Assembly (NCBI GenBank): GCA_945888325.1
Contig: CAMDAC010000007.1
Coordinates: 1 to 64,000 of the forward strand
Length of the DNA: 64,000 nt
Source of the DNA: Candidatus Sulfopaludibacter sp. SbA3
Lineage (GTDB): Bacteria > Pseudomonadota > Alphaproteobacteria > Caulobacterales > Hyphomonadaceae
Direction of reading: 5' to 3'
The position numbers and the translations under genes were made by a program. The notes under the pieces were generated by a model. It ran no database searches. It was not told where the DNA came from and saw nothing but the letters and a program-made list of their open reading frames with translations. Shown piece by piece: positions 1 through 64,000 of the stretch (its first letter is position 1; each line of letters opens with the position of its first letter).

Positions 1-486
1 CAACGCTAGCCCCCTTCGTATTACCGCGGCTGCTGGCACGAAGTTAGCCGGGGCTTCTTCTTCAGGTACGGTCATTATCATCCCTGACGAAAGAATTTTA
101 CAACCCTAAGGCCTTCATCATTCACGCGGCATGGCTGCATCAGGCTTTCGCCCATTGTGCAAGATTCCCCACTGCTGCCTCCCGTAGGAGTTTGGGCCGT
201 GTCTCAGTCCCAATGTGGCTGATCATCCTCTCAGACCAGCTATGGATCGTCGCCTTTGTGAGCCATTACCTCACCAACTAGCTAATCCAACGCGGGCCGA
301 TCTTTCACCGATAAATCTTTCCCCCTGAGGGCGTATACGGTATTACCACCAGTTTCCCGGAGCTATTCCGTAGTGAAAGGTACGTTCCCACGCGTTACTC
401 ACCCGTCTGCCACTGTATCGTTCGACTTGCATGTGTTAGGCCTGCCGCCAGCGTTCGTTCTGAGCCAGAATCAAACTCTCAAGTTG
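1..486 (-). rRNA. rrs: 16S ribosomal RNA, 5' part
   Basis: Read on the minus strand this is the first third of a 16S gene. The universal 27F-like segment lies at 460-480 and the highly conserved 515-region (GTGCCAGCAGCCGCGGTAA) is near 22-40, so about the first 540 E. coli positions are present and the rest continues off the left edge. The 5' end near 486 is set by analogy to E. coli and could be off by a few bases. The sequence is alphaproteobacterial in style. 23S and 5S would lie outside the window to the left. Confidence 0.97.
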
Positions 487-784
487 AGTGTTGATCTGAC
501 GATCCGTCCAATGGAATATGGACGGCTACTATTTGCTCTAAAGCATAAGTATTGCGTTCTTTGACGAGAAACCCTTTTAGCAAAGACCGGGTCGAAACCC
601 GGCCGATGGATAAAAGAATTCTCTAAAGAAACACATCCGTCGTGATCGTTTTGGACATCTCGCGATGTCCGCAAGCCGTCACGCCGCCTGCGTTTCTCTT
701 CCTATCTCTTACGATGTCAAACAGCTGGAAACCGGGGCTTCCGAAGATTGTTGCCGGAGCCCTCAGGTTCCGGCGAAGTGGCGG
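487..784 (-). other. rRNA operon leader region
   Basis: This is the transcribed spacer between the predicted rRNA promoter and the 16S 5' end, with no protein gene. It carries a TTGACA-like element (complement of 715-720) followed by a run resembling the GAGAAACG-type leader element often seen before alphaproteobacterial 16S genes, probably part of antitermination or RNase III processing signals. The 16S-proximal part is A+T rich. Boundaries are inferred from the promoter and the rRNA end. Confidence 0.6.
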
Positions 785-812
785 CTTATACAGCCGGTCT
801 TTTTCCCGTCAA
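785..812 (-). promoter_or_regulatory. rRNA operon promoter
   Basis: On the minus strand there is TTGACG (812-807), a 16-base spacer and TATAAG (790-785). This is a near-consensus sigma-70 pair about 300 bases upstream of the 16S 5' end, the usual distance for rRNA operons. An A-tract lies just upstream of the -35 element. It is the best promoter seen in the leader. The TTGACA at 720-715 lacks a good -10. Confidence 0.7.
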
Positions 813-1118
813 CACCCTTTTTGCGCTCTTCTGCAGTTCAGTGGATTAACCACAAAGCCTGCCGTTTTTAGAGCGAACAGAACTCTTAAACCGATTGTCT
901 CGGCCCAAAAATTCAGGCGTTCAGAGGAACCGCACATATAGCCGCTGTTCGGGGGAAAGGGCAAGCCCTTTTCTTCCAAGAGGCGACCATTTGAGGGTCT
1001 TCCGCGTTGCCCGCCCAAGGGGCCGGCTCAGCGAAGTGCGCGGGATACTCGGGTGCTTCGAAGGCCGCAAGCCCTAAAACACCGAATTGCACAGGTTCAG
1101 TGATATTTCTGTGTCGGG
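813..1118. other. intergenic region, no gene seen
   Basis: About 300 bases separate the rRNA promoter from the 3' end of the CBS-domain gene. No convincing coding frame was found. A short perfect palindrome (AAAGGGC, 2-base loop, GCCCTTT) lies at 956-971, with no T-tract that would make it a clear terminator. Upstream elements for the rRNA promoter may extend into the left part. Confidence 0.5.
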
Positions 1119-1553
1119 TCAGAACTGCGCGGAGAGATAAGACTTCATCGCATTGGCCTCGGACTCGGCCTCGGCGATCTTCCACTTCACCAGGTCGCCG
1201 ATCGAGATAACGCCGGTCAGGCGGTCATTGTGGACGACCGGGAGGTGGCGGATCCGGCGGTCCGTCATGGTCTGCAGGGCCTCGTCTATGGGCGTGGCCG
1301 CATGCACCGTGACAACCGAGCGCGTCATCGCCCCGCTCACCGGCATGTCCAGCGCTTCGGCGCCATGCCGGGCCACCTGGCGTACGATATCGCGTTCCGA
1401 AAGCACGCCGATGATCTTGTCATCCGGCCCGAGCGCCACGACGGCGCCGATCTTCTTGTCGTCCAGCAGCTGGGCCGCCTCTTTCAAGGTGTGGTCGGCC
1501 CGCAGGGTCACCACGACGTGGCCTTTGTCATTCAGGATCTGCTCGACAATCAT
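1119..1553 (-). CDS. CBS-domain-pair protein
   Basis: A 144-residue soluble protein made almost entirely of two CBS motifs. The first is about residues 8-60 (GAVVALGPDDKIIGVLSERDI) and the second about 70-128 (RHLPVVHNDRLTGVISIGDL). CBS pairs bind adenosyl ligands and usually sense energy or redox state. No catalytic domain is fused, so it may act in trans or as a stand-alone sensor. The start at 1553 is chosen because GGGAG lies 9 bases upstream. Longer readings back to 1724 add sequence unlike the family. No operon partner is evident, and the target is unknown. Confidence 0.85.
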   Translation of the reverse strand: MIVEQILNDKGHVVVTLRADHTLKEAAQLLDDKKIGAVVALGPDDKIIGVLSERDIVRQVARHGAEALDMPVSGAMTRSVVTVHAATPIDEALQTMTDRRIRHLPVVHNDRLTGVISIGDLVKWKIAEAESEANAMKSYLSAQF

Positions 1554-1666
1554 CAACCGGGTCTCCCGTCCCATCGGCACGATTGCTCTTTGAGTCTTAG
1601 TGCCTGCGGCAGGATAACACACCCCTGCCCCCGAATCGACCGGGTTCTGAATTCGCTTCAGACCGT

Positions 1667-1772
1667 TAGAGCGATGTCCGCTCAAGTGGGCACCGGTTGA
1701 GCGGAAGACACCGCGACAAAACAAGCAACTAGAGCCGGCGATCTGATTCCATCAGATCGCACCCGGCTCTAG
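1667..1772. repeat. compound palindromic (REP-like) element
   Basis: Two inverted repeats sit side by side. The first is CCGCTCAA/TTGAGCGG (1678-1685 and 1697-1704). The second is a two-step hairpin with CTAGAGCCGG/CCGGCTCTAG (1729-1738 and 1763-1772) and inner CGATCTGAT/ATCAGATCG (1739-1747 and 1751-1759). The second arm contains the stop codon of the rhomboid gene (1769-1771). The TAGAGC-type boundaries resemble dispersed palindromic elements known in alphaproteobacterial chromosomes, but copy number cannot be judged here. It may also act as a 3' mRNA stabiliser or terminator; no T-tract follows. Confidence 0.6.
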
Positions 1773-2473
1773 GCGCGCCGCATCTGCATGCGCCACAGCA
1801 CCATCCGCATGAACAGCGCGCCCCCGACATAGCCACCGACATGCGCCTGCCAGGCGATATTGGCGCCCAGGAGGCTTGGTCCGATGAAGGCAAACACGGC
1901 GTTGGCGACCACAAACAGGGAACTGGCGACTAGGAATCGCTGGCTCAGGAGCCACCTTCCCGGCCCTTCCCTTATCAGCAGGACCGAAGCCAGAAGCCCG
2001 CTGATTCCACCGGACGCGCCGACCGCCGGCCCGCCATCGGGAAAGCTCCCCACCAGGAAAGTAAGGCTGCTCGCGACCTGCGCGAAGAGGAAAAGGGCCA
2101 GCAAAAGCATCGAGGCAGCCGGCTCACGCGCGGGCCAGCCGCCGCGCATCAGCTCCAGCAAGGGCTTGGCGAGCGCGACCAGAAACGCCGCATTGAGGAT
2201 CACATGCATCCAGTCCGCGTGGATGAAGGCGCTTGCGACCATCGGCAGGAAGGCCTCGAATCCGTTTGCATAAGGCGGCAAACCGGCCAGGGAGGGCGCC
2301 TCAGACGAAGACCAGAAACGCTCTGGAAACAAGGCTCCAAAGTAGAAGACCGCATTCTGAAGCCGCGTCGGCAGCAGGCTGATCACAAGGTGCGCCGCCA
2401 CCAGAACAAGGGCGAATCCCGCTACGGGCCAGGGGGCGTTGATGATGGGCGGCTGGCGGGTCGGCGATGTCAT
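1769..2473 (-). CDS. rhomboid-family intramembrane serine protease
   Basis: A 234-residue polytopic membrane protein with the rhomboid signature: HxxxxHxxxN at His85, His90 and Asn94, the nucleophile motif GASG with Ser154, and the partner His211 in an AHVGG context. Rhomboids cut membrane-spanning segments of substrate proteins within the inner membrane. About six hydrophobic segments fit the basic rhomboid core. The start at 2473 has CGGAGC just upstream; a start at 2542 would add a polar, unconserved tail. The 3' end runs into the palindromic element. The substrate cannot be inferred from the neighbours. Confidence 0.88.
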   Translation of the reverse strand: MTSPTRQPPIINAPWPVAGFALVLVAAHLVISLLPTRLQNAVFYFGALFPERFWSSSEAPSLAGLPPYANGFEAFLPMVASAFIHADWMHVILNAAFLVALAKPLLELMRGGWPAREPAASMLLLALFLFAQVASSLTFLVGSFPDGGPAVGASGGISGLLASVLLIREGPGRWLLSQRFLVASSLFVVANAVFAFIGPSLLGANIAWQAHVGGYVGGALFMRMVLWRMQMRRA

Positions 2474-2590
2474 GTCGGCTCCGGGTAGGGCGCTGCCGCG
2501 CCATCTGCCCTCCATATATAGGTGATACGCGCGGGCGCACACCTTTCAGCCGCCATTGCCTCCTCTCCGGACGGTGCTAGCTCTTGGGGC

Positions 2591-2971
2591 ATGTTGATCC
2601 GCATCTTCCTCGCGCTGATGGCGCTGATGTTCGTCGCCTTCGGGCTCTATTCCTTTCTCAACCCCCTCGGCATGGCGGCCGGCCTGGGTGTCGAGGTAGG
2701 CGGCCCCAATGGCGCCTACGAGCTCCGGGGCATCTATGGCGGCGTCAGCCTCGCGGCTGGCCTGCTGTGCGGCGCCGGCGCCCTGCGCGCGGCCCTCAGG
2801 CAGCCCGCCCTGTGGTTCCTGGTGGTCTACATGGCCGGCTATGTCTTCGCCCGCGCCGCGGCCCTGCTCCTCGGGCCGCCGCCAACACCGTCCTTCGCCG
2901 TTTTCATCGCGTTCGAGGCGATAAGCCTGCTGCTGGCAGCGGCGGCCCTGCGCGCCACCTACAAGCCCTGA
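2591..2971 (+). CDS. DUF4345-like membrane protein
   Basis: A 126-residue protein with about four hydrophobic segments. The middle motif (AYELRGIYGGVSLAAGL) is the part that recalls the DUF4345 family of small membrane proteins of unknown function. It is transcribed divergently from the rhomboid gene with about 120 bases between starts. The start at 2591 begins exactly at the first membrane segment and has GGGG a few bases upstream. The longer frame from 2522 lacks a good ribosome-binding site. Biochemical role unknown. Confidence 0.65.
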   Translation: MLIRIFLALMALMFVAFGLYSFLNPLGMAAGLGVEVGGPNGAYELRGIYGGVSLAAGLLCGAGALRAALRQPALWFLVVYMAGYVFARAAALLLGPPPTPSFAVFIAFEAISLLLAAAALRATYKP

Positions 2972-3006
2972 AACGAAAGAGGCCCCGCCGTTGCCAGCGG
3001 GGCCTC
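2970..3006 (-). terminator. rho-independent terminator of the TonB receptor gene
   Basis: A 10-bp stem GAGGCCCCGC/GCGGGGCCTC (2979-2988 and 2997-3006) with an 8-base loop. On the minus strand it is followed by a T-rich stretch (TTTCGTTTC), placed 23 bases after the TonB-receptor stop. It may also serve the convergent DUF4345 gene, but the plus-strand side has no T-tract. Confidence 0.75.
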
Positions 3007-3028
3007 CCTCAATTGAAGTTCAAGCCGC

Positions 3029-5689
3029 TTAGAACGACTTGCGGACCGTCACGCCGTAGGCCGGCGGCGCGCTGGGATAGCCCGACAGGGTACCGGCTTG
3101 GGCGACGCCCGGGAACGCCGTCGTGATGTACTGGTCGTCAAAGATGTTACGACCCCAGAAGGTCACACCTAGTCCGCCTTCGGTCGTGAAACCTGCCGAA
3201 GCATTGATCGTGCTGATTTCCTTCTCGTAGCCGAGCAGGGCATTGTTGTCGGTGCCGGTGAAGCCGGTGCCAACCGCATCGAAGTAAGCCACGGGGCTTT
3301 CGTACTGCCAGTCGGCCCTAACGAAGGCGGCGAGGTTCTTCACGTCGAAGCTGTAGGTCGCCGAGGTCGATGTGGCCGTCTCCGGGATCCCCGAAGGGGT
3401 CGTGCCCGAAATGTCGCCGGTCGTGGAGCCGGTGAAGCTGTCATATACCGGATCCTGGAACGTACCGGCGAAGGTCAGCATCAGGTTCTCGGTCGCGTTC
3501 CACGTCGCATCGACTTCGAGGCCCTGGGTCGACTGCTTGCCGGCATTGGCCAGCGAGAAACCGACGCCGGTAAAGACGTTGGACTGGAAGCCTTCGATCG
3601 ATTGATCAAAGAGTGCCACGTTGAAGGCGAAGGTATCGAATGCCGCTTTGAGGCCGATTTCGAACACTTCAGCCGTTTCCGGACCGGCGTAGCGAGTGCC
3701 CGAGGTCAAGTTCGTTACCCCAAGACCGGCGTTCGTGATCGGGGACGCAGGCGCCGCGAAAACTTGTCCGGTGACCGGGTCAACGACTCGCTGGCTTCCG
3801 GCCACGAAATCGGTACCGAAGGGCCGCGAGTCGCGCGACAGGTTCCAGGACGTTGCCTTGAAGCCGGTCGCATACGAGCCGTAGACGTTGAAGTTGTCGC
3901 TCACGTCATAGGCAAGACGCAGCGTGTAGGTCGTGTCGCTGTCGCTCGTCTGGCCATCTTCCACAGCGTTCGGGAACGCGAGGAAGGGCGGCAGGAACTG
4001 AAGGTCTGTCAGCGCAGCAAGCGGGTTGCGGGTCTGCGCAGGGGTGTTCGGGTTGAAGTTACGGGCCACACCGAGAGCGCCCTGCTGTATGGCCGCGTAG
4101 GCCGCTGGATTGCCCTGGATGAAAGCACCGACTTGGGCCGGGTTTGTGATGCTGACTCCGTTCTGGGCGAGCAGGGTTTGCAACACCAGGTTATAGCCAA
4201 CCTGCGTCAGGTTCAGTGCCGAGAACGAGTCGGTGTTCGTGGCCGAACCGAATGCGGACTTCTCATCGTTCGTGTAGTTCACGCCGAGGGTCGCGGTCAG
4301 GCGATCCGTGGCATGCCAGTCCACCGTGCCGAAGAACGAGTAGGCTTGGTTGTCCTGGCCGAACGACTCGCGTGGGCCCTGGCCAGCCTGGCCGAAGGTC
4401 GTGCCGATCGGCAGTCCGAGCGCACCTTCGATCTGCGAGATCGCGCCGCCGGAAAGGGCGTTCACATAACCGCGGAAATCCGTTCCGAACTGGAAGTCAT
4501 TCTCGATCGCCACTTTTTCATCGAAGTAGAAACCGCCGATCATCCAGTCGATCGCGCCATCGCCCGAAGACGTAAGACGGAGTTCCTGGGTGAAGGTTTC
4601 GATGTTGGTCGTGTTGGCGTTACGGCCGATCAGGTCAGCGCTCGAGAAGTCCGAGTCAGCATTCTGTGACAGGTCCGAAGTGCGGAAGGCCGTGATCGAG
4701 GTCAGCGTCGCAAAGTCGGCATCATAGTCGCCCTGCAGCGAGATGCCCGAGTTGTCGATTTCGTTCTCGGAACCGAAGTTATAGGCAACACGGTTCGAGA
4801 AAGGAGCGCCGGTGACAATCTGGCCGCCGAGTCCGCTAATGACGGCGCCCGGGATAGCACCGTTCACGAGGTTCACGGCAGCGCAGCAGGTTTCGTCAAT
4901 CGTGTCATAATCACCGATCAGGCGGAAGCTCAGGTCTTCGCTCGGTTCGAACAGCAGTTCGCCGCGGATGCCGTAGCGGTTTCGCTCGTTGGTGTCCGGG
5001 CCATCGCCGATGTCTTCGACATAGCCGTCTCGGACGTTGTAGTTGCCGCTCAGACTAAACGCGACGGTTTCGCTGATCGGAGCGGTGTAATAGCCGCCGA
5101 CACGGTAGCCGTTGAAGTTGCTGATCGTGCCTTCGACATTGCCTTCAGATTCAAATGTCGGCTTCTTGGTGACCACCGAGATGACACCTGCCGAGGCGTT
5201 CTTGCCGAACAGGGTCGATTGCGGACCGCGCAGAACTTCGACGCGCTCGATGTTCGGAAGGTCAGAAATCTGCGAGGCCGAACGCGACCGGTAGACGCCG
5301 TCGATGAACACGCCGACCGACGGTTCGATACCGGCATTGTTCGCGCCGTTGCCGAAGCCGCGGATGACGAAGTTTGTATTGGCCGAAGACTGAAGCTGGC
5401 CGACGCGCAGCGACGGAACGATCGATTGGAGGTCACCCAGATCGACGATCTCGGCCTTCTCGATCACGTCCGCGCCGACGACAGACACCGCAATCGGTAC
5501 GTCCTGAAGCGTCTGCTCACGCTTGGTGGCCGTCACGGTCACCGCCTGGAGCGTGCGGGTTTCTTCCGCTGCTTCTTCCTGGGCGTAGGCCGGGGCAGCA
5601 AATGCGGCGAGGGCGGCAACGCCCGTGCCGAGGCAAAGAATCGCCTTAAGCCCGCCGGAGCGGGCCTTGTTCGAATCGTATGAGAACAC
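3029..5689 (-). CDS. TonB-dependent outer-membrane receptor
   Basis: An 886-residue receptor. It has a signal peptide (residues 1-36, ending AAPAYAQ), a TonB-box-like LQAVTVTA near residue 47, a plug domain to about residue 170 (VFIDGVYRSRS, VEVLRGPQSTLFGKNASAG) and a beta-barrel ending in aromatic Phe. It would import a scarce ligand across the outer membrane using TonB energy; the Phe-Gly-Lys-Asn-Ala plug type is common among receptors of unknown substrate in Caulobacterales and sphingomonads. I place the start at a GTG (5689) because AAGGAA lies just upstream and a normal signal peptide begins there. An ATG at 5758 would put 23 polar residues before it. No transporter partner is adjacent. 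Confidence 0.93.
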   Translation of the reverse strand: MFSYDSNKARSGGLKAILCLGTGVAALAAFAAPAYAQEEAAEETRTLQAVTVTATKREQTLQDVPIAVSVVGADVIEKAEIVDLGDLQSIVPSLRVGQLQSSANTNFVIRGFGNGANNAGIEPSVGVFIDGVYRSRSASQISDLPNIERVEVLRGPQSTLFGKNASAGVISVVTKKPTFESEGNVEGTISNFNGYRVGGYYTAPISETVAFSLSGNYNVRDGYVEDIGDGPDTNERNRYGIRGELLFEPSEDLSFRLIGDYDTIDETCCAAVNLVNGAIPGAVISGLGGQIVTGAPFSNRVAYNFGSENEIDNSGISLQGDYDADFATLTSITAFRTSDLSQNADSDFSSADLIGRNANTTNIETFTQELRLTSSGDGAIDWMIGGFYFDEKVAIENDFQFGTDFRGYVNALSGGAISQIEGALGLPIGTTFGQAGQGPRESFGQDNQAYSFFGTVDWHATDRLTATLGVNYTNDEKSAFGSATNTDSFSALNLTQVGYNLVLQTLLAQNGVSITNPAQVGAFIQGNPAAYAAIQQGALGVARNFNPNTPAQTRNPLAALTDLQFLPPFLAFPNAVEDGQTSDSDTTYTLRLAYDVSDNFNVYGSYATGFKATSWNLSRDSRPFGTDFVAGSQRVVDPVTGQVFAAPASPITNAGLGVTNLTSGTRYAGPETAEVFEIGLKAAFDTFAFNVALFDQSIEGFQSNVFTGVGFSLANAGKQSTQGLEVDATWNATENLMLTFAGTFQDPVYDSFTGSTTGDISGTTPSGIPETATSTSATYSFDVKNLAAFVRADWQYESPVAYFDAVGTGFTGTDNNALLGYEKEISTINASAGFTTEGGLGVTFWGRNIFDDQYITTAFPGVAQAGTLSGYPSAPPAYGVTVRKSF

Positions 5690-6123
5690 TCTGATTTCCT
5701 TCCTGGGAGTTTGATCTGAAACGGTGTCGAAGACCGGTTCTTCGCTTGGCGAATCCAATCTTTCTTTATTTTTGGACAGGGTAAATCAGCCCCCGCGAAC
5801 CAGTGCAAGCCCGCCGGGTTGCTCTTTCGCAGTCCGCTGCCGCGGCGCGCGTCCATTCACGCCAGGTTTATCGGCACTGTTGCCGCCACTACACACTCGG
5901 GGCTGGTGTTCCGAGTTGGAACGCGTCCGGGACGGCGCCCGTTGAACTCGCCTGAGAGGAGGCCAACACCTGCCGGTAGATCGGCTGCAGGGTGAATACA
6001 CGTGTCTTTTGAGGCGAGACTTTCCCATCCCGGGTGAACCCGGTGCTGGAATGGATATTGCGATCGGAAGCTCCGGACAGGCCGATCCCGGCCGCATCAA
6101 ATTACCCGGAGTACCCTACCCCC
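5690..6123. other. intergenic region with small palindromes, no gene seen
   Basis: About 430 bases separate the divergent TonB receptor and PAS gene. I found no convincing gene. Two short perfect palindromes are visible: TTCGC-TTG-GCGAA at 5741-5753, close to where the receptor promoter should be, and GTTCC-GAGTT-GGAAC at 5908-5922. Either could be a regulator site, but nothing identifies the protein. The A+T-rich block at 5755-5785 is the likely receptor promoter area. Confidence 0.4.
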
Positions 6124-6687
6124 ATGATCGACCGGTCGATCCATCCCAACACGCGCATCCTGCTGGATGCGTGGCGCCGCATGCAGGCGGACCCGCAGTC
6201 GCATGGCCTAACCGGCCCGGACGCCAGCGATCATGAAAACCTGATCGACCGCATCTTCGTTGTCGAGCAGCGCGAAGACCAGTCCTGGCTCGTACGCACT
6301 TCGGGCACAACGCTCAACGCCCTCATCGGGCGCAACCTGGTCAACAACAACTACCTGGATCTCTGGACCGGTCCGGACCGCGCCATGATGGCCGCCTTCC
6401 TCGAAGCGATCCGCTTCGATGGCGCGCCAGGCGTCGTGCGCGGCCGCGGCGAAACGCTGACAGGCGAGCGCGTCGAACTCGAGATCACGCTGATGCCGCT
6501 CAGCATCGAGGCCGGCCGCTCACCGCGCCTGCGCATGCTCGGCCTGTACCAGACACTCGGCGGCGAACCGATGCTCCTCGGCCAACCGGTCTTCCGTCAC
6601 CGCATCTCGATGCTGGTGCCACCGGACACCCGCAAGCTCGGACCGCAGCTGCGCCTCGTCGGCAACCAGCGGCAAGGCCTGCACTGA
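6124..6687 (+). CDS. PAS_5-type PAS-domain protein
   Basis: A 187-residue soluble protein whose layout matches the single-domain PAS_5 family of alphaproteobacteria: an N-terminal helix (ILLDAWRRMQ), a core with LVRTSGTTLNALIGRNLVNNNYLDLW, then a strand-rich end (LEITLMPLSIEAGRSPRLRMLG). Such proteins are presumed small-ligand or polar-localisation sensors, and no output domain is present. The start at 6124 gives the family length. A longer frame from 6034 adds an unconserved tail. GGAG lies about 12 bases upstream. It ends directly against the convergent GMC oxidoreductase gene. Confidence 0.75.
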   Translation: MIDRSIHPNTRILLDAWRRMQADPQSHGLTGPDASDHENLIDRIFVVEQREDQSWLVRTSGTTLNALIGRNLVNNNYLDLWTGPDRAMMAAFLEAIRFDGAPGVVRGRGETLTGERVELEITLMPLSIEAGRSPRLRMLGLYQTLGGEPMLLGQPVFRHRISMLVPPDTRKLGPQLRLVGNQRQGLH

Positions 6688-8337
6688 TCAGGCTGGTGCC
6701 AGCGCCCGCTTCGGTTCTTCCGGCGGAAGCAGCTTGGCGCCCAGGATAAGATCGGCAGCCTTCTCGGCCACCATGATCGTCGGCGCATTGGTATTGCCGC
6801 CAATCAGCGTCGGCATGACCGACGCATCGACGACCCTCAGACCCTCAATGCCGCGCACCTTCAGGTCGCCGTCCACGGGGCTGGAAGCATTCGCCCCCAT
6901 CGCGACCGTTCCGACCGGGTGATAGATCGTCTCGCCCTTTTCGCGGATGAAGGCGTCGATTTCGGCATCCGACACGACGCCCGCGCCCGGCAGGATCTCG
7001 CCCGCCGCATACGGCTTGAGCGACGCCTGCCGGATCACGTCGCGCACCATCTTGACCGACTCGCGCATCGCGCGGCGGTCTTCCTCGGTGGCGAGGTAGT
7101 TCGGATCGATCGCCGGGTGATCGAACGGATCGGCTGACTTCAGCATTACCGTGCCCCGGCTCTCCGGACGCAGCTGGCAGGCGTGGATGGTGAAGCCATC
7201 CTCGGTCGGCGTGAAATTCGCGTGATCCATCATGATCGCGTTGACCGCGTGCAGCTGGATGTCCGGCATCTCGAGACCAGGCCGCGATTTCAGGAACGCC
7301 CCCGCCTGCAGGAAATTGTCCGCGCCCGCGCCTTTTTGCGTCGCGAGATACTGGATACCCACGAACAGCTTCTTGATCCCCTTCTGCAACGAATAGGCAG
7401 AAAGCGGCTGCGTCATGCGGTTGATCACCGTGACATCCAGATGGTCCTGCAGGTTCTTGCCGACGTTCGGAGACGCAACCTTGACCGCAATGCCGAGCGC
7501 CTTGAGCGCCTCCGGATCGCCGATGCCGGACAGCTGAAGGATCTGCGGCGATTGCACCGCGCCGGCACACACGATCACTTCCCGCGCCGCCCGCACGCTG
7601 GACGCGGCCTGCCCGCGTGCTTCGGTGAACTCCGCGCCGACGGCCCGTCCGCCCTCGATCAGCACCCGCGTCACGAGACCGGTGGAGATCACTTTCAGGT
7701 TCGCCCGCTTGCCCTCGATCGGGCGAAGGTACGCAAACGAGGCGCTCCAGCGCTCGCCCTTGTGGATGGTGCGCTGGTATGGGCCGAAGCCTTCCTGCTG
7801 CGCACCGTTGAAATCGTTCGTGACCGGATAACCGGCCTCGCGTCCCGCTTCGACGAACGCCTTGTAAATCGGGCTCGTCATCGGGCTTTCGGACACGTTC
7901 AGCGGGCCATCTCCGCCATGGAAGTCATTGGCGCCGCGCTCATAGGTCTCGGCGCGCTTGAAGTACGGCAGCACGTCGCCATAGCTCCAGCCCTTCAGGC
8001 CCATCTGGCCCCATTGGTCATAATCGCCGGCGTGGCCGCGGATATAGACCATCCCGTTGATGGACGAGGAGCCGCCCCAGCCTTTGCCGCGCGGCCAGTA
8101 CAGCTTGCGGCCGTTCATGTGCGCCTGCGGCTCGCTCCAGAAACCCCAGTTATGGTCGTTCGCGTCCTTGATGAGGCTGCCGACGCCGGCCGGCATGCGC
8201 ACCATCAGGGACGTATCCTTCTTCCCCGCCTCGATCAGGCAGACCCGGATCGACGGGTCCGCCGACAGCCGGTTCGCCAGCACACAGCCCGCGCTACCGG
8301 CGCCAATGATCACATAGTCGAAGGTTTCAGTGCTCAC
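6688..8337 (-). CDS. GMC-family FAD oxidoreductase (choline dehydrogenase-like)
   Basis: A 549-residue flavoprotein. The FAD-binding loop is GAGSAG at residues 12-17. GMC signature regions follow (WPRGKGWGGSSSINGM, then GAVQSPQILQLSGIG), and the active-site pair His473 (in YHPVGT) and Asn517 (in GGNTNAP) is intact. These enzymes oxidise alcohols to aldehydes in the cytoplasm, passing electrons to the respiratory chain. It resembles choline or aliphatic-alcohol dehydrogenases such as BetA and AlkJ; no betaine aldehyde dehydrogenase or choline transporter is next to it, so the substrate is left open. It is monocistronic and divergent from the PilZ gene. Confidence 0.92.
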   Translation of the reverse strand: MSTETFDYVIIGAGSAGCVLANRLSADPSIRVCLIEAGKKDTSLMVRMPAGVGSLIKDANDHNWGFWSEPQAHMNGRKLYWPRGKGWGGSSSINGMVYIRGHAGDYDQWGQMGLKGWSYGDVLPYFKRAETYERGANDFHGGDGPLNVSESPMTSPIYKAFVEAGREAGYPVTNDFNGAQQEGFGPYQRTIHKGERWSASFAYLRPIEGKRANLKVISTGLVTRVLIEGGRAVGAEFTEARGQAASSVRAAREVIVCAGAVQSPQILQLSGIGDPEALKALGIAVKVASPNVGKNLQDHLDVTVINRMTQPLSAYSLQKGIKKLFVGIQYLATQKGAGADNFLQAGAFLKSRPGLEMPDIQLHAVNAIMMDHANFTPTEDGFTIHACQLRPESRGTVMLKSADPFDHPAIDPNYLATEEDRRAMRESVKMVRDVIRQASLKPYAAGEILPGAGVVSDAEIDAFIREKGETIYHPVGTVAMGANASSPVDGDLKVRGIEGLRVVDASVMPTLIGGNTNAPTIMVAEKAADLILGAKLLPPEEPKRALAPA

Positions 8338-8484
8338 GTTCGGTCAACTCCCGGGGATGGTTTAAGCGCCGTTATGCCTAACGCCACTGCAGTAAGCGAG
8401 GCAACCAATTGTCAATGTTCCCCTCCTATCTGAAAGAGAAGGACGCTGCGGCAGGTGGCGTTCGCGCAGCCAAGACAGGTCAAT

Positions 8485-9093
8485 ATGACGCTGCCATACC
8501 TCCTTCGTTCAGCGCCTGCACCGGGCGCCAGCCCCCGGCGGGACCGGCGGAGCTACAAACGCGTCGACCTGCGCCTGACCGGCCGCTTCCTTACCAGTGA
8601 GAGCGACGACCGCGAACTCCTGACCTCCAACGTCTCCTGCGACGGCGCCTTCATCCTGTCCTCCACGCCGCCCGATTCCGGCCAGCAGATCGTTTGCTAT
8701 TTCGACGAACTGGGCCGGGTTGTCGCCGAAGTCATCCGCATGACGCCGGGCGGCTTTGCTGTGCGCTTCCAGACATCGCACCTGAAGCGCGACAAGCTGG
8801 CCGACCGCCTGACCTGGTTGGTCAACAAGGATATTCTCGGCCTCGATGAAGAACGCGCCACCCCCCGTTTCTCTGCGAGCGGGCAGGCCTGCGTCATCCT
8901 CTCGGACGGCACACAGCTCCAGTGCCGGCTGACCGACATCTCTCTCACTGGCGCCGCGTTCGAGGCGCTCGGTACGCCCCCCTTTGTCGGCGACCGCGTC
9001 CATACCGGTAACCTGCCGGCGGAAGTCGTCCGCGTCGCTGGCAAGTCCTTCGCTGTCCGCTACCTGCGCGGCGCTGAGGCCGCTGCGAGCTGA
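8485..9093 (+). CDS. PilZ-domain protein, probable tandem PilZ
   Basis: A 202-residue protein. The first PilZ domain has the c-di-GMP signature: an RRxxxR-like RRSYKR near residue 20, then NVSCDGAFI about 30 residues later in place of D/NxSxxG. The second half (about 110-195) repeats the fold with TDISLTGAAFE but lacks a clear arginine motif, so it is probably degenerate. It would act as a c-di-GMP effector for motility, adhesion or envelope functions. ATG 8485 has AGG six bases upstream; a GTG at 8455 is possible. The next gene starts 2 bases after its stop, so the two are probably co-transcribed. Confidence 0.82.
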   Translation: MTLPYLLRSAPAPGASPRRDRRSYKRVDLRLTGRFLTSESDDRELLTSNVSCDGAFILSSTPPDSGQQIVCYFDELGRVVAEVIRMTPGGFAVRFQTSHLKRDKLADRLTWLVNKDILGLDEERATPRFSASGQACVILSDGTQLQCRLTDISLTGAAFEALGTPPFVGDRVHTGNLPAEVVRVAGKSFAVRYLRGAEAAAS

Positions 9094-9095
9094 CC

Positions 9096-9701
9096 ATGCG
9101 CACGCGCCCCCGCATCGACCGTGTCCTGCCCAGGAAGCCGGCGCGCACCGAAGCCGGCAGCGCCTTGAACCTTGCAGAGCTCGACCCGCCAGTCTGGCAC
9201 ATCATGAGCCAGACCAAGGCGCACGGCCCCTTCACGCTCGGCCAGCTCCAGTCCTTTGTCGACGCCGGCAAGATCGGCCCGCTGACACGGATTTCATCCG
9301 GAAACGGCGAACCCTTCCTGCCAGCGCTCGATCACGCGCCCTTGCGGGCCCGTATCGAAGCCGCGCTGGACAACCGGATCGCCCGCCGCGCCGAGGCTTC
9401 GAACTTCGTCATCGTTTCAGGGCCGGATTCCGGCGCCGGCACCCTTCGCAGGCACGCCCTCGGCGCCGCCCTCAACACGCTCGGCCGTTTCGCCGAGCCG
9501 ATCCCCGGCACCTTCGTGCTGCGCTCAGACCGTCCGCTCACGGACGTCCGCCGCACGCTCGCTTCGGCGGCGCCGGACGGCACACAGCTGATGATCTTCG
9601 AATCCCGCGACGCCAAACTCGGCTGGACAGGCCTGTCCTCCCAAGGCGCTGAAGCTGTCCGCGCCGTATGGGATGCGCCAATCAATCCGTCTGCGGATTA
9701 A
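9096..9701 (+). CDS. GYF_2-like domain protein
   Basis: A 201-residue soluble protein. Residues about 33-78 (WHIMSQTKAHGPFTLGQLQ, then GPLTRISSGNGEPF) match the GYF_2 pattern, in which a Trp strand, a GPF turn and a hydrophobic core bind proline-rich peptides. The rest (about 100-200) is unassigned and may be a second compact domain. It is tightly coupled to the upstream PilZ gene (2-base gap), which suggests a shared pathway such as c-di-GMP-dependent assembly. Its last 4 bases overlap the 3' end of the convergent carbonic anhydrase gene. Function unknown. Confidence 0.65.
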   Translation: MRTRPRIDRVLPRKPARTEAGSALNLAELDPPVWHIMSQTKAHGPFTLGQLQSFVDAGKIGPLTRISSGNGEPFLPALDHAPLRARIEAALDNRIARRAEASNFVIVSGPDSGAGTLRRHALGAALNTLGRFAEPIPGTFVLRSDRPLTDVRRTLASAAPDGTQLMIFESRDAKLGWTGLSSQGAEAVRAVWDAPINPSAD

Positions 9702-10228
9702 CCGATCTTCTTCACCTGCGCCTGATGCTTCTTCCAGTTTTCCACATAGTGGAAAGCCGACATCTTGATCAGCTGCACCTGCTGCGGCGAGATCTCTTTC
9801 ACGACTTTCCCCGGCGCGCCCATCACGAGGGAATTGTCAGGGATTTCCTTGCCCTCCGAGATCAGCGCGTTTGCACCGATAATGCAGTTGCGCCCGATCT
9901 TTACGCGGTTGAGGATCGTCGAGCCCATGCCGATTAGCGTATCATCCCCGATCTCGCAGCCATGCAGAATCACCCGGTGGCCGACTGTCACGTTGGCCCC
10001 GATGGTCACCGGCGCCCCGATATCCGTATGGATTACCGTCAGGTCCTGGATGTTCGAGTTCTCGCCGATGGTGATCGGGTCATTATCGCCGCGCAGCACG
10101 CAGCCATACCAGACCGAGGCATTTTCGCGGAGAATCACATTGCCCATCACCTCCGCGCTGCCGGCAATCCAGCAATTTCCGCTCGCCGGCAGGGTCGGGA
10201 TAACTCCATCCAGTTCATACATGGCCAT
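9698..10228 (-). CDS. gamma-class carbonic anhydrase-like hexapeptide-repeat protein
   Basis: A 176-residue left-handed beta-helix protein with hexapeptide repeats (for example ITIGENSNIQDLTVI, then VTIGANVTVGHRVI). The three metal ligands of the family are present as His67, His84 and His89, with the usual five-residue spacing of the last two. A C-terminal helix follows. It resembles YrdA/PaaY proteins, which bind zinc or iron and may hydrate CO2 or act as thioesterase partners. The start has GAGGA about nine bases upstream. The reading from Met3 is possible. It is divergent from the phoH leader. Confidence 0.9.
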   Translation of the reverse strand: MAMYELDGVIPTLPASGNCWIAGSAEVMGNVILRENASVWYGCVLRGDNDPITIGENSNIQDLTVIHTDIGAPVTIGANVTVGHRVILHGCEIGDDTLIGMGSTILNRVKIGRNCIIGANALISEGKEIPDNSLVMGAPGKVVKEISPQQVQLIKMSAFHYVENWKKHQAQVKKIG

Positions 10229-10328
10229 TTTTTGGGCGTCCTCGTTCGTTACTTATTTCGTAAGCGGAATGTCGCTTAACCTTCAGACAATGGTGTTAAT
10301 CTATAGGGGTTGTAGATTCGGAGAGGCA

Positions 10329-10499
10329 ATGGCCGTTTACGTGCCAATTCATCCCTCACCCCCGGAAGCCCCGCTTCCGGTTGCTGGCCGCCCGCCTCAT
10401 GCGAGCGCCCCCGAGTGTTCCACCGTTTCGCCGAGCCGCTGCGCATTTCCGCCAGCGGCTTTTTTCATGCCCGCAGCCAAGGAGGCCTCCCATGGGTAA
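10329..10499 (+). CDS. possible phoH leader peptide
   Basis: A 56-codon frame with a good ribosome site (GGAGAGGCA before ATG 10329) runs through the terminator-like hairpin at 10434-10465 and ends in a TAA at 10497-10499, inside the first codons of phoH. Ribosomes on this frame would open the hairpin and end at the phoH start, a typical layout for coupled leader control. The composition is Pro-, Ala- and Ser-rich and not protein-like, so it could be chance. I list it because of its exact position, not its sequence. Confidence 0.25.
   Translation: MAVYVPIHPSPPEAPLPVAGRPPHASAPECSTVSPSRCAFPPAAFFMPAAKEASHG
10434..10465 (+). terminator. terminator or attenuator in the phoH leader
   Basis: An 8-bp stem AGCCGCTG/CAGCGGCT (10434-10441 and 10453-10460) with an 11-base loop is followed at once by six T residues (10460-10465). 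This is a textbook rho-independent terminator, yet it lies only 26 bases before the phoH start and no full gene precedes it on this strand. It is therefore either an attenuator for phoH or the end of a short RNA starting near 10280-10330. Confidence 0.75.
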
Positions 10500-11295
10500 A
10501 CGTAACGCCGTCAAGCGCCTGAAGTCCGCACAGGATGTGCGCGCCTCAAGCTGGAACAACGAGCCGGTACGGGGCAAGGGAGCCCACCTCCAGATGATTG
10601 AAGGCGGCCGCGGCTGGCACCCCGATGACGGTGACGAGATCCGCAACGAGATCCCCCACGAGCGCACCCAGCGATACCAGAAAACCATCAAGCCGCGCTC
10701 CGAAAACCAGGCCCAGCTGATGAACGCGATGGACAGCCACCCCCTCGTCTGCGCCCTCGGCCCGGCCGGCACCGGCAAGACCTACCTCGCCATCGTCAAG
10801 GCGGTCGAAGCCCTGCAGAAGGGCAAGGTCTCGAAGATCATCCTGTCGCGCCCCGCCGTCGAAGCGGGCGAACAGCTCGGCTTCCTCCCCGGCGGCATGG
10901 AAGACAAGCTCGCGCCTTACCTGCGCCCGCTCTACGACGCCCTGGCTGACCGCCTATCCCCCGCCCAGCTCAAGCACATGCTCGCAGAAGGCATCATCGA
11001 GATTGCCCCCATCGGCTTCATGCGCGGACGTACACTGAACAATGCCTTCGTGGTTATCGACGAGGCCCAGAACTGCACCTACACGCAGCTCAAGATGCTG
11101 CTCACCCGCCTCGGCTGGCACTCCACCATGGTCATCACCGGCGACCCCGGCCAGACCGACCTCCTGCCGGAATTCTCCGGCCTCGCTAAAGCCGCCGAAC
11201 GCCTCGAAAAGCTCTCTGGCGCCGCGGTGATCAAACTCGAAGCGGCAGACGTCGTGCGCCACCCGCTGGTGGCAGAGATGCTGGACGTTCTGTAG
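10492..11295 (+). CDS. phoH: PhoH-family ATPase
   Basis: A 267-residue P-loop protein. Walker A is GPAGTGKT at residues 90-97 and Walker B is VVIDEAQN near 190. The family motif SRPAVEAGEQLGFLPG and the sensor-like ITGDPGQTD are present. PhoH proteins are cytoplasmic ATPases thought to act on RNA, some of them induced by phosphate starvation. The N-terminal 60 residues are basic and unlike the core. ATG 10492 has an ideal AAGGAGG six bases upstream. The hairpin just before it and the overlapping leader frame suggest control by attenuation. I see no PhoB-type box upstream of this gene. Confidence 0.88.
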   Translation: MGKRNAVKRLKSAQDVRASSWNNEPVRGKGAHLQMIEGGRGWHPDDGDEIRNEIPHERTQRYQKTIKPRSENQAQLMNAMDSHPLVCALGPAGTGKTYLAIVKAVEALQKGKVSKIILSRPAVEAGEQLGFLPGGMEDKLAPYLRPLYDALADRLSPAQLKHMLAEGIIEIAPIGFMRGRTLNNAFVVIDEAQNCTYTQLKMLLTRLGWHSTMVITGDPGQTDLLPEFSGLAKAAERLEKLSGAAVIKLEAADVVRHPLVAEMLDVL

Positions 11296-11324
11296 GCGAA
11301 CCACTTGCTTCAACGTCAAAACGA

Positions 11325-11356
11325 ACGGCCCGCCCTCAAAGCGGGCCGTTTTCGTT
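11325..11356 (+). terminator. rho-independent terminator after phoH
   Basis: A 9-bp stem ACGGCCCGC/GCGGGCCGT (11325-11333 and 11341-11349) with a 7-base loop is followed by TTTCGTT. It starts 30 bases after the phoH stop. Confidence 0.85.
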
Positions 11357-11427
11357 CCTGCCCGCTTGACGCCCCCACCCTCCCCGCCTCAGGTGCCTCC
11401 AATCAGAACCGCCGGGAGACAAACGCC

Positions 11428-12255
11428 ATGATCCGCCACGCCGCGCTCGCGCTCCTCCTCGCCGTCTTCGCCCTTTTCACCGCCCGCGCCGAGGAAGCCG
11501 CCCCCATGAAAACCTACGCCTCCTTCGACGGCACCGTGATCAGCTATCACGAGCTGGGCACCGGCCCGGTAGTGATCCTCCTCCACGGCTTCTCCGGCAA
11601 TGCAGACCTCAACTGGTTCCAACCCGGCATCGCCCAGAAGATCGCCGCCGCCGGCTACCGTGTCGTCGCGCCGGACCTGCGCGGCCACGGCGCCTCTCCT
11701 TATGACGCCACGCCCGAGCGCTGGCCCGCGGACGCAATCGCCCGCGACCAGATCGCCTTCACCGCCCATCTCGGCGAAGCCCCCTACGCCACCGTGGGTT
11801 ACTCTATGGGCGCCATCTCCGCGCTGCGCTTCCATCTCCTCACCCGCAATACCGGCCGCCTCATTCTCGGCGGCATCGGCGACTCCGTCGCCGACGAGAC
11901 CAACACCGACCGCAACAGCGCCTTCCGCGCCGCCATTGAAGATGCCCTCGCGGGCAAGGACACGCCCGCCGCCAAGGCGATCCTCGCGCGCGCCAAGGCC
12001 ACCGGCGGCACCCTCAAGGGCTATCTCGGCGCCCTCTCGGCGCGCACCTACACGCCTGCCGACCTGCTCGCGACCTTCATCGTGCCCACCCTCGTCCTCA
12101 CCGGCGACCAGGACCTCGACAATGGCTCCGGCCCCGCCCTCGCCGCCAGGATACCCGGCGCGCGCTACACCCAACTCACCGGCACACACCTCACCGCCGT
12201 GATCGACCCCGCCCTCCCCGCCGCCATCCTCGCAGACCTGAACGCCGGCCGCTGA
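11428..12255 (+). CDS. exported alpha/beta hydrolase
   Basis: A 275-residue protein with a signal peptide (residues 1-21, ending TARAEE) and an alpha/beta-hydrolase fold. The oxyanion region is LLHGFSGN, the nucleophile elbow is GYSMG (Ser126), the acid is probably Asp227 or Asp229 (TGDQDLD) and the base is His254 (GTHL). It should be periplasmic and act as an esterase or similar hydrolase; the substrate cannot be told. ATG 11428 has GGGAG nine bases upstream and starts the signal peptide. An upstream frame from 11305 reads through the phoH terminator and is rejected. It appears to be a single-gene unit. Confidence 0.87.
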   Translation: MIRHAALALLLAVFALFTARAEEAAPMKTYASFDGTVISYHELGTGPVVILLHGFSGNADLNWFQPGIAQKIAAAGYRVVAPDLRGHGASPYDATPERWPADAIARDQIAFTAHLGEAPYATVGYSMGAISALRFHLLTRNTGRLILGGIGDSVADETNTDRNSAFRAAIEDALAGKDTPAAKAILARAKATGGTLKGYLGALSARTYTPADLLATFIVPTLVLTGDQDLDNGSGPALAARIPGARYTQLTGTHLTAVIDPALPAAILADLNAGR

Positions 12256-12349
12256 CCGCCTTCCCCAACGTCCCCCCTCGCCCCGCCTTTCCGTGCGCGT
12301 TAAACCGCCACGCAATGCACAATGGCAACGCAGCAAAGGGAGACGTGGC

Positions 12350-13867
12350 ATGGCAAAAGGTGACCTTCCGGTCCTGATCGGTGTCGGCCAGTCGCTCAGC
12401 CAGTGGGACGGCAAAGCCGATCCCGCCGGCGCGCCCTCACCCCTCTCGCTGATGACCGAAGCCTCCAAGGCCGCACTCGCTGATACCGGCACGCCTGGCA
12501 TCGCCGCCGCGATCGACACAATCGCCGTCGTGCGCATCTTCGAGGACTCCGTCGGCCGCGCCGCCCACCCGCACGGCCACAACACGAACCTCCCCGGCAC
12601 GCTCGCCCGCGACACGGGCACGAAGCCCGCCCGCCTGATCTACGAAACGGTCGGCGGCCAGAGCCCGCAGGCCCTCGTCAACGAATTCGCCCGCCGCATC
12701 CACGCGGGCGAGATCGACGCGGTGCTCATCTCCGGCTCCGAAGCCAACCGCGCCTCGAAGGGCGCGCGCAAGCACGGCGTCGAGATCAACTGGGCGGACG
12801 GCGCGGATGCTCCGTATGAGGATCGTGGCATGGGTCCGATGATGCTCTCGCGTGAGGAGATCAAGCACGGCCTGATCGCGCCCGCCTATTTCTACGGCCT
12901 GTTCGAGAACGCCATCGCCGCCCGCGAAGGCCGCTCGCGCTCCGCCCACCGCCGCGCCATGGCGGAACTCTTCCAGCCCTTCACCGCCGTCGCGGCGAAG
13001 AACAAATACTCGCAGTTCCCCGTCGAGCATTACGTGGCATTCCTCTCGACACCCTCGCGCGAAAACTACGAATACGCAGACCCCTACTTGAAATGGTTCA
13101 TCGCGCAGGACGCCGTGAACCAGGGCGCCGCAGCGATCCTCGTCTCCTCGTCCAAGGCCGACGAACTCGGCGTGCCGGAAGACAAGCGCGTCTACATCCA
13201 CGGCGGCGGCGATGCAGGCGACGACCTGATCTCCCTGCGCCCCGTCCTCGACCGGTCCTGGGCCATGGACACCGCCATCTCCCGCGCCCTGACGCAGGCT
13301 GGCAAGTCGCAATCCGACATCGCCCATCTCGACCTCTATTCCTGCTTCCCCAGCGCCGTCTTCTCCGGCGCCGCCGCGCTCGGCCTCGACTGGAAAACAG
13401 ACAAACGCGCGCTCACGCTCACCGGCGGACTGCCCTTCTTCGGTGGCCCGGGCAACAACTACTCCTTGCACGGAATAGCCGAGATGGCTGCCACCCTGCG
13501 CAAGAACAAGGGCGCCTTCGGCCTCGTCCTCGCCAATGGCGGCTGGATGACGAAGGAAGCCGCCGGCATCTATTCCACCACCGCGCCGAAAACCTTCACG
13601 CCGGCTGAGCCCGCCGCCAAGGCCAAGACACAAGTCGAAGTCGCCATCGTCTCAGGCGACGCCGTTCTCGAAACCTTCACCGTCACCCACGGCAAGGACG
13701 GCCCCGACCGCGGCATCATCTTCGCCCGCTTTGCCGACGGCCGCCGCGTCATCGCCAACAATGCGGGCCCTGCCGAACTCGCCACCCTGCGCGAGGACGC
13801 AAGCCCCGTCGGCCGCAAAGTGACCGTCACCGCGCAGGACGAAACAGCGACGTTCGTTTTTGCCTGA
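12350..13867 (+). CDS. thiolase-superfamily acetyl-CoA acetyltransferase-like protein
   Basis: A 505-residue protein of the thiolase superfamily, of the type annotated as acetyl-CoA acetyltransferase or lipid-transfer (SCP2-thiolase). Recognisable blocks are the N-terminal strand (VLIGVGQSLSQW), ALVNEFARRIHAGEIDAVLISGSEA, the DLYSCFPSAV block, and GGLPFFGGPGNNYSLHGIAEM for the C-terminal catalytic region with its His. Ser124 or so (GQSPQ) stands where classic thiolases have the nucleophilic Cys, so canonical thiolysis is doubtful. A C-terminal OB-like extension (about 430-505) is typical of this subfamily. The start has AAAGGGAGA upstream. Probably acyl-CoA metabolism. Confidence 0.8.
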   Translation: MAKGDLPVLIGVGQSLSQWDGKADPAGAPSPLSLMTEASKAALADTGTPGIAAAIDTIAVVRIFEDSVGRAAHPHGHNTNLPGTLARDTGTKPARLIYETVGGQSPQALVNEFARRIHAGEIDAVLISGSEANRASKGARKHGVEINWADGADAPYEDRGMGPMMLSREEIKHGLIAPAYFYGLFENAIAAREGRSRSAHRRAMAELFQPFTAVAAKNKYSQFPVEHYVAFLSTPSRENYEYADPYLKWFIAQDAVNQGAAAILVSSSKADELGVPEDKRVYIHGGGDAGDDLISLRPVLDRSWAMDTAISRALTQAGKSQSDIAHLDLYSCFPSAVFSGAAALGLDWKTDKRALTLTGGLPFFGGPGNNYSLHGIAEMAATLRKNKGAFGLVLANGGWMTKEAAGIYSTTAPKTFTPAEPAAKAKTQVEVAIVSGDAVLETFTVTHGKDGPDRGIIFARFADGRRVIANNAGPAELATLREDASPVGRKVTVTAQDETATFVFA

Positions 13868-13879
13868 GACGAGACGGTC

Positions 13880-15268
13880 GTGACTGAGCCGCGCTACTAT
13901 GAGATCTCGATCGTCCGCTGGTGCGGCGAGTTTGTGTGCGGCCGGGTCACACGGGCTTTCTTCGATTACTGGAAAGGCCGTCCCGAGGAAGACCTCGCCG
14001 CCTTCATGACCAACTGGGATCAGGATGGGCGCGAAACCGGTGTGCCGCCGGCCCGCAGCGACGGCTCCACGCCGGACAACTGGGATGAGTTCGATGACGT
14101 CGAACACATCAGCAACGCGGTCGCCAACAACAACATCATCCGTGTCATGGAAGTAGAGCCGGACGGCTCCGACGGCGGCTTCCGGCAGAAACCCGGGGGC
14201 TTCGAGGAAGACTTCGAGATCACCGCCATTGCGAGCGACATGCCGGAGACTTTCCTCAAGTGCGTGCGTAGTATCGAAGTCGATCAGGATACGGATAATC
14301 CCGCAAATCCGGTTATCGTATCAAAAGCTCTCGCCAAAGGTGTGGACACGGTCGCCCGTTGCGAGACAACCGGTCCCTTCGACATCCGCAAGCTGAGCAT
14401 TTCCTATATCGACTTTGATGGCGATGATGTCGTCGATTCTCTGGCTTATGACGGCGTGATGTTGGAAACCGAAGGTGACTACTGGCATGGCAAGGGCATG
14501 GCCGTCTATCTGGGAGACCTCCACACCTGGTCGCCCGAAGACAGCGACGCCGCGCCCGCCGCCAGCAACGTAAAAGCCCCGGGCAAGCTGCGCCTTTTCG
14601 CCGGCACGCTATGGCCATCGCTGCGCACAGCGCTCGGTGCCATCTTCTCGCTGTTCGGCTTTCCGGTCTTCGTGCTCGCCATGATCGGCGCCGCCAAATA
14701 CCTTCAGCTCTTCAACCTGATTGAACTCAAGGGCTGGGCTCTGGCCATCATTGAAACCCAGGCCGACGTACTCGACGAGATCGCCGAAGCTGCGGCGGCC
14801 TATGGGGTGAAGTTCCCGGCGCTCCTGGCCGACCTCGCGGTCATGTACCTTTCGGTCGGCAACACGATGGCGAAAGCCGAGAAAGATGATCTTTTGAGCG
14901 TCGACAACGACGACTCGGACCATTGGGGATTGTTCAAGGAGTGGATCAAGCGCGGACGCGTCGATTCGCTTTTGCTCAGCCTGCCGAAGATCACCCGCGA
15001 CGGCTTCGTCCGACTAGTCTGGCCGCTCATGGTGCTCTACCGCCTCAAGACGCCGTTTGTCGTCAGCGGTCCGGGGCCGTCAGGCGACACCATCAGTTCG
15101 TCCGTCCCGCGCCGTGAACTCGCAGACTTCGCGCGAATGGTCACCGAGGCGCACGGGACATGGAAAGGACAATCGATCCAGGATTTCCGGCAGATTTTTG
15201 TCTGGCACGTGGTCCTTGTGCTCGGCGCCACAGCCCTTTCGGCCTACGCTTTCAAGCTTCTTGGCTGA
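13880..15268 (+). CDS. unrecognised membrane protein, 462 aa
   Basis: I do not recognise this protein. It begins with GTG 12 bases after the thiolase-like gene and has no strong ribosome site, so it may be translationally coupled. The first 235 residues are soluble and acidic with several Asp/Glu/Asn-rich loops. Hydrophobic segments follow at about 249-272, 373-390 and 440-460, with a weaker one near 312-332, and an acidic linker at about 338-348. It ends right after the last membrane segment. No enzyme motif stands out. Base composition is slightly lower in GC than its neighbours around 14270-14480. It could be a lineage-specific envelope protein. Confidence 0.7.
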
Positions 15269-15311
15269 AGCACCGCTTGCCCCCCATCCCGGCCTGCGCC
15301 ACAACGCCCCC

Positions 15312-16322
15312 ATGACAACGCATTTCAAGAAAATCGGCGTTATCGGCGCCGGCGCCTGGGGCACCGCCATCGCGCAGATGCTGACCCGCGAGGGCCAGTC
15401 TGTCCTCCTCTGGGCGCTTGAGCCGGAAGTCGCGGACGCCATCAACACGCGCCACGAGAACACGGTCTTCCTGCCCGGCGTCCCCCTGAACCCTGCCCTG
15501 CGCGCAACGACCCATCTTGGCGACCTCGCCGGTTTCGACGCCCTCTTCTGCGTCACGCCCGCCCAGCACACCCGCGCGACGCTGACCCGCCTCGAAGGCT
15601 GGTTCAAGCCGCACGCGCCGGTTGTCCTCTGCTCCAAAGGCATCGAGCTCGCCACCGGCAAGTTCATGACCGAAGTGCTCGCGGAAGAACTGCCCGACGC
15701 TATGCCCGCCGTGATGTCCGGCCCGAGCTTCGCCATTGATGTCGCCAAAGGCCTGCCCACAGCGGTCACCCTCGCCATCGAAGACGCCGCCCTCGGCGCC
15801 GAACTGATCCAGGCCATCTCCACGCCCACCTTCCGGCCTTATCTGGGTACGGATCTTCTGGGAGCGGAGATTGGCGGCGCCGTGAAGAACGTGCTCGCCA
15901 TCGCTTGCGGTATCGCGCTCGGAAAAGGTCTCGGCCGTTCTGCCCACGCCGCCCTCATCGCGCGCGGCTATGCCGAGATGACGCGCCTCGCGCTTGCCAT
16001 GGGCGCCGAAGCCGAAACCCTCACCGGCCTCTCCGGCCTGGGTGACCTCGTCCTCACCTGCTCGTCCGAAACCAGCCGCAACATGTCGCTCGGCCTTGCC
16101 CTTGGCGAAGGCAAATCACTCGCCGAAGTCCTCGGCGCGCGCCACTCCGTCACCGAAGGCGTTGCGACCGCCCCGGTCCTGCGCCAGCTCGCCCGCGCGC
16201 GCGGCATCGAGATGCCGATCTCCGAAGCGGTCGCAGCCGTCGTCGAAGGCGAGATCAGTGTGGACGATGCGATCCTCGCCCTGCTCATGCGCCCGGTCCG
16301 CGCCGAGTCGGTCAAGGCCTGA
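15312..16322 (+). CDS. gpsA: glycerol-3-phosphate dehydrogenase [NAD(P)+]
   Basis: A 336-residue enzyme. The Rossmann dinucleotide motif is G12-x-G14-x-x-G17 ([11 protein letters not shown]). GpsA landmarks follow: [19 protein letters not shown], the catalytic-lysine block [12 protein letters not shown], and [12 protein letters not shown]. It reduces dihydroxyacetone phosphate to sn-glycerol 3-phosphate for phospholipid synthesis in the cytoplasm. The length is normal. The start at 15312 is taken because the family begins a few residues before the Rossmann strand; the ribosome site is weak. It is 43 bases after the preceding gene. Confidence 0.96.
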
Positions 16323-16438
16323 CCGGCCACCCTTTCGCCGGGGCGTTCACGTCCGCGTGATCGCTCCGGCCAATCCCTGCCAGGCTTCGTAAGACGCGCA
16401 TCGGAACAACCCCCTGTCCGATCCAGACACGAGCCCCG

Positions 16439-17083
16439 ATGGAGCCTTTGAAGAAATTCCGTACCCTGTTGCTCGCCGCCGCCGCTGCAACCCTCGCCGC
16501 CGCGTGCACCTCGACCGCCAAGACCGAAACGGCATTGGCCCCGGCTGCAACCGAAGCGCCTGCCGCCGAAGCCGCGCCGCCGGTCGCAGAACCCATTGAA
16601 GCCTCGGTCACCGTCGGCGGCGCCCAGATGTATCCGAGCAAGAACATCGTCGAGAACGCCGTGAACTCCGCTGACCACACGACGCTGGTCACTGCAGTCG
16701 TCGCGGCCGGCCTCGCCCAAACCCTCGCCAGCCCCGGCCCCTTCACGGTCTTCGCGCCGGTCAACGACGCCTTCTCCGCCCTTCCCGCTGGCACGGTCGA
16801 CACGCTCCTCCTGCCAGAAAACAAGGCGACGCTGACGAAAGTCCTCACCTCCCATGTCGTAGCCGGTGACCTGAAAGCCGCCGACCTGATCGCCCCGGCC
16901 GCGGCCAACGGCGGCACGGCGACCCTCACCACCGTCTCCGGCGACACGCTGACCTTCGCTGTCCAAGGCGGCGCCGCCGTCGTCACTGATGAAAGCGGCG
17001 GCAAGGCCACCGTCACCATCGCCGATGTCGACCAGTCGAACGGCGTCATCCACGTCGTCGACAAGGTGCTCCTGCCGAACTGA
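16439..17083 (+). CDS. fasciclin (FAS1)-domain lipoprotein
   Basis: A 214-residue protein with a lipoprotein signal (lipobox LAAAC, lipidated Cys23) and a low-complexity Ala/Pro/Glu linker to about residue 55. One FAS1 domain fills about residues 70-214: HTTLVTAVVAAGLAQTL, the hallmark FTVFAPVNDAF, SHVVAGDL and the closing NGVIHVVDKVLLP. FAS1 domains mediate adhesion or protein contacts. Ser or Thr follows the lipidated Cys, so outer-membrane sorting is expected. A clear terminator follows the gene. Role in the cell unknown. Confidence 0.9.
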   Translation: MEPLKKFRTLLLAAAAATLAAACTSTAKTETALAPAATEAPAAEAAPPVAEPIEASVTVGGAQMYPSKNIVENAVNSADHTTLVTAVVAAGLAQTLASPGPFTVFAPVNDAFSALPAGTVDTLLLPENKATLTKVLTSHVVAGDLKAADLIAPAAANGGTATLTTVSGDTLTFAVQGGAAVVTDESGGKATVTIADVDQSNGVIHVVDKVLLPN

Positions 17084-17139
17084 ACCTGGCTGTCCAACGG
17101 CTGGCGCGCTCCTCCCCTGGGCAACCGGCCGGACGACGC

Positions 17140-17172
17140 GGGGGAGCGGGCAACCGCTCCCCCGTTTCCGTT
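17140..17172 (+). terminator. rho-independent terminator after the fasciclin gene
   Basis: A 10-bp stem GGGGGAGCGG/CCGCTCCCCC (17140-17149 and 17154-17163) with a GCAA tetraloop is followed by GTTTCCGTTT. It lies 57 bases beyond the stop codon. Confidence 0.8.
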
Positions 17173-17257
17173 TGCAGACAGGGCCCCTTCCCCCGCGGTC
17201 ACCCCTCCCCGCGCGCCGCCAGCCTGCTACACTTCTCCTCAAACGGAGGACCACGCC

Positions 17258-18103
17258 ATGCTCAAGAAATCCTATGAAGCGTTCAAGGTTACCATCGAAG
17301 ACAAGGTCGCCCACATCCAGATGTCGCGCCCCGAAGCGATGAACACGATGAACAAGGCCTTCTGGAACGAGCTTCCGGAGATCGTGCGGACCATCGACCA
17401 GAACGCCCTGGCCCGCGTTATCGTAATCTCCTCCACCGGCAAGCACTTCTCCGCCGGCATGGACACCACCGTCTTCACCGGCCCGCGCCCCACCGGCCCG
17501 CAGGACCGCTACGTCGCCGCCGAAGCCTTCCGCACCAACGTGAAAGCCATCCAGGCCTCGTTCAACTGCATGGAAGAGGCCCGCATCCCCGTGCTCTTCG
17601 CCTGCCATGGCGGCGTCATCGGCGGCGCCATCGACATGATCACCGCCGGCGACATCCGCTGGTGCACGAAGGACACCTTCTTCTGCATCATGGAAATCAA
17701 CATCGCGATGACCGCCGATGTCGGCACCTTCCCGCGCCTGCAGCGCTACATCCCGGAAGGTTGGGTCAAGGAGATGGCCTATACCGGCCGCCGCATCGAC
17801 GCTGCGAAAGCGAAAGAGATCGGCCTCGTCAACGACATCTACGACACGCACGAAGACCTGATCGCCGGCGTCGTGGCCACCGCCCGCGAGATCGCGTCGA
17901 AAAACCCCGTCGCCGTTACCGGCTCGAAAGTGCTGATCAATTACGGCCGGGACCACACCACCGCCGACACGCTGGACTATATCGGCATCTGGAACGCCGC
18001 GATGTTCCCGCCCACCCACATGGCCGAAGCCTTCGCCGCCCGCGCCGAAAAGCGTGAGCCGGTCTTCCCGGACCTCGCGCCCTACCGTTCCGAACCGATG
18101 TAG
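17258..18103 (+). CDS. crotonase-family protein, dienoyl-CoA isomerase-like
   Basis: A 281-residue crotonase. The oxyanion-hole segments are HFSAGMD (about 63-69) and HGGVIGGAID. Asp126, Glu146 and Asp154 have the 20 and 8 residue spacing of the three catalytic acids of mitochondrial delta3,5-delta2,4-dienoyl-CoA isomerase (ECH1), within a similar ADVGT context. It therefore probably isomerises dienoyl-CoA from unsaturated fatty acids rather than hydrating enoyl-CoA. CGGAGG lies eight bases before the ATG. It is convergent with the next gene, with 6 bases between stops. The partner thiolase-like gene lies 3 kb upstream but is not in the same operon. Confidence 0.88.
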   Translation: MLKKSYEAFKVTIEDKVAHIQMSRPEAMNTMNKAFWNELPEIVRTIDQNALARVIVISSTGKHFSAGMDTTVFTGPRPTGPQDRYVAAEAFRTNVKAIQASFNCMEEARIPVLFACHGGVIGGAIDMITAGDIRWCTKDTFFCIMEINIAMTADVGTFPRLQRYIPEGWVKEMAYTGRRIDAAKAKEIGLVNDIYDTHEDLIAGVVATAREIASKNPVAVTGSKVLINYGRDHTTADTLDYIGIWNAAMFPPTHMAEAFAARAEKREPVFPDLAPYRSEPM

Positions 18104-18109
18104 GCCAGG

Positions 18110-19363
18110 TCAGCTCGCGCGCCGCACCAGGTCCTTGACGGACAGGCGGGACCGTTCGACCACGGACGAGACCAGTTCATGCGAGAACGTCGCCCCGCTG
18201 AACCAGGTCCGCTTGCCGCCCTGTGCCTCGCGCATCGCGGTGAACAAACCGTCCGCCACCGCGTCGGCGCGGTATTGCGGGAAGTATTTCCAGGTGCGTG
18301 AATAGATCAGCGTATCGGCCTGGACGCCGATCCGCTGCAGGTCGGCGATCAGGATTTCGCGCAGTTCCGGCGGCGTCAGGCCGTTCGAGAACTGCCCCGT
18401 CACATAGAGATGCGCGCCGTCCTCCATCACCGTGCCTTCGCGCCGCGCGCCCAGCATGGCGCCGCGCAGGGAAGGATCCTTGCAGGCGCGCGAATAGCCA
18501 TGCACCTGCGCGCCCTTGAACCAGTTCTTCGAGGCCACCAGCGTCGTCGTGTAGTTCTGCCACTCCACGCCTTCCAGGATGGCTTTTTCCGCCGGCAGCA
18601 GCTCCGTCAGCTTCGCAAACTCGTCCATAGGGATAGTCGAGATCAACGCATCAAACCGCTCGCGCCCGCCACCGGACACGACAACAACGCTGTTGTCGCG
18701 CCGCTCGATCTGCTCGATGCGCGCTTCCAACCGGATGTCGAACCGCGTCGAAAACCGGTCCCAGAACTCGCTCCAGCCTTCCACCGGCATGTGCATGTCG
18801 TTCAGCACACCCGAAATCAGGATATCGAAATCGAGCCACTGCACCGTCTGGCCGATCGTCACTTCCTTGGCATAGCCATACCCCTGCGCCGGCAGGATCC
18901 GGTGCATCGCGAGGTCGAGTTTCGGCAAGTCCAGACGCGCCAGCCAGTCATCGACGGTCATCGACGCCTCGGCCAGTACCGCCGGGTCCGAGGGCTTCGC
19001 CGCGATCAGTTTCCGCAGCCGCCTCGCCTCGCTCATGAACTTGAACGCCTGCACCGCCAGTGGCGGCCCGGCACCATTCTTTACGTAATCGACCACCGGC
19101 GCATCATCATAGCGCGCCTCGCCAAGCCGCTTCAGCCGGATGTCATGCGCCTTCATCCAGTGCTTCACGATCACATGCTTGCGGGTCGTGTAGCAGGTCC
19201 CCATCTCGTTGAAAGCGTCGCCCGAGGCTAACGAGAATGATTTGCCGCCGATCCGGTTTTCTTTTTCAAAAACAACCGCTTGATGGCCGCAAGCCTGGAT
19301 GAACCGAGCCGCGCCCAATCCTGCCGGACCGCCACCGATGACAGCAATCTTCAACTTGGGCAT
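18110..19363 (-). CDS. FAD-dependent NAD(P)-binding Rossmann oxidoreductase
   Basis: A 417-residue flavoprotein of the amine-oxidase or phytoene-desaturase type. The N-terminal ADP-binding motif is GGGPAGLGAARF, followed by an acidic residue ending strand two (VVFEKENRIGGK). The flavin-contacting GTCYT and a C-terminal GLFTAMREAQ block are present. Substrate unknown; the family includes desaturases and oxidases. The start at 19363 has AAGGA nine bases upstream and sits three residues before the Rossmann strand. A longer frame from 19453 is rejected. It is divergent from the sensor-like gene at 19581. Confidence 0.82.
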   Translation of the reverse strand: MPKLKIAVIGGGPAGLGAARFIQACGHQAVVFEKENRIGGKSFSLASGDAFNEMGTCYTTRKHVIVKHWMKAHDIRLKRLGEARYDDAPVVDYVKNGAGPPLAVQAFKFMSEARRLRKLIAAKPSDPAVLAEASMTVDDWLARLDLPKLDLAMHRILPAQGYGYAKEVTIGQTVQWLDFDILISGVLNDMHMPVEGWSEFWDRFSTRFDIRLEARIEQIERRDNSVVVVSGGGRERFDALISTIPMDEFAKLTELLPAEKAILEGVEWQNYTTTLVASKNWFKGAQVHGYSRACKDPSLRGAMLGARREGTVMEDGAHLYVTGQFSNGLTPPELREILIADLQRIGVQADTLIYSRTWKYFPQYRADAVADGLFTAMREAQGGKRTWFSGATFSHELVSSVVERSRLSVKDLVRRAS

Positions 19364-19580
19364 GCCCTCACGTCCTTGCACCGCATTTTCTGGTGCCAGC
19401 GAGGCTGCGGGAAGTCTACCAGCGGTTCGACAACTCGTGGCGACCTGCCACATCCCGCGGCAATCCGGATCACAGATGCAAGCAGAGCAGTCAGCAGGTT
19501 AACAAGCCGGAAACACGGGCCATAAAATGCGACAGGTGCTTCAAGCCTGAAAACAAGGTTTCCCTGCCATAAACGCGGTC

Positions 19581-20831
19581 ATGAGTGATACGCACAATTT
19601 CCTGAGGTATGTCCTGACGGGCAAACCGCTCGAGGACGCGGCCATTGGGCCGCGTGTGCGCTTGCAGCAGCATACCGACATCTCGCGCGCCATGCGGCAC
19701 ATGTCGATGATCACCGCATTCAACGCACTGACAGCAGGCTATGTCGCGTATTCGATGACGAGCGAACCGCTGGTCGGTGTCTGGTCGGTTGTGAATTTCA
19801 TCGCCGCCGCGTTCATGATGTTCGACTATCTGCGCAAGGCAAGTCGGCCCATGCCGAAATCGGTCAGCGGCCGGTATGTGGTCCGTTCCGAATTTCTTGC
19901 GATCTTCATGGGCTTCATGTTTGCGAGCCTGCCTCTGTTCCTGCGGTCAGATCCGTTCAACGCGCTGATCCTGTCCTGCCTCTTCATGGTGTCGATGTGC
20001 GCCGGCCTGATGTGCGTTCTTCCGCGCAACCCGCGCCTCGTCGTTCGCTATCTGGCCGGGTCCATGGTGCCGGTGGTGATTCATGTCAGTGCGCACCTCA
20101 CAGACCAGCTGGTTGCCATTGCCATTGCACTGTCACTCCTGATCTATACGATCGCACTCGGCGCCCGCAGTTCGTTCAAGCTTTACCAGCGGCAGATGGA
20201 CTCTGTCGACGAGGCCACCCAGCTGCGCGAGATCCTCGAAGTCGCACTCGACGGCTCGGGCCAGGCCTTTGCCGTTCTGTCCACGGACGGAAAGGTCGTC
20301 TTCGAAAACGAACTCTATACGCAGGTTAAGCCCGCCCTGCGCAATGTCGAAGCCCTTGGCGGCGTCGTCCATGCCCACGACCGCTACTGGCAGACCGCCA
20401 ACTACGAAGTCGCGAGCATCGGCTCGGTGGAAATCTTCACCGACGTTACCCGCATCGAAGACGCCCGCCAGGAAGCCGAATCGCTCCGCCAGGAAGCCGA
20501 CGAGGCCAGCCACGCAAAGACCCGATTCCTGCGCTCGGTCACCTCCGAACTGCTGGTGCCGCTGCGCACCATCCGCCTGCAAGCCTCGATGATGGATGCC
20601 GGCTCGCGCATCCCTGTTACCAAGGCCGACATGAACCGCGCCGCCGACCAGATCCGCCTGCTGACGGAATCACTCGAAGGCCGCGTCGAACAGGTCATCG
20701 GCTATGCCAGCGGCGACGCGACCCAGGCCGATCTTGCCGCCACCGTGGACCTGCGCGAAGCCGACACCAATCCTGTGCTGAAGCTGGAAACCTTCCTCCG
20801 CCGCAGCCTGCGCAGCGGCCCGTCCATCTAG
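19581..20831 (+). CDS. degenerate membrane sensor kinase without phospho-acceptor or ATPase domain
   Basis: A 416-residue protein. Residues 40-205 hold about six membrane segments (for example FIAAAFMMFDYL, AIAIALSLLIYTIAL). A PAS-like domain spans about 215-295 (AFAVLSTDGKVVFENELY), then a coiled coil rich in Glu/Ala, then a HisKA-like helix pair. In that helix the normal SHEL reads TSEL: Ser322 replaces the phospho-accepting His, and the protein ends without any HATPase domain (no N-box or G-boxes). It therefore cannot be a working kinase and may be a dimerising decoy or sensor subunit. The ribosome site is weak. Confidence 0.78.
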   Translation: MSDTHNFLRYVLTGKPLEDAAIGPRVRLQQHTDISRAMRHMSMITAFNALTAGYVAYSMTSEPLVGVWSVVNFIAAAFMMFDYLRKASRPMPKSVSGRYVVRSEFLAIFMGFMFASLPLFLRSDPFNALILSCLFMVSMCAGLMCVLPRNPRLVVRYLAGSMVPVVIHVSAHLTDQLVAIAIALSLLIYTIALGARSSFKLYQRQMDSVDEATQLREILEVALDGSGQAFAVLSTDGKVVFENELYTQVKPALRNVEALGGVVHAHDRYWQTANYEVASIGSVEIFTDVTRIEDARQEAESLRQEADEASHAKTRFLRSVTSELLVPLRTIRLQASMMDAGSRIPVTKADMNRAADQIRLLTESLEGRVEQVIGYASGDATQADLAATVDLREADTNPVLKLETFLRRSLRSGPSI

Positions 20832-20842
20832 CACCGCGGACG

Positions 20843-21814
20843 CTAACGCCGCGCGACGATGCGTGCGTCTTCGGCGCCGGTCAGCACCAGCGCGCCGCTC
20901 TCGTCGATCGTGTAGGCATTGATCAGCGCAAGCGCATCGTAGAACCGCCGCTCCTGCATCATCAGCGATTCCTTGCACGCGATTTCGGTCGACATCACCG
21001 GCCCAAATCCGATGCCCTCTCCGCCTACGGAATAATCCGCGCCGAATGCATTGCAGCCGGAACGCCCGCCGATGCGCCCTTCGGCTGCATCAAACGCCAG
21101 GCTGACGCGGGAACCTTCGACCACGCCGCCGGAATTGATATCTTCGACCACCCAGTCCGCGCCGACCAGCAGCGCCAGCGGATCGCCGCCGCAGCCCTGA
21201 TAGACCTCGTCACTGAACGCCACCGTCACCGTGTCCGGGTGCGGAACACCGGTCGCAGAGTCGGCGCACACCTTGGCGACCGACGTGATCGCCAATCCGC
21301 CCGGTCCCTCGAAATACTCGATCCCGCCCTCGATGGCGCGCGGCGCCGGCAGCAGCGCCGAGTAGCCTTGCGCGCCGTAATCATAGACGAAATCGGCTTT
21401 GCCCCCGGCTAGGGTCAGCATCCAGCCGGGCTCCTGCCCCCGCGCCGTCCAGTTCGCCGGCGCCTCGACGGGCGCCGCGCTTTCACCGCCGGTCTGCGTG
21501 CACTCCGGATACACCGCGCCGCTGAGGGTCAGCAGGCCCTTGTCGCCCTTGCTCCAGAACGACGTTTCAGGCTCGGCCCCGTCCACCACATACTTCGCGC
21601 CGGATGCGGACGGGGCTAGGCTCAGAACATGATCTGCGCCGTCGACACGCAGCACCGTCGCCTCCCCTGCTATGCCGATCTGCACCTGCTTGTCGCCGCA
21701 GGCATACGCCGTGACGTACGCCAGGGGCGCTTGCGGCGCCGGCGCAGGCTGGTTCCCGCAAGCAACCAGGCTCGCAGCTGCAGCTGCAGCTAAGGCGATG
21801 CGGGTTCTCTTCAT
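20843..21814 (-). CDS. META/HslJ-domain lipoprotein with MliC-like domain
   Basis: A 323-residue lipoprotein (lipobox SLVAC, Cys20). Three parts are seen: an MliC-like beta domain (about 30-105, YVTAYACGDKQVQI), a middle COG3650-type domain (about 115-225, RGQEPGWMLTL), and a META/HslJ domain at the end (about 230-323, WVVEDINSGG, SGCNAFGADYSV). MliC proteins inhibit C-type lysozyme, and HslJ/META proteins are envelope-stress associated. Combined, this suggests an outer-membrane protective lipoprotein, an inference from domains only. GGAG lies eight bases before the chosen start. Its stop is 11 bases from the convergent sensor gene. Confidence 0.78.
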   Translation of the reverse strand: MKRTRIALAAAAAASLVACGNQPAPAPQAPLAYVTAYACGDKQVQIGIAGEATVLRVDGADHVLSLAPSASGAKYVVDGAEPETSFWSKGDKGLLTLSGAVYPECTQTGGESAAPVEAPANWTARGQEPGWMLTLAGGKADFVYDYGAQGYSALLPAPRAIEGGIEYFEGPGGLAITSVAKVCADSATGVPHPDTVTVAFSDEVYQGCGGDPLALLVGADWVVEDINSGGVVEGSRVSLAFDAAEGRIGGRSGCNAFGADYSVGGEGIGFGPVMSTEIACKESLMMQERRFYDALALINAYTIDESGALVLTGAEDARIVARR

Positions 21815-22015
21815 CGGGGCAGCTCCGGAGCGGTTTGACGCGTCCTTATACCAAGCTGTGTGCCATGCAGAAGACAAATGCTGGGCAATCATCTGCACGC
21901 AAGCAGAGGGCGGCAGCCTTTGAAAGCCACCGCCCTCGTGAGATCCGCGACCTGAAAGGCCGGAAGTTAGGCCGCCTGCGCGCAAACCTGGGGGCGTTCG
22001 CGCGAGGCAGACGCT

Positions 22016-22789
22016 TCAGTTCACCTGCACGTAGGGGCCGCGCAGGGTGTAGATGTCCGTGCCGACTGCGACATCCAGGTTCAGATACCCTGCCATGGGA
22101 AGGGCATCTGCCTGGATCCGGCGTCCGCCGCCGCGGACCAGGAGGTCTCCGCGCTCATCGCTCAGCGACCAGCCGACCGGCGTCATGTTGGCGCTGGCCA
22201 GCGAAGGACGGATGACCGTCGATCCGGTCAGCTGCAGGGGCAGCGGCTGGTCAAGTTCGCCGTCGATCCGGGCAAAGAGCTGAACCACATATAGACGGCC
22301 ACCCGCGACATGCGAGCCGATACCGGCATGGCTGAAGCCCCGGCGCAGGTTTTCGGCATTCGCGGCATCGGACTGGATCGCGGCATGGATCTCCTCCGGT
22401 GATGCGCCCTCGTCCAGAACCGCAACGCTGCTGGCGAAAGACCCGATCAGCGCGGTCCGGTCGGCGAGCCGTACCTGGTCGAGCAGCGAGAGGCCCGACT
22501 GATCGGCGTATCCGACATAGCCCTTGATTGCCATGTCGCGGGCATGCGCGCTGGCAACCGACGCCAGCCCCTCATGCGCGCCCAGGGCTGACAGCCCCAG
22601 TTCGGCGCGCGCGGCATTCGCAATTACCAGAAGGTCCGCATCCGGACGATAGGCACTCGCGGCCGTCTCGGCCGTCGCTCGAACTTCTGTGTAGGAAACT
22701 GGCTCAAGCAGTGTCTGGGCGGTCGCCATTCCGGGTCCCGCAAACGCCAGGACCACAAATGACAGGGATATGGATGTGTGCTGTAACAT
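22016..22789 (-). CDS. secreted CAP-superfamily protein
   Basis: A 257-residue protein with a signal peptide (residues 1-24, ending GMATAQT). A CAP/SCP-like domain covers about 50-170: ANAARAELGLSALGAHEGLASVASAHARDMA, with Glu and His residues in the places that form the CAP cavity. A strand-rich C-terminal part is unassigned. CAP proteins in bacteria are exported and of mostly unknown function. There is no ribosome-binding site before ATG 22789, and a promoter -10 ends only 8 bases upstream, so the mRNA may be leaderless. Confidence 0.75.
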   Translation of the reverse strand: MLQHTSISLSFVVLAFAGPGMATAQTLLEPVSYTEVRATAETAASAYRPDADLLVIANAARAELGLSALGAHEGLASVASAHARDMAIKGYVGYADQSGLSLLDQVRLADRTALIGSFASSVAVLDEGASPEEIHAAIQSDAANAENLRRGFSHAGIGSHVAGGRLYVVQLFARIDGELDQPLPLQLTGSTVIRPSLASANMTPVGWSLSDERGDLLVRGGGRRIQADALPMAGYLNLDVAVGTDIYTLRGPYVQVN

Positions 22790-22796
22790 AATTGTC

Positions 22797-22825
22797 ACAA
22801 TACGCTTGTGACTATTTTGTGTCAA
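22797..22825 (-). promoter_or_regulatory. promoter of the CAP gene with palindromic operator
   Basis: On the minus strand TTGACA (22825-22820), 17 bases and TATTGT (22802-22797) form a good sigma-70 promoter. A perfect inverted repeat GTCACAA-N5-TTGTGAC (22794-22800 and 22806-22812) overlaps the -10 and part of the spacer, placed to block RNA polymerase. The predicted transcription start falls at about 22790, directly before the ATG. Confidence 0.6.
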
Positions 22826-22899
22826 GTAATTACAGTATATTGTATTCCTTCAGTACCTTCCGGTGGTGGGTCTGGACCTTGCCGGTAGTGTACGGAAAA

Positions 22900-22917
22900 G
22901 TGTCATTCCGGCGTCAT
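22900..22917 (+). promoter_or_regulatory. Pho-box-like direct repeat before the prolyl-hydroxylase-like gene
   Basis: Two 7-mers, GTGTCAT (22900-22906) and GCGTCAT (22911-22917), are separated by 4 bases. The consensus PhoB half-site is CTGTCAT with the same 7-4-7 spacing; each unit matches at 5 or 6 positions. A TAACCG hexamer follows after 10 bases, the position of a -10 in PhoB-activated promoters. It lies 40 bases before the start codon. Confidence 0.5.
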
Positions 22918-22957
22918 GTCTTCGTCGTAACCGTTGCCTTCCAGAGGAGGCACGACC

Positions 22958-23803
22958 ATGAACGCGGTGACCGGCGAAGACCTGATGACCTACACTTGGG
23001 TCCGCCTCCGCGCCGGGATCGAGCCGCATGAAGTGCGCCGCCAGCTGAAGCTCAAGGGTCTTGGCGACGCGCAGATCCGCGACCTGATGCAGGAGGCCTA
23101 TGACGGCCGCCGCCCGGTCGAAGATGTCTCCTATCCCGGCCTGACCAATGCCGCGATCACCCGGCGCGCGCTGCACCATCCCGACATCCAGAAAATCCCT
23201 ACCCCGAAGGTGCAGCTTTATACTTGGAAGAATTTCCTCGTGCCCGAGATCTGCGATTCGGTGGTGGCGCTGATTGACCAGCGGCTGCGTGACTCCACAA
23301 CGGCGGATGCCTTCGCTGACCCGAAGGTGCGCACCTCCCGGACCTCCGATATCGGTATGCTGGGGCACGACCTGATCATGCAGCTGGATGAACTGATGGC
23401 CGAGGCGATCGGCATCCACTGGTCCTACACCGACGTCACCCAGGGCCAACGCTACGACCTCGATCAGGAATACAAGGCGCACTACGACTATTTCGTCCCC
23501 GGCACGCGCGAACATCAGGTCTTCTGCCAGCTCGGCGGGCAGCGTACCTGGACCTTCATGATCTATCTGAACGATGTCGAAGAAGGCGGCGGCACGCGGT
23601 TCCGGCGCCTCGAAAAGACGATCATGCCGGAGAAGGGCAAGGCTGTGATCTGGAACAATCTCAATCCGGACGGAACGGTTAATCCGTACACGATCCATCA
23701 CGGGATGAAGGTTCGCAAGGGCTCGAAATACGTCATCACGAAGTGGTTCCGCGAGCGCGGGTGGGGTGACATGTTTCCACCAGAATACTACACGAACTTG
23801 TAA
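22958..23803 (+). CDS. 2-oxoglutarate/Fe(II) oxygenase, prolyl 4-hydroxylase-like
   Basis: A 281-residue cytoplasmic protein. The C-terminal half is a P4Hc double-stranded beta-helix: iron ligands His175 and Asp177 (HYDYF) and His247 (IHHGMKV), and the 2-oxoglutarate-binding Lys257 (GSKYVITKW). The N-terminal 80 residues hold a helical segment (EPHEVRRQLKLKGLGDAQI) of unknown role. It should hydroxylate a prolyl or similar side chain on a protein target, consuming O2 and 2-oxoglutarate. GAGGAGG lies seven bases upstream of ATG 22958. A Pho-box-like repeat precedes it and the next gene carries another. Confidence 0.87.
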   Translation: MNAVTGEDLMTYTWVRLRAGIEPHEVRRQLKLKGLGDAQIRDLMQEAYDGRRPVEDVSYPGLTNAAITRRALHHPDIQKIPTPKVQLYTWKNFLVPEICDSVVALIDQRLRDSTTADAFADPKVRTSRTSDIGMLGHDLIMQLDELMAEAIGIHWSYTDVTQGQRYDLDQEYKAHYDYFVPGTREHQVFCQLGGQRTWTFMIYLNDVEEGGGTRFRRLEKTIMPEKGKAVIWNNLNPDGTVNPYTIHHGMKVRKGSKYVITKWFRERGWGDMFPPEYYTNL

Positions 23804-23841
23804 TTGTTGCAGAGCCGACACGATCTCGGCGCCAAATGGTT

Positions 23842-23859
23842 GTGTCACGCAACCGTCAT
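23842..23859 (+). promoter_or_regulatory. Pho-box-like direct repeat before the large lipoprotein gene
   Basis: GTGTCAC (23842-23848) and CCGTCAT (23853-23859) are separated by GCAA, giving 7-4-7 spacing. Matches to CTGTCAT are 5 and 6 of 7. It lies 130 bases before the lipoprotein start codon, leaving room for a 5' leader of about 100 bases (23880-23989). Confidence 0.5.
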
Positions 23860-23989
23860 CTAAACTTCCGGCAATTGTTGCAAACCCCTCTTAAGGGTCA
23901 CGCCTGCGGGTAGGCGGCTGACATCGTCTAGTAAGCGCGGTGGATGCTCCGCCGGTGCACCCGCAACAGGGATCACGACGGAGACAATT

Positions 23990-25555
23990 ATGCTGACAAA
24001 GAATACTTTTCGCTCGGCGCTGCTCGGATGCGCTGCGGTAGCGATCCTCGGCGCCTGTAGCGGCGCAGACGGCGTCGCTTCGCCCGGCGTTGGCGCGTTC
24101 GTGCCCGCCCCCGCCCCGGTCACTCCACCGCCCACCACGCCTCCTCCGCCGACCGGCCCGGCCCCGGGTACGCCTGCCGCTGATTGCCCGGCCGGCTTCT
24201 CGAACGTCGGCACCGTCGCCAACAGCCGCATCTGCCAACTGCCTTCGACGATCACCGGCAACCTCGTAGTCCCCCAGCGTGCTGGTACTATCTATTCCGT
24301 GAGCGGCCGCACCCAGGTCGGTACCGACCTTGGGCCCGACCCGCTCGCACCTCTTGCTGGCGGCCAGCAAGGCATCCTGACCATCGAGCCCGGTGTCACC
24401 ATCTTCGGCAACTCCGGCTTGGATTTCCTTCTCGTGAACCGCGGCTCGCAGATTTTTGCTGAAGGCACCGAGACCGCTCCGATCAAGATGACCTCGCGTC
24501 AGGGCGTCGAAGGCACCGCAACGATCAACTCGATCGGCCAGTGGGGCGGACTCGTGATTAACGGCCGTGCGCCTACGACCGACGGATGCCCTGTCGGCGT
24601 AACGCCCCCTAACATAGCTTGCGAAGCTCAGGTTGAAGGCTCAAACGCGTTCTACGGCGGCAACTCTCCGGCAGAAAATAGCGGCCGTCTGCGTTATCTC
24701 CAGCTCTCCTATTCCGGCTTCGAGATTGCACCGAACAATGAGCTCAATGGTATCACCTTTGCCGGCGTTGGCGCTGGCACTACGGTCGAATACGTGCAGG
24801 TGCACAACAGCTCTGATGACGGCATCGAAATCTTCGGTGGCAACGTAAACCTCAGCAACATAGTGCTTACTGGCAACGACGATGAGTCTTTTGATACCGA
24901 CTCTGGCTGGCGCGGTGCTGCTCAGTTCGGCATCGTGGTGCAGCGTGACGGCGGCGGTGACTTCGGCTGGGAAACCAGCTCCCGTGGTACCAATTCCCCG
25001 ACATTTTTCACCCGGCCGACATACGCCAACTGGACGATCGTGATGCGGCCCACGACCGGCCGTGACACGGTTACTCACAACTCCGGCCATATTGCTCGTG
25101 TCTACAATTCGGTTTTCACAAACCCGACCAACCAGTGCGTAAACGTTGCTGGCAATCCTACCCTGAACAATCCAAACGGGGTTGAAGGAAACGGACCTCT
25201 TTATCGTTCGGTATTCTTCTCCTGCGTCGGCGGAAACGGAGATGGCGGCGCAACCTCGACAGGCAATCCGGACATCCCGGATGCTACAATTGAGGCCCTG
25301 CTGAACCATCCCTCGAACGTTCTCAACGGCACCTCGACTCTAACGAACCGGTTTGTAAACGGCGCTAATGAAGCTGCATTGGCTGTATCGGCATATCCTT
25401 CGGCTTTAAATGACGGCTCTGGGCTTTCTTCTAACGATCCCAACCGCACGACCGCCTTCCTTGTAGCCGCGCCATATGTTGGCGCCGTTCGCGATGCGAG
25501 CGACACTTGGTATCGTGGTTGGTCATGCGGCCTGCCGGGCGAGACGCCCTGCTGA
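23990..25555 (+). CDS. large beta-helix-like lipoprotein, ElpS-type candidate
   Basis: A 521-residue lipoprotein: lipobox ILGAC with Cys23, then a Pro/Thr-rich linker (about 38-62), then a long repetitive domain with many Gly/Asn turns (GILTIEPGVTIFGNSG, GQWGGLVINGRAP, DDGIEIFGGNVNLSNIVLTGNDDESFDTD) that suggests a right-handed parallel beta-helix. Ser at +2 favours outer-membrane or surface sorting. It precedes a TonB receptor and a type II secretion operon. From memory, Caulobacter ElpS is a phosphate-starvation lipoprotein exported by the type II system and encoded beside its gsp genes; this is a candidate equivalent, not confirmed by alignment. Its ligand or activity is unknown. Confidence 0.75.
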   Translation: MLTKNTFRSALLGCAAVAILGACSGADGVASPGVGAFVPAPAPVTPPPTTPPPPTGPAPGTPAADCPAGFSNVGTVANSRICQLPSTITGNLVVPQRAGTIYSVSGRTQVGTDLGPDPLAPLAGGQQGILTIEPGVTIFGNSGLDFLLVNRGSQIFAEGTETAPIKMTSRQGVEGTATINSIGQWGGLVINGRAPTTDGCPVGVTPPNIACEAQVEGSNAFYGGNSPAENSGRLRYLQLSYSGFEIAPNNELNGITFAGVGAGTTVEYVQVHNSSDDGIEIFGGNVNLSNIVLTGNDDESFDTDSGWRGAAQFGIVVQRDGGGDFGWETSSRGTNSPTFFTRPTYANWTIVMRPTTGRDTVTHNSGHIARVYNSVFTNPTNQCVNVAGNPTLNNPNGVEGNGPLYRSVFFSCVGGNGDGGATSTGNPDIPDATIEALLNHPSNVLNGTSTLTNRFVNGANEAALAVSAYPSALNDGSGLSSNDPNRTTAFLVAAPYVGAVRDASDTWYRGWSCGLPGETPC

Positions 25556-25568
25556 TTGCTCAAACATG

Positions 25569-25605
25569 GCGGAGGCCTCTCATCGGGGCCTCCGCTTTTC
25601 TGCTT
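25569..25605 (+). terminator. terminator-like hairpin between lipoprotein and TonB receptor
   Basis: A 9-bp stem GCGGAGGCC/GGCCTCCGC (25569-25577 and 25587-25595) is followed by TTTTCTGCTTTT. It lies 13 bases after the lipoprotein stop and 30 bases before the receptor start. If partial, it would give more lipoprotein than receptor from one promoter. Confidence 0.75.
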
Positions 25606-25637
25606 TTCCCGAAGACTCCACTCAGGATCTCTGACCC

Positions 25638-28316
25638 ATGAAATTCCACTCGCTGTCTCTCCGGGCCCTGTTGATCGCTTCCACAGCGATCCTCGCCCCG
25701 GCCCTCGCCTTCGCTCAGACTGAAACTGAAGCGGAAACAGAAACAGAAACCGAGGCAGCCGAGGCTCCGACCGAAGCTGAGCCCGCCGTCGATGAAGACT
25801 TCCGGCTGAACGAAGTCGTCGTGCTCGGACGATATATCCCCGAAGTGCTTCGCAGCACGTCCGAAGTGGCGGCCTATCTTGCGCCGGAAGACCTTGCGCG
25901 CCAGGGCGATTCCGATGCCGCAAACGCACTCGCCCGCGTTACTGGCCTCAGCATCGCTGAGGGCCGCTTTGTCTATGTCCGCGGCCTTGGCGAGCGCTAT
26001 TCGGCAGCGCGCCTCAACGGCTCGCCGCTCCCCAGCCCCGAGCCGCTCCAACGGGTTGTTCCGCTCGATCTTTTCCCGACCAAGATTCTCGAGAACGTGC
26101 TGGTTCAGAAGACTTACTCGGTCGAGTATCCAGGCGAGTTCGGCGGCGGCATCATTGACCTTCGTACGTTGAACGTGCCGTCCGAAGCCTTCTTCGAAGT
26201 CAGTGTCAGCGGCAGCTACAATTCCGAGACAACCGGAAAAGACGGCCTCACCTATTTCGGATCGGATTCGGATGTCATCGGCTTTGACGATGGCACGCGG
26301 AAAATCCCGGTCGCGGTCCGCCGCGCCATGGCGACGGGCGAGCGCATTCAGAGCGGAAACTTCTCGCCGACCGAACTCCAGACCATTGGACAGTCCTTCA
26401 CTAACGCTGAAGTGAACCTGCTGCAGAACAATGACAGCATTCCGCTCAACGGCAGCTACGAAGTTTCCAGCGGAACCTCGTTCGACCTCGGCGGCGTTGA
26501 ACTCGGCGTCATCGGTGTACTCGGTTACAGCAACGGCTGGCGTACCAAGAACGGCCGTCTTGAGGTTGGCGAGATTTTGGGCGGCGACCTAGAATCTACT
26601 TCAAACTTCGACTATACCTCAACCGATCAGAACATCGGCTGGGACGTTCTGTTCGGTCTAGGCCTCGATGCCGGCGACGACAAGATCGACTGGACCAACC
26701 TTTACATTCGCAAGACGACGAAACAGACTTTCGTCCGCGAGGGTTTCGATGACCTCGCCCTGCGCGACGTTCGCGACGACCGCACGGCCTGGTATGAGCG
26801 CGAATTGTATAGCTCGCAGTTGAACGGCCGCCACTTCCGCGGAAACTGGACGTTTGACTGGCGTACCGCTCTGTCCCAAACGAAACGCGATGCTCCCTAT
26901 GAGCGGGCGATCCGCTATGTGTTCGACCCGCTTGTGAACAACTACGTTTACAACCCGGCAGGTTCGGGCTCGAACAACAGCATTTCGTTTTCGTACATTG
27001 ACGACAAGATTGTCAGTGGCGGCCTCGATGTGAAGTACACCCAGCCGCTTTCGTCAGCCCGCGACATCGAATACTCTGCAGGGATCGAAGGTTACGAGAA
27101 CAATCGCACCGCCCAGACCCGCATCTTCGGTTTTATTGCAGCCAACCCACCGCTGGACTTCCTGGTTACGCAGGAGCGGGTGGATTTCCTTTTCGCCAAC
27201 TTCAACATCAATCCTGATGTTTTCGAAATCCGCGAAACTACCGGTTCCGCAGGCGCCGGCGCATTCGACGCCGATCTGAATGTGTTTGGTGCCTATGCCA
27301 AGGTCGATGCGGAAGTCATTCCGCTGGTCCGCGCCGCCGTCGGCGTGCGCTACGAGAACGCTGCCCAGTCGGTCACGCCGCTTTCGCTGATTTCCTCGGA
27401 AGCCGATCCGGGTCCGGTTCCGGGCGTGAAGAACAACTACATTCTGCCGGCCGCGACGATCACCTGGAACTTCGCCGAAGACCAGCAGCTTCGCCTCGGC
27501 GCCTCGCAGAGCATCGGCCGTCCGCAGTTCCGCGAACTGGCACCGCAGCAGTACTTTGACCCGGATAGCAGCCGCACGTTCATCGGCAACCCCTTCCTGG
27601 CCGATACCGAAATTCTCAACCTCGATGCGCGCTACGAACTCTATTTCGATCGCGGCCAAAGCCTGTCGGCGGGCGTCTTCTACAAAGACCTCGAAAAGCC
27701 GGTCGAGTCGGTCGTCGTCGCGCAGAGCGCGTCGGTCTTCCAGACCTACCTGAATGCCCCGAGCGCCATCCTTTATGGTGCGGAACTTGAATTCAAGCGC
27801 GTCTTCGACAGCCCCTTCTCCGGGGCCATGATGGAGAACAAGGAATTCCTCGTTCAGGCCAACTACACCTACTCGAAATCGGAAGTTCAGGCGAGCGCAG
27901 GCGACGTTGTGTTTCCGCTTCAGGCCAACGGCCAGGGCCGTCCTGCCACGGATTTCGTGGTCGACGGTTCGCGTCTCCAGGGACAGTCCGAACACCTGGC
28001 CAACATCCAGCTGGGCTGGCAGGACGACGCGGCAAGATCGCAGGCCACCGTGCTCGCGACCTATGCCAGTGAGCGCACGTCTGCCCGCGCCCCGGCCGGC
28101 CAGCCCGACTTCATCCAGGAACCGGGCATCAACCTCGATATCGTCTACAAGAAGGGCTTCGATGTCCGCGGGCGCGAATTCACCTTCGACGTGAAGGCCC
28201 AGAACCTTCTCGGTGAAGACTTTGACGAGTTCCAGTCAGGCAATAACGGCTTCGTCCAGGTCAACCAGTACGACCTCGGCACCACCGTTTCGCTCGGCCT
28301 GAGCACGGAATTCTGA
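25638..28316 (+). CDS. TonB-dependent receptor paired with the lipoprotein
   Basis: An 892-residue receptor. A signal peptide (1-26, ending ALAFAQ) is followed by an acidic Thr/Glu repeat (27-48). The plug (about 55-190) has the family block LARVTGLSIAEGRFVYVRGLGERYSA and EYPGEFGGGIIDLRT. The beta-barrel ends with Phe892. This receptor type is widespread in Caulobacterales and sphingomonads, usually with a lipoprotein neighbour, and its substrate is not established. No obvious TonB box is seen; FRLNEVVVLG at about 55-64 may serve. ATG 25638 has AGGAT about ten bases upstream. It may depend on readthrough of the terminator or on its own promoter. Confidence 0.92.
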   Translation: MKFHSLSLRALLIASTAILAPALAFAQTETEAETETETEAAEAPTEAEPAVDEDFRLNEVVVLGRYIPEVLRSTSEVAAYLAPEDLARQGDSDAANALARVTGLSIAEGRFVYVRGLGERYSAARLNGSPLPSPEPLQRVVPLDLFPTKILENVLVQKTYSVEYPGEFGGGIIDLRTLNVPSEAFFEVSVSGSYNSETTGKDGLTYFGSDSDVIGFDDGTRKIPVAVRRAMATGERIQSGNFSPTELQTIGQSFTNAEVNLLQNNDSIPLNGSYEVSSGTSFDLGGVELGVIGVLGYSNGWRTKNGRLEVGEILGGDLESTSNFDYTSTDQNIGWDVLFGLGLDAGDDKIDWTNLYIRKTTKQTFVREGFDDLALRDVRDDRTAWYERELYSSQLNGRHFRGNWTFDWRTALSQTKRDAPYERAIRYVFDPLVNNYVYNPAGSGSNNSISFSYIDDKIVSGGLDVKYTQPLSSARDIEYSAGIEGYENNRTAQTRIFGFIAANPPLDFLVTQERVDFLFANFNINPDVFEIRETTGSAGAGAFDADLNVFGAYAKVDAEVIPLVRAAVGVRYENAAQSVTPLSLISSEADPGPVPGVKNNYILPAATITWNFAEDQQLRLGASQSIGRPQFRELAPQQYFDPDSSRTFIGNPFLADTEILNLDARYELYFDRGQSLSAGVFYKDLEKPVESVVVAQSASVFQTYLNAPSAILYGAELEFKRVFDSPFSGAMMENKEFLVQANYTYSKSEVQASAGDVVFPLQANGQGRPATDFVVDGSRLQGQSEHLANIQLGWQDDAARSQATVLATYASERTSARAPAGQPDFIQEPGINLDIVYKKGFDVRGREFTFDVKAQNLLGEDFDEFQSGNNGFVQVNQYDLGTTVSLGLSTEF

Positions 28317-28327
28317 TCTGGCAGGCG

Positions 28328-28357
28328 GGAGGCCGTTGCGTAACTGCAACGGTCTCC
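28328..28357 (+). terminator. hairpin after the TonB receptor gene
   Basis: GGAGGCCGTTGC (28328-28339) pairs over 12 positions, including one G-T wobble, with GCAACGGTCTCC (28346-28357), with a 6-base loop. No T-tract follows, so it may be a factor-dependent or mRNA-stabilising structure rather than a full terminator. It lies 11 bases beyond the stop codon. Confidence 0.45.
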
Positions 28358-28393
28358 GGACTGAAGTGAAATTGGAGCCGGATCGTCGCGGAA

Positions 28394-28411
28394 CTGTCGC
28401 ACAAGTGTGAT
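28394..28411 (+). promoter_or_regulatory. Pho-box-like direct repeat before gspC
   Basis: CTGTCGC (28394-28400) and GTGTGAT (28405-28411) are separated by ACAA, again 7-4-7 spacing. Each matches CTGTCAT at 5 of 7. It is the weakest of the three such sites, 33 bases before the gspC start, where an operon promoter is expected. Confidence 0.4.
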
Positions 28412-28443
28412 TAGCGTGAAGGTACGGATCGAAGGGGTTTCCG

Positions 28444-29322
28444 ATGGCGGCGCTTTTCAGAATGGAAAGAGGCATACCTTACGTGCGCATGGAAAACGCC
28501 GGCCGGATGGCCGTGGAATCCCTCTTGATGGTTACCGTCGGGGTCCTGGTCGGTCGGCTCGCCTGGGTCGCCCTCGCACCGCCGGACGCCGGAGCCCCGC
28601 TTCAGGATTCCGCGACGCTGTCGTCTGAAAGCCTCCAAGCTTCGGGCAGCGCGTCGACCACGGTCCTCCTGACCCAGATGAACCCTTTCGGGGGCGCTCC
28701 CCAGATGTATGCGGCCGACGCTCAGACGGCAGCCGAAACCACGCTCGACCTGAAACTCGCCGGTGTCCGTTCGGTCTCCGGCAACGCGTCCGCCAGCAGC
28801 GCCGTGATTTCCTTCCCCGACGGTGCGCAGAAGCGCTTCGTCCCCGGCGAAGAAGTGATGCCCGGCATCCTGCTCGTGAACGTCACGTCTGACGCCATTC
28901 ACCTGAGCCGAAACGGCTCCATTGAATCGCTCAGCCTCTATCCTTACCGCACGGCGCCCTTCGTTCAGGACCCCGCGCAGTCCGCGCCCGCCGAAGCGCG
29001 TGTCTACGCGTCGGACACTGTGGCACCGGTGGTCGATGTCACGCCGGCCGCCCTCGCCGCCGATACCGCATTGACCCCGGAATTCCGCAGCGGGGAAGTG
29101 TCGGGCTACCGGCTTGAGCCGCGCGGCGCTGGCGCCTTCGAGGCCGCCGGCCTGCAATCGGGCGATCTCATTCTCCGCATCAACGGCCAGGCCATCGAGG
29201 GCCTGCGTCCCGACCAGATCAACCAGTCCGTCTCCAGCAGTTCAGACGTCGCGCTGGATATTGTCCGTCAGGGCGCCATCGTGCGCCTGCGTGTTGCTCC
29301 CGGCGCCAACCTTTCCCAATGA
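28444..29322 (+). CDS. gspC: type II secretion system protein GspC
   Basis: A 292-residue inner-membrane protein: a membrane segment at about 26-46, an HR domain (about 98-170, LKLAGVRSV, AVISFPDGAQKRFVPGEEV), a linker, and a PDZ domain at about 215-285 (YRLEPRGAGAFEAAGLQSGDLILRINGQ). GspC links the inner-membrane platform to the secretin GspD, and the PDZ domain helps recognise cargo. AAGGGG lies before ATG 28444. It is the first gene of a 12-gene unit; gspD starts within its stop codon (ATGA). Confidence 0.93.
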   Translation: MAALFRMERGIPYVRMENAGRMAVESLLMVTVGVLVGRLAWVALAPPDAGAPLQDSATLSSESLQASGSASTTVLLTQMNPFGGAPQMYAADAQTAAETTLDLKLAGVRSVSGNASASSAVISFPDGAQKRFVPGEEVMPGILLVNVTSDAIHLSRNGSIESLSLYPYRTAPFVQDPAQSAPAEARVYASDTVAPVVDVTPAALAADTALTPEFRSGEVSGYRLEPRGAGAFEAAGLQSGDLILRINGQAIEGLRPDQINQSVSSSSDVALDIVRQGAIVRLRVAPGANLSQ

Positions 29323-31292
29323 CCAGACACATACTTCTGGCTGCCGCCGCAGCGCTCTCGGCCGCGCAGCTCGCAACCGCGCAGGCGCCCGCCCCCAGCG
29401 AAGACAAGCATGTCCTGAAGCTCGACGATGTCGAGCTCAACACGCTCATCGCCGATGTCTCGATGCTTACCGGCTACACGTTCATCACCCACCCCGATGT
29501 GCGCAAGGTCCGCGTCTCCGTCGTCTCGCAGACGCCGATGAGCACGGAAGACCTCTTCCAGGTCTTCCTCACCACGCTTCGCGTCCAGGGCTTCGCCGCC
29601 ATTCCCGCCGGCCGCGACACCTACCGGATCGTGCCGGAATCCATCGCCGCCACCGAAGCGCCGATCTCCGGCCAGGGCGCCAACGCCTTCGTGACCGAGA
29701 TCATCAAGCTCGACTACGTGAACGCGATGGATGTCGCGCAGCAGATCAAGCCGGTGCTCGACAGCCAGGGACAGATCGCTGCGAACGCCAACACGAACAC
29801 GCTCGTGGTCGTCGACTATGCCTCGAACCTGCAGCGCGTGCGCCGAATGATCGAAGCGATCGACAAGGATCCCTCGGTCACCGAAACGGTCGCGCTCCGC
29901 AATGTCCCCGCCCTCGAGATGGAAGCGGTCCTGAACCGCCTGCAGGGCGACGCCGCGTCCGGCGCACAAGGCCAGGCCGGCGGCGCCCGGCGCTTCACCG
30001 CCGTCGCATCGGAGACCAGCAACGCCGTCCTTTTGCGCGGTGACCCTGCATCGGTCGCCCGGGCGCGCCAGGTGGCCGTGCAGCTTGACACGACCGAGCC
30101 GCAGCGGGACAATATCCGCATCATTCCGCTCAACTATGCCGATGCTGGCGAGATCGTCCCGATCCTCGAGCGCGTCGGCCTCAGCGTCGCGGCCCAGCGC
30201 GCACCGTCCGATACGTCCGTCCCCGCACAAACCATTTCGCACCATCCGGCAACCAACTCGCTGATCATCAGCGGCAATGCCGAAACGCTGGTCGCGATGG
30301 AAAAGGTCATCTCCGCCCTTGATGTGCGCCGCCCCCAGGTGATGGTCGAAGCCATCATCGTGGAAATGTCGGACGACATGACGAAGGAGCTGGGGCTGCA
30401 ATTCCTGCTCTCCGGCACCGGTAGCAGCAACGTTCCTTTTGCGTCGACCAACTTCTCGAGCTCGGCGCCCAATCTTCTCGCCCTCACAGGCGCTCTGCTC
30501 ACGGATGGTTTCGAGGACCTCACGAAGGCCAATCCGCTGCGCGACTCGGCCATCAGCTCCCTCACCGGCACCGCCGGCCTGACGCTGGGCTTCGGCGGAC
30601 AATCCGGCGACAACCTCTTTGGCGTCATCCTCAACGCGGTGGAGAAGGACAGCAATTCCCGCATCCTGTCGACACCCTTCGGCATGACCCTGAACAACGC
30701 GACCTCGGCCCTCATCGTCGGCCAGGAAGTCCCGATCACCACCGGCCAGGTCCTTGACCAAGCCAACTCGAATCCCTTCCGCACCGTCGAGCGCCAGGAT
30801 GTCGGCATCCAGCTCGAAGTCACGCCCCGCATCGGCGAGAACGACACGGTCCGCCTCGACATCCGCCAGGAAGTTTCAAGCATCTCCGGCAGCATCGGCA
30901 CGCTGACGCCTGACTTCATCCTCGACAAGCGCGAGATAACCGCCAGCGTGCTTGCCGATGACGGCGAGATCATCGTGCTCGGCGGCCTCGTCGAACAGAC
31001 GGACACGGTCCGCCAGTCGAAGGTTCCGCTGCTCGGCGACATCCCGATTGCCGGCCGCCTGTTCCGGTCCGATGGCAAGGCGACGACGCGGACCAATCTC
31101 ATGGTCTTCATCCGCCCCACCATCGTGCGCAACAAGGAAGACGCAAAGTCGGCGACCGAGCAGAAATACCTTTACGTGCGCGGCGAAGAGCTGATGCGCG
31201 GAATTCCGCCGGAAAACTCCATCGACCGCTATGTGACGGAAGTCCTGGGCGGCAGCGGGCCGATGGGGTCGGCAGCCAATCCGGCGAGGTGA
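29319..31292 (+). CDS. gspD: type II secretion secretin GspD
   Basis: A 657-residue secretin with a signal peptide (1-22, ending QLATAQ). N0 to N3 domains (about 28-320) include NAFVTEIIKLDYVNAMDVAQQIKPVLDS and NTNTLVVVDYASNLQRV. The secretin pore follows from about 330: VMVEAIIVEMSDDMTKELGLQFL, then VPITTGQ, and LGGLVEQTDTVRQSKVPLLGDIPIAGRLF. It forms the outer-membrane channel through which folded exoproteins leave the periplasm. No separate pilotin is recognisable by name; the C-terminal lipoprotein of the operon is a candidate. It overlaps gspC by 4 bases. Confidence 0.96.
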   Translation: MTRHILLAAAAALSAAQLATAQAPAPSEDKHVLKLDDVELNTLIADVSMLTGYTFITHPDVRKVRVSVVSQTPMSTEDLFQVFLTTLRVQGFAAIPAGRDTYRIVPESIAATEAPISGQGANAFVTEIIKLDYVNAMDVAQQIKPVLDSQGQIAANANTNTLVVVDYASNLQRVRRMIEAIDKDPSVTETVALRNVPALEMEAVLNRLQGDAASGAQGQAGGARRFTAVASETSNAVLLRGDPASVARARQVAVQLDTTEPQRDNIRIIPLNYADAGEIVPILERVGLSVAAQRAPSDTSVPAQTISHHPATNSLIISGNAETLVAMEKVISALDVRRPQVMVEAIIVEMSDDMTKELGLQFLLSGTGSSNVPFASTNFSSSAPNLLALTGALLTDGFEDLTKANPLRDSAISSLTGTAGLTLGFGGQSGDNLFGVILNAVEKDSNSRILSTPFGMTLNNATSALIVGQEVPITTGQVLDQANSNPFRTVERQDVGIQLEVTPRIGENDTVRLDIRQEVSSISGSIGTLTPDFILDKREITASVLADDGEIIVLGGLVEQTDTVRQSKVPLLGDIPIAGRLFRSDGKATTRTNLMVFIRPTIVRNKEDAKSATEQKYLYVRGEELMRGIPPENSIDRYVTEVLGGSGPMGSAANPAR

Positions 31293-31298
31293 TCGCGC

Positions 31299-32783
31299 AT
31301 GCGGCCGCAGGTTCACTACGCTTTCGCCAAGGACAAGGGCTTTGCCGTCATTCCCGGCCGGGTGCCGGTGACGGTCGCCGTCCGCGAAGGCGCAGATGTG
31401 CTTGCCCTGCCCGAAGTGCGCCGTGTCCTGGGCACCTCCTTCCAGCTGGAAGCGCATTCCGCCATCGCGTTTGAAAAGCTTCTGTCCGAAGGCTTCGGCG
31501 GCGGCGCGCTCGACGGCACCGCCGCGGCAGCCGCCGAGAAGCAGGAAAACCTCGAAACCCTGTTCGACGGTATTCCGCAGACGGAGGACCTGCTCGCCGG
31601 CGACGGCGATGCGCCGATCGTGCGCCTCATCAACGGCCTGCTGCAGGACGCCATCAAGCGCCGCGCTTCCGACATCCACATCGATCCGTTCGAGGAAAAA
31701 CTTTCCATCCGGTACCGGATCGACGGCGAACTCCAGGAAGTGCTCGTCGCCTCGCGCCGCATCGCCGCGCCGCTGGTCTCCCGCATCAAGGTGATGAGCC
31801 GGCTGGACATCTCCGAGAAGCGCATGCCGCAGGATGGCCGCGTCTCGCTGTCGCTCGGCGGCCGCGCCCTCGACGTGCGCGTCGCGACCCTGCCCACACG
31901 CTACGGCGAACGCGTCGCGCTGCGCATCCTCGACACCCGCCAGGCGCTTGTCGGCCTCGACGGCCTCGGCATGGACCCCGCTACGCTGGACCGCTTCCGC
32001 GCCGTCATCGCCGAGCCCAACGGCGTGATCCTCGTCACCGGCCCCACAGGCTCCGGCAAGACCACGACGCTCTACTCGGCGCTCGCCATGCTGAACACCG
32101 GCCGCGTCAACATCATGACGCTGGAAGACCCCGTCGAATATGGTCTCGACGGCATCAGCCAGACGCCGATGGACCACAAGGTCGGCCTGACCTTCGCCGC
32201 CACGCTCCGCTCCATCCTCCGCAACGACCCGAACATCGTCATGGTCGGTGAGATCCGCGACGCCGAAACCGCCGAAGTCGCGCTCGAATTCGCGCTGACC
32301 GGCCGCCTCGCCCTATCCACGGTCCACACCAACAGTTCCGCCGGCGCGATCACGCGTCTGCGCGACATGGGCATCGAGAGCTTCCTGCTCGCCTCCACCC
32401 TGCGCGCCGTACTCGCCCAGCGCCTGCTGCGCCGGCTCTGCCCGCACTGCAAGACGCCGTTCCATCCGGACGCAGCCTATGCCACCCGGATTGGTCTGCC
32501 TGCGGACTTTTCCGGAACGCTCTACCAGTCCGGCAGCTGCGATGCCTGCGGCCGCACGGGATACTCCGGCCGTCTCGGGGCCTACGAACTGCTCGTCATC
32601 AATCCGGCCATCAAGCGGCTGATCCATGACAAGGCCAGCGAAGACGAGATCGAACGCGTCGCCTTTGCGAGCGCCGACATGTTGTTCAGCAACGGCATGC
32701 GCCACGTCCTGAGCGGCGAGACAAGCCCCGACGAACTCCTGCATGTCTGCCGCAGGGAGGTCTGGTCCCATGGCGGCGTATGA
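31299..32783 (+). CDS. gspE: type II secretion ATPase GspE
   Basis: A 494-residue cytoplasmic ATPase. The N-terminal domain (1-100) binds GspL. Walker A is GPTGSGKT at 248-255, the Asp box is LEDPVEY, Walker B is VMVGEIRD, and the His box is STVHTN. A zinc-binding cysteine pair set lies at about 383-415 (CPHC, CDAC). It powers pseudopilus growth. ATP hydrolysis should be normal, since all motifs are intact. The gap from gspD is 6 bases; gspF starts 14 bases before its stop. Confidence 0.97.
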   Translation: MRPQVHYAFAKDKGFAVIPGRVPVTVAVREGADVLALPEVRRVLGTSFQLEAHSAIAFEKLLSEGFGGGALDGTAAAAAEKQENLETLFDGIPQTEDLLAGDGDAPIVRLINGLLQDAIKRRASDIHIDPFEEKLSIRYRIDGELQEVLVASRRIAAPLVSRIKVMSRLDISEKRMPQDGRVSLSLGGRALDVRVATLPTRYGERVALRILDTRQALVGLDGLGMDPATLDRFRAVIAEPNGVILVTGPTGSGKTTTLYSALAMLNTGRVNIMTLEDPVEYGLDGISQTPMDHKVGLTFAATLRSILRNDPNIVMVGEIRDAETAEVALEFALTGRLALSTVHTNSSAGAITRLRDMGIESFLLASTLRAVLAQRLLRRLCPHCKTPFHPDAAYATRIGLPADFSGTLYQSGSCDACGRTGYSGRLGAYELLVINPAIKRLIHDKASEDEIERVAFASADMLFSNGMRHVLSGETSPDELLHVCRREVWSHGGV

Positions 32784-33981
32784 TTACAAGGCCCTGACCG
32801 CCGATGGCCGGCGCACCAGCGGTGTGATTTCTGCGGACAATCCGCGCTCCGCCCGGCGCGAGCTGCGCGCCCGCCAGCTGACGCCCGTCGAGGTCGAGGA
32901 ATCCGGCCAGTCGAAGTCACGCGGCGCCCGCCTGCGGGGCCGCCTCTCGCACAAGCAGCGCACGCTCTTTACCCGCCAGATGGCCGTCCTGCTGCAATCC
33001 GGCATGACGGTGGAGCAGGCCCTGACCGCTGCCGCCGCCGATGGCAGCGCGGCGTCCGTGAAAGCCCTGATCCTCGGCGTCCGCGCGCAGGTCATGGAAG
33101 GCGTCACTCTCGCCGACTCCCTTCGCTCGGCGCCTTCCGCCTTCCCCGCGCTTTACCGCTCCGTGGTGTCGGCCGGCGAGTCTTCCGGCAAGCTGCCCGC
33201 CGTGCTCGACCAGCTCGCGACCAATCTGGAGCGCACCTACAAGATGGCCTCCACCGCGCGGGCCGCGCTGGTCTATCCCGCCGTGCTCGGCGTGATGGCC
33301 CTGCTGATGGTCACCGCCCTGATGGTCTTCGTCGTGCCCAAACTCGTCGAGCAGTTCGCGATGCTCGGCACCACCGAACTGCCGCTTCTCACGCAGATCG
33401 TGATCGGCGCCTCGGACTTCGCCCGCAACTGGGGCTGGCTCCTCGCCCTGTGTATCTTCGCCGGCATCACGGTCTTCTCGCAGGCGATGAAAAGCCCCGC
33501 GTTCCGCAAATCCCTCGACGCCTTCCTGCTCGGGCTCCCGCTGATCGGCCCCCTGATCCAGACGCTCTCCGCCGCGCAGTTCGCACGGGTCCACGCCACC
33601 CTCGCCGGCTCCGGCGCCACCGTCATCGAAGCCCTCTCCGCCGCGCGCGGCGCGATGAGCAATGCCGTATTCCGCGACGCCGCGACCGCAATCATCGAAC
33701 AGGTGCAGCAGGGCGGCACGCTCTCGTCTGCCATGCGCGCGACAGAGGTTTTCCCGCCACTCCTCACGCACATGGTGCAGAGCGGCGAAGCGGCGCGCGA
33801 TGTGCCCGCGATGATGAACCGCGCCGCCGATTTCCTCGAAAGCGAATTCGAGGCCACCACCCGCACACTGCTGAGCCTGCTTGAGCCGGCCATCATCGTG
33901 ATCCTGGGCGGCATTGTCGGCACGATCGTGCTATCGATCATGCTGCCCATCATGCAGCTCAACACCCTTGCCCTCGGTTGA
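32770..33981 (+). CDS. gspF: type II secretion platform protein GspF
   Basis: A 403-residue polytopic inner-membrane protein with the duplicated GspF fold. The first half starts at about 65 (LFTRQMAVLLQSGMTVEQAL) and the second at about 270 (FARVHATLAGSGATVIEALSAA). Membrane segments lie near 165-190, 215-235 and 370-395. It sits at the centre of the platform and contacts GspE. The start at 32770 has AGGGAGG nine bases upstream and the family opening MAAYDYKAL. An in-frame start at 32743 is rejected. Confidence 0.95.
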   Translation: MAAYDYKALTADGRRTSGVISADNPRSARRELRARQLTPVEVEESGQSKSRGARLRGRLSHKQRTLFTRQMAVLLQSGMTVEQALTAAAADGSAASVKALILGVRAQVMEGVTLADSLRSAPSAFPALYRSVVSAGESSGKLPAVLDQLATNLERTYKMASTARAALVYPAVLGVMALLMVTALMVFVVPKLVEQFAMLGTTELPLLTQIVIGASDFARNWGWLLALCIFAGITVFSQAMKSPAFRKSLDAFLLGLPLIGPLIQTLSAAQFARVHATLAGSGATVIEALSAARGAMSNAVFRDAATAIIEQVQQGGTLSSAMRATEVFPPLLTHMVQSGEAARDVPAMMNRAADFLESEFEATTRTLLSLLEPAIIVILGGIVGTIVLSIMLPIMQLNTLALG

Positions 33982-33992
33982 CGGAGGAACAC

Positions 33993-34448
33993 ATGCCCCA
34001 CCCCCAACACATCACCCAGAAACGCCGCGCCCGCGAGGCCGGCTTCTCGCTCGTCGAACTGATGGTGGTCGTCTTCATCATGGGTCTCCTGGCGACCCTG
34101 ATCATCGTCAACGTCGCACCGGTCGGCGACCGCTCGCGCATCTCGAAGGCCCGCTCGGACATCGCGAGCCTCGAAAGCGCGCTCGAGCAGTACAGCCTTG
34201 ACCTCTACACCTACCCCAACGCCGCCGAAGGCCTCGCTGCCCTATCGGCCCCGCCTCCGGGCGTCGACGCCGCGCTTTACCGTCAGGGCGGCTATGTGCG
34301 CCGTATACAGATGGATCCCTGGGGCAACCCCTACCAGTACCAGATGCCCGGCACCCGCTCCGGCGGCCGCTACGATCTGTTCTCCTTCGGCGCCGATGGC
34401 CAGCCGGGCGGCGAAGGTCCGGACGCAGACATCGGCAACTGGGACTAG
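33993..34448 (+). CDS. gspG: major pseudopilin GspG
   Basis: A 151-residue pseudopilin. The prepilin cleavage site is EAG/FSLVELM with the conserved Glu at position 5 of the mature protein, followed by a 20-residue hydrophobic helix. The C-terminal globular part carries the GspG features YPNAAEGLAAL and DPWGNPYQY, plus an acidic calcium-binding-like loop (DADIGNWD). It is the main subunit of the pseudopilus. GGAGG lies five bases before ATG 33993, 11 bases after the gspF stop. Confidence 0.96.
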   Translation: MPHPQHITQKRRAREAGFSLVELMVVVFIMGLLATLIIVNVAPVGDRSRISKARSDIASLESALEQYSLDLYTYPNAAEGLAALSAPPPGVDAALYRQGGYVRRIQMDPWGNPYQYQMPGTRSGGRYDLFSFGADGQPGGEGPDADIGNWD

Positions 34449-34456
34449 GCCGCGCC

Positions 34457-34951
34457 ATGCCCGCGCCCCGCCCGCACTCAAGCCAAGCCTCCCTCCCGGC
34501 GCCCCGCCGCCCGGGCGAGGCGGGCCTGTCGCTGGTGGAAGTGCTGGTCACGCTGTCGATTTCCGCCTTCGCGGCGGTCCTGATCGTCGCCACGGCCCGC
34601 CCCGCCGATCCCCTGCGCAGTGACGGCGAGAAACTGTCACGCACGCTGGCGCAGCTCGAAGGCCGCGCCCACATCTCCGGCAAGCCGACCGGCCTGCTGC
34701 TCGACGAGACCGGCTATACCGGCATGGTCTGGGCCGGCGGAGACTGGTCCGCCCTGCCCCGCAGCCGCCACGCGCTCAGCCGCGGCGTCGAAATCCAGTT
34801 AACCCTCTCCCCCAAGGAGATTGGCGAAAGCCAGACACCCCAGCTCGTCTTCGACCCGCTCGGCCACTCGGCGATCGATCCGGTCATCCTGCGCGCCCAG
34901 AACCGCGAATGGCCCGTCACCCTGCCGGCCAGAACGGTGGCCGCCCCGTGA
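34457..34951 (+). CDS. gspH: minor pseudopilin GspH
   Basis: A 164-residue pseudopilin. The prepilin motif is GEAG/LSLVEVLV near residue 22 followed by a hydrophobic helix. The C-terminal domain is short and beta-rich (GRAHISGKPTGLLLDETGY, then LVFDPLGHSAID). GspH joins GspI, J and K at the pseudopilus tip. The leader before the cleavage site is long (about 22 residues) and Pro-rich. Its stop codon overlaps the GTG start of gspI. Confidence 0.85.
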   Translation: MPAPRPHSSQASLPAPRRPGEAGLSLVEVLVTLSISAFAAVLIVATARPADPLRSDGEKLSRTLAQLEGRAHISGKPTGLLLDETGYTGMVWAGGDWSALPRSRHALSRGVEIQLTLSPKEIGESQTPQLVFDPLGHSAIDPVILRAQNREWPVTLPARTVAAP

Positions 34952-35316
34952 ACACACGCGGCTTCTCCCTTCTCGAAACCATGGTTGCCCTGTCGGTATT
35001 CTCCATCGCCGCGATGGGGCTCCTCTCGCTCAACACCCAGTCGGTGCGCATCAGCAGCGAACTTGACCTGCGTCTCCTCGCCCGCACCGTCGCCGAGAAC
35101 GTCGCGGTCGACACCGTCACCGGCGCGCTCGCCGCACCCGGCCTCGTGGCCGAAGGCGAGGATGTCCAGCGTGGCCGCGAATTCAAGTGGACGCGCACGA
35201 TCGAGCCGACGCCGCGCCCGGGACTCTACAGTGTCCGGATCGAAGTGACGGAAGCCTCCAGCCCCGCGGTCCTAGCGCGCCTCTCGCTGCTGACCGCGCA
35301 AGGCGATCGCTCATGA
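34948..35316 (+). CDS. gspI: minor pseudopilin GspI
   Basis: A 122-residue pseudopilin with a short leader and the cleavage motif RG/FSLLETMVALSVF. The globular part includes RTVAENVAVDTVTG, typical of GspI. It nucleates the tip complex with GspJ and GspK. The start is GTG at 34948, overlapping the gspH stop as GTGA, which gives the normal short leader. An upstream ATG at 34909 would give an implausible leader. It ends in an ATGA overlap with gspJ. Confidence 0.88.
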   Translation: MNTRGFSLLETMVALSVFSIAAMGLLSLNTQSVRISSELDLRLLARTVAENVAVDTVTGALAAPGLVAEGEDVQRGREFKWTRTIEPTPRPGLYSVRIEVTEASSPAVLARLSLLTAQGDRS

Positions 35317-35930
35317 GCGCCCCCCGCAATTCCCAGGCCGGCGTCACGCTCATCGAAACGCTGGTCGCGCTGTTCGTCATCGCCCTGATGGCGACCGCCG
35401 GAGCGGTGATGACCAACCAGTCACTCCGCGGCGCCCGCGCCGTCGAGACGCGCGGTGATGCCGCCTCCGAAATGTCCATCGCCCTCGGCATCCTCTCGGC
35501 AGACCTCGCCGCCTATACCGGCCGCTCCAGCGCGGACGCCGCCGCCTCCGAAGGCCCCCTCGCCTTCTCCGGCCACCCGCCCCGCCATGACGGGCGCCTG
35601 ATGGTCTTTGTACGGAACGGCTGGGACAATCCCCTCGGCGAGACCCGCAGCGACCTGCAGCGGGTGGAATACCTGTTCGCGAACGGCGCGCTGATCCGCC
35701 GGTCCTGGGCCGCGCCGGATCCCGTTCCGGCCACCCCCATGGTGGAGGAAGTCCTCCTCACGGGCCTCCAGTCCGTCGAAGCCCGCTTTGGCCGCGCCGA
35801 GATCTGGCAGGATGACTGGCGCGTCGCGGGCACTGGCGACGACCCCGCCCCTCAGAAGGTCGAGCTGACCTTCACCTTCGCCCCGGACGATACGCTGACC
35901 GCCCGCTACCTGATCGGAGCCGGCGCATGA
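35313..35930 (+). CDS. gspJ: minor pseudopilin GspJ
   Basis: A 205-residue pseudopilin. The cleavage motif is QAG/VTLIETLVALFVIALM and the body contains VFVRNGWDNP and RVEYLFANGALIRRSW, both typical of GspJ. It is part of the pseudopilus tip. The ATG at 35313 lies in an ATGA overlap with gspI, and its end overlaps gspK in the same way, which implies translational coupling through the run. Confidence 0.92.
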   Translation: MSAPRNSQAGVTLIETLVALFVIALMATAGAVMTNQSLRGARAVETRGDAASEMSIALGILSADLAAYTGRSSADAAASEGPLAFSGHPPRHDGRLMVFVRNGWDNPLGETRSDLQRVEYLFANGALIRRSWAAPDPVPATPMVEEVLLTGLQSVEARFGRAEIWQDDWRVAGTGDDPAPQKVELTFTFAPDDTLTARYLIGAGA

Positions 35931-36901
35931 TCCCGCAAACCAAGCAGGCCGGCGCCGCCCTCCTCTCGATCCTCCTGATCGTCGCCACGCTGTCGGTCGC
36001 CGCCCTGATGGCCACCGAAGCCATCGCCCGGCAGACCGATCTGCAGAAACTCAGCGCCCGCCGCACCTCCGCCCTCTGGGCCGCGCGCTCCGCCGAGGCC
36101 GCCGCGCTCGCCGGCGCCGCTGATCTCGTCGCCGCCAGCCGCCTGCCCGCCAGCAGCGGCGGCAATGGCCGGGAGCAGACCCTCGTCCTGCCGGTCGAGA
36201 GCGGCCAGATCATCCTAACACTGAGGGAACTGCCGCCCTGTCTCAACCTGAACGCCCTGGCAAACACCGACGAGACTCTCCGGGCGCCCCAAGCCGCCGC
36301 CTTCGCGGTCCTCCTCGAAGACATCGGCGTGCCGCTCAGCGACGCGGCCTCCCTCGCCGCAACGCTCGGAGACTGGATTGACGCGGACCAGACCCCGCAA
36401 CCCGGCGGCGGCGAAGATGCCGCCTATCTGGCAAGTTCCAGCGGCACGTGCACGGCTGGTCAGCCCCTCCGCAGCCCGGCAGAGCTCGTCCCGGTGCCCG
36501 GCTACACGCCCGAGCTGATTCAGGCGATCTCTCCCTTCACCTGCACTGTTCCGCTGACGGATGGTCTGCGCGTCAATGTGAACGCACTGACGGCCGAAAA
36601 CGCGAGCGTCCTGCGCGCTGCTACGCGCGGCGCCCTGTCCGCCGCCGACGCGCGCCGCTTCATAGAGGCGCGCCCCACCAGCGGTTGGAACAGCGTCCAG
36701 GACGTGGCCGATTTCGCCCAGGGCCGGCAGGCCTACGCGCAGGTTTTCGCCGAAGTGCCCCTCGCGGTGCGCGGCGAATACTTCACGGGCGAGGGCAGCG
36801 TCGAACTCGACGCTGGCAGCTGGCCCTTCCGCTTCATCCTGCACGCCGGCGCAGACGGCGCGCCGCGGATCGTCTGGCGCTCGTTCGGAGACGCCGGATG
36901 A
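35927..36901 (+). CDS. gspK: minor pseudopilin GspK
   Basis: A 324-residue pseudopilin, the large tip subunit. The N-terminal segment QAG/AALLSILLIVATLSV lacks the Glu at mature position 5, as is normal for GspK. The body has LNLNALANT, DWIDADQTP and the closing helix-hairpin-like RRFIEARPTSGWNSVQDV. GspK caps the pseudopilus. The gene overlaps gspJ and gspL by 4 bases each. Confidence 0.93.
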   Translation: MIPQTKQAGAALLSILLIVATLSVAALMATEAIARQTDLQKLSARRTSALWAARSAEAAALAGAADLVAASRLPASSGGNGREQTLVLPVESGQIILTLRELPPCLNLNALANTDETLRAPQAAAFAVLLEDIGVPLSDAASLAATLGDWIDADQTPQPGGGEDAAYLASSSGTCTAGQPLRSPAELVPVPGYTPELIQAISPFTCTVPLTDGLRVNVNALTAENASVLRAATRGALSAADARRFIEARPTSGWNSVQDVADFAQGRQAYAQVFAEVPLAVRGEYFTGEGSVELDAGSWPFRFILHAGADGAPRIVWRSFGDAG

Positions 36902-38016
36902 AAGCGGACCTCTACATCGAACTGCCCTCGGTCCCGGACGGCCCGCTCCGGCTCGCGCGCTGGCGCGGCGGCGAGATCGAACACGTGCCGCTGGGCCGCG
37001 CCGCCACCAATGCCCGCACCAAGGCGATTGCCTTTGCCCCCGCCCTCTGCGTTGCAAAGTTTCGTGTCCCGGTCGCGGCGAAATCGGAATCCGAAGCCCG
37101 CAAGACGGCGCTCTATGCGGTGGAGGACGATCTCGCCCAGCCCGTCGAAGACGTCCATCTGACCCTCGGCCCTAAGGGCAAGACGGATGCGGCGCGCGAT
37201 GCCTACATCGTCGACCGCCGCATGATGCGCGCCTGGACCGACGCGCTCGCCGCGCTGAACCTCGACCACGCCCAGATCATTGCGGAAAACAGCCTCAGGC
37301 TGCCGCAAGGCGCGCTGCTGGACTTCGGCGACCGGCTGCTGCTCAGCCATGATGGCAGCGCCGTCGCCGCCGACCCCGCCTGGCCGGACGAAGCCCTCCG
37401 TGAACTGATCAGCGCCTGCGGCCTCGGCAACGCGCGCCGCACGTCGGCCAATGCCCTGGAAACCCTGATCCCCTTGCAAACCCAGTCTCTCGGCATCGCG
37501 CTCGAGGGTGCAGACGGCGACGCCGCCCGCCGCCGCGCCGGCAAGGGCCTCGGCCGCTGGCTCTTCGCGGGCGCCCTCGCCCTCGCCGCCGCGGGGCTCT
37601 GGCTCGCCAGCGTCTGGTTCGAGACAAACGGACTGCAGCAAGCCGCGGCCCGCAACGAGGCCGCCGCCCGCGCCGCCTACCGCGCGCAATTCCCCGGCGC
37701 GCCGGAACCCGCCGACATCGGCGCCGATGTTCGCCGCCTGTCCGCCCAGCTCGTCGGCGGCGCGCCCGCCGGGTTCCGCGCCCTCGCCGCCGCCCTCTAT
37801 GGCGCCTTGCCGGACAGCCCCTCCGTCCGCGTCGTCAGCCTCACCTATACTGGCGGCGAAGCAGCCCTCCGTACGCGGATACAATTCTCAACCCGCGCCG
37901 AGGAGGCCGCCGTCCGGTCGCGTCTTGAGGCGTCCGGTTTCCAGGTCGAAACGGAATCGGTCACCGACCTTCCAACCGGCATCGAAGCCAGTCTCATCGT
38001 GAGGGCCGCGCCATGA
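36898..38016 (+). CDS. gspL: type II secretion protein GspL
   Basis: A 372-residue bitopic membrane protein. The cytoplasmic actin-like part (1-215) binds GspE (RLARWRGGEIEHVPLG). A membrane segment lies at about 220-240 (GALALAAAGLWLASVWF) and a periplasmic ferredoxin-like domain follows (about 290-372). It couples the ATPase to the platform. ATG 36898 overlaps the gspK stop as ATGA and matches the family start. A longer in-frame reading from 36448 is rejected because it lies over gspK. Confidence 0.9.
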   Translation: MKADLYIELPSVPDGPLRLARWRGGEIEHVPLGRAATNARTKAIAFAPALCVAKFRVPVAAKSESEARKTALYAVEDDLAQPVEDVHLTLGPKGKTDAARDAYIVDRRMMRAWTDALAALNLDHAQIIAENSLRLPQGALLDFGDRLLLSHDGSAVAADPAWPDEALRELISACGLGNARRTSANALETLIPLQTQSLGIALEGADGDAARRRAGKGLGRWLFAGALALAAAGLWLASVWFETNGLQQAAARNEAAARAAYRAQFPGAPEPADIGADVRRLSAQLVGGAPAGFRALAAALYGALPDSPSVRVVSLTYTGGEAALRTRIQFSTRAEEAAVRSRLEASGFQVETESVTDLPTGIEASLIVRAAP

Positions 38017-38477
38017 AAACCTGGTGGGACCAACGCGCGCCTCGGGAGCAGCTCCTGCTGCTCGCCGCCGCCTTCGTCCTCGTCCTCGCAGTCATCGTGC
38101 AGGGCGTGCTCATCCCGTCGCTGGCGCGGCGCACTGCCGCCGAAGAGGCCCTCGCCGAATCCGGGCGCACCTTGGTCCGCCTCGAAAGGCTGCGCGACGC
38201 CGGCATCGCGCTGGCCGCCCCGCCGGCCAGCCCGCAAGACGCGCCCGCCCTCGCCGCAGACTGGGCCGCCCGGTCCGGCCTCATCGCCGATCCGCAACTG
38301 ACGTCCGCCTCCGAACTCCGCTTCGCCTTCAAGGCCGCAGACCCCGGCGCCGTGTTCCAGTGGATTGAAGAGTCCGAAACCGGGCTCGGGATCACCGTCC
38401 AGTCCGCACAGATCATCGCCGCGCAGCCCGGCCAGGTGGACGCGGTCGTCGTCTTCTCCGCGCCCCCCGCGCCATGA
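38013..38477 (+). CDS. gspM: type II secretion protein GspM
   Basis: A 154-residue bitopic protein: a short cytoplasmic start (KTWWDQRAPREQ), a membrane segment at about 15-35 and a periplasmic ferredoxin-like domain ending LGITVQSAQIIAAQPGQVDAVV. It pairs with GspL in the platform. Size and layout are typical. It overlaps gspL and gspN by 4 bases each. Confidence 0.88.
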   Translation: MKTWWDQRAPREQLLLLAAAFVLVLAVIVQGVLIPSLARRTAAEEALAESGRTLVRLERLRDAGIALAAPPASPQDAPALAADWAARSGLIADPQLTSASELRFAFKAADPGAVFQWIEESETGLGITVQSAQIIAAQPGQVDAVVVFSAPPAP

Positions 38478-39232
38478 ACCGGCTCATTCTCCTCGCGCTG
38501 CTGCTCGTCGGCGTGCTGATCGGCCTCGCCGTGTTTGCCCCGCTGAGCGCCGCGTTGAAGTTTGCCGGCGTCGAGGCACGCGGCCTCGGCTGGTCGCGCG
38601 CCGAAGGCACGGTCCTCGACGGACGCCTGACCGGTCTCGAGGCCGGCGGTGAGCGCTACGGCGACGCGGACCTGAAACTTGCGCCCGCCGCCCTTCTGGC
38701 GGGTCGCCTTCAGTACACGGTCGATTGGCAGGGCGAGCACGGAAGCGGCACAGGCGACCTCTCCCTCGGCGCCGGTGGCGGCGTTGCCGCGCGCGACTTC
38801 GCCCTCGACCTTGATCTCGTCCGCCTCGAACAGGCCGCCCTCTGGATCCGCCAGTCCGGAGGCCGCGTCCAGCTCGTGGGAGAGGCCATCCGCTTCGACC
38901 GCGACGGCTGCCTCTCCGCCAGCGGCACCGCCCGCAGCGACGTGCTGGAGCGCAACCGGGAAATCCTCGGCGCCGGCTGGTCGCCCATGCAGGGCGAGCT
39001 GAGATGCGAGGGTACCGCTCTGGTGATCGCGCTGGAGTCCGAAAACACCTCGGGCACCCGTTTCCGCGCCGAGCTGCGCCTTGCGCCGCAGCAGCCCGGC
39101 CGGTTTGATGCCCGCGTCTCAGGCCTCATCCCGCGTGACCTCGCTTTCGCGCTCCCCATCGCCGGGTTTGCGCCGGACGGGCGCGACTGGGTATACTCGT
39201 TCTCGACCTCAGACCGGAGTGGTCCCAAATGA
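38474..39232 (+). CDS. gspN: type II secretion protein GspN
   Basis: A 252-residue protein with one N-terminal membrane segment (4-26) and a strand-rich periplasmic domain (GLGWSRAEGTVLDGRLTGL, then ALVIALES). GspN is an accessory component found in some type II systems; its role is not well defined. It is coupled to gspM and to the following lipoprotein by ATGA overlaps. Confidence 0.82.
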   Translation: MNRLILLALLLVGVLIGLAVFAPLSAALKFAGVEARGLGWSRAEGTVLDGRLTGLEAGGERYGDADLKLAPAALLAGRLQYTVDWQGEHGSGTGDLSLGAGGGVAARDFALDLDLVRLEQAALWIRQSGGRVQLVGEAIRFDRDGCLSASGTARSDVLERNREILGAGWSPMQGELRCEGTALVIALESENTSGTRFRAELRLAPQQPGRFDARVSGLIPRDLAFALPIAGFAPDGRDWVYSFSTSDRSGPK

Positions 39233-39711
39233 TGAAGCCCCTGTTCCTCGCCGCGGCCCTTTGCGCACTCGCCGCCTGCGCCAGCTCGCCGGAGCAGGAG
39301 GCGGCGAAAGCCGCCGCGGCCGCCCCTGCGATCAGCACGGTCCCCGCCGAAGGCCTGCCGCCCCAGCGCCTCGCGCCCGGCGAGTGCGGCCTGTTCCTGT
39401 GGAGCATGTCGGCGCCGCGCCGGTTCGTCTTCTTCACCAAAGGCTCGTCCGGCGACGCGCTGGTGCTGATCGGCGACAAGACCACCTCGATCCCGATGAC
39501 CTCCGCCGGCGGCGATGTCTTCGGCCAGTTCCTGACGAAGATGACGTTCGAAGACCTCGCTTCAAAGGCGAAGGTCACCGTCTCCATCGAACCCGGCAAA
39601 CCCCTCGAAGGCGGCCAGCGCGTCGGCAGCGGCAACATCCAGTTCCGCGACGCCGAAGGCTGGGAAACCGTCCTGCCTGTCACCGGCGTGCGCGCCTGCA
39701 TGCCCGGCTGA
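39229..39711 (+). CDS. operon-terminal lipoprotein of the gsp cluster
   Basis: A 160-residue lipoprotein (lipobox LAAC, Cys16) with an Ala-rich linker and a compact domain (LAPGECGLFLWS, PRRFVFFTKG, LVLIGDKTTSIPMTSAGGDVFGQF). It is the last gene of the operon, joined to gspN by an ATGA overlap, so it is made with the secretion machine. Pilotins that carry the secretin to the outer membrane are small lipoproteins, so a pilotin-like or secretin-stabilising role is a reasonable guess; the sequence does not resemble the helical GspS or the TPR-type PilF. I do not recognise the family. Confidence 0.75.
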   Translation: MMKPLFLAAALCALAACASSPEQEAAKAAAAAPAISTVPAEGLPPQRLAPGECGLFLWSMSAPRRFVFFTKGSSGDALVLIGDKTTSIPMTSAGGDVFGQFLTKMTFEDLASKAKVTVSIEPGKPLEGGQRVGSGNIQFRDAEGWETVLPVTGVRACMPG

Positions 39712-39725
39712 CCCTGGAGTGATGA

Positions 39726-39801
39726 TGGTGGGCGATGACGGGCTCGAACCGCCGACATCCTGCGTGTAAAGCAGGCGCTCTACCAACTGAGCTAATCGCC
39801 C
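39726..39801 (-). tRNA. tRNA-Val (TAC anticodon)
   Basis: A 76-nt tRNA on the minus strand. The acceptor stem is GGGCGAT/ATCGCCC, the D-arm is normal, the anticodon stem CCTGC/GCAGG encloses loop TTTACAC with anticodon TAC, the T-arm contains GGTTCGAGCC, and CCA is encoded. It reads GUA and probably GUG valine codons. It lies head-on to the end of the gsp operon. Confidence 0.96.
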
Positions 39802-39875
39802 CCAATTGGCGTGCCGCCTCTTTGCCGGGGGCGCGCCCGATTGGCAAGTGCGTTGCACCTCGGCTGCCCCGCCCC

Positions 39876-39903
39876 AAACAAAAAGGCCCGCCGAAGCGGG
39901 CCT
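39876..39903 (-). terminator. rho-independent terminator of lon
   Basis: On the minus strand an 8-bp stem AGGCCCGC/GCGGGCCT (39903-39896 and 39891-39884) with a TTCG tetraloop is followed by TTTTTGTTTG. It lies 24 bases after the lon stop codon. Confidence 0.88.
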
Positions 39904-39926
39904 TTCCATAATCGTTCAATGCCCGC

Positions 39927-42350
39927 TCAGTGCGCGCGGATCGTGTCCGTGTCGTCGGCCGGTTTTGCCGGGCCGCCGGAGAGGCTCTGCTGCAGCGCCG
40001 CCTCATCGGCGTCCGACCATTCGATCGGCACAACCGGACGCGTCAGCGCCAGCTTCAGCACTTCCTGGATGTCCGAGACAGGGATGATCTTCATCTGCGT
40101 CTTCACGTTCTCCGGGATCTCCTCGAGATCCTTCTCGTTCTCCTTCGGGATCAGCACCGTCTTGATGCCGCCGCGCAGGGCCGCGAGCAGTTTCTCCTTG
40201 AGGCCGCCAATCGGCAGCACCCGGCCACGCAAGCTGATCTCGCCGGTCATCGCCACTTCGCGGTTCACCGGAATGCCGGTGAGCAGCGACACGATGGCCG
40301 TCGTCATCGCCGCGCCGGCACTCGGGCCATCCTTGGGCGTCGCGCCATCCGGCACGTGCACGTGGATGTCCGTCGTGTTGAACGCCGTCGGCTTGATGCC
40401 CAGCGAGACCGACCGTGCACGGACGAGCGAGCTCGCCGCCTGGATCGACTCCTTCATGACGTCGCGGAGGTTACCCGTGACCTTCATGTTGCCGCGGCCC
40501 GGCATCTTCACCGCTTCGATCGTCAACAGATCGCCGCCGACTTCCGTCCAGGCCAGGCCGGTGACGGCGCCCACCTGATCGGTCTCGTCGGCGAGGCCGT
40601 AGCGATGCTTGCGCACGCCCGCAAAGGTCGCGAGGTTGCCCTCGTCGATCGTCAGGCTGCCGCCCTCGTTGAGCGCGAGGTGGCGCACCGCCTTGCGGGC
40701 AAGGCGCGCAATCTCCCGCTTCAGCGACCGCACGCCCGCTTCCCGCGAATAGTAGCGGATCAGGTCGCGCACGGCGCCGTCGGTGACGATCCACTCTTCA
40801 ACCTTGAGGCCGTGATCCTCGCGCACCTGAGGGATCAGGTGACGCTTGGTGATCTCGAGTTTCTCATCCTCCGTGTACCCCGCAATCCGGATGATCTCCA
40901 TCCGGTCCAGCAAGGGCTGCGGCATGTTCAGCGAGTTCGCCGTCGTCACGAACATCACGTCCGAGAGGTCATAGTCGACTTCCAGGTAGTGGTCGTTGAA
41001 CGTCGAGTTCTGCTCGGGGTCGAGCACTTCGAGCAGGGCCGAGGCCGGGTCGCCCCGGTGGTCCATGCCCATCTTGTCGATCTCGTCGAGCAGGAACAGC
41101 GGGTTGCCGCTCTTCACCTTCTTGAGGCTCTGGATCACCCGGCCCGGCATCGAGCCGATATAGGTGCGCCGGTGCCCGCGGATCTCGCTCTCGTCACGCA
41201 CGCCGCCGAGCGACACGCGCACGAAATCACGCCCCGTCGCTTCCGCGATGGACTTGCCCAGCGAGGTCTTGCCGACACCCGGAGGGCCGACGAGGCAGAG
41301 GATCGGCCCCTTCAGCTTGCCGGTGCGTTTCTGCACGGCAAGGTATTCAAGGATACGTTCTTTCACCTTCTCGAGGCCGTAATGGTCATCGTCGAGCTGT
41401 TTCTCGGCCTTGCGCAGGTCGGTGACGATCTCCTTGCGCTTGCCCCAGGGCAGCGCCAGCAGCCAGTCGAGATAGTTGCGCACCACCGTCGATTCCGCCG
41501 ACATCGGCGACATCTGGCGCAGCTTCTTCATCTCCGCCTCGGCCTTGGTACGGGCTTCCTGCGACAGCGGGGCATCGGCAATCTTCTGCTCGAGCTCGGC
41601 CATCTCGTCGCGCTCGCCGCCTTCGCCGCCCTGATCGCCCAGCTCGCGCTGGATCGCCTTCATCTGCTCGTTCAGGTAATACTCGCGCTGGGTCTTCTCC
41701 ATCTGCCGCTTGACGCGGTTTTTGATCTTCCGCTCCATCTGGAGCATGCCCATCTCGCCTTCCATCAGCGCGAAGACCTTCTCCAGCCGGTCCTTGGCAT
41801 CCGGCATCTCGAGCAGTTCCTGCTTGTCGGACAGCTTCACCGACAGGTTCGACGCCACCTGGTCGGCCAGCCGGCCCGGCTCCGTCATCTGCCCGATCGA
41901 AGACACCGCTTCCGGCGGAATCTTGCGGTTCAGCTTCACATAGCTTTCGAACTGTTCCTGCACGGCGCGCATCAGCGCGGTGACATCGCCGCCCACGGTA
42001 TCGCCCTCGGCAATCGTCTCGACCGCCGCCTCAAAATACTCGCCGCGGTCATGCAGCTCGACCAGTTTCGCCCGCGACTTGCCTTCGACCAGCACCTTCA
42101 CGGTGCCGTCCGGCAGTTTCAGCAGTTGCAAAATGGTCGCGAGTGTCCCGACGGTATGCAGGTCGCCGGAATTCGGATTGTCGATGGACGCATCGCGCTG
42201 GGCGACCAGCATGATCTCGTTCTCGGACTCCTCGATCATTTCAAGGGCCCGCACGGACTTGTCCCGGCCGACGAACAGCGGCGCGACCATGTCCGGGAAA
42301 ACAACGATGTCCCTGAGCGGCAACACCGGCACTGTCTTCGATCTTGGCAT
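39927..42350 (-). CDS. lon: ATP-dependent protease Lon
   Basis: An 807-residue LonA. The N-terminal substrate-binding domain ([23 protein letters not shown]) is followed by a coiled region, the AAA+ module (Walker A GPPGVGKT, Walker [10 protein letters not shown]) and the Ser-Lys protease with Ser677 (DGPSAG) and Lys720 (GGLKEK). It degrades misfolded and short-lived regulatory proteins; in Caulobacter relatives Lon removes DnaA, CcrM and SciP. AAAGGAGG lies seven bases before ATG 42350. Upstream on this strand there are RpoH-promoter-like pieces (CCCCATAT near 42410), too weak to call. Confidence 0.97.
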
Positions 42351-42718
42351 TTGAATGCCTCCTTTACGTGGGCCCCGCATGGCAGCAGCCCGGAAACCCT
42401 AGACCACCATATGGGGCGATTATCGGGCGATGCGAAGGATGTGGAAACCGTTAAGCCCCCCTTCAACGCCAGCACTGCTCAACAAAGGTGTGAATATAAC
42501 TCCTGACCGGTTCTCAAGGCCCTCTCTGCCTCGGGAGACGGGTTCAAGACGCACAGCGCCCGCCCCCTTGCCCCAACCCCCGAGTCCGGCTTGATACCGC
42601 CTCCCGGCAGAAAGCCTGAGGGTTAAGGCGTCTTTAACGCTTTCGGAACCGTTTCAGCCTCATCTGCGCGGGTACTTCGCCGGCCTGTCCGGCAGCCCAG
42701 AGACGGAGACGCAGCCCC
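42351..42718. other. divergent lon/parE intergenic region
   Basis: About 370 bases between the two divergent starts. It carries a perfect CtrA-type site at 42623-42638 and a weaker variant TTAA-N7-TTCAA near 42451-42466. No extra gene was found. The lon side holds its ribosome site and a possible heat-shock-type promoter. Confidence 0.6.
42623..42638 (+). promoter_or_regulatory. CtrA-type binding site upstream of parE
   Basis: TTAA (42623-42626), 7 bases, then TTAAC (42634-42638) matches the full CtrA recognition pattern TTAA-N7-TTAAC. It lies 80 bases before the parE start. CtrA is the cell-cycle response regulator of Caulobacterales and relatives, so this predicts cell-cycle timing of topoisomerase IV or of lon on the other side. 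Confidence 0.6.
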
Positions 42719-44722
42719 ATGTCCTCAGCCCGGCAACTCAAGCCCGTCGATGACCTGCTGGCCGGCACTTCCGGCTATTCCGCCAAGGACATCGAGGTCC
42801 TCGAAGGCCTGGAGCCCGTCCGCAAGCGCCCCGGCATGTATATCGGCGGCACTGACGAGCGCGCCTACCACCACCTCTTCGCCGAAGTCCTCGACAACGC
42901 CATGGACGAAGCCGTCGCCGGCTATGCCAACCGCATCGAGATCAAGCTGACCAATGACGGCTACCTGACCGTCACCGACAATGGCCGCGGCATCCCGGTC
43001 GACCCCCACCCGAAATTCCCCAAGAAATCCGCCCTCGAAGTCATCATGACGACGCTCCACTCGGGCGGCAAATTCTCGGACAAGGCCTACTCCACCGCCG
43101 GCGGCCTGCACGGCGTCGGCATTTCGGTCGTCAACGCCCTCTCCGAACACGTCGAAGTCGAAGTCGCGCGCGACCGCACCGTCTACCGCCAGGAATTCTC
43201 GCGCGGCGCCCCGATGGGCAAGCTCGCCAAGGTCGGCACCACGCCCAACCGGCGCGGCACCTCGGTGCGCTTCAAGCCGGACCCGCAGATCTTCGGCGAC
43301 AAGCTGCGCTGGCGCCCCGCGCGCCTGTTCGGCATGGCCCGCTCCAAGGCCTACCTCTTCCGCGGCGTCGAAGTGCGCTGGTCCTGCGACGCAGACCTCC
43401 TGCCCGAAGACTCGAAAATCCCCGCCGACGCGGTCCTCTCCTATCCCAACGGCCTCGCCGACCAGCTCGGCGAAGTCTTCGCCGACAAGGCCACGATCAC
43501 CGAGCAGCCCTTCACCGGCCTCGTCGACATGGGCCATGACGGCAAGTGCGAATGGGCCATCGCCTGGACGCAGGCCGGCTTCGGCGAGCAGGACGGCTTT
43601 GCCCGCTCCTACTGCAACACCATCCCGACCCCCGAAGGCGGCACCCACGAGGCCGGCTTCCGCTCGGCCATCACCAAGGGCCTGCGCAATTTCGGCGAGC
43701 TGACCGGCAACAAGAAAGCCGCCGAGATCACCGCCGAAGACGTGATGGGCCATTCCGGCTTCCTGCTCTCGGTCTTCATCCGCGGCCCGGAATTCGTCGG
43801 CCAGACGAAAGACAAGCTCTCCTCCACGCACGCCTTCCGTCTCGTCGAAGCCGCCGTGCGCGACCACTTCGACCACTGGCTCGCCCAGTCGCCGAAGGAA
43901 GCCAACAAACTCCTCTCCTGGGCGATTGACCGCGCCGACGAGCGCGCCAAGCGCCGCAAGGCGAAAGAGATCAGCCGCAAGTCGGCCACCAAGAAGCTCC
44001 GCCTCCCCGGCAAGCTCGCCGACTGCTCGGCCAAGGGCCCGGAAGGCACTGAACTCTTCCTCGTCGAAGGCGACTCGGCCGGCGGCTCCGCCAAGCAGGC
44101 CCGCAACCGCGAGACGCAGGCGATCCTGCCCCTGCGCGGCAAGATCCTGAACGTCGAGTCCGCCTCAGACGACAAGCTGATGGGCAACCAGGAACTCTCG
44201 GACCTCTCGCTCGCTCTGGGCACCGAGCTTGGCCGCAAGTTCAATCTCGATGACCTGCGCTATGAGCGCATCATCATCATGACCGACGCCGACGTCGACG
44301 GCGCCCACATCGCGGCGCTGCTGATCACCTTCTTCTACCGCCTCACCCCCGGCCTGATCGAAGGCGGCCGCCTCTACCTCGCCCAGCCGCCGCTCTACAA
44401 GCTCGCGAACAAGGGCAATATCCATTACGCGATGGATGATGAAGACCGTGCACGGATCATGAAGGAACACTTCAAGGGCAACCAGAAGATCGACCTGACC
44501 CGCTTCAAGGGTCTCGGCGAGATGAACCCCGCCCAGCTGAAAGAGACCACGATGAACCCGGCCAGCCGCGTCCTCGCGCGCGTCACCCTGCCGGACTCGA
44601 TGGACGAACTGACCGAAATGAAACCGGCCGACCTGATCAACACCCTGATGGGCAAGAAAGCCGAACTCCGCTTCAAGTTCATCCAGGACAACGCCGCGTT
44701 TGTCGAAACGCTGGATATCTGA
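42719..44722 (+). CDS. parE: DNA topoisomerase IV subunit B
   Basis: A 667-residue type IIA topoisomerase ATPase subunit. GHKL motifs are present (EVLDNAMDEA, DNGRGIPVD, STAGGLHGVGISVVNAL) and the TOPRIM motifs are EGDSAGGSAKQARNR and MTDADVDGAHI. The QAILPLRGKILNVE block and the shorter C-terminus favour ParE over GyrB. With ParC it unlinks daughter chromosomes. GGAG lies about ten bases before the ATG. The CtrA-type site upstream suggests cell-cycle control. parC is not in the window. Confidence 0.96.
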   Translation: MSSARQLKPVDDLLAGTSGYSAKDIEVLEGLEPVRKRPGMYIGGTDERAYHHLFAEVLDNAMDEAVAGYANRIEIKLTNDGYLTVTDNGRGIPVDPHPKFPKKSALEVIMTTLHSGGKFSDKAYSTAGGLHGVGISVVNALSEHVEVEVARDRTVYRQEFSRGAPMGKLAKVGTTPNRRGTSVRFKPDPQIFGDKLRWRPARLFGMARSKAYLFRGVEVRWSCDADLLPEDSKIPADAVLSYPNGLADQLGEVFADKATITEQPFTGLVDMGHDGKCEWAIAWTQAGFGEQDGFARSYCNTIPTPEGGTHEAGFRSAITKGLRNFGELTGNKKAAEITAEDVMGHSGFLLSVFIRGPEFVGQTKDKLSSTHAFRLVEAAVRDHFDHWLAQSPKEANKLLSWAIDRADERAKRRKAKEISRKSATKKLRLPGKLADCSAKGPEGTELFLVEGDSAGGSAKQARNRETQAILPLRGKILNVESASDDKLMGNQELSDLSLALGTELGRKFNLDDLRYERIIIMTDADVDGAHIAALLITFFYRLTPGLIEGGRLYLAQPPLYKLANKGNIHYAMDDEDRARIMKEHFKGNQKIDLTRFKGLGEMNPAQLKETTMNPASRVLARVTLPDSMDELTEMKPADLINTLMGKKAELRFKFIQDNAAFVETLDI

Positions 44723-44730
44723 CCTTACTT

Positions 44731-44823
44731 CCCCTCTTTCCCGCCTGCGGGAGAGGGGCCGGGGGTGAGGGCCGCTGCCACCCGCCAAGGCATGCAACTC
44801 ATCCTGAGCGAAGTCGACGGATG
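44731..44823. repeat. two REP-like palindromes after parE
   Basis: The first is a hairpin: CCCCTCT pairs with AGAGGGG (44731-44737 and 44752-44758) around CCCGC/GCGGG, followed by GCCGGGGGTGAGGGC. The second is CATCC...GGATG (44800-44823) with TGAGCGAAGTCGA inside. Both resemble widespread dispersed intergenic repeats of proteobacterial genomes. The first could also stop parE transcription, although no T-tract follows. Confidence 0.6.
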
Positions 44824-45167
44824 GGCCAGGCAACGCAGCTTGCGCCCACATCCCCGCGCACTCCACCCCAACAAAATCAATCCTCTACAGAATACCCCGG
44901 CCAACTTGCCCTACACCCCCCGCCCCGGATGTATCCTGCGCGCATGCCGCCACCCCTCCGCCCCCGAAAATCGCCGATCCGGCCCATTTCGCCCCTTCGC
45001 GAATGGTTTCCCCAACCAAATCAAAACCTTACACGTCCCGCAGCCGCCAAACCGCGAGAACAAGTGATAAAAAGTGATAAAAACTAAGAAACAAACGACA
45101 AGGAGCGAGAACGAAACGAAGGAAAACGCAGACGGAGCGAGAGCGAACGAGAGGGAAATTGAGCGCC
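44824..45167. other. convergent gap with tandem AGTGATAAAA repeat and purine-rich tract
   Basis: No gene is convincing here. At 45063-45082 a 10-base unit AGTGATAAAA occurs twice in perfect tandem. From about 45085 to 45160 the plus strand is strongly purine-rich with scattered GAGCGAGA and AACGAAACGAA pieces, unlike the flanking coding DNA. A similar 10-base-period repeat lies at 55408-55437. Confidence 0.5.
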
Positions 45168-45905
45168 CTAAAGCCTCACCATATCCTCAAACTTCACCCG
45201 CACCTGCCGCAGCCCCGCCACCTCGACGATCCGCCCCCGGATCATCACCGGATCGGCGACGAGCGGAATGATCTCCGACCCGAAAGCCTTGCCCCGCGCG
45301 TTCAGGAACAACAGCGCCGCCTTGCCCTCCGCGCAGCGCCCCGTCTCGGCAAATGCGAGCGGCAGACCGCCCCGCGCGCACAGCGCCGCACACGCCTCGT
45401 GCGTCTTTCCATGCCCGGGCCGCATCGCCCCGAACCAGCATTTTGCATCGAGGATTTCGCCCGTCAGCACCGCCTCGCCAAGGTCTACCTCCGGCCCCGC
45501 CCGCACACGTCCCGGCGCGGGATCGGGATAGATGCCGTCCACCGCCATCATCGCATGCTCGCCCCGCTCGATCAGCGTGCCGGTCACTGCCGCGCCGGTA
45601 AACGTCAAAGCTGGGCGCACATTGATCCGGTCCTTCCCCGCACCGACGAGGAACACCGGCCGGAGGCCGTATCCCAGATCCTCCGTAAGCAGATGAATAT
45701 AAGGTTCCGGATAGATTGTGCCCGTCACCGCCACCTTCTTGCCCTGGTCCCACGCGCCCGGCCCCGGCAAAGGAGAGGCCGCGCCCAATCCGAGTCCCAG
45801 CGCCCCAGCGCCTGCCACCAGCCCGGCGCCTGCGACCAGCATCTGCCGCCGAGTCGGTTTCGGCATCTCGGCGTTCCAGCCAACGAAGAAGGGATCCTCC
45901 GCCAT
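45168..45905 (-). CDS. twin-arginine-signal protein with conserved-looking Cys motif
   Basis: A 245-residue protein of unrecognised family. The N-terminus has a twin-arginine-like TRRQML (Arg19-Arg20) before a hydrophobic stretch (23-42), so it is exported or anchored. The body looks like two small beta domains (KKVAVTGTIYPEP, then VDLGEAVLTGEILDAKCW). Cys156, Cys172 and Cys176 with His165 and His169 in CWFGAMRPGHGKTHEACAALC could bind a metal or cluster. It is the last gene of a four-gene unit and overlaps the Rieske/ferric-reductase gene as ATGA. It is probably a redox partner of that protein; the reaction is unknown. Confidence 0.7.
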   Translation of the reverse strand: MAEDPFFVGWNAEMPKPTRRQMLVAGAGLVAGAGALGLGLGAASPLPGPGAWDQGKKVAVTGTIYPEPYIHLLTEDLGYGLRPVFLVGAGKDRINVRPALTFTGAAVTGTLIERGEHAMMAVDGIYPDPAPGRVRAGPEVDLGEAVLTGEILDAKCWFGAMRPGHGKTHEACAALCARGGLPLAFAETGRCAEGKAALLFLNARGKAFGSEIIPLVADPVMIRGRIVEVAGLRQVRVKFEDMVRL

Positions 45906-46957
45906 CAGCTCCCCGCCCCGATCACCGACGGCAGCAGCGAAGTACCCGGCGGCTGCGGCAGCCGGTGCACGAACACGCGGCCCCCGATGATCCGTGTCCG
46001 GTATGTCGGCAGCTTCTCGGTATACGGCGGCGGCGAGCAGCCATCCTCCGGCTTGTACTGGTAGCCATGCCAGGGACACACGATGCACCCATCCAGAATG
46101 CGCCCCTCCCCAAGCGGCCCGCCTTGGTGCCGGCAGGCATTCGCCACCGCATAGATCTTCGCGCCTTCCCGGAACACCGCAATCCGCTCGCCCTCCGGCG
46201 GCACAAGGATTACCGCCCGCCCATCCGGAATCTCGGCGGCCAGCCCTGCATCCAGCCAGCCTTCAGCCTCAGCCGCCAAAGCCGAATCCCGCGCGGATTC
46301 CTTCCGCCCGGCGAAAATGTGCAAGCCCGCCACCAGCAGCGCCGATCCGCCCGCCAGCGCCGCCTGCGCAAGGCCCTTCTCGCCCTGCACGGCGCCGAGC
46401 ATCACATGCGCGATGATCAGTCCGTAGGCGGCATAGACGCTCATGTGGACCCACTTCCACAAGCGGGGGCCGAGCACCGCGTTCCAGAAATCATGGCTCG
46501 TCGCCGCCATCACGAAGAGGATCAGCAGCGCGGCCAGCCCGAGGCTCTCGAACGGAAAGCCGCCGAGAGAATTGTAGCGCGGGTTCGATACCAGCAGCGA
46601 GACAAACGCATTGACCTCGGAAAACCCGTGATACCAGAGCACCACCAGCGCGCCATGCACCAGCGCGAGTCCGAAGCATGCCACACCCATATGCCGCCGG
46701 TTATAGACGAGCGGCAGCGCGCGCGGGGTCAGCCGCGCCAGCGGGCCGAGACAGAGGATGATCGTCAGCAGGCTGAAGGCCGCCGCCCCGCTCGCCCGGA
46801 TCAGCAGCTGGATTTCGCTCGGATGCTGCCCCGCCGGCGCCAACAGGAATCCAGCCCCCAGATGCGCCGCAAGAAACAGGACAATGCCGGTGAGCAGCAG
46901 GGCGTCATAGCCCCGCTTGAACCGGTTCCAGCCGACCAGGGAAAAGCCCGCCGCCAT
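45905..46957 (-). CDS. ferric-reductase-like membrane protein fused to a Rieske domain
   Basis: A 350-residue fusion. Residues about 15-215 form six or so membrane segments of the ferric-reductase/cytochrome b type; His89, His101, His171 and His184 are placed in pairs on two helices and could hold two b hemes. A C-terminal Rieske [2Fe-2S] domain (about 238-332) has Cys275, His277, Cys294 and His297 (CRHQGG, CPWHGY). Electrons would pass between a soluble donor, the cluster and heme across the inner membrane. The start at 46957 overlaps the stop of the mini-protein gene upstream (TGATG). Confidence 0.82.
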   Translation of the reverse strand: MAAGFSLVGWNRFKRGYDALLLTGIVLFLAAHLGAGFLLAPAGQHPSEIQLLIRASGAAAFSLLTIILCLGPLARLTPRALPLVYNRRHMGVACFGLALVHGALVVLWYHGFSEVNAFVSLLVSNPRYNSLGGFPFESLGLAALLILFVMAATSHDFWNAVLGPRLWKWVHMSVYAAYGLIIAHVMLGAVQGEKGLAQAALAGGSALLVAGLHIFAGRKESARDSALAAEAEGWLDAGLAAEIPDGRAVILVPPEGERIAVFREGAKIYAVANACRHQGGPLGEGRILDGCIVCPWHGYQYKPEDGCSPPPYTEKLPTYRTRIIGGRVFVHRLPQPPGTSLLPSVIGAGS

Positions 46958-47091
46958 CAGCCGGCCTCCACGGCGGCCGCCGCCTCGGCCACCCGCGCGC
47001 GCTCCCACAGGCCCGCGGCGATTACCCCTGCGAGTACCAGCGCCAGCACCGGCCACACCAGCGCATGCACCCGCCGCTGCCCACGCGTCAC
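46957..47091 (-). CDS. mini membrane protein, 44 aa
   Basis: A 44-residue protein with a basic start (TRGQRR), one membrane segment (about 11-27, LVWPVLALVLAGVIAAGLW) and an Ala/Glu-rich tail. The start is GTG at 47091, overlapping the previous stop as GTGA, and its own stop overlaps the next start as TGATG. The tight packing on both sides is the main support that it is real. It may be an assembly or stability subunit for the Rieske/ferric-reductase-like protein. Confidence 0.55.
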   Translation of the reverse strand: MTRGQRRVHALVWPVLALVLAGVIAAGLWERARVAEAAAAVEAG

Positions 47092-47309
47092 GCCCGGTCC
47101 TCCGGCGCCCGCACACCCGCGAGGCGCAGCAGCACCACCGGCCACAGCGCCGCGAGGCCGGGCAGGATCAGCAGCCGCACCCGCACCGGCACCTCCGCCG
47201 CGGTCAACCGCTTCAGCCCGAACAGGACGGTGCCCAGCCCTATGACCAGCCCGAAGCCCATCCAGCCCGTCAGCCCCTGCCAGATCGCCACGGCTATCGC
47301 CTCGGTCAT
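47088..47309 (-). CDS. mini membrane protein, 73 aa
   Basis: A 73-residue protein with two predicted membrane segments (about 12-32 and 44-66, WMGFGLVIGLGTVLFGLKR, LLILPGLAALWPVVLLRL). The start at 47309 has an AGGAAGGTGG-type ribosome site. It is the first gene of the four-gene unit and is coupled to the 44-residue protein by GTGA. No family recognised. It probably forms part of the same membrane complex. Confidence 0.6.
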   Translation of the reverse strand: MTEAIAVAIWQGLTGWMGFGLVIGLGTVLFGLKRLTAAEVPVRVRLLILPGLAALWPVVLLRLAGVRAPEDRA

Positions 47310-47430
47310 GTCAGTGCCACCTTCCTGCAACGGCGACAGCGTTAGCCCGGGCGGCCCGCCGCGCAAGTCACATTTTTTCGTCCCGCGAGGGAAGCGAACA
47401 CGGCCGAGTCCTCTACTACCCCGGAACCGG

Positions 47431-48645
47431 TCAGGGCTGGCGCACCGGGCCTGGCCAGTTGCCGTCCGCCAGTTCAATCTGCCGGGCCGCATCTGCCTGC
47501 CACTGTCCGTGAACGGACTTGTTGACGTTGAAATAGAGCCGGTCATTGATCACGGCATAGATGCGCGGATCGGCCTTCACCTGCTTGTTGCGGGCCATGG
47601 CAAAGGCGCAGAAGCCGCCATATTGCGGCAGGTAGCGCCCCGGATGGGCAAGGAACAGCGCCTGGTTCTCCTCGCTCGCAAACCGGTAACGCCGCCCCTC
47701 ATGCACGGCCTCAAGTTCAGCCCGGCCCTCGACTGGCCCGGCCTCCGAGAAATAGCTCACCGGATCAAACGCAAAGGCCAGCGGCACATCCATGCCCATG
47801 CCCGGCGAATGGTCATGGCTGATCGCCATCGGCCCGGAGGGTTCGCTGAGGCCGCCGGCCGCAATCCAGTCCGCCGTCAGCCGCCGCGCCCGCAGGATCA
47901 GCTCGTCCGCCTTCGAGAACTCGAACGGCGAGACGTCCAGCGGGCAGAGATGCGGCGTGATGTGCACGCTCGCCTTGGACCCGATCAGCTGTAGGTCGCG
48001 CTCCATCTGGTTGGAGATCAGCAGCGTCAGCGCATGCAGCCCCCGCGCGATCGCGGCGCGCGGCGGGGTCTGCATCGAGCAGGCATAGCCGGTCTGCAGC
48101 ACGATGATCCGGTCTGCCCCCATCGCGGCGGCGGTGAGGATCGGCGTGTTGCCGGCAATCGCGCCGTCCATCAGTTCGCGCCCCATCACCTCGACCGGCG
48201 GGAACGCCACCGGGATCGCCGCACTCGCCAGCACCGCCAGAGCCGCCGGCCCGGACGAGAGGCTGACCGCCGCGCCGGAAAGATCCGTCGCCACCACGCT
48301 GACCGGCAGGGTGGCGTCCTCCAGCCGCGTGAACGGCAAGTGCATCTCCACGATCCGGCGCAGGCCCGAGGCGCCGAACAGGCTGCCCCGCCCGCGCAGG
48401 AATTCCAGCACGCTGCCGGGCGTCACCGGGAACACGTCGGGCCGCTTCAGGCCCCGCCAGATCGCCTCCAGCGCGGCAACGCCCGCCGCATCCGGCCGGC
48501 CGGCGAAATAGCAGGCATTCAGCGCGCCGACCGAAGCGCCGACGACAAAGTCCGGCCGCTCGCCCGCAGCGATCAGCTCCGCCAGCGCCCCGGCCTGGAT
48601 CGCGCCCAGGCTCCCGCCCCCGGCAAACACAAACGCTGTCGGCAT
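47431..48645 (-). CDS. patatin-like phospholipase fused to a YHS-type domain
   Basis: A 404-residue two-domain protein. The patatin part (1-265) has the oxyanion loop GGGSLGAI, the nucleophile GASVG (Ser38) and catalytic Asp160 (DGA). The C-terminal part (about 290-382) has the features of YHS-type proteins: AFDPVSYF, GRRYRFASEENQALFLAHPGRYLPQYGGFCAFAM, ending VNKSVHGQW. YHS-type proteins are usually separate periplasmic proteins with a possible metal role; a fusion with a lipase is unusual. No signal peptide is seen, so the patatin part is probably cytoplasmic. Substrate unknown, likely phospholipid or acyl ester. Confidence 0.85.
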   Translation of the reverse strand: MPTAFVFAGGGSLGAIQAGALAELIAAGERPDFVVGASVGALNACYFAGRPDAAGVAALEAIWRGLKRPDVFPVTPGSVLEFLRGRGSLFGASGLRRIVEMHLPFTRLEDATLPVSVVATDLSGAAVSLSSGPAALAVLASAAIPVAFPPVEVMGRELMDGAIAGNTPILTAAAMGADRIIVLQTGYACSMQTPPRAAIARGLHALTLLISNQMERDLQLIGSKASVHITPHLCPLDVSPFEFSKADELILRARRLTADWIAAGGLSEPSGPMAISHDHSPGMGMDVPLAFAFDPVSYFSEAGPVEGRAELEAVHEGRRYRFASEENQALFLAHPGRYLPQYGGFCAFAMARNKQVKADPRIYAVINDRLYFNVNKSVHGQWQADAARQIELADGNWPGPVRQP

Positions 48646-48782
48646 GGCCTCCCCGGCACAATTACTCCGGGAGGACCGTTAGCGAGCGGAGCGGAGGGCG
48701 CAAATCAATTTTCTGGGACACAGCCTTTGTCGACCTTTCATGCCCCCATGACATCCCGCCCAAATCTCCCTAAATGCTCACC

Positions 48783-50441
48783 ATGAGCAAAAATCTCAAA
48801 ATCCTCGCGGCGCAGCTTAATCCGGTGGTCGGTGATATTGCCGGGAACCTGGCCCTTGCACGGGCTGCGCATGCGGACGCGACGGCCAAGGGCGCGGACC
48901 TTGTGGTGCTGAGCGAGCATTTCATTCTCGGCTATCCGGCGGAGGACCTGGTGCTGAAGCCGGCGGCGGTGGAGCGGTCGATGTCGGCGATCCACCAGCT
49001 GGCGCGCGACACCGCCAGCGGCCCCGCGATCCTGATCGGCGCGCCCTGGCGCGACGGCGGCAAGCTGCACAATTCCGCGCTGTTCCTCGAAGGCGGCGAG
49101 ATCCGCGCGCGCCATGACAAGCGGGAGCTGCCGAACTACGGCGTGTTCGACGAGAAGCGCCACTACACCCCCGGCGAAGGCCCGGTCGTGGTGGTCGATT
49201 TCAAGGGCGTGCGCCTCAGCCTCGCCATCTGCGAGGACATCTGGTTTGAGCGTGTGCCTCGGGCGGCGAAGGCGGCAGGGGCGGACCTGCTGCTGGTGCC
49301 GAACGCCTCGCCCTGGCGCCGCGAAATCCAGGCCGAACGCGCCGCCGCGTTTGACCGCTGGGCGGACCTTGGCCTGCCCTACCTGTTCGTCAACCAGATG
49401 GGCGGACAGGACGAGCTGGTCTTCGACGGCGCCTCGTATGCGACCAACTCCACGCACGGCGAACGTTGCGGCCTCGTTGGCCAGTTCGAGACGGGGCATG
49501 CGCTGGTCGAGTTTGATCCGTCCACGAAGCAGTTCGTGGGCCTCGGAAAAAGCTGCGCGGCGGACCTGGATGGCTGGGCGGTGGAATACCGCGCGGCGAT
49601 GCAGGGCCTCGGCGACTATGTGCGCAAGAACAAGTTTCCCGGCGTCGTGCTCGGCATGTCGGGCGGCATCGACTCGGCGATCACCGCCGCCATCGCCGCC
49701 GACGCGCTCGGGCCGGACAAGGTCTGGTGCGTGATGATGCCGTCGAAATATACGAGCACGGACAGTCTGGAAGACGCGAAAGCCTGCGCCGAAGCGCTGG
49801 GCTGCAGGTATGACACGATCAATATCCATCCGGGCGTTGAGGCGCTGGGCGGCATGCTCGCGCCGGCCTTCGAGGGGGAAAAGGCGGATATCACGGAAGA
49901 GAACATCCAGTCCCGCTTGCGCGCGGTGACGCTGATGGCGCTGTCGAACAAGTTCGGCCACATGGTGGTGACCACCGGCAACAAGAGCGAGATGGCGGTC
50001 GGCTACGCGACACTCTACGGCGACATGTGCGGCGGCTACAATGCGCTGAAGGATTTCTACAAGACGGAAGTCTTTGAACTGACGAAATGGCGCAATGCCC
50101 ATGTGCCGCCCGGCGCGCTGGTGGGCCATGGCGATGTGATCCCCGAGCGGATCATCACCAAGCCGCCCTCGGCCGAGCTGCGCCCGGACCAGAAGGACGA
50201 GGACAGCCTGCCGCCCTATCCGGTGCTGGACGATATCCTGCGCGGCCTCGTGGACCTTGAAGAAGACGTCGACGACATCCTCGCGCGCGGCCATGACGCG
50301 GCGACGGTGCGCCGCATCGAACACCTCGTCTACATCGCCGAATACAAGCGCCGCCAGGCGCCTCCGGGGGTGAAGGTCGGCGGCAAGAATTTCGGGCGCG
50401 ACCGGCGCTATCCGATCACCAACCGCTTCCGGGACGATTAG
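48783..50441 (+). CDS. nadE: glutamine-dependent NAD+ synthetase
   Basis: A 552-residue enzyme with two domains. The N-terminal nitrilase-type glutaminase has the triad Glu45, Lys113 and Cys150. The C-terminal ATP-pyrophosphatase domain has SGGIDS at 293-298 and GNKSEMAVGYATLYGD. It makes NAD+ from deamido-NAD+, using glutamine as nitrogen source. The start is chosen at the second ATG (48783), which gives the usual MSKNLKIL start; no strong ribosome site is present for either. Divergent from the patatin gene. Confidence 0.95.
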   Translation: MSKNLKILAAQLNPVVGDIAGNLALARAAHADATAKGADLVVLSEHFILGYPAEDLVLKPAAVERSMSAIHQLARDTASGPAILIGAPWRDGGKLHNSALFLEGGEIRARHDKRELPNYGVFDEKRHYTPGEGPVVVVDFKGVRLSLAICEDIWFERVPRAAKAAGADLLLVPNASPWRREIQAERAAAFDRWADLGLPYLFVNQMGGQDELVFDGASYATNSTHGERCGLVGQFETGHALVEFDPSTKQFVGLGKSCAADLDGWAVEYRAAMQGLGDYVRKNKFPGVVLGMSGGIDSAITAAIAADALGPDKVWCVMMPSKYTSTDSLEDAKACAEALGCRYDTINIHPGVEALGGMLAPAFEGEKADITEENIQSRLRAVTLMALSNKFGHMVVTTGNKSEMAVGYATLYGDMCGGYNALKDFYKTEVFELTKWRNAHVPPGALVGHGDVIPERIITKPPSAELRPDQKDEDSLPPYPVLDDILRGLVDLEEDVDDILARGHDAATVRRIEHLVYIAEYKRRQAPPGVKVGGKNFGRDRRYPITNRFRDD

Positions 50442-50450
50442 GGTTCGGCC

Positions 50451-51266
50451 CTACTCCTCCGAAGGCGGAATGATTTCTTCTTCCTGCGCGTTGACGCCGT
50501 ACGCGTCCGTGGCAATCGCCTCGCGGACCGACTCGACCTCTTCCGGTGCAATGTCGGCCGCGTCGCCGTAGCCGGTGATCGGCGAGGGGTAGATGCCCGT
50601 CTCCTCGATCACTTCATCGAACATCAGCCAGGCCTGTTTCCCACCGAGGCAGGTCACCCGAACCCAGAGGTTTTCCTCCAGCGCGGTGTCGGCAATGTCG
50701 GTGACGTTCGACAGCTCGCCTTCGTTGATCTCGTACTCCTGGCCGTTGAAGGCGATGACCGTGACGCCTTCGCCGATATAGCGCAGGTAGGTCATCTGCT
50801 CGCCCTTCTTCAGGCTGAGCGTCTGGATGCCTCCCTCGCCGACGAACTCGACATCGGTATCCTCGAGCACCGTGACCGGCACCTTCTTGGTAGCCACGAA
50901 ATACTCGATCTGGTCCTCGTCCGTGCGGGCGTTGTTCCAGATCTGGTAGTTGGCGTATTGCGGCAGCAGGCAGGTGATGTCCTGCGGGTCGGTCGGGTTC
51001 GGCCGCGCCCGGGCCGGCACCTTCACGTCCGCATCGAGCACGGCAAAGCCCGGCGGATATTCGCCCGGCCAGCCGGCGCTCAGGAACCAGGTATCGTCGT
51101 AGCCGGAGATCGCCGCGTAATCGAGCTGCGGGCGCGCCGCCAGCTCCGCCGCAGCCGCCGCGGCATCGGGGCCAGCGCCGCCAGCGACCGCGTCCGGCGA
51201 TGTGCCGTCTTTTTGCCCACAGGCCGCAAGAAGCAGCGCCCCCGCCAGCACCCAGCCGAATCTCAT
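50451..51266 (-). CDS. lipoprotein of unknown function
   Basis: A 271-residue lipoprotein (lipobox LLAAC, Cys16). An Ala/Gly-rich linker is followed by a mixed domain that I do not recognise (YDDTWFLSAGWPGEYPPGFAVL, then ITCLLPQYANYQIWNNA). An SH3-like strand set is possible in KGEQMTYLRYIGEGVTVIAFNGQEYEINEGEL, and the C-terminal end is very acidic. Two Cys residues (in ITCLLP and VTCLGG) could pair. It is convergent with nadE, 9 bases between the stops. Outer-membrane attachment is expected from Gly at +2. Confidence 0.7.
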   Translation of the reverse strand: MRFGWVLAGALLLAACGQKDGTSPDAVAGGAGPDAAAAAAELAARPQLDYAAISGYDDTWFLSAGWPGEYPPGFAVLDADVKVPARARPNPTDPQDITCLLPQYANYQIWNNARTDEDQIEYFVATKKVPVTVLEDTDVEFVGEGGIQTLSLKKGEQMTYLRYIGEGVTVIAFNGQEYEINEGELSNVTDIADTALEENLWVRVTCLGGKQAWLMFDEVIEETGIYPSPITGYGDAADIAPEEVESVREAIATDAYGVNAQEEEIIPPSEE

Positions 51267-51399
51267 GACCGTCTCCCGGAATTGCCTCTAGGTAGATGCT
51301 CGTTAAACAAAACAATAGCAAGAATGTGGCCGAGGCGCTTGGCTTTTGTTCCGATTTGATGTCGAAAGCGCCTTCCCAGCCCCGGAAGGCCCTGCCGCC

Positions 51400-52737
51400 A
51401 TGACCGCCCCGATTGTCCGATTCGCCCCCTCGCCCACTGGCCGTCTGCATGTCGGCAACGTGCGCACGGCCCTGGTGAACTGGCTGTTTTCGCAAGGCCA
51501 GGGCGGCAAGTTCATCCTGCGAATCGACGATACCGACCTTGAGCGCTCGACCAAGGAAAACGAGGCCGTCCTCAAGGAAGACCTGACCTGGCTCGGCCTC
51601 GTCTGGGCGGATACGTTCAACCAGTCCGAACGCTTCGGCATCTATGACGAGGCAGCGGCGAAGCTCCGCGCCATGGGCCTGCTCTATCCGGCCTACGAGA
51701 CGGCCGAGGAGCTGGACGTCAAACGCAAGATCGCCCAGTCGCGCGGCCGCCCGCCGGTGTATGACCGCGCGGCGCTGAACCTGACGGACGCCGACCGCGC
51801 GAAGCTCGAAGCCTCCGGCCTGAAGCCGCACTGGCGCTTCAAGCTGTCGGGCGAACGCGTCGAGTGGAACGACCTGGTGCGCGGACCGCAGAGCATTGAC
51901 ACATCTTCGGTGTCCGACCCCGTGCTGATCCGCGAGGATGGCAGCTATCTCTACACGCTCCCCTCGGTAGTCGATGATATCGAGGCGAACATCACGCATG
52001 TGGTGCGCGGCGAAGACCATGTGACGAATTCCGGCGCGCAGATCGAGATCTTCATGGCGCTCGGCGGCAAGGCGCCCGAGATGGCGCACATGCCGCTGCT
52101 GGTCGGCGCCGATGGCTCGGCCCTGTCGAAGCGGATCGGCTCGCTCTCGGTAGGCCAGCTGCGCGAACGGGGCATCGAGGCGATGTCGATCTGCAGCCAC
52201 CTCGCCAAGCTTGGCACCTCCGACAATATAGAGCCGCGCAGCACGCTGGCTGAGCTCGCCGCCGAATTCTCCTTCTCGAAGATCGGCCGCGCCCCGGCGC
52301 GGTTTGACGAGACAGACCTTGAGAACCTCAACGCCGCGCTCGTCCACGCGATGCCGTTTGCTGAAGCGCAAGCGCGCCTTGCCGCGACTGATCCGCGCGC
52401 GGACAATGAGGCCTTCTGGCTGGCGGTGCGCGAGAACTGCGCGCGCGTCAGCGATGCCGGGAATTGGGTCGAGATGATCTTCGGAAAGGCCGAGGCGATG
52501 ATTGCCGATGAGGACCGGGAGTTCATCGCCGGCGCCGGGGCGCATCTGCCGGCTGGCGAGCTGACCGCCAACAGCTGGAGCGAATGGACCAACGCGCTGA
52601 AGGCCGCCACCGGCCGCAAGGGCAAAACCCTGTTCAAGCCGCTGCGCTTGGCCCTGACTGGCATGGAGCACGGCCCCGAGATGGCGGCCGTGCTGCCGCT
52701 GATCGGCCGCGCGAAGGTGCTGGAGCGGCTGGGTTAG
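51400..52737 (+). CDS. gltX: glutamyl-tRNA synthetase
   Basis: A 445-residue class I synthetase. The HIGH-type motif is HVGN (17-20) in PSPTGRLHVGN and the KMSKS-type motif is ALSKRIGS. The editing-free GluRS body and a C-terminal anticodon-binding helical part are present. Many alphaproteobacteria carry two gltX genes, one for tRNA-Gln charging; which one this is cannot be told. ATG 51400 has GGAAGG about ten bases upstream; an in-frame start at 51346 is rejected. It overlaps the convergent esterase gene by 4 bases. Confidence 0.94.
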   Translation: MTAPIVRFAPSPTGRLHVGNVRTALVNWLFSQGQGGKFILRIDDTDLERSTKENEAVLKEDLTWLGLVWADTFNQSERFGIYDEAAAKLRAMGLLYPAYETAEELDVKRKIAQSRGRPPVYDRAALNLTDADRAKLEASGLKPHWRFKLSGERVEWNDLVRGPQSIDTSSVSDPVLIREDGSYLYTLPSVVDDIEANITHVVRGEDHVTNSGAQIEIFMALGGKAPEMAHMPLLVGADGSALSKRIGSLSVGQLRERGIEAMSICSHLAKLGTSDNIEPRSTLAELAAEFSFSKIGRAPARFDETDLENLNAALVHAMPFAEAQARLAATDPRADNEAFWLAVRENCARVSDAGNWVEMIFGKAEAMIADEDREFIAGAGAHLPAGELTANSWSEWTNALKAATGRKGKTLFKPLRLALTGMEHGPEMAAVLPLIGRAKVLERLG

Positions 52738-53816
52738 TCACACCCCTCCGCCGCGCAACTCACACTCGCCACTTCGCGTCCTTCGGCGAGACCGCGCACC
52801 CAGTCCGCCGCCCGCACGCCGCCCGTTTCCGTCGTGTACAGACGGTCATAGCGCAGAAGCGTATGGTCTTTCCCGGAGGCCGAGTAGGACCGGAAGTTCG
52901 GAATGTCCGCTGCCAGCTCGTCCAGGTTTGCCTGCATCAGGCCGCGCACCGGATCGCTGACGCCCATCAGCGCCAGGAACATCTGCTGCACCTCGTCATC
53001 GACATTGTTGAACTGGTGCATCCTCAGGTCCGGATGGCGCGCGGCGGTGACGCGGAAGAAGTCCTCGGTGGTGAAGGTCGCGCGGTCGAACGCGGCGAGC
53101 TCCGGCCAGTCCGGCATGTCCGTGAACGTGCCCCAGGTCTCCAGCAGGCCGGAGACGGCCCCGGCGCGGTAGCCGCCTGCCCCACCGCCATACTGGAGAA
53201 TCTCCGCCTGCGGATAATGGTCTGCCACAACGCCCGCATAGAACGGCGAAGCAATCGCCCCGGCGCTGCCGCCGCCGACGAATACGCGGGACGGCGCCGG
53301 ATAGTTCGCATACACCCAGTCGAGCGCCGACTGGACGTTGGCCTTGCCCCGGTGGTGGATGGTCAGGTCCTTGCCCGCGCTGGTCGTATAGGCCGCGTCG
53401 GTCGCGCCGAGATGCGCGTCGCCGGTGCAATAGGACACGAACACCTGCGTCCAGCCGGTGAACGGGTTTTCCGGATTGGCCGCATCGAATACGCCGCCCA
53501 TTTTTGCCGGATTGTTCGAGTCCATTTCCGCGAAGGGCGTATAGGCATTGGCGCCGAGCGAGGCATCGCACAGGTCCCCGCTCCAGCAAGCGCCGCCGCC
53601 ATTCAGGAAGATCATCACGCGCGACGCATCGCCCCCGCGCACATGGAAACTGTAGGGCGTGCCGGTCGCGCAGAGCGTATCGCCGCCGGGCGCGATGGTC
53701 GTCCAGGCAGGCGCCGCTTCGGCAGCCTCAGCGATGACGGGCGCGGGCTTTTCTTCAGCGGCCTTGCAGCCGGCAAGCAGGGTCAACGCGGCAGCGGCCG
53801 CGAACATCAGGCGCAT
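52734..53816 (-). CDS. pectinacetylesterase/Notum-family lipoprotein
   Basis: A 360-residue lipoprotein (lipobox LLAGC, Cys17). The domain resembles pectinacetylesterase/Notum proteins: FLNGGGACWSGDLCD for the oxyanion loop, FVSYCTGDAHLG, and the nucleophile GGGSAG with Ser184. Paired Cys residues are typical of this family. It would remove acyl groups from extracellular polymers or lipids, at the outer membrane. GGAGG lies seven bases before the ATG. The start is well supported by the signal peptide. Confidence 0.87.
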   Translation of the reverse strand: MRLMFAAAAALTLLAGCKAAEEKPAPVIAEAAEAAPAWTTIAPGGDTLCATGTPYSFHVRGGDASRVMIFLNGGGACWSGDLCDASLGANAYTPFAEMDSNNPAKMGGVFDAANPENPFTGWTQVFVSYCTGDAHLGATDAAYTTSAGKDLTIHHRGKANVQSALDWVYANYPAPSRVFVGGGSAGAIASPFYAGVVADHYPQAEILQYGGGAGGYRAGAVSGLLETWGTFTDMPDWPELAAFDRATFTTEDFFRVTAARHPDLRMHQFNNVDDEVQQMFLALMGVSDPVRGLMQANLDELAADIPNFRSYSASGKDHTLLRYDRLYTTETGGVRAADWVRGLAEGREVASVSCAAEGCD

Positions 53817-53886
53817 GGTGATCCTCCATCGGCCTCTGACGGGCCGTCACGGTGCCAAGCCTAGGCGGGCCCGCCCGGACTGGCAA

Positions 53887-55116
53887 TCAGGCTGGCGTCG
53901 CCGGCGGGGCCGCAGGCTCGGGCGTCTCCGCCTCACCGACCTTCAGCAAGCGCCCGACGAGACCCACCGTCGTGCTCTGCAACACCAGGCTGACGAGCAC
54001 CACGAGGAAGGCGATGTTGAAGAAGTTGCCAGGCACCCCGAGCAGTACCGGGATGATCGCGAGGTAGATCGGGATCGCGCCGCGCAGGCCGACCCAGGAC
54101 ATGAACAGCTTCTCGCGCCAGGAAAATTCCTCGAAGGCGAGGCTGATGAACTCCGCCGCCGGGCGCGCCACGAAGATCAGGATCGCCGAGATCAGCAGCG
54201 CCTCGGGAATGTCCCCGATCAGCTGCGACGGCGTCACCAGCAGGCCGAGGATCAGCAGCATCGCCAGCTGCGCCAGCCAGGCCATGCCGTCCATGAACTG
54301 TTTCACCACCTACTTGGCACGGTAGGCATGGTTGCCGAGGATCAAACCCGCCAGATACACCGCCAGGAAACCCGAACCGCCGAGAATGTTCGCCGCGCCG
54401 AAGATCAGGAGGCCCGCCGCCAGCGCGAAGATCGGGTTGAGGCCGAGTTCCAGCGCCACGCGGTCATAGAAGAAGGTCAGCGTCCGCCCGCCAGCGATGC
54501 CGAGCGCCGCGCCGATGCCGAACTGCTGCACGAAACCCGCAGGCACCGACCAGACGCCCCCGTCCATCCCGGCAAATCCGCCCGCGAGGGTCAGGCCAGT
54601 AAATGTCAGTGCAAGGAAGATCGCCATCGGGTCGTTGACGCCGGACTCCAGTTCCAGCGTGTTTGACACCATCGGCTTCAGCTTGATGCCCTGCTGGCGC
54701 AGCAGCAGGAACACCGCCGCCGCATCGGTAGACGCCACCAGCGAGCCCAGCAGCAGCGCATACAAAGGATCGGTCCCCAAGAACCACCACATGCCGAGCG
54801 CCACGATCGACGTCGTCACCATCACGCCGACACTGGCCAGGATCACCGCCGGGCGCAGTGCCTGGCGGAAATTCTTCATCGGCGTGTGGATGCCGCCGTC
54901 ATAGAGGATCACCGCGAGAGCGAACGAACAGGCGAGATAGCTGAGCGGCACATCGTTGAACACGATCCCGCCGGGGCCATCCTCACCGAACAGGATGCCC
55001 ACACCCAGGAATGTCACCAGCAAGGGCGCGCCAATGCGGCGCGACAGGAAACTCGCGAAGATCGCCGCACACAGCAGCAGCCCGCAAAAGAAGATCAGCT
55101 GGTTGGTCGAATCCAT
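53887..55116 (-). pseudogene. CPA1-type cation/proton antiporter split by one amber codon
   Basis: Two pieces lie in the same frame and together make a complete monovalent-cation:proton antiporter core of 409 residues. The first (55116-54310) has the helices FLGVGILFGEDGPGG, DAAAVFLLLRQQGIKLK and the conserved LELESGVNDPMAIFLA. The second (54309-53887) continues with VVKQFMDGMAWLAQLAMLLILGLLV and ends in an Ala/Pro tail. They are separated only by TAG at 54310-54312, where homologs would probably have a coding codon such as CAG. GTG follows at once, so restart is possible. The C-terminal TrkA_C domains of NhaP2-type proteins are absent. Confidence 0.75.
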
Positions 55117-55568
55117 TCGGCCCCGGTCAATGCGGTTGAATTTTCAGTATATCCTGCATTTGGAGTGGCCGGGCGGCAAGCACAACCGCGAAGCTCCAAG
55201 AAGCTCCAATCCGGGCAAAAAAACCGGATTGACCCGGCTGCCAGGCATCGAGCGGGGCCAGGCACCGCGCCGCCTTCATCCTTACGCTGACGGCTGGCCC
55301 GCGCGGTGGGCATGCCGGTCCGGCCAAGGCTGTTTCATCTCGAAACCGCAACCGCGGAACGTGATGCTGGAATTTCTGAGAGCGGATGTGGGTCAGCGCG
55401 AGAGCGCCTGATAAATTCTGATAATTTCTGATAAAGAAACGAGAAGCCTTGGCCACGGGTTGAGGCACTTTGTGCGCGCTCGCCGGCTCCTCAAAGCGTC
55501 CTTGATTCATTCTGCGCCTTCATTCGATCCCCCGGATCGAATGATCCGCTGACGCGGACCGGCTTGAA
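55117..55568. other. intergenic region with tandem and palindromic repeats
   Basis: No convincing gene. It contains a perfect tandem GAAGCTCCAA (55190-55209) followed by AATCCGG-N9-CCGGATT (55208-55230), a three-copy 10-base repeat based on CTGATAA at 55408-55437, and a perfect hairpin CATTCGATCC-CCC-GGATCGAATG near 55519-55541 just downstream of tRNA-Leu on its strand. The hairpin may be a tRNA 3' processing or termination structure; no T-tract is seen. Confidence 0.5.
55408..55437. repeat. three tandem CTGATAA-type 10-mers
   Basis: CTGATAAATT, CTGATAATTT and CTGATAAAGA lie in direct tandem with one-helical-turn spacing. A two-copy AGTGATAAAA repeat at 45063-45082 has the same period and core TGATAA and is likewise followed by AAGAAAC. 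Such phasing suits cooperative protein binding. The protein is unknown. Confidence 0.5.
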
Positions 55569-55653
55569 TGGTGCGGTCAAGAGGACTCGAACCTCCACGG
55601 GTTGCCCCACAGCGACCTCAACGCTGCGCGTCTACCAATTCCGCCATGACCGC
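55569..55653 (-). tRNA. tRNA-Leu (GAG anticodon)
   Basis: An 85-nt class II tRNA on the minus strand. The acceptor stem is GCGGTCA/TGACCGC, the anticodon stem CAGCG/CGCTG encloses loop TTGAGGT with anticodon GAG, a long variable arm follows, the T-arm has GGTTCGAGTCC, and CCA is encoded. It reads CUC and CUU leucine codons. Confidence 0.96.
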
Positions 55654-55741
55654 ACGACTGGTCTCATTTGAGGCAGACGGGCCGTATAAGGCGGCGTTCC
55701 GGCTTTGTGAAGCCCTGAAAGACGCCTATATCGCGGGGGCC

Positions 55742-56440
55742 ATGACAAAATTCCCGGACGTTGACTGGGCGGTCTCCGACGCCCCTGTTTCCTACAGCGC
55801 CGCGCTCGCCGTGATGGACGCGCGGGCGCGGGCCATCCGCGATGAGGGCGCCCGCGAACTGGTGTGGTTCCTGGAACATCCGCCCCTCTACACCGCCGGC
55901 ACCTCCGCCAAACCCGCCGACCTGAAAGACCCAGCCCGCTTCCCGGTTTTCGACGCCGGACGGGGCGGTCAGTACACCTATCACGGCCCCGGCCAGCGCG
56001 TGGCCTACCTCATGCTCGACGTCGGCGCCCGCGGCCGAGACGTGCGCGCCTTCGTGGCCAACCTCGAAGACTGGATCATCCGCGCCCTCGCCGCTTTCAA
56101 CGTGGAGGCCGGCGTACGCGAAGGCCGCGTCGGCGTGTGGGTAGACCGGACGGATCCCGGCGGGCCCCTGCGCGAAGACAAGATCGCCGCCATCGGCGTG
56201 CGCCTGAAGCGCTGGGTCAGCCTGCACGGCATTTCCCTCAACGTGGAGCCGGAGCTCGAGCATTTCACAGGCATCACGCCCTGCGGCATCGAGGATGCGC
56301 GCTACGGTGTCACCAGCCTTGCTGGGCTGGGCCGCGTTGTCTCGATGGAAGAGGCAGACATGGCCCTGAAGGCCGCGTTCGAGGAGGTGTTCGGCAGCCG
56401 GTTGGTGCGGGTCGCGTCAGAGGAACTCGTCCCGGGCTAA
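55742..56440 (+). CDS. lipB: lipoyl(octanoyl) transferase
   Basis: A 232-residue enzyme. The LipB signature [11 protein letters not shown] is at about 75-85, the conserved Lys147 is in KIAAIGVR, and the catalytic Cys181 is in GITPCGI. It moves octanoyl from acyl carrier protein onto apo-lipoyl domains of 2-oxoacid dehydrogenases and the glycine system. The start at 55742 gives the normal length. Reading further upstream would run into the tRNA-Leu gene on the other strand. lipA is not in the window. Confidence 0.94.
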
Positions 56441-56441
56441 C

Positions 56442-57191
56442 CTAAACGCCGTCCGCGATTTCTTCAGGTGTCAGGTGGCTGCCCGTGCGGATGCGGCCCT
56501 GCCCGTCATTCGGGAGGCGGGCGACCCAGACGAGGGTCCAGACCATCACGCCGATCGAGGCGAGCCACCAGATCGGCAGCGCCATGCCCAGACCGGTGGC
56601 GACCGCTGCCTGGCGTTCGCTCTGCGGCGGGCCGGGCGGGCCGCCGCGGCCCTGCTGCGGCTTTGGTTCGGGTTTCTTTGCGGCAGCGGCTTCGCCCTCT
56701 TTCACTTCAGCGGCCGCTGCGGGCGGCGCATTGGCGGCGCGGTGCTGGGCGGCGCCCATGCTGGTGCCGGCGGCATAGGCGGCGAGGCCAAGGATCATCG
56801 GCACAAGGACGATCACCGCCAGCCAGGCCGGCCGCTGCGCATCGGCCAGCCGGCGCGTATGCGCCACGAAGGACGTGAACTCGGTGACGATGGTGAACAC
56901 CGCGAACGGTACCAGCAGCGCCGGCACGGTGAACAGCAACAGGCTCGTTGGCGTGTTCAGGAACTCGGTCTTCACGCCGGCGATCCCGAGGATGAAGGCC
57001 CCGAAGGACGGCACGACGTAGAGCAGCATCCGGCCCAGAAACATCATTGTCCAGGCCCGGCTGAAATGCAGCTTGGACGCCTCGCCGAACGGGTTCAGCA
57101 GCGTCTCGGCCCAGTTCATCGCGCCCGGATCATCGCGGTAATCGCGGATCCAGGGACGGTGGGAGTCGATCTCTCCGGGGGGCGTGTTCAT
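56442..57191 (-). CDS. DUF805-related membrane protein with Pro/Ala/Lys-rich loop
   Basis: A 249-residue protein. Membrane segments lie at about 47-70, 80-105, 120-145 and 212-235. The DUF805-like hallmark is HTRRLADAQRPAWLAVIVLV, a variant of KRLHDxGxSAWL. Between segments three and four is a long polar insert (about 150-200) with KKPEPKPQQGRGGPPGPPQ. It is the third of three related genes read in the same direction, 25 bases after the second. Function unknown. It may be a membrane adaptor through the Pro-rich loop. Confidence 0.65.
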   Translation of the reverse strand: MNTPPGEIDSHRPWIRDYRDDPGAMNWAETLLNPFGEASKLHFSRAWTMMFLGRMLLYVVPSFGAFILGIAGVKTEFLNTPTSLLLFTVPALLVPFAVFTIVTEFTSFVAHTRRLADAQRPAWLAVIVLVPMILGLAAYAAGTSMGAAQHRAANAPPAAAAEVKEGEAAAAKKPEPKPQQGRGGPPGPPQSERQAAVATGLGMALPIWWLASIGVMVWTLVWVARLPNDGQGRIRTGSHLTPEEIADGV

Positions 57192-57216
57192 GGAGTGGTC
57201 GCCTTCTGCGATTGGG

Positions 57217-57792
57217 TCAGTTGAACGTGCCGGCCGTGCCGCCGAGGGTTGGCGGGCCGTGGCGGTTGGTCTTGGGATCGGAGCGCAGGCGGAACGCGGC
57301 AAAGCCGGTAATCGCGCTGGAGATCAGGAAGGCCGCCAGCGTCGTCACCGCCGACAAGCGCGCATACTCCTCGGCGCGCAGGGCAAGTTCCTCGAACGCC
57401 GCGGTGAAGCCCACCGTCTGCATCGTCTCCTGCACCTCGACCTGGATGGCGAACGCGCCCGGCGACAACACCGGCAGCAGGATGGCCGAGAGGAACATAT
57501 TGAGGAAGCCGAGACCCGCCAGGAACGCGATCCAGAGCCAGGCGGTCAGGCCCGCGTCGTGGAGCCGCTTTCCGAACAGGCAGATGTAAGGGAACACCAG
57601 CGCATACTGGAGCACGTTGAGGCCGGGCGAGACGACCGCTGTCAGCACCGAGATCATCATGCACGCGCCGGTCAGCAGCACGAGGCCGCGCCCGAAGGGC
57701 CGGGGGGCGAGTCGGCCTTGCGGCTCGAGGAACAGGAAGCGGAAATCCATGCGGAGCGGGTCGTTCCCTTGCAGGTCTGAGGCTTGCGTCAT
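57217..57792 (-). CDS. DUF805 membrane protein
   Basis: A 191-residue protein with the DUF805 motif YICLFGKRLHDAGLTAWLW at about 68-86 and four hydrophobic segments. A glutamate-rich loop (about 118-140) follows the third. Its ribosome site AAGGGG lies wholly within the 3' arm of a strong hairpin (57795-57826), and a terminator stands just before that, so its translation and transcription look controlled. Function of DUF805 proteins is unknown. Confidence 0.78.
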   Translation of the reverse strand: MTQASDLQGNDPLRMDFRFLFLEPQGRLAPRPFGRGLVLLTGACMMISVLTAVVSPGLNVLQYALVFPYICLFGKRLHDAGLTAWLWIAFLAGLGFLNMFLSAILLPVLSPGAFAIQVEVQETMQTVGFTAAFEELALRAEEYARLSAVTTLAAFLISSAITGFAAFRLRSDPKTNRHGPPTLGGTAGTFN

Positions 57793-57794
57793 AC

Positions 57795-57826
57795 GCGCCC
57801 CTTATCAATAAACGATAAGGTGGCGC
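57795..57826 (-). promoter_or_regulatory. hairpin over the ribosome-binding site of the middle DUF805 gene
   Basis: On the transcript GCGCC and CCUUAUC pair with GAUAAGG and GGCGC, interrupted by a single bulged A, around a 7-base AU-rich loop. The Shine-Dalgarno AAGGGG, five bases before the start codon, is in the closing arm. This would block translation until melted or bound. The DNA palindrome might instead be a protein operator. Confidence 0.5.
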
Positions 57827-57827
57827 A

Positions 57828-57856
57828 AGAAAAAAGAGCCGGGCACACGGCCCGGC
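57828..57856 (-). terminator. rho-independent terminator after the first DUF805 gene
   Basis: On the minus strand GCCGGGC/GCCCGGC (57856-57850 and 57844-57838) with a 5-base loop is followed by TCTTTTTTCTTG. It lies 32 bases after the stop at 57888 and ends right where the ribosome-site hairpin of the next gene begins. Confidence 0.85.
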
Positions 57857-57887
57857 CCTTTCATTGTGACACAGTGTTGTGCGGCTG

Positions 57888-58361
57888 TTAAACGAAGACG
57901 TCTTGCGATGCACTTGGACCTGGCCCGTACTGGTTGTCATTCGGATCGGTTTTGCCGGTACCGACCCAAATAGTGAGTCCGAGCCAAACCAACATTCCGA
58001 GCCCAACACACATCATATACGGACCCATCACGCTCAAGGCCACGAGCGGGTCTTCAAGGGCTTGCGGGTCTCCCTGAGACAATTCCATTATCCCGGGCGC
58101 CGATAGGAAAAGTCCTACAATGCCAAGTACAAGGCCGATTCCCCATGGAATCGCTACCAGCCACGCACTGCGGCCCATATCGTGAAGCCTTTTTCCGTAC
58201 ACGCAGCATCCGACATATATGAGACCAAAATAGAGCAGGATGTTCAGGATCGGTAGGAAGTTTGAAATCACGTTGGCCGCAACCAGAGCGGCCCAGCCTG
58301 CCCAGAACTGTCCTGAAGATATCCTGCCATTTGGCTTGAAGAGGACGTCTGTAAAACTCAT
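57888..58361 (-). CDS. DUF805 membrane protein, first of three
   Basis: A 157-residue protein with the standard DUF805 layout: a start MSFTDVLFKPNGRISSGQFW, the motif CCVYGKRLHDMGRSAWL and four membrane segments, ending with a polar NDNQYGPGP tail. GAGGAG lies six bases before ATG 58361. Base use around 57880-58380 is less GC-rich than the flanks, which may mark a more recent arrival. It ends before a strong terminator. Function unknown. Confidence 0.85.
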   Translation of the reverse strand: MSFTDVLFKPNGRISSGQFWAGWAALVAANVISNFLPILNILLYFGLIYVGCCVYGKRLHDMGRSAWLVAIPWGIGLVLGIVGLFLSAPGIMELSQGDPQALEDPLVALSVMGPYMMCVGLGMLVWLGLTIWVGTGKTDPNDNQYGPGPSASQDVFV

Positions 58362-58517
58362 TGAAAGCTCCTCATTAGAAGGCCAGCATTGAACGTAAAC
58401 CAGCCGGGCAACAGTCATGTGACTGGCAGGTCTGCCCTGCTCCGCCGCTGCTGGCGGAGAATAGCAGGTTGAACCGGTTTCCGGAATGTTAAGTCCGTAT
58501 AAGGCGAGTCCGCACAA

Positions 58518-60518
58518 TCAGGCGAATTCGACCATGATTTCGTCCGCGGCAACGCTTTCGCCCGCCTTGACGTTGATGGCTTTCACCGTGCCATTAGCCC
58601 CGGCCCGGATGATGTTCTGCATCTTCATCGCTTCCACGATGCAGACCGCCTCGCCTTCCTGCACGACCTGGCCGAGCGTCACGTCCATCGACACGACAAG
58701 ACCCGGCATCGGCGAGATGATCAGCTTGGAGGTGTCCGCCTTCGGCTTCTCCGGCAGGCGGCTGTGCATGTCGGCCACGAAGGGCGTGCAGACCAGTGCG
58801 CGCAGGGCCACGCCCCGGTGGCGGAAGAGATAGCCTTCCGTGCGGTCGGCAAACTTCACGGCGAACGCCTTGCCGTCCAGCACGCCTTCGACGAGGTGCT
58901 TGCCCGGCTTCCAGGACGTCATCAGGCTGTGCGGCTTTCCTCCGTCCACGGCAATCTCGGCTTCGCCGTCACGGCCGATATCGATCGTGACGGGGTGGTG
59001 CTTGTCGCCAAGAATGACGACCCACTCGCGGCGCGGCGCACGGGGCGCGAGGCGGCCGGAGATTTCGCCGGCGCGCCGGTCGAAGAAGGCATGCACATAG
59101 GCGGCGGCGCAGATCAGCTGCGCTTCCTGCGTCTTGGTGGCCGGAACACCCTGGAAGCCTTCCGGGAACTCGTCCTTGATATAGGCCGTCGTGATGTTGC
59201 CGGAGCGGAACCGCTTCTCGTCCATAACCGCGGCGATGAACGGGATATTGTCCTGGATACCTTCAATGTGGAACCGGTCGAGCGCCTCGCCGTGCACGTC
59301 CAGCGCGGTGTCGCGGTCCTTGCCCCAGGTCACGAGCTTCGCGATCATCGGGTCGTAAAACATCGAGATCTCGTCGCCTTCGCGCACGCCCGAATCCATG
59401 CGCACTTCGCCCTTGCCGAGCTTGCCTTCCGCAGGCGGATGGAAACGCTTCAGCCGGCCGATCGACGGCAGGAAGTTGCGATAGGGGTCTTCGGCATACA
59501 CCCGGCTTTCCACCGCCCAGCCGTTGATCTTGATGTCGGACTGCTTGAGCTTCAGCTTCTCGCCGTAAGCGGAGCGGATCATCTGTTCGACAAGGTCGAT
59601 GCCGGTGATCATCTCGGTGACCGGATGCTCGACCTGCAGACGCGTATTCATTTCAAGGAAATAGAAGCCCTTGTCCTTGCCGGACGCGACGAACTCCACC
59701 GTGCCGGCGCTGTCATAGTTCACCGCCTTGGCGAGGGCGACGGCCTGCTCGCCCATCTTCTTGCGCGTCTCCGGATCGAGCAGCGGCGAAGGCGCTTCCT
59801 CGATGACCTTCTGGTTGCGGCGCTGGATCGAGCATTCACGCTCGTTCAGCCACAGGCAGTTGCCGTGCTTGTCGCCGAGTACCTGGATCTCGATGTGGCG
59901 CGGCTCGAGGATGAATTTCTCGATGAAGACGCGGTCGTCGCCGAACGAGGCCTTCGCTTCAGCCTTCACTGCCGGGAAGCCCTCTTCGACTTCCTTATCA
60001 TTCGCCGCGACCCGGATGCCCTTGCCGCCGCCGCCGGCAGAGGCCTTGATCATCACCGGATAGCCGATCTGTTTCGAGATCTTGATGGCTTCCTTGGTGT
60101 CTTCGATCAGACCCATGTGGCCCGGCACCGTCGAGACGCCCGCCTCGGCGGCGAGTTTCTTCGAGGAAATCTTGTCGCCCATCGAATCGATGGCGAAGGC
60201 GTTCGGGCCGATCCAGCCGATGCCCTCTTCCTCGAGGCGTTTGGCGAAGGCGGCGTTCTCGGACAGGAAACCGAAGCCCGGATGGATCGCCTCGGCGCCG
60301 GTCTGGCGCACGGCAGCGATGATCTTGTCGGCCACGAGGTAGGACTGCGCGGCGGGCGATCCGCCGATATGGACGCTCTCGTCGGCCATCTCTACGGCCA
60401 TCGAGCCCGCATCGGCGTCGGAGTAGACCACCACTGTCTTGATGCCCATCTTGCGGCACGTCTTGATGACGCGGACAGCGATCTCGCCGCGGTTGGCAAT
60501 CAATATCTTTTTGAACAT
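58518..60518 (-). CDS. pccA: acetyl/propionyl-CoA carboxylase alpha subunit
   Basis: A 666-residue biotin-dependent carboxylase subunit. The biotin carboxylase domain (1-450) has KILIANRGEIAVR, GGGGKGIRV for ATP binding, EKFILEPRHIEIQV and the catalytic FLEMNTRLQVEHPVTE. A linker and BT-like domain follow, and the C-terminal biotin carrier domain has EAMKMQN with Lys632 as biotin site. The combined architecture points to propionyl-CoA carboxylase, turning propionyl-CoA into methylmalonyl-CoA; methylcrotonyl- or acyl-CoA specificity cannot be excluded. The beta subunit is not in the window. Confidence 0.93.
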   Translation of the reverse strand: MFKKILIANRGEIAVRVIKTCRKMGIKTVVVYSDADAGSMAVEMADESVHIGGSPAAQSYLVADKIIAAVRQTGAEAIHPGFGFLSENAAFAKRLEEEGIGWIGPNAFAIDSMGDKISSKKLAAEAGVSTVPGHMGLIEDTKEAIKISKQIGYPVMIKASAGGGGKGIRVAANDKEVEEGFPAVKAEAKASFGDDRVFIEKFILEPRHIEIQVLGDKHGNCLWLNERECSIQRRNQKVIEEAPSPLLDPETRKKMGEQAVALAKAVNYDSAGTVEFVASGKDKGFYFLEMNTRLQVEHPVTEMITGIDLVEQMIRSAYGEKLKLKQSDIKINGWAVESRVYAEDPYRNFLPSIGRLKRFHPPAEGKLGKGEVRMDSGVREGDEISMFYDPMIAKLVTWGKDRDTALDVHGEALDRFHIEGIQDNIPFIAAVMDEKRFRSGNITTAYIKDEFPEGFQGVPATKTQEAQLICAAAYVHAFFDRRAGEISGRLAPRAPRREWVVILGDKHHPVTIDIGRDGEAEIAVDGGKPHSLMTSWKPGKHLVEGVLDGKAFAVKFADRTEGYLFRHRGVALRALVCTPFVADMHSRLPEKPKADTSKLIISPMPGLVVSMDVTLGQVVQEGEAVCIVEAMKMQNIIRAGANGTVKAINVKAGESVAADEIMVEFA

Positions 60519-60632
60519 TCGCCCGAGCCCTGGAAGCCGTGAAAACCGTGTCGCAGTTAAGCCGCGTACCACGCCTTGTCCATGCTTACCGGTACGGCAA
60601 GAGGTCTCGTTCGCCCGGAAGGCGAACTGGTC

Positions 60633-61454
60633 TCACGCGGCCGCCGATTTCCGCCGCCGCCAACCGGTGCGCACCCAGACCAGCCAGAACAGCATCACCA
60701 GCAGCGGCGCGAACGCCGCTACGAAGGGAAAGGCCGAGTTTCGCAGCACATCCGGCAAGACCTGCATCTGGCCGAGAAAGAAGGATCCCGAAGCGATGAA
60801 CAATGAGAAGCACATCCGCCAGAGATGCCGCGCGATGCGCGCCGTGCCGGAAATCCCCCGCCGCAGAAGCACGTTTGCCTCGCCGCCGGCGGCCAGCACG
60901 CCCGCGACGGTAAACAGGATAAAAGCCTGCGGGGGCGAGCCGTCGATCGTGCCCGTCGGGCTTGCCGCGCCCATCTGCATGAACACCGCCCCAGTTCCGG
61001 CGATCGCGAGGGCGATTGCCAGCCCGGCCACCTCGGCAATCCCCGCCGTCGTCTCCCGCTGCCGGGCCGTCCGCCAGCCCGTGACCAGCAGGTAGAGCGC
61101 CATGATCCCGGCCACGAAATTGGGCCGCTGCCCCTCCTCCAGGAACGGCGCGACGCCCGCCCCGATCAGGTAGGTCACGAACATCGCGGCAAAGAACACG
61201 GTCCCCGCCAGCCGGTGCAGCCGTGCGCCCTTCCGGAAGGTCAGCGCCGCCGCGCCGGAGATCATGCCCAGGGTCCCGCCGCCGATGTGCAGCCACAGCA
61301 GCGCCGCCGCGCCGACTTGCGCCCACCAGGGATCGCCCGGCCCGGCCTCGAGGTTCGCCGCCTGCGCCGCCCCGGCGAACATCAGCCAGGCGGCGAGCAG
61401 GACTGCCCAGCCTCCGGCGAGGCGTCGGACATCAGGGCTCGGGGTGGGCAGCAT
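60633..61454 (-). CDS. DUF2306-like polytopic membrane protein
   Basis: A 273-residue membrane protein with about seven hydrophobic segments. The central block LHIGGGTLGMISGAAALTFRKGARLHRLAGTVFFAAMFVTYLIGA fits the DUF2306 family of unknown function; the paired His residues on membrane helices recall heme-binding or copper proteins, but this is speculative. The start at 61454 has GGAG nine bases upstream. It is divergent from the AraC-family gene, 116 bases between starts. Confidence 0.65.
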   Translation of the reverse strand: MLPTPSPDVRRLAGGWAVLLAAWLMFAGAAQAANLEAGPGDPWWAQVGAAALLWLHIGGGTLGMISGAAALTFRKGARLHRLAGTVFFAAMFVTYLIGAGVAPFLEEGQRPNFVAGIMALYLLVTGWRTARQRETTAGIAEVAGLAIALAIAGTGAVFMQMGAASPTGTIDGSPPQAFILFTVAGVLAAGGEANVLLRRGISGTARIARHLWRMCFSLFIASGSFFLGQMQVLPDVLRNSAFPFVAAFAPLLVMLFWLVWVRTGWRRRKSAAA

Positions 61455-61570
61455 CAGCAATGGCTCCGGACAAAGGGGGCGTCTGAGCCGCGTTGTTGCC
61501 GTTTTTCGATAAGGACGCCATGATACGGCGTTGCGCAAACATGGCTATTTGTAACAGGGCGCCCTCAGAG

Positions 61571-62587
61571 ATGACCAAAGCCACCGTTTCCGCCAGCATC
61601 GTCCGCGGGCTCGCCGTCTTTGCCGAAGGCAAAGGCGCCGATCCGGCTGCACTTTACCGCGACGCCGGCATCGACCCCGAAAGCCTCGAGGACGGCGACA
61701 CCCGCATCCCCCTCGCTCGCTACCAGGCCCTGATGCGCGCCGCCCAGGCCGCCACCGGCGAGCCCGCCCTCGGGCTCCTCTGCGGCGAAGCGATCGACAT
61801 GGCGGATGTCTCGCTCGTCGGCCTGATCATGAATGCCTCCGCGACGATGGGCGAGGCCTTCGCCCAGATGCAGCGCTTCGGCGCCCTTGCGGTCGAACTC
61901 GAGATCGCTCCCGGGCAGCCCCGTTTCCAGATCGCCGAGCGCAGCGGCCAGCTCTGGATGACCGACACGCGGCCCAATCCGGGTGAGTTTCCCGAACTTA
62001 CCGAAGCCGCCTTCGCCCGCCTCGTCTGCGGCCCCCGGCGTTTCCTGCCGGCGCCGCACGTGTTGGAAGTCCACGTCACCCATCCCGCCCCGTCCTACCG
62101 CGCCGAGTATGCGCGCATTTTCCAATGCCCGGTCACCTTCTCGGCGGACTGGAACGCGATGCGCCTTGCGCCGGGCCTCACCAGCTGGCCCGTCGCGCAG
62201 CAGCCGGCCTATGTATTCGGTATACTGACGGAACGGGCCGATGCGCTGTTGCAGGATCTCGCGGCCGCCCGCACCCTGCGCGGCCAGGTCGAGGCAAAGC
62301 TGCTCGCCCGCCTGCACACCGGCGACATCACCGGCGACGCCATCGCCGCAGACCTGGGCATCAGCCGCCAGACCCTGTTCCGCCGGCTGAAAACCGAAGG
62401 CACCAGCTTCAAGCTTGTGCTCGACGATCTGCGCCGCCGTATGGCGCTGGACTATCTCGGCGCCCGAAAAACCTCCGTCAACGAAACCGCCTACCTCGTC
62501 GGCTTCTCCGACGCCCCCGCCTTCTCCCGCGCCTTCAAACGCTGGACGGGGAAGCCGCCGAAAGCGATGCGCGCCGACACGCGCTAG
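61571..62587 (+). CDS. AraC-family transcriptional regulator
   Basis: A 338-residue regulator. The N-terminal ligand domain (about 20-205) resembles the arabinose-binding-like domain of OruR/ArgR-type regulators. The C-terminal AraC DNA-binding domain (about 235-335) has two helix-turn-helix units: AIAADLGISRQTLFRRLKTEG and VNETAYLVGFSDAPAFSRAFKRWTG, the second being the family hallmark. Such proteins often control nearby catabolic genes; candidates are the divergent DUF2306 gene or the downstream DUF2157 gene. The effector is unknown. Confidence 0.9.
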   Translation: MTKATVSASIVRGLAVFAEGKGADPAALYRDAGIDPESLEDGDTRIPLARYQALMRAAQAATGEPALGLLCGEAIDMADVSLVGLIMNASATMGEAFAQMQRFGALAVELEIAPGQPRFQIAERSGQLWMTDTRPNPGEFPELTEAAFARLVCGPRRFLPAPHVLEVHVTHPAPSYRAEYARIFQCPVTFSADWNAMRLAPGLTSWPVAQQPAYVFGILTERADALLQDLAAARTLRGQVEAKLLARLHTGDITGDAIAADLGISRQTLFRRLKTEGTSFKLVLDDLRRRMALDYLGARKTSVNETAYLVGFSDAPAFSRAFKRWTGKPPKAMRADTR

Positions 62588-62643
62588 CCTCACCCTTCAA
62601 CCAAAGCCCTCTCGCCGGCGCTTGCAAACCGCCCTCCTTTATG

Positions 62644-62661
62644 TTAGTGAGCGATCACTAA
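62644..62661 (+). promoter_or_regulatory. perfect palindromic operator before the DUF2157 gene
   Basis: TTAGTGA (62644-62650), GCGA, TCACTAA (62655-62661) is an exact 7-4-7 inverted repeat directly before the AGGAG ribosome site. The form resembles TetR-family operators such as TTAGTGA-type sites. A weak TTGCAA -35-like hexamer lies about 20 bases upstream. No TetR gene is in the window. Confidence 0.6.
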
Positions 62662-62675
62662 TAGGAGTTTGCCCC

Positions 62676-63689
62676 GTGCGCATCATCCGCCTTGACCTTG
62701 CCGCCCTCGAGCAATCAGGCGCGCTGACCCTCGCCGAAGCAGCCCGGCTCGAATCCCTCGCCCTGCCGGACAAGCGCGGCGGGCTGATCACCAATGTGCT
62801 GCTGATCTTCGGCGCGCTTGCGGTGGCCGCCGCTGCCATCGCGCTGGTGCCAAATGCCAGCACAGGTCTCGCGCTCGCCCTCGCCGCTCTTATCGGCGCC
62901 GAAGGCCTGCGCCGCCTTGCGCCCGGCGCCGCTTTCGGCGTGCTCTCCGCCGGCCTCGCCCTTATGGGTACGCTCGGCCTCGCGGGCTGGGTCGCCTGGG
63001 AACTTGGCGCCGCCCCGTCGCCGACGCTGCCCGCCCTTCTGGTCACCGGTGTGCTGACGGCTGGCGCCATCTGGTTCCGCTCGGCCTTCCTCGCCGCGCT
63101 GGCGGTTCTCGCCCTCGGCGCCGTGTTCGGCACGGGCACCGGTTACTGGCATGCCTCCTATGCCCTCTTCGTCGAGGAGCCGCTGATCACCATCGGTGTC
63201 TTCGGCGCGCTCGCCGCTGCGTTCTACGGCGTGCGCCGCCGCGCGGGCGAGGCCTGGCAGATTCTGCTCACCGTGGCTGCCCGCACGGCGATGGTGCTCC
63301 TCCACTTCGCCTTCTGGGTCGGCTCACTCTGGGGCGATATTCTCGGCGACAGCGCCTGGAGCGCGAGCCGCTATGACGACTACACGCGCTACGAAAACGG
63401 GCAGCGCACCGCGCTGACCGTGCCCGTGTGGCCGTTCTCGATCGGCTGGGCCGCGCTCGCACTGGTCCTCGCGCTGCTGACGCGCCGCGGCAGTTTCCTG
63501 TCGGTCAGCGCGCTCGTCTTCCTTGGGATCCACGGCTACACGCAATACTTCGAGACCTTCGGCGCCGAGCCGGTCACCCTGCTGGTCGCCGGGCTTACGC
63601 TTGTGGGTCTTGCTGTTGGTCTGGCCGGGCTCTTCCGAAAGGGGCAGCGCGGTCCGAGCGCGGCTCTGGATACTCCGTCTGCTGAATGA
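62676..63689 (+). CDS. DUF2157-like membrane protein
   Basis: A 337-residue protein with a short soluble start (ALEQSGALTLAEAARLESLAL, the region that identifies DUF2157) followed by about ten hydrophobic segments to residue 325. Function of the family is unknown. GTG 62676 has AGGAG eight bases upstream. A longer in-frame reading from 62415 lies over the AraC gene and is rejected. A palindromic operator overlaps its leader. Its last 95 bases overlap the 3' end of the convergent BLUF gene. Confidence 0.75.
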   Translation: MRIIRLDLAALEQSGALTLAEAARLESLALPDKRGGLITNVLLIFGALAVAAAAIALVPNASTGLALALAALIGAEGLRRLAPGAAFGVLSAGLALMGTLGLAGWVAWELGAAPSPTLPALLVTGVLTAGAIWFRSAFLAALAVLALGAVFGTGTGYWHASYALFVEEPLITIGVFGALAAAFYGVRRRAGEAWQILLTVAARTAMVLLHFAFWVGSLWGDILGDSAWSASRYDDYTRYENGQRTALTVPVWPFSIGWAALALVLALLTRRGSFLSVSALVFLGIHGYTQYFETFGAEPVTLLVAGLTLVGLAVGLAGLFRKGQRGPSAALDTPSAE

Positions 63690-64000
63690 ATTTGGAGAAC
63701 AGGTGCAACAGGTCGCGCGGCACACCGGCTTCCATCAGGCTGTCGACGGAATCGGCGCCGCGCGAAATCATCGAGCCCACCGAACCGTGCCGGTCGACGC
63801 GGAAATAATTCATCGACCAGTTCGGGAACACGCGGGTTTCGGCCCATTCCGCCTGGATGCGCACGATGCCGGTATGCCGCCGGTCTCGCAGGATCCGGCC
63901 GTAGATTTCATCGACCTCGTTGAACGGGCCCTCGAGTAACTGCATGAAATTCTGGCCGTTGTGCACGAGATAGCCCGTAATGAAGCGCTCGTCGTTGTTC
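63595..64000 (-). CDS. BLUF-domain photoreceptor, C-terminal part
   Basis: The 5' end is cut off by the window edge. About 134 residues are visible. They match the BLUF fold: NNDERFITGYLVHNGQNFMQLLEG contains the flavin-contacting Asn and Gln region, then EVDEIYGRILRDRRHTGIVRI, and FPNWSMNYF with the Trp and Met that take part in light signalling. BLUF domains bind FAD and sense blue light. The tail after about residue 105 is polar and unconserved. It overlaps the convergent DUF2157 gene by 95 bases. Confidence 0.8.
   Translation of the reverse strand, partial: NNDERFITGYLVHNGQNFMQLLEGPFNEVDEIYGRILRDRRHTGIVRIQAEWAETRVFPNWSMNYFRVDRHGSVGSMISRGADSVDSLMEAGVPRDLLHLFSKFIQQTEYPEPRSDRAAPFGRARPDQQQDPQA

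What the first reader, a model, noticed from the sequence alone, without database searches (positions are those of the whole stretch)
22900..39711. Candidate phosphate-starvation locus joining a hydroxylase, a lipoprotein/TonB pair and a whole type II secretion operon
Three 7-4-7 direct repeats close to the PhoB consensus CTGTCAT-N4-CTGTCAT occur at 22900-22917, 23842-23859 and 28394-28411, each at the front of one transcription unit (prolyl-hydroxylase-like gene, large lipoprotein, gspC). By eye I noticed no comparable repeat at the other promoters. In Caulobacter, as I recall, a phosphate-induced lipoprotein (ElpS) is exported by the type II system encoded next to it; the same gene set is grouped here and adds an oxygenase and a TonB receptor. 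Repeats are seen; regulation and homology are inferred.
Basis: partly seen in the sequence, partly recalled or inferred. Interest (0 to 1): 0.8.

Follow-up and report, generated by a model that had tools for sequence, protein, structure and literature searches.

The report
Phosphate-starvation lipoprotein locus with prolyl hydroxylase
This Hyphomonas locus appears to be switched on by phosphate shortage to make and release a surface lipoprotein, and in this group of bacteria it has gained a collagen-type prolyl hydroxylase that may modify the proline-rich tether holding the lipoprotein to the cell.

Summary
The repeats are real; two of three are placed correctly. Consensus match alone is weak, but the blocks recur in 15 of 15 Hyphomonas sequences. 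A matrix built only from pstC promoters ranks the gspC and ElpS-gene sites 3rd and 6th of 127,966 positions. The hydroxylase site ranks only 77th, yet shares pstC geometry exactly: TA at box+27 in 15 of 15 (pstC 30 of 30).

ElpS, TonB receptor and T2SS together, PhoB-controlled, are already known in Caulobacter (PMC2996285, PMC11208175, PMC5172544). The new part is the hydroxylase, a prolyl 4-hydroxylase by sequence, motif and predicted fold. Here it belongs to one Hyphomonas clade; 26 of 28 Sphingomonadales genomes with a relative also have ElpS, though rarely side by side. ElpS tethers with it are mostly Ala/Thr/Ser-Pro-rich (44 of 48 against 6 of 35), but with about 4 independent contrasts this is only suggestive. 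I propose that it hydroxylates the ElpS tether: inferred, not shown.

The parts
22016..22789 (-). CAP/SCP-domain protein gene, divergent from the hydroxylase gene (start codon uncertain: ATG 22789, or GTG/TTG further up to 22825)
   Evidence: Pfam CAP; found divergent from the hydroxylase gene in 14 of 14 relatives
22782..22799 (+). fourth PhoB-like box TGTAACATAATTGTCACA, overlapping the CAP start
   Evidence: rank 1 of 127,966 positions with the pstC matrix; best site upstream of the hydroxylase gene in 10 of 11 named loci of the clade
22900..22917 (+). PhoB box of the prolyl 4-hydroxylase gene; TA of the likely -10 at 22928-22929
   Evidence: GTCA-N7-GTCA and TA at +27 in 15 of 15; pstC matrix rank only 77
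22958..23803 (+). prolyl 4-hydroxylase, 281 aa; no signal peptide seen by eye
   Evidence: Pfam 2OG-FeII_Oxy_3; bacterial P4H 5iax E 2e-24; H175, D177, H247/H248, K257 invariant in 22; model pLDDT 88.9 and P4H fold
23842..23859 (+). PhoB box of the ElpS-type lipoprotein gene
   Evidence: rank 6 of 127,966; conserved block ending GTCATCTAAACTT; upstream region p<0.05 in 12 of 14 relatives (in L035 the best site is another one)
23882..23989 (+). conserved 5' leader of the lipoprotein gene, possible three-way junction
   Evidence: 27 predicted pairs, 3 with changes on both sides, in 14 sequences; window sequence alone z -0.21
23990..25555 (+). ElpS-type lipoprotein, 521 aa, predicted beta-helix-like body
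   Evidence: lipobox LGAC, Cys23 (invariant in 14); beside TonB receptor and T2SS; AlphaFold pLDDT 72, only weak beta-helix matches
24089..24184 (+). codons of the Pro-rich tether (residues 34-65) between lipid Cys and first domain Cys
25638..28316 (+). TonB-dependent receptor, 892 aa
   Evidence: Pfam Plug; TIGR01782 below its cut-off
28383..28400 (+). PhoB box of gspC (correct register; reader gave 28394-28411); TA of the likely -10 at 28412-28413
   Evidence: rank 3 of 127,966; 14 of 14 relatives at p<0.05
28444..29322 (+). gspC
   Evidence: Pfam T2SSC
29319..31292 (+). gspD secretin
   Evidence: Pfam Secretin
31299..32783 (+). gspE ATPase
   Evidence: Pfam T2SSE
32743..33981 (+). gspF
   Evidence: Pfam T2SSF
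33978..34448 (+). gspG
   Evidence: Pfam T2SSG
34457..34951 (+). gspH-like pseudopilin
   Evidence: N_methyl just below cut-off, position
34909..35316 (+). gspI
   Evidence: Pfam T2SSI
35313..35930 (+). gspJ
   Evidence: Pfam T2SSJ
35927..36901 (+). gspK
   Evidence: Pfam T2SSK
36898..38016 (+). gspL
   Evidence: Pfam T2SSL, TIGR01709 (searched from 36895)
38013..38477 (+). gspM
   Evidence: Pfam T2SSM
38474..39232 (+). gspN
   Evidence: Pfam T2SSN
39229..39711 (+). small lipoprotein-like protein, last gene of the block
   Evidence: matched in 12 of 14 relatives; the stretches L041 and L046 end before it; no Pfam or NCBIfam match

Best explanation
A PhoB-controlled phosphate-starvation island. 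When phosphate is low, PhoB binds pst-type boxes in front of (1) a prolyl 4-hydroxylase, (2) an ElpS-type surface lipoprotein, with the TonB receptor read from the same or its own constitutive start, and (3) the gspC-N T2SS operon. ElpS sits on the cell surface on a flexible tether and is cut free in a T2SS-dependent step, as shown in Caulobacter. The hydroxylase, which I take to be cytoplasmic, most likely hydroxylates prolines of the Ala/Thr/Ser-Pro-rich ElpS tether before export, stiffening it or changing where and whether the releasing protease can cut. Shown here: sites, conservation, geometry, gene order, enzyme family, co-occurrence with ElpS, tether composition. Inferred: PhoB binding, expression, the enzyme's substrate and place, the effect on release. 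Rough confidence: PhoB control 0.9; hydroxylase acts on ElpS 0.4.
Against: No expression or biochemical data for this organism. The hydroxylase box scores poorly with the pst matrix (rank 77; rank 87 with a matrix of the other three promoter classes). P4H relatives outside Hyphomonas show no Pho box upstream (2 of 68 at p<0.05, as by chance; L167 apart at 0.083), so joint regulation is clade-specific. P4H and ElpS are mostly not neighbours outside the clade: ElpS within the stretch in 3 of 69 loci, and on different contigs in the 8 other P4H genomes of the family. Tether link is not significant on the tree: 4 independent pairs on supported branches, same way 3.0, opposite 0.2 on average; total proline content does not differ (p 0.58). 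The four P4H+ exceptions (L034, L040, L042, L045) all lie in the window's own clade, and the window's tether itself holds PPP and PPPP runs. Five P4H- rows with four or more [AST]P are Pro-rich g10 and g5 ElpS (L047, L048, L049, L051, L124); the sixth, L273, has a PT-repeat tether and no P4H found (87% complete genome). G411 and G416 have P4H and gspD but no ElpS.
Confidence: 0.5

Rival explanations
1. The locus is PhoB-controlled, but the hydroxylase acts on something else: a general substrate such as EF-Tu, a T2SS pseudopilin (it neighbours gspI-J-K in Novosphingobium, Blastomonas and Sphingorhabdus) or another exported protein; its place beside ElpS only brings it under phosphate control.
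For: B. anthracis and P. putida P4Hs whose PDB titles name EF-Tu are among the structural relatives; gspI-J-K adjacency in 11 of 69 non-Hyphomonas loci; 2 of 28 Sphingomonadales P4H genomes have gspD but no ElpS.
Against: 18 of 28 Sphingomonadales P4H genomes lack gspD, and all 18 have ElpS; a general target such as EF-Tu would not predict ElpS in 6 of 6 sampled genomes with a strong P4H.
Confidence: 0.35
2. The tether pattern and the co-occurrence are inheritance: a few lineages happen to share P4H, ElpS and TP/AP-rich tethers, without functional link.
For: Only 7 changes of P4H state and 4 well supported independent pairs on the ElpS tree; the sign test cannot reach 0.05.
Against: Direction agrees in 3.0 of 4 pairs on average and rarely opposes; P4H adjoins ElpS or T2SS genes in three different arrangements; 0 of 17 other lipoprotein-like ORFs around the 69 non-Hyphomonas P4H loci has such a tether (small control).
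Confidence: 0.3
3. The repeats are sites of another regulator, or of PhoB only at the ElpS gene and gspC; the hydroxylase promoter is regulated otherwise.
For: The hydroxylase site ranks 77th with the pstC matrix and its spacer differs from pst.
Against: Same 11-bp repeat phase, same TA at +27 in 15 of 15, and nearly the same distance to the start codon (57 against 59-61 for pstC in the rows printed).
Confidence: 0.12

Closest known systems
Caulobacter crescentus elpS (cc0170) - cc0171 - gspC-N locus (PMC2996285; PhoB regulon PMC11208175, PMC5172544)
   Same: Surface lipoprotein, TonB receptor and T2SS in the same order; phosphate-starvation induction depends on PhoB there; the paper lists Hyphomonas neptunium with a similar organisation
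   Different: Here a prolyl 4-hydroxylase with a PhoB-type box and a divergent CAP gene head the block; tether is Pro-rich. The Caulobacter protein itself was not compared by sequence here
Bacillus anthracis-type prolyl 4-hydroxylase (PDB 5iax, 3itq, 5v7y)
   Same: Catalytic domain with HxD...H...K residues, about 28-29% identity over model residues 54-271
   Different: Extra N-terminal helical part of some 50-60 residues not covered by those matches; different gene neighbourhood (recalled)
Chlamydomonas reinhardtii prolyl 4-hydroxylase type I with (Ser-Pro)5 peptide (PDB 3gze, 2jig)
   Different: Eukaryotic secretory-pathway enzyme of cell-wall proteins (recalled); here bacterial and apparently cytoplasmic
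PKHD-type PiuC beside siderophore TonB receptors
   Same: 2OG oxygenase beside a TonB receptor gene (link recalled)
   Different: Much weaker structural match (9qn0, Foldseek rank 40, E 1.1e-6)

Membership tests
Caulobacter-type ElpS / T2SS phosphate-starvation locus | lipoprotein, TonB receptor and gspC-N adjacent in this order | tested here: met
   order as described in PMC2996285 passages
Caulobacter-type ElpS / T2SS phosphate-starvation locus | sequence homology of the lipoprotein to Caulobacter ElpS itself | not tested
Caulobacter-type ElpS / T2SS phosphate-starvation locus | lipobox and tether | tested here: met
   LGAC with Cys23 and 32-residue tether
Caulobacter-type ElpS / T2SS phosphate-starvation locus | T2SS-dependent release in low phosphate | not testable with these tools
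   needs experiment
PhoB box (Pho regulon), ElpS gene and gspC | match to the genus's own pst promoter boxes | tested here: met
   gspC rank 3, ElpS gene rank 6 of 127,966
PhoB box (Pho regulon), hydroxylase promoter | match to pst boxes by matrix | tested here: inconclusive
   rank 77 but identical geometry in 15 of 15
PhoB box (Pho regulon) | PhoB binding and phosphate response | not testable with these tools
   needs experiment
Prolyl 4-hydroxylase (2OG-Fe(II) oxygenase) | HxD...H iron triad and basic 2OG-binding residue | tested here: met
   H175, D177, H247/H248, K257 invariant in 22 sequences
Prolyl 4-hydroxylase (2OG-Fe(II) oxygenase) | fold of known P4Hs | tested here: met
Prolyl 4-hydroxylase (2OG-Fe(II) oxygenase) | hydroxylation of peptidyl proline | not testable with these tools
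   needs assay
PKHD-type hydroxylase PiuC | fold closest to PiuC | tested here: inconclusive
   PiuC chain 9qn0 is far below P4Hs in Foldseek order; not in the VIA list shown
Type II secretion system | complete C-N gene set | tested here: met
   C, D, E, F, G, I, J, K, L, M, N by Pfam; H only by weak N_methyl and position; gspO was not looked for

The most novel reading that the evidence does not exclude
A bacterial, PhoB-controlled prolyl 4-hydroxylase dedicated to the tether of a surface lipoprotein: alternating Ala/Thr/Ser-Pro repeats, like the hydroxyproline-rich cell-wall proteins of algae and plants, are hydroxylated in the cytoplasm before export, and this oxygen- and 2-oxoglutarate-dependent mark decides how the phosphate-scavenging protein is held or released.
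Probability: 0.35. Interest if true: 0.82.

Novelty: new variant of a known kind. Interest (0 to 1): 0.58.

Why it matters
As I recall, few native substrates of bacterial prolyl 4-hydroxylases are known; this locus gives a named candidate enzyme-substrate pair with a condition (low phosphate) under which both should be made, so it can be tested by one mass-spectrometry comparison. It would tie phosphate starvation, oxygen and 2-oxoglutarate to the release of a surface protein. It also gives Hyphomonas promoters with which to define a Pho matrix outside Caulobacter.

Tried and rejected
Consensus scan of the window with the E. coli-type Pho box: too weak to decide; one-mismatch GTCAY pair scan likewise (12 found, 8.97 expected, 21 of 100 shuffles as many). 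Pho box upstream of P4H outside Hyphomonas: none beyond chance (2 of 68; the script then stopped with an error in its last section, and that part was redone differently). The combined matrix took two of its 12 hydroxylase sites (L042, L045) in a wrong register; searches use pstC sites only. In one search the upstream limit was estimated where the match began inside the protein. Pro-richness as such as the mark of P4H genomes: rejected (p 0.58); the [AST]P pattern separates them. Cut-offs for the tether were chosen after seeing the tethers; one search gives four definitions, and two of them (Pro>=25%, Gly<20%) show hardly any difference in the independent pairs. Six loci gave no parsable tether and were dropped (L037, L275 with P4H; L052, L110, L286, L287 without); L273 was held as unknown there and counted as P4H-minus. 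The gene for ElpS in G051 (L037, L156) is out of frame near its start and was left out of the tether counts; its readable part was one row of A3. Scan of the window for other X-Pro repeats printed nothing and also missed ElpS itself, so it says nothing. ElpS leader: no Rfam match there, single-sequence fold not special. Foldseek for ElpS: no match with E <= 0.001. Slr4 S-layer protein came up in a search and was read in passages; nothing there tied it to this locus. Literature: no paper found holding prolyl 4-hydroxylase with Hyphomonas or with Sphingomonas and type II secretion; some searches gave listings only, with nothing on this pair in the rows shown. Lubin et al. 2016 (PhoB regulon) is not held. 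Papers: PMC2996285 abstract, part 1 of 3 of the Results and passages; PMC11208175, PMC5172544 and PMC7821379 passages only. The class-level probability of 6 of 6 in 12 of 387 (about 2e-10) is hand arithmetic, not corrected for kinship, and only the first 6 or 3 candidates per genome were scored. The list was capped at the best 80 of 570.
Full report
What is there. The window lies in a Hyphomonas-type genome: the 11 closest of 80 named loci carry the same block, six of them titled Hyphomonas, one H. polymorpha. Genes run: CAP-domain protein (-), oxygenase (+), 521-aa lipoprotein, TonB receptor, gspC to gspN, a 160-aa lipoprotein-like protein. In 14 of 14 fetched relatives of the same clade CAP, oxygenase, lipoprotein, TonB receptor and T2SS genes keep this order as far as the stretches reach; the last small gene is seen in 12, the other two stretches end before it.

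The repeats. Plain consensus matching is weak. Three other tests carry the case. First, alignment of the three upstream regions in 15 sequences shows the repeats as conserved blocks. Second, I built a matrix from the pstC promoters of the genus (30 loci, 15 distinct sites), none from this locus. Third, geometry: a TA step lies exactly 27 bases from the first box base in 30 of 30 pstC promoters and 15 of 15 oxygenase promoters, and 28 (14) or 29 (1) bases in the 15 gspC promoters; in the rows printed, box to start codon is 59-61, 57 and 57-61 bases. The lipoprotein promoter differs: its box is about 147 bases from the start, a TA at +29 is seen in 9 of 14, and a conserved leader follows. So the oxygenase promoter looks like a pst promoter even though its spacer letters differ. 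In the whole genome the strict pattern KTCAYNNNNNBGTCAY occurs 20 times against 11 for the reversed control.

Corrections. A fourth box at 22782-22799 was missed. It overlaps the start of the CAP gene, where a conserved TTA leucine codon (rare in a 65% GC genome, by general knowledge) suggests DNA-level constraint; a TTGACA-17-TATTGT-like promoter for CAP can be read just beside it. Repression of CAP by PhoB is my inference.

How far phosphate control reaches. With the pstC-only matrix, upstream regions of ElpS-type genes reach p<0.05 in 12 of 14 (this clade), 5 of 7 (single-domain ElpS of genera g10 and g5), 11 of 35 (double-domain ElpS, Hyphomonadaceae), 1 of 4 (other families) and 16 of 25 (Sphingomonadales). 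For gspC it is 14 of 14, 1 of 3 and 0 of 12. Controls: gspD 0 of 14, 0 of 6, 0 of 14; TonB receptor 0 of 14, 0 of 7, 0 of 35, 0 of 4, 0 of 25. So ElpS is widely and probably anciently under PhoB, while the strong gspC box and the oxygenase box look clade-specific in this sample.

What is already known. In Caulobacter ElpS is made in phosphate starvation, sits on the surface, and is released in a T2SS-dependent way; the released form starts at Asn38, the lipid cysteine is residue 20 (PMC2996285). The T2SS is in the PhoB regulon (PMC11208175 passages), and elpS promoter induction needs PhoB (PMC5172544 passages).

Link to ElpS. Of the 80 closest named P4H loci, 69 are not Hyphomonas blocks, mostly Sphingomonadales by title. 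Among these 69, 3 carry ElpS and TonB receptor beside P4H, two of them with gspC-G and I-K on the other side, and 13 carry T2SS genes in all, 11 of them gspI-J-K alone. I searched 30 of those 69 genomes (28 Sphingomonadales and two Hyphomonadaceae, the latter apparently G087 and G079 of the family again): 28 of 30 have ElpS and 12 of 30 a T2SS secretin. Among the 28 Sphingomonadales: 8 both, 18 ElpS only, 2 secretin only, none neither. In an even sample of 387 Alphaproteobacteria, 6 genomes have a strong P4H match and all 6 are among the 12 with ElpS; two weaker P4H matches split one and one. Relatedness inflates this, since five of the six are one family.

The tether. Between lipid cysteine and the first domain cysteine ElpS proteins have a low-complexity stretch. 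In P4H genomes it is mostly made of Ala/Thr/Ser-Pro steps (such as APAPTPTPTPTP), in the window's clade mixed with PPP runs; without P4H it is mostly poly-Gly or unbroken poly-Pro. Counts with at least four such steps: 44 of 48 with P4H, 6 of 35 without; Mann-Whitney 1e-12 on 48 against 34 without regard to kinship. On an ElpS tree of 83 rows P4H changes 7 times; in 4 independent well supported pairs the tether goes the same way in 3.0 and the opposite way in 0.2 on average. That is the right direction but too few to be significant. Exceptions are listed under evidence against. In Caulobacter the release cut falls in this stretch, so a modification there would be well placed to control release.

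Most likely working. Low phosphate, PhoB, three promoters on; the hydroxylase made in the cytoplasm acts on the tether of ElpS before Sec export; ElpS is lipidated, reaches the surface, and is cut free with the help of the T2SS. All of this chain is inferred for this organism; the sites, genes and patterns are what was seen.

Noticed in passing
window 22782-22825: The best pst-type box of the window overlaps the start of the divergent CAP-domain gene, beside a TTGACA-17-TATTGT-like promoter; a possible PhoB-repressed, nearly leaderless gene.
   Followed up: partly
window 22826-22875: Partly conserved TAC/GTA-rich repeats (TACAGTATATTGTATTCCTTCAGTA) between CAP and the hydroxylase gene in the clade; looks like operator sites of an unknown regulator.
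   Followed up: no
window 23882-23989: Conserved 5' leader of the ElpS-type gene with a possible three-way junction (3 of 27 pairs with changes on both sides); the Shine-Dalgarno stretch pairs with an upstream UCUU in the prediction.
   Followed up: partly
L106-L123, L125: ElpS occurs as a tandem double-domain protein of about 900-1000 aa in many genomes of the family, single-domain in the window's clade.
   Followed up: partly
L175, L181, L187, L188, L191, L193, L200, L204, L208, L209, L221: In these 11 Novosphingobium, Blastomonas and Sphingorhabdus loci gspI-J-K lie beside P4H with no other T2SS gene detected in the stretch; in L191 the flanks hold ccm and bamA-type genes by eye, as in Erythrobacter loci without T2SS.
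   Followed up: partly
L156 and L161: Record titles name Acidobacteria and Sulfopaludibacter, yet both carry the Hyphomonas block (P4H 97% and 79% identical); mislabelled records or bins. In L156 (G051) the ElpS-type gene is out of frame near its start.
   Followed up: no
window 39229-39711: Small lipoprotein-like protein closing the T2SS operon, conserved in the clade, without Pfam or NCBIfam match.
   Followed up: no
G000:C7:119437-119982: A second, distant P4H-like protein (418-aa frame) on the same contig outside the window.
   Followed up: no
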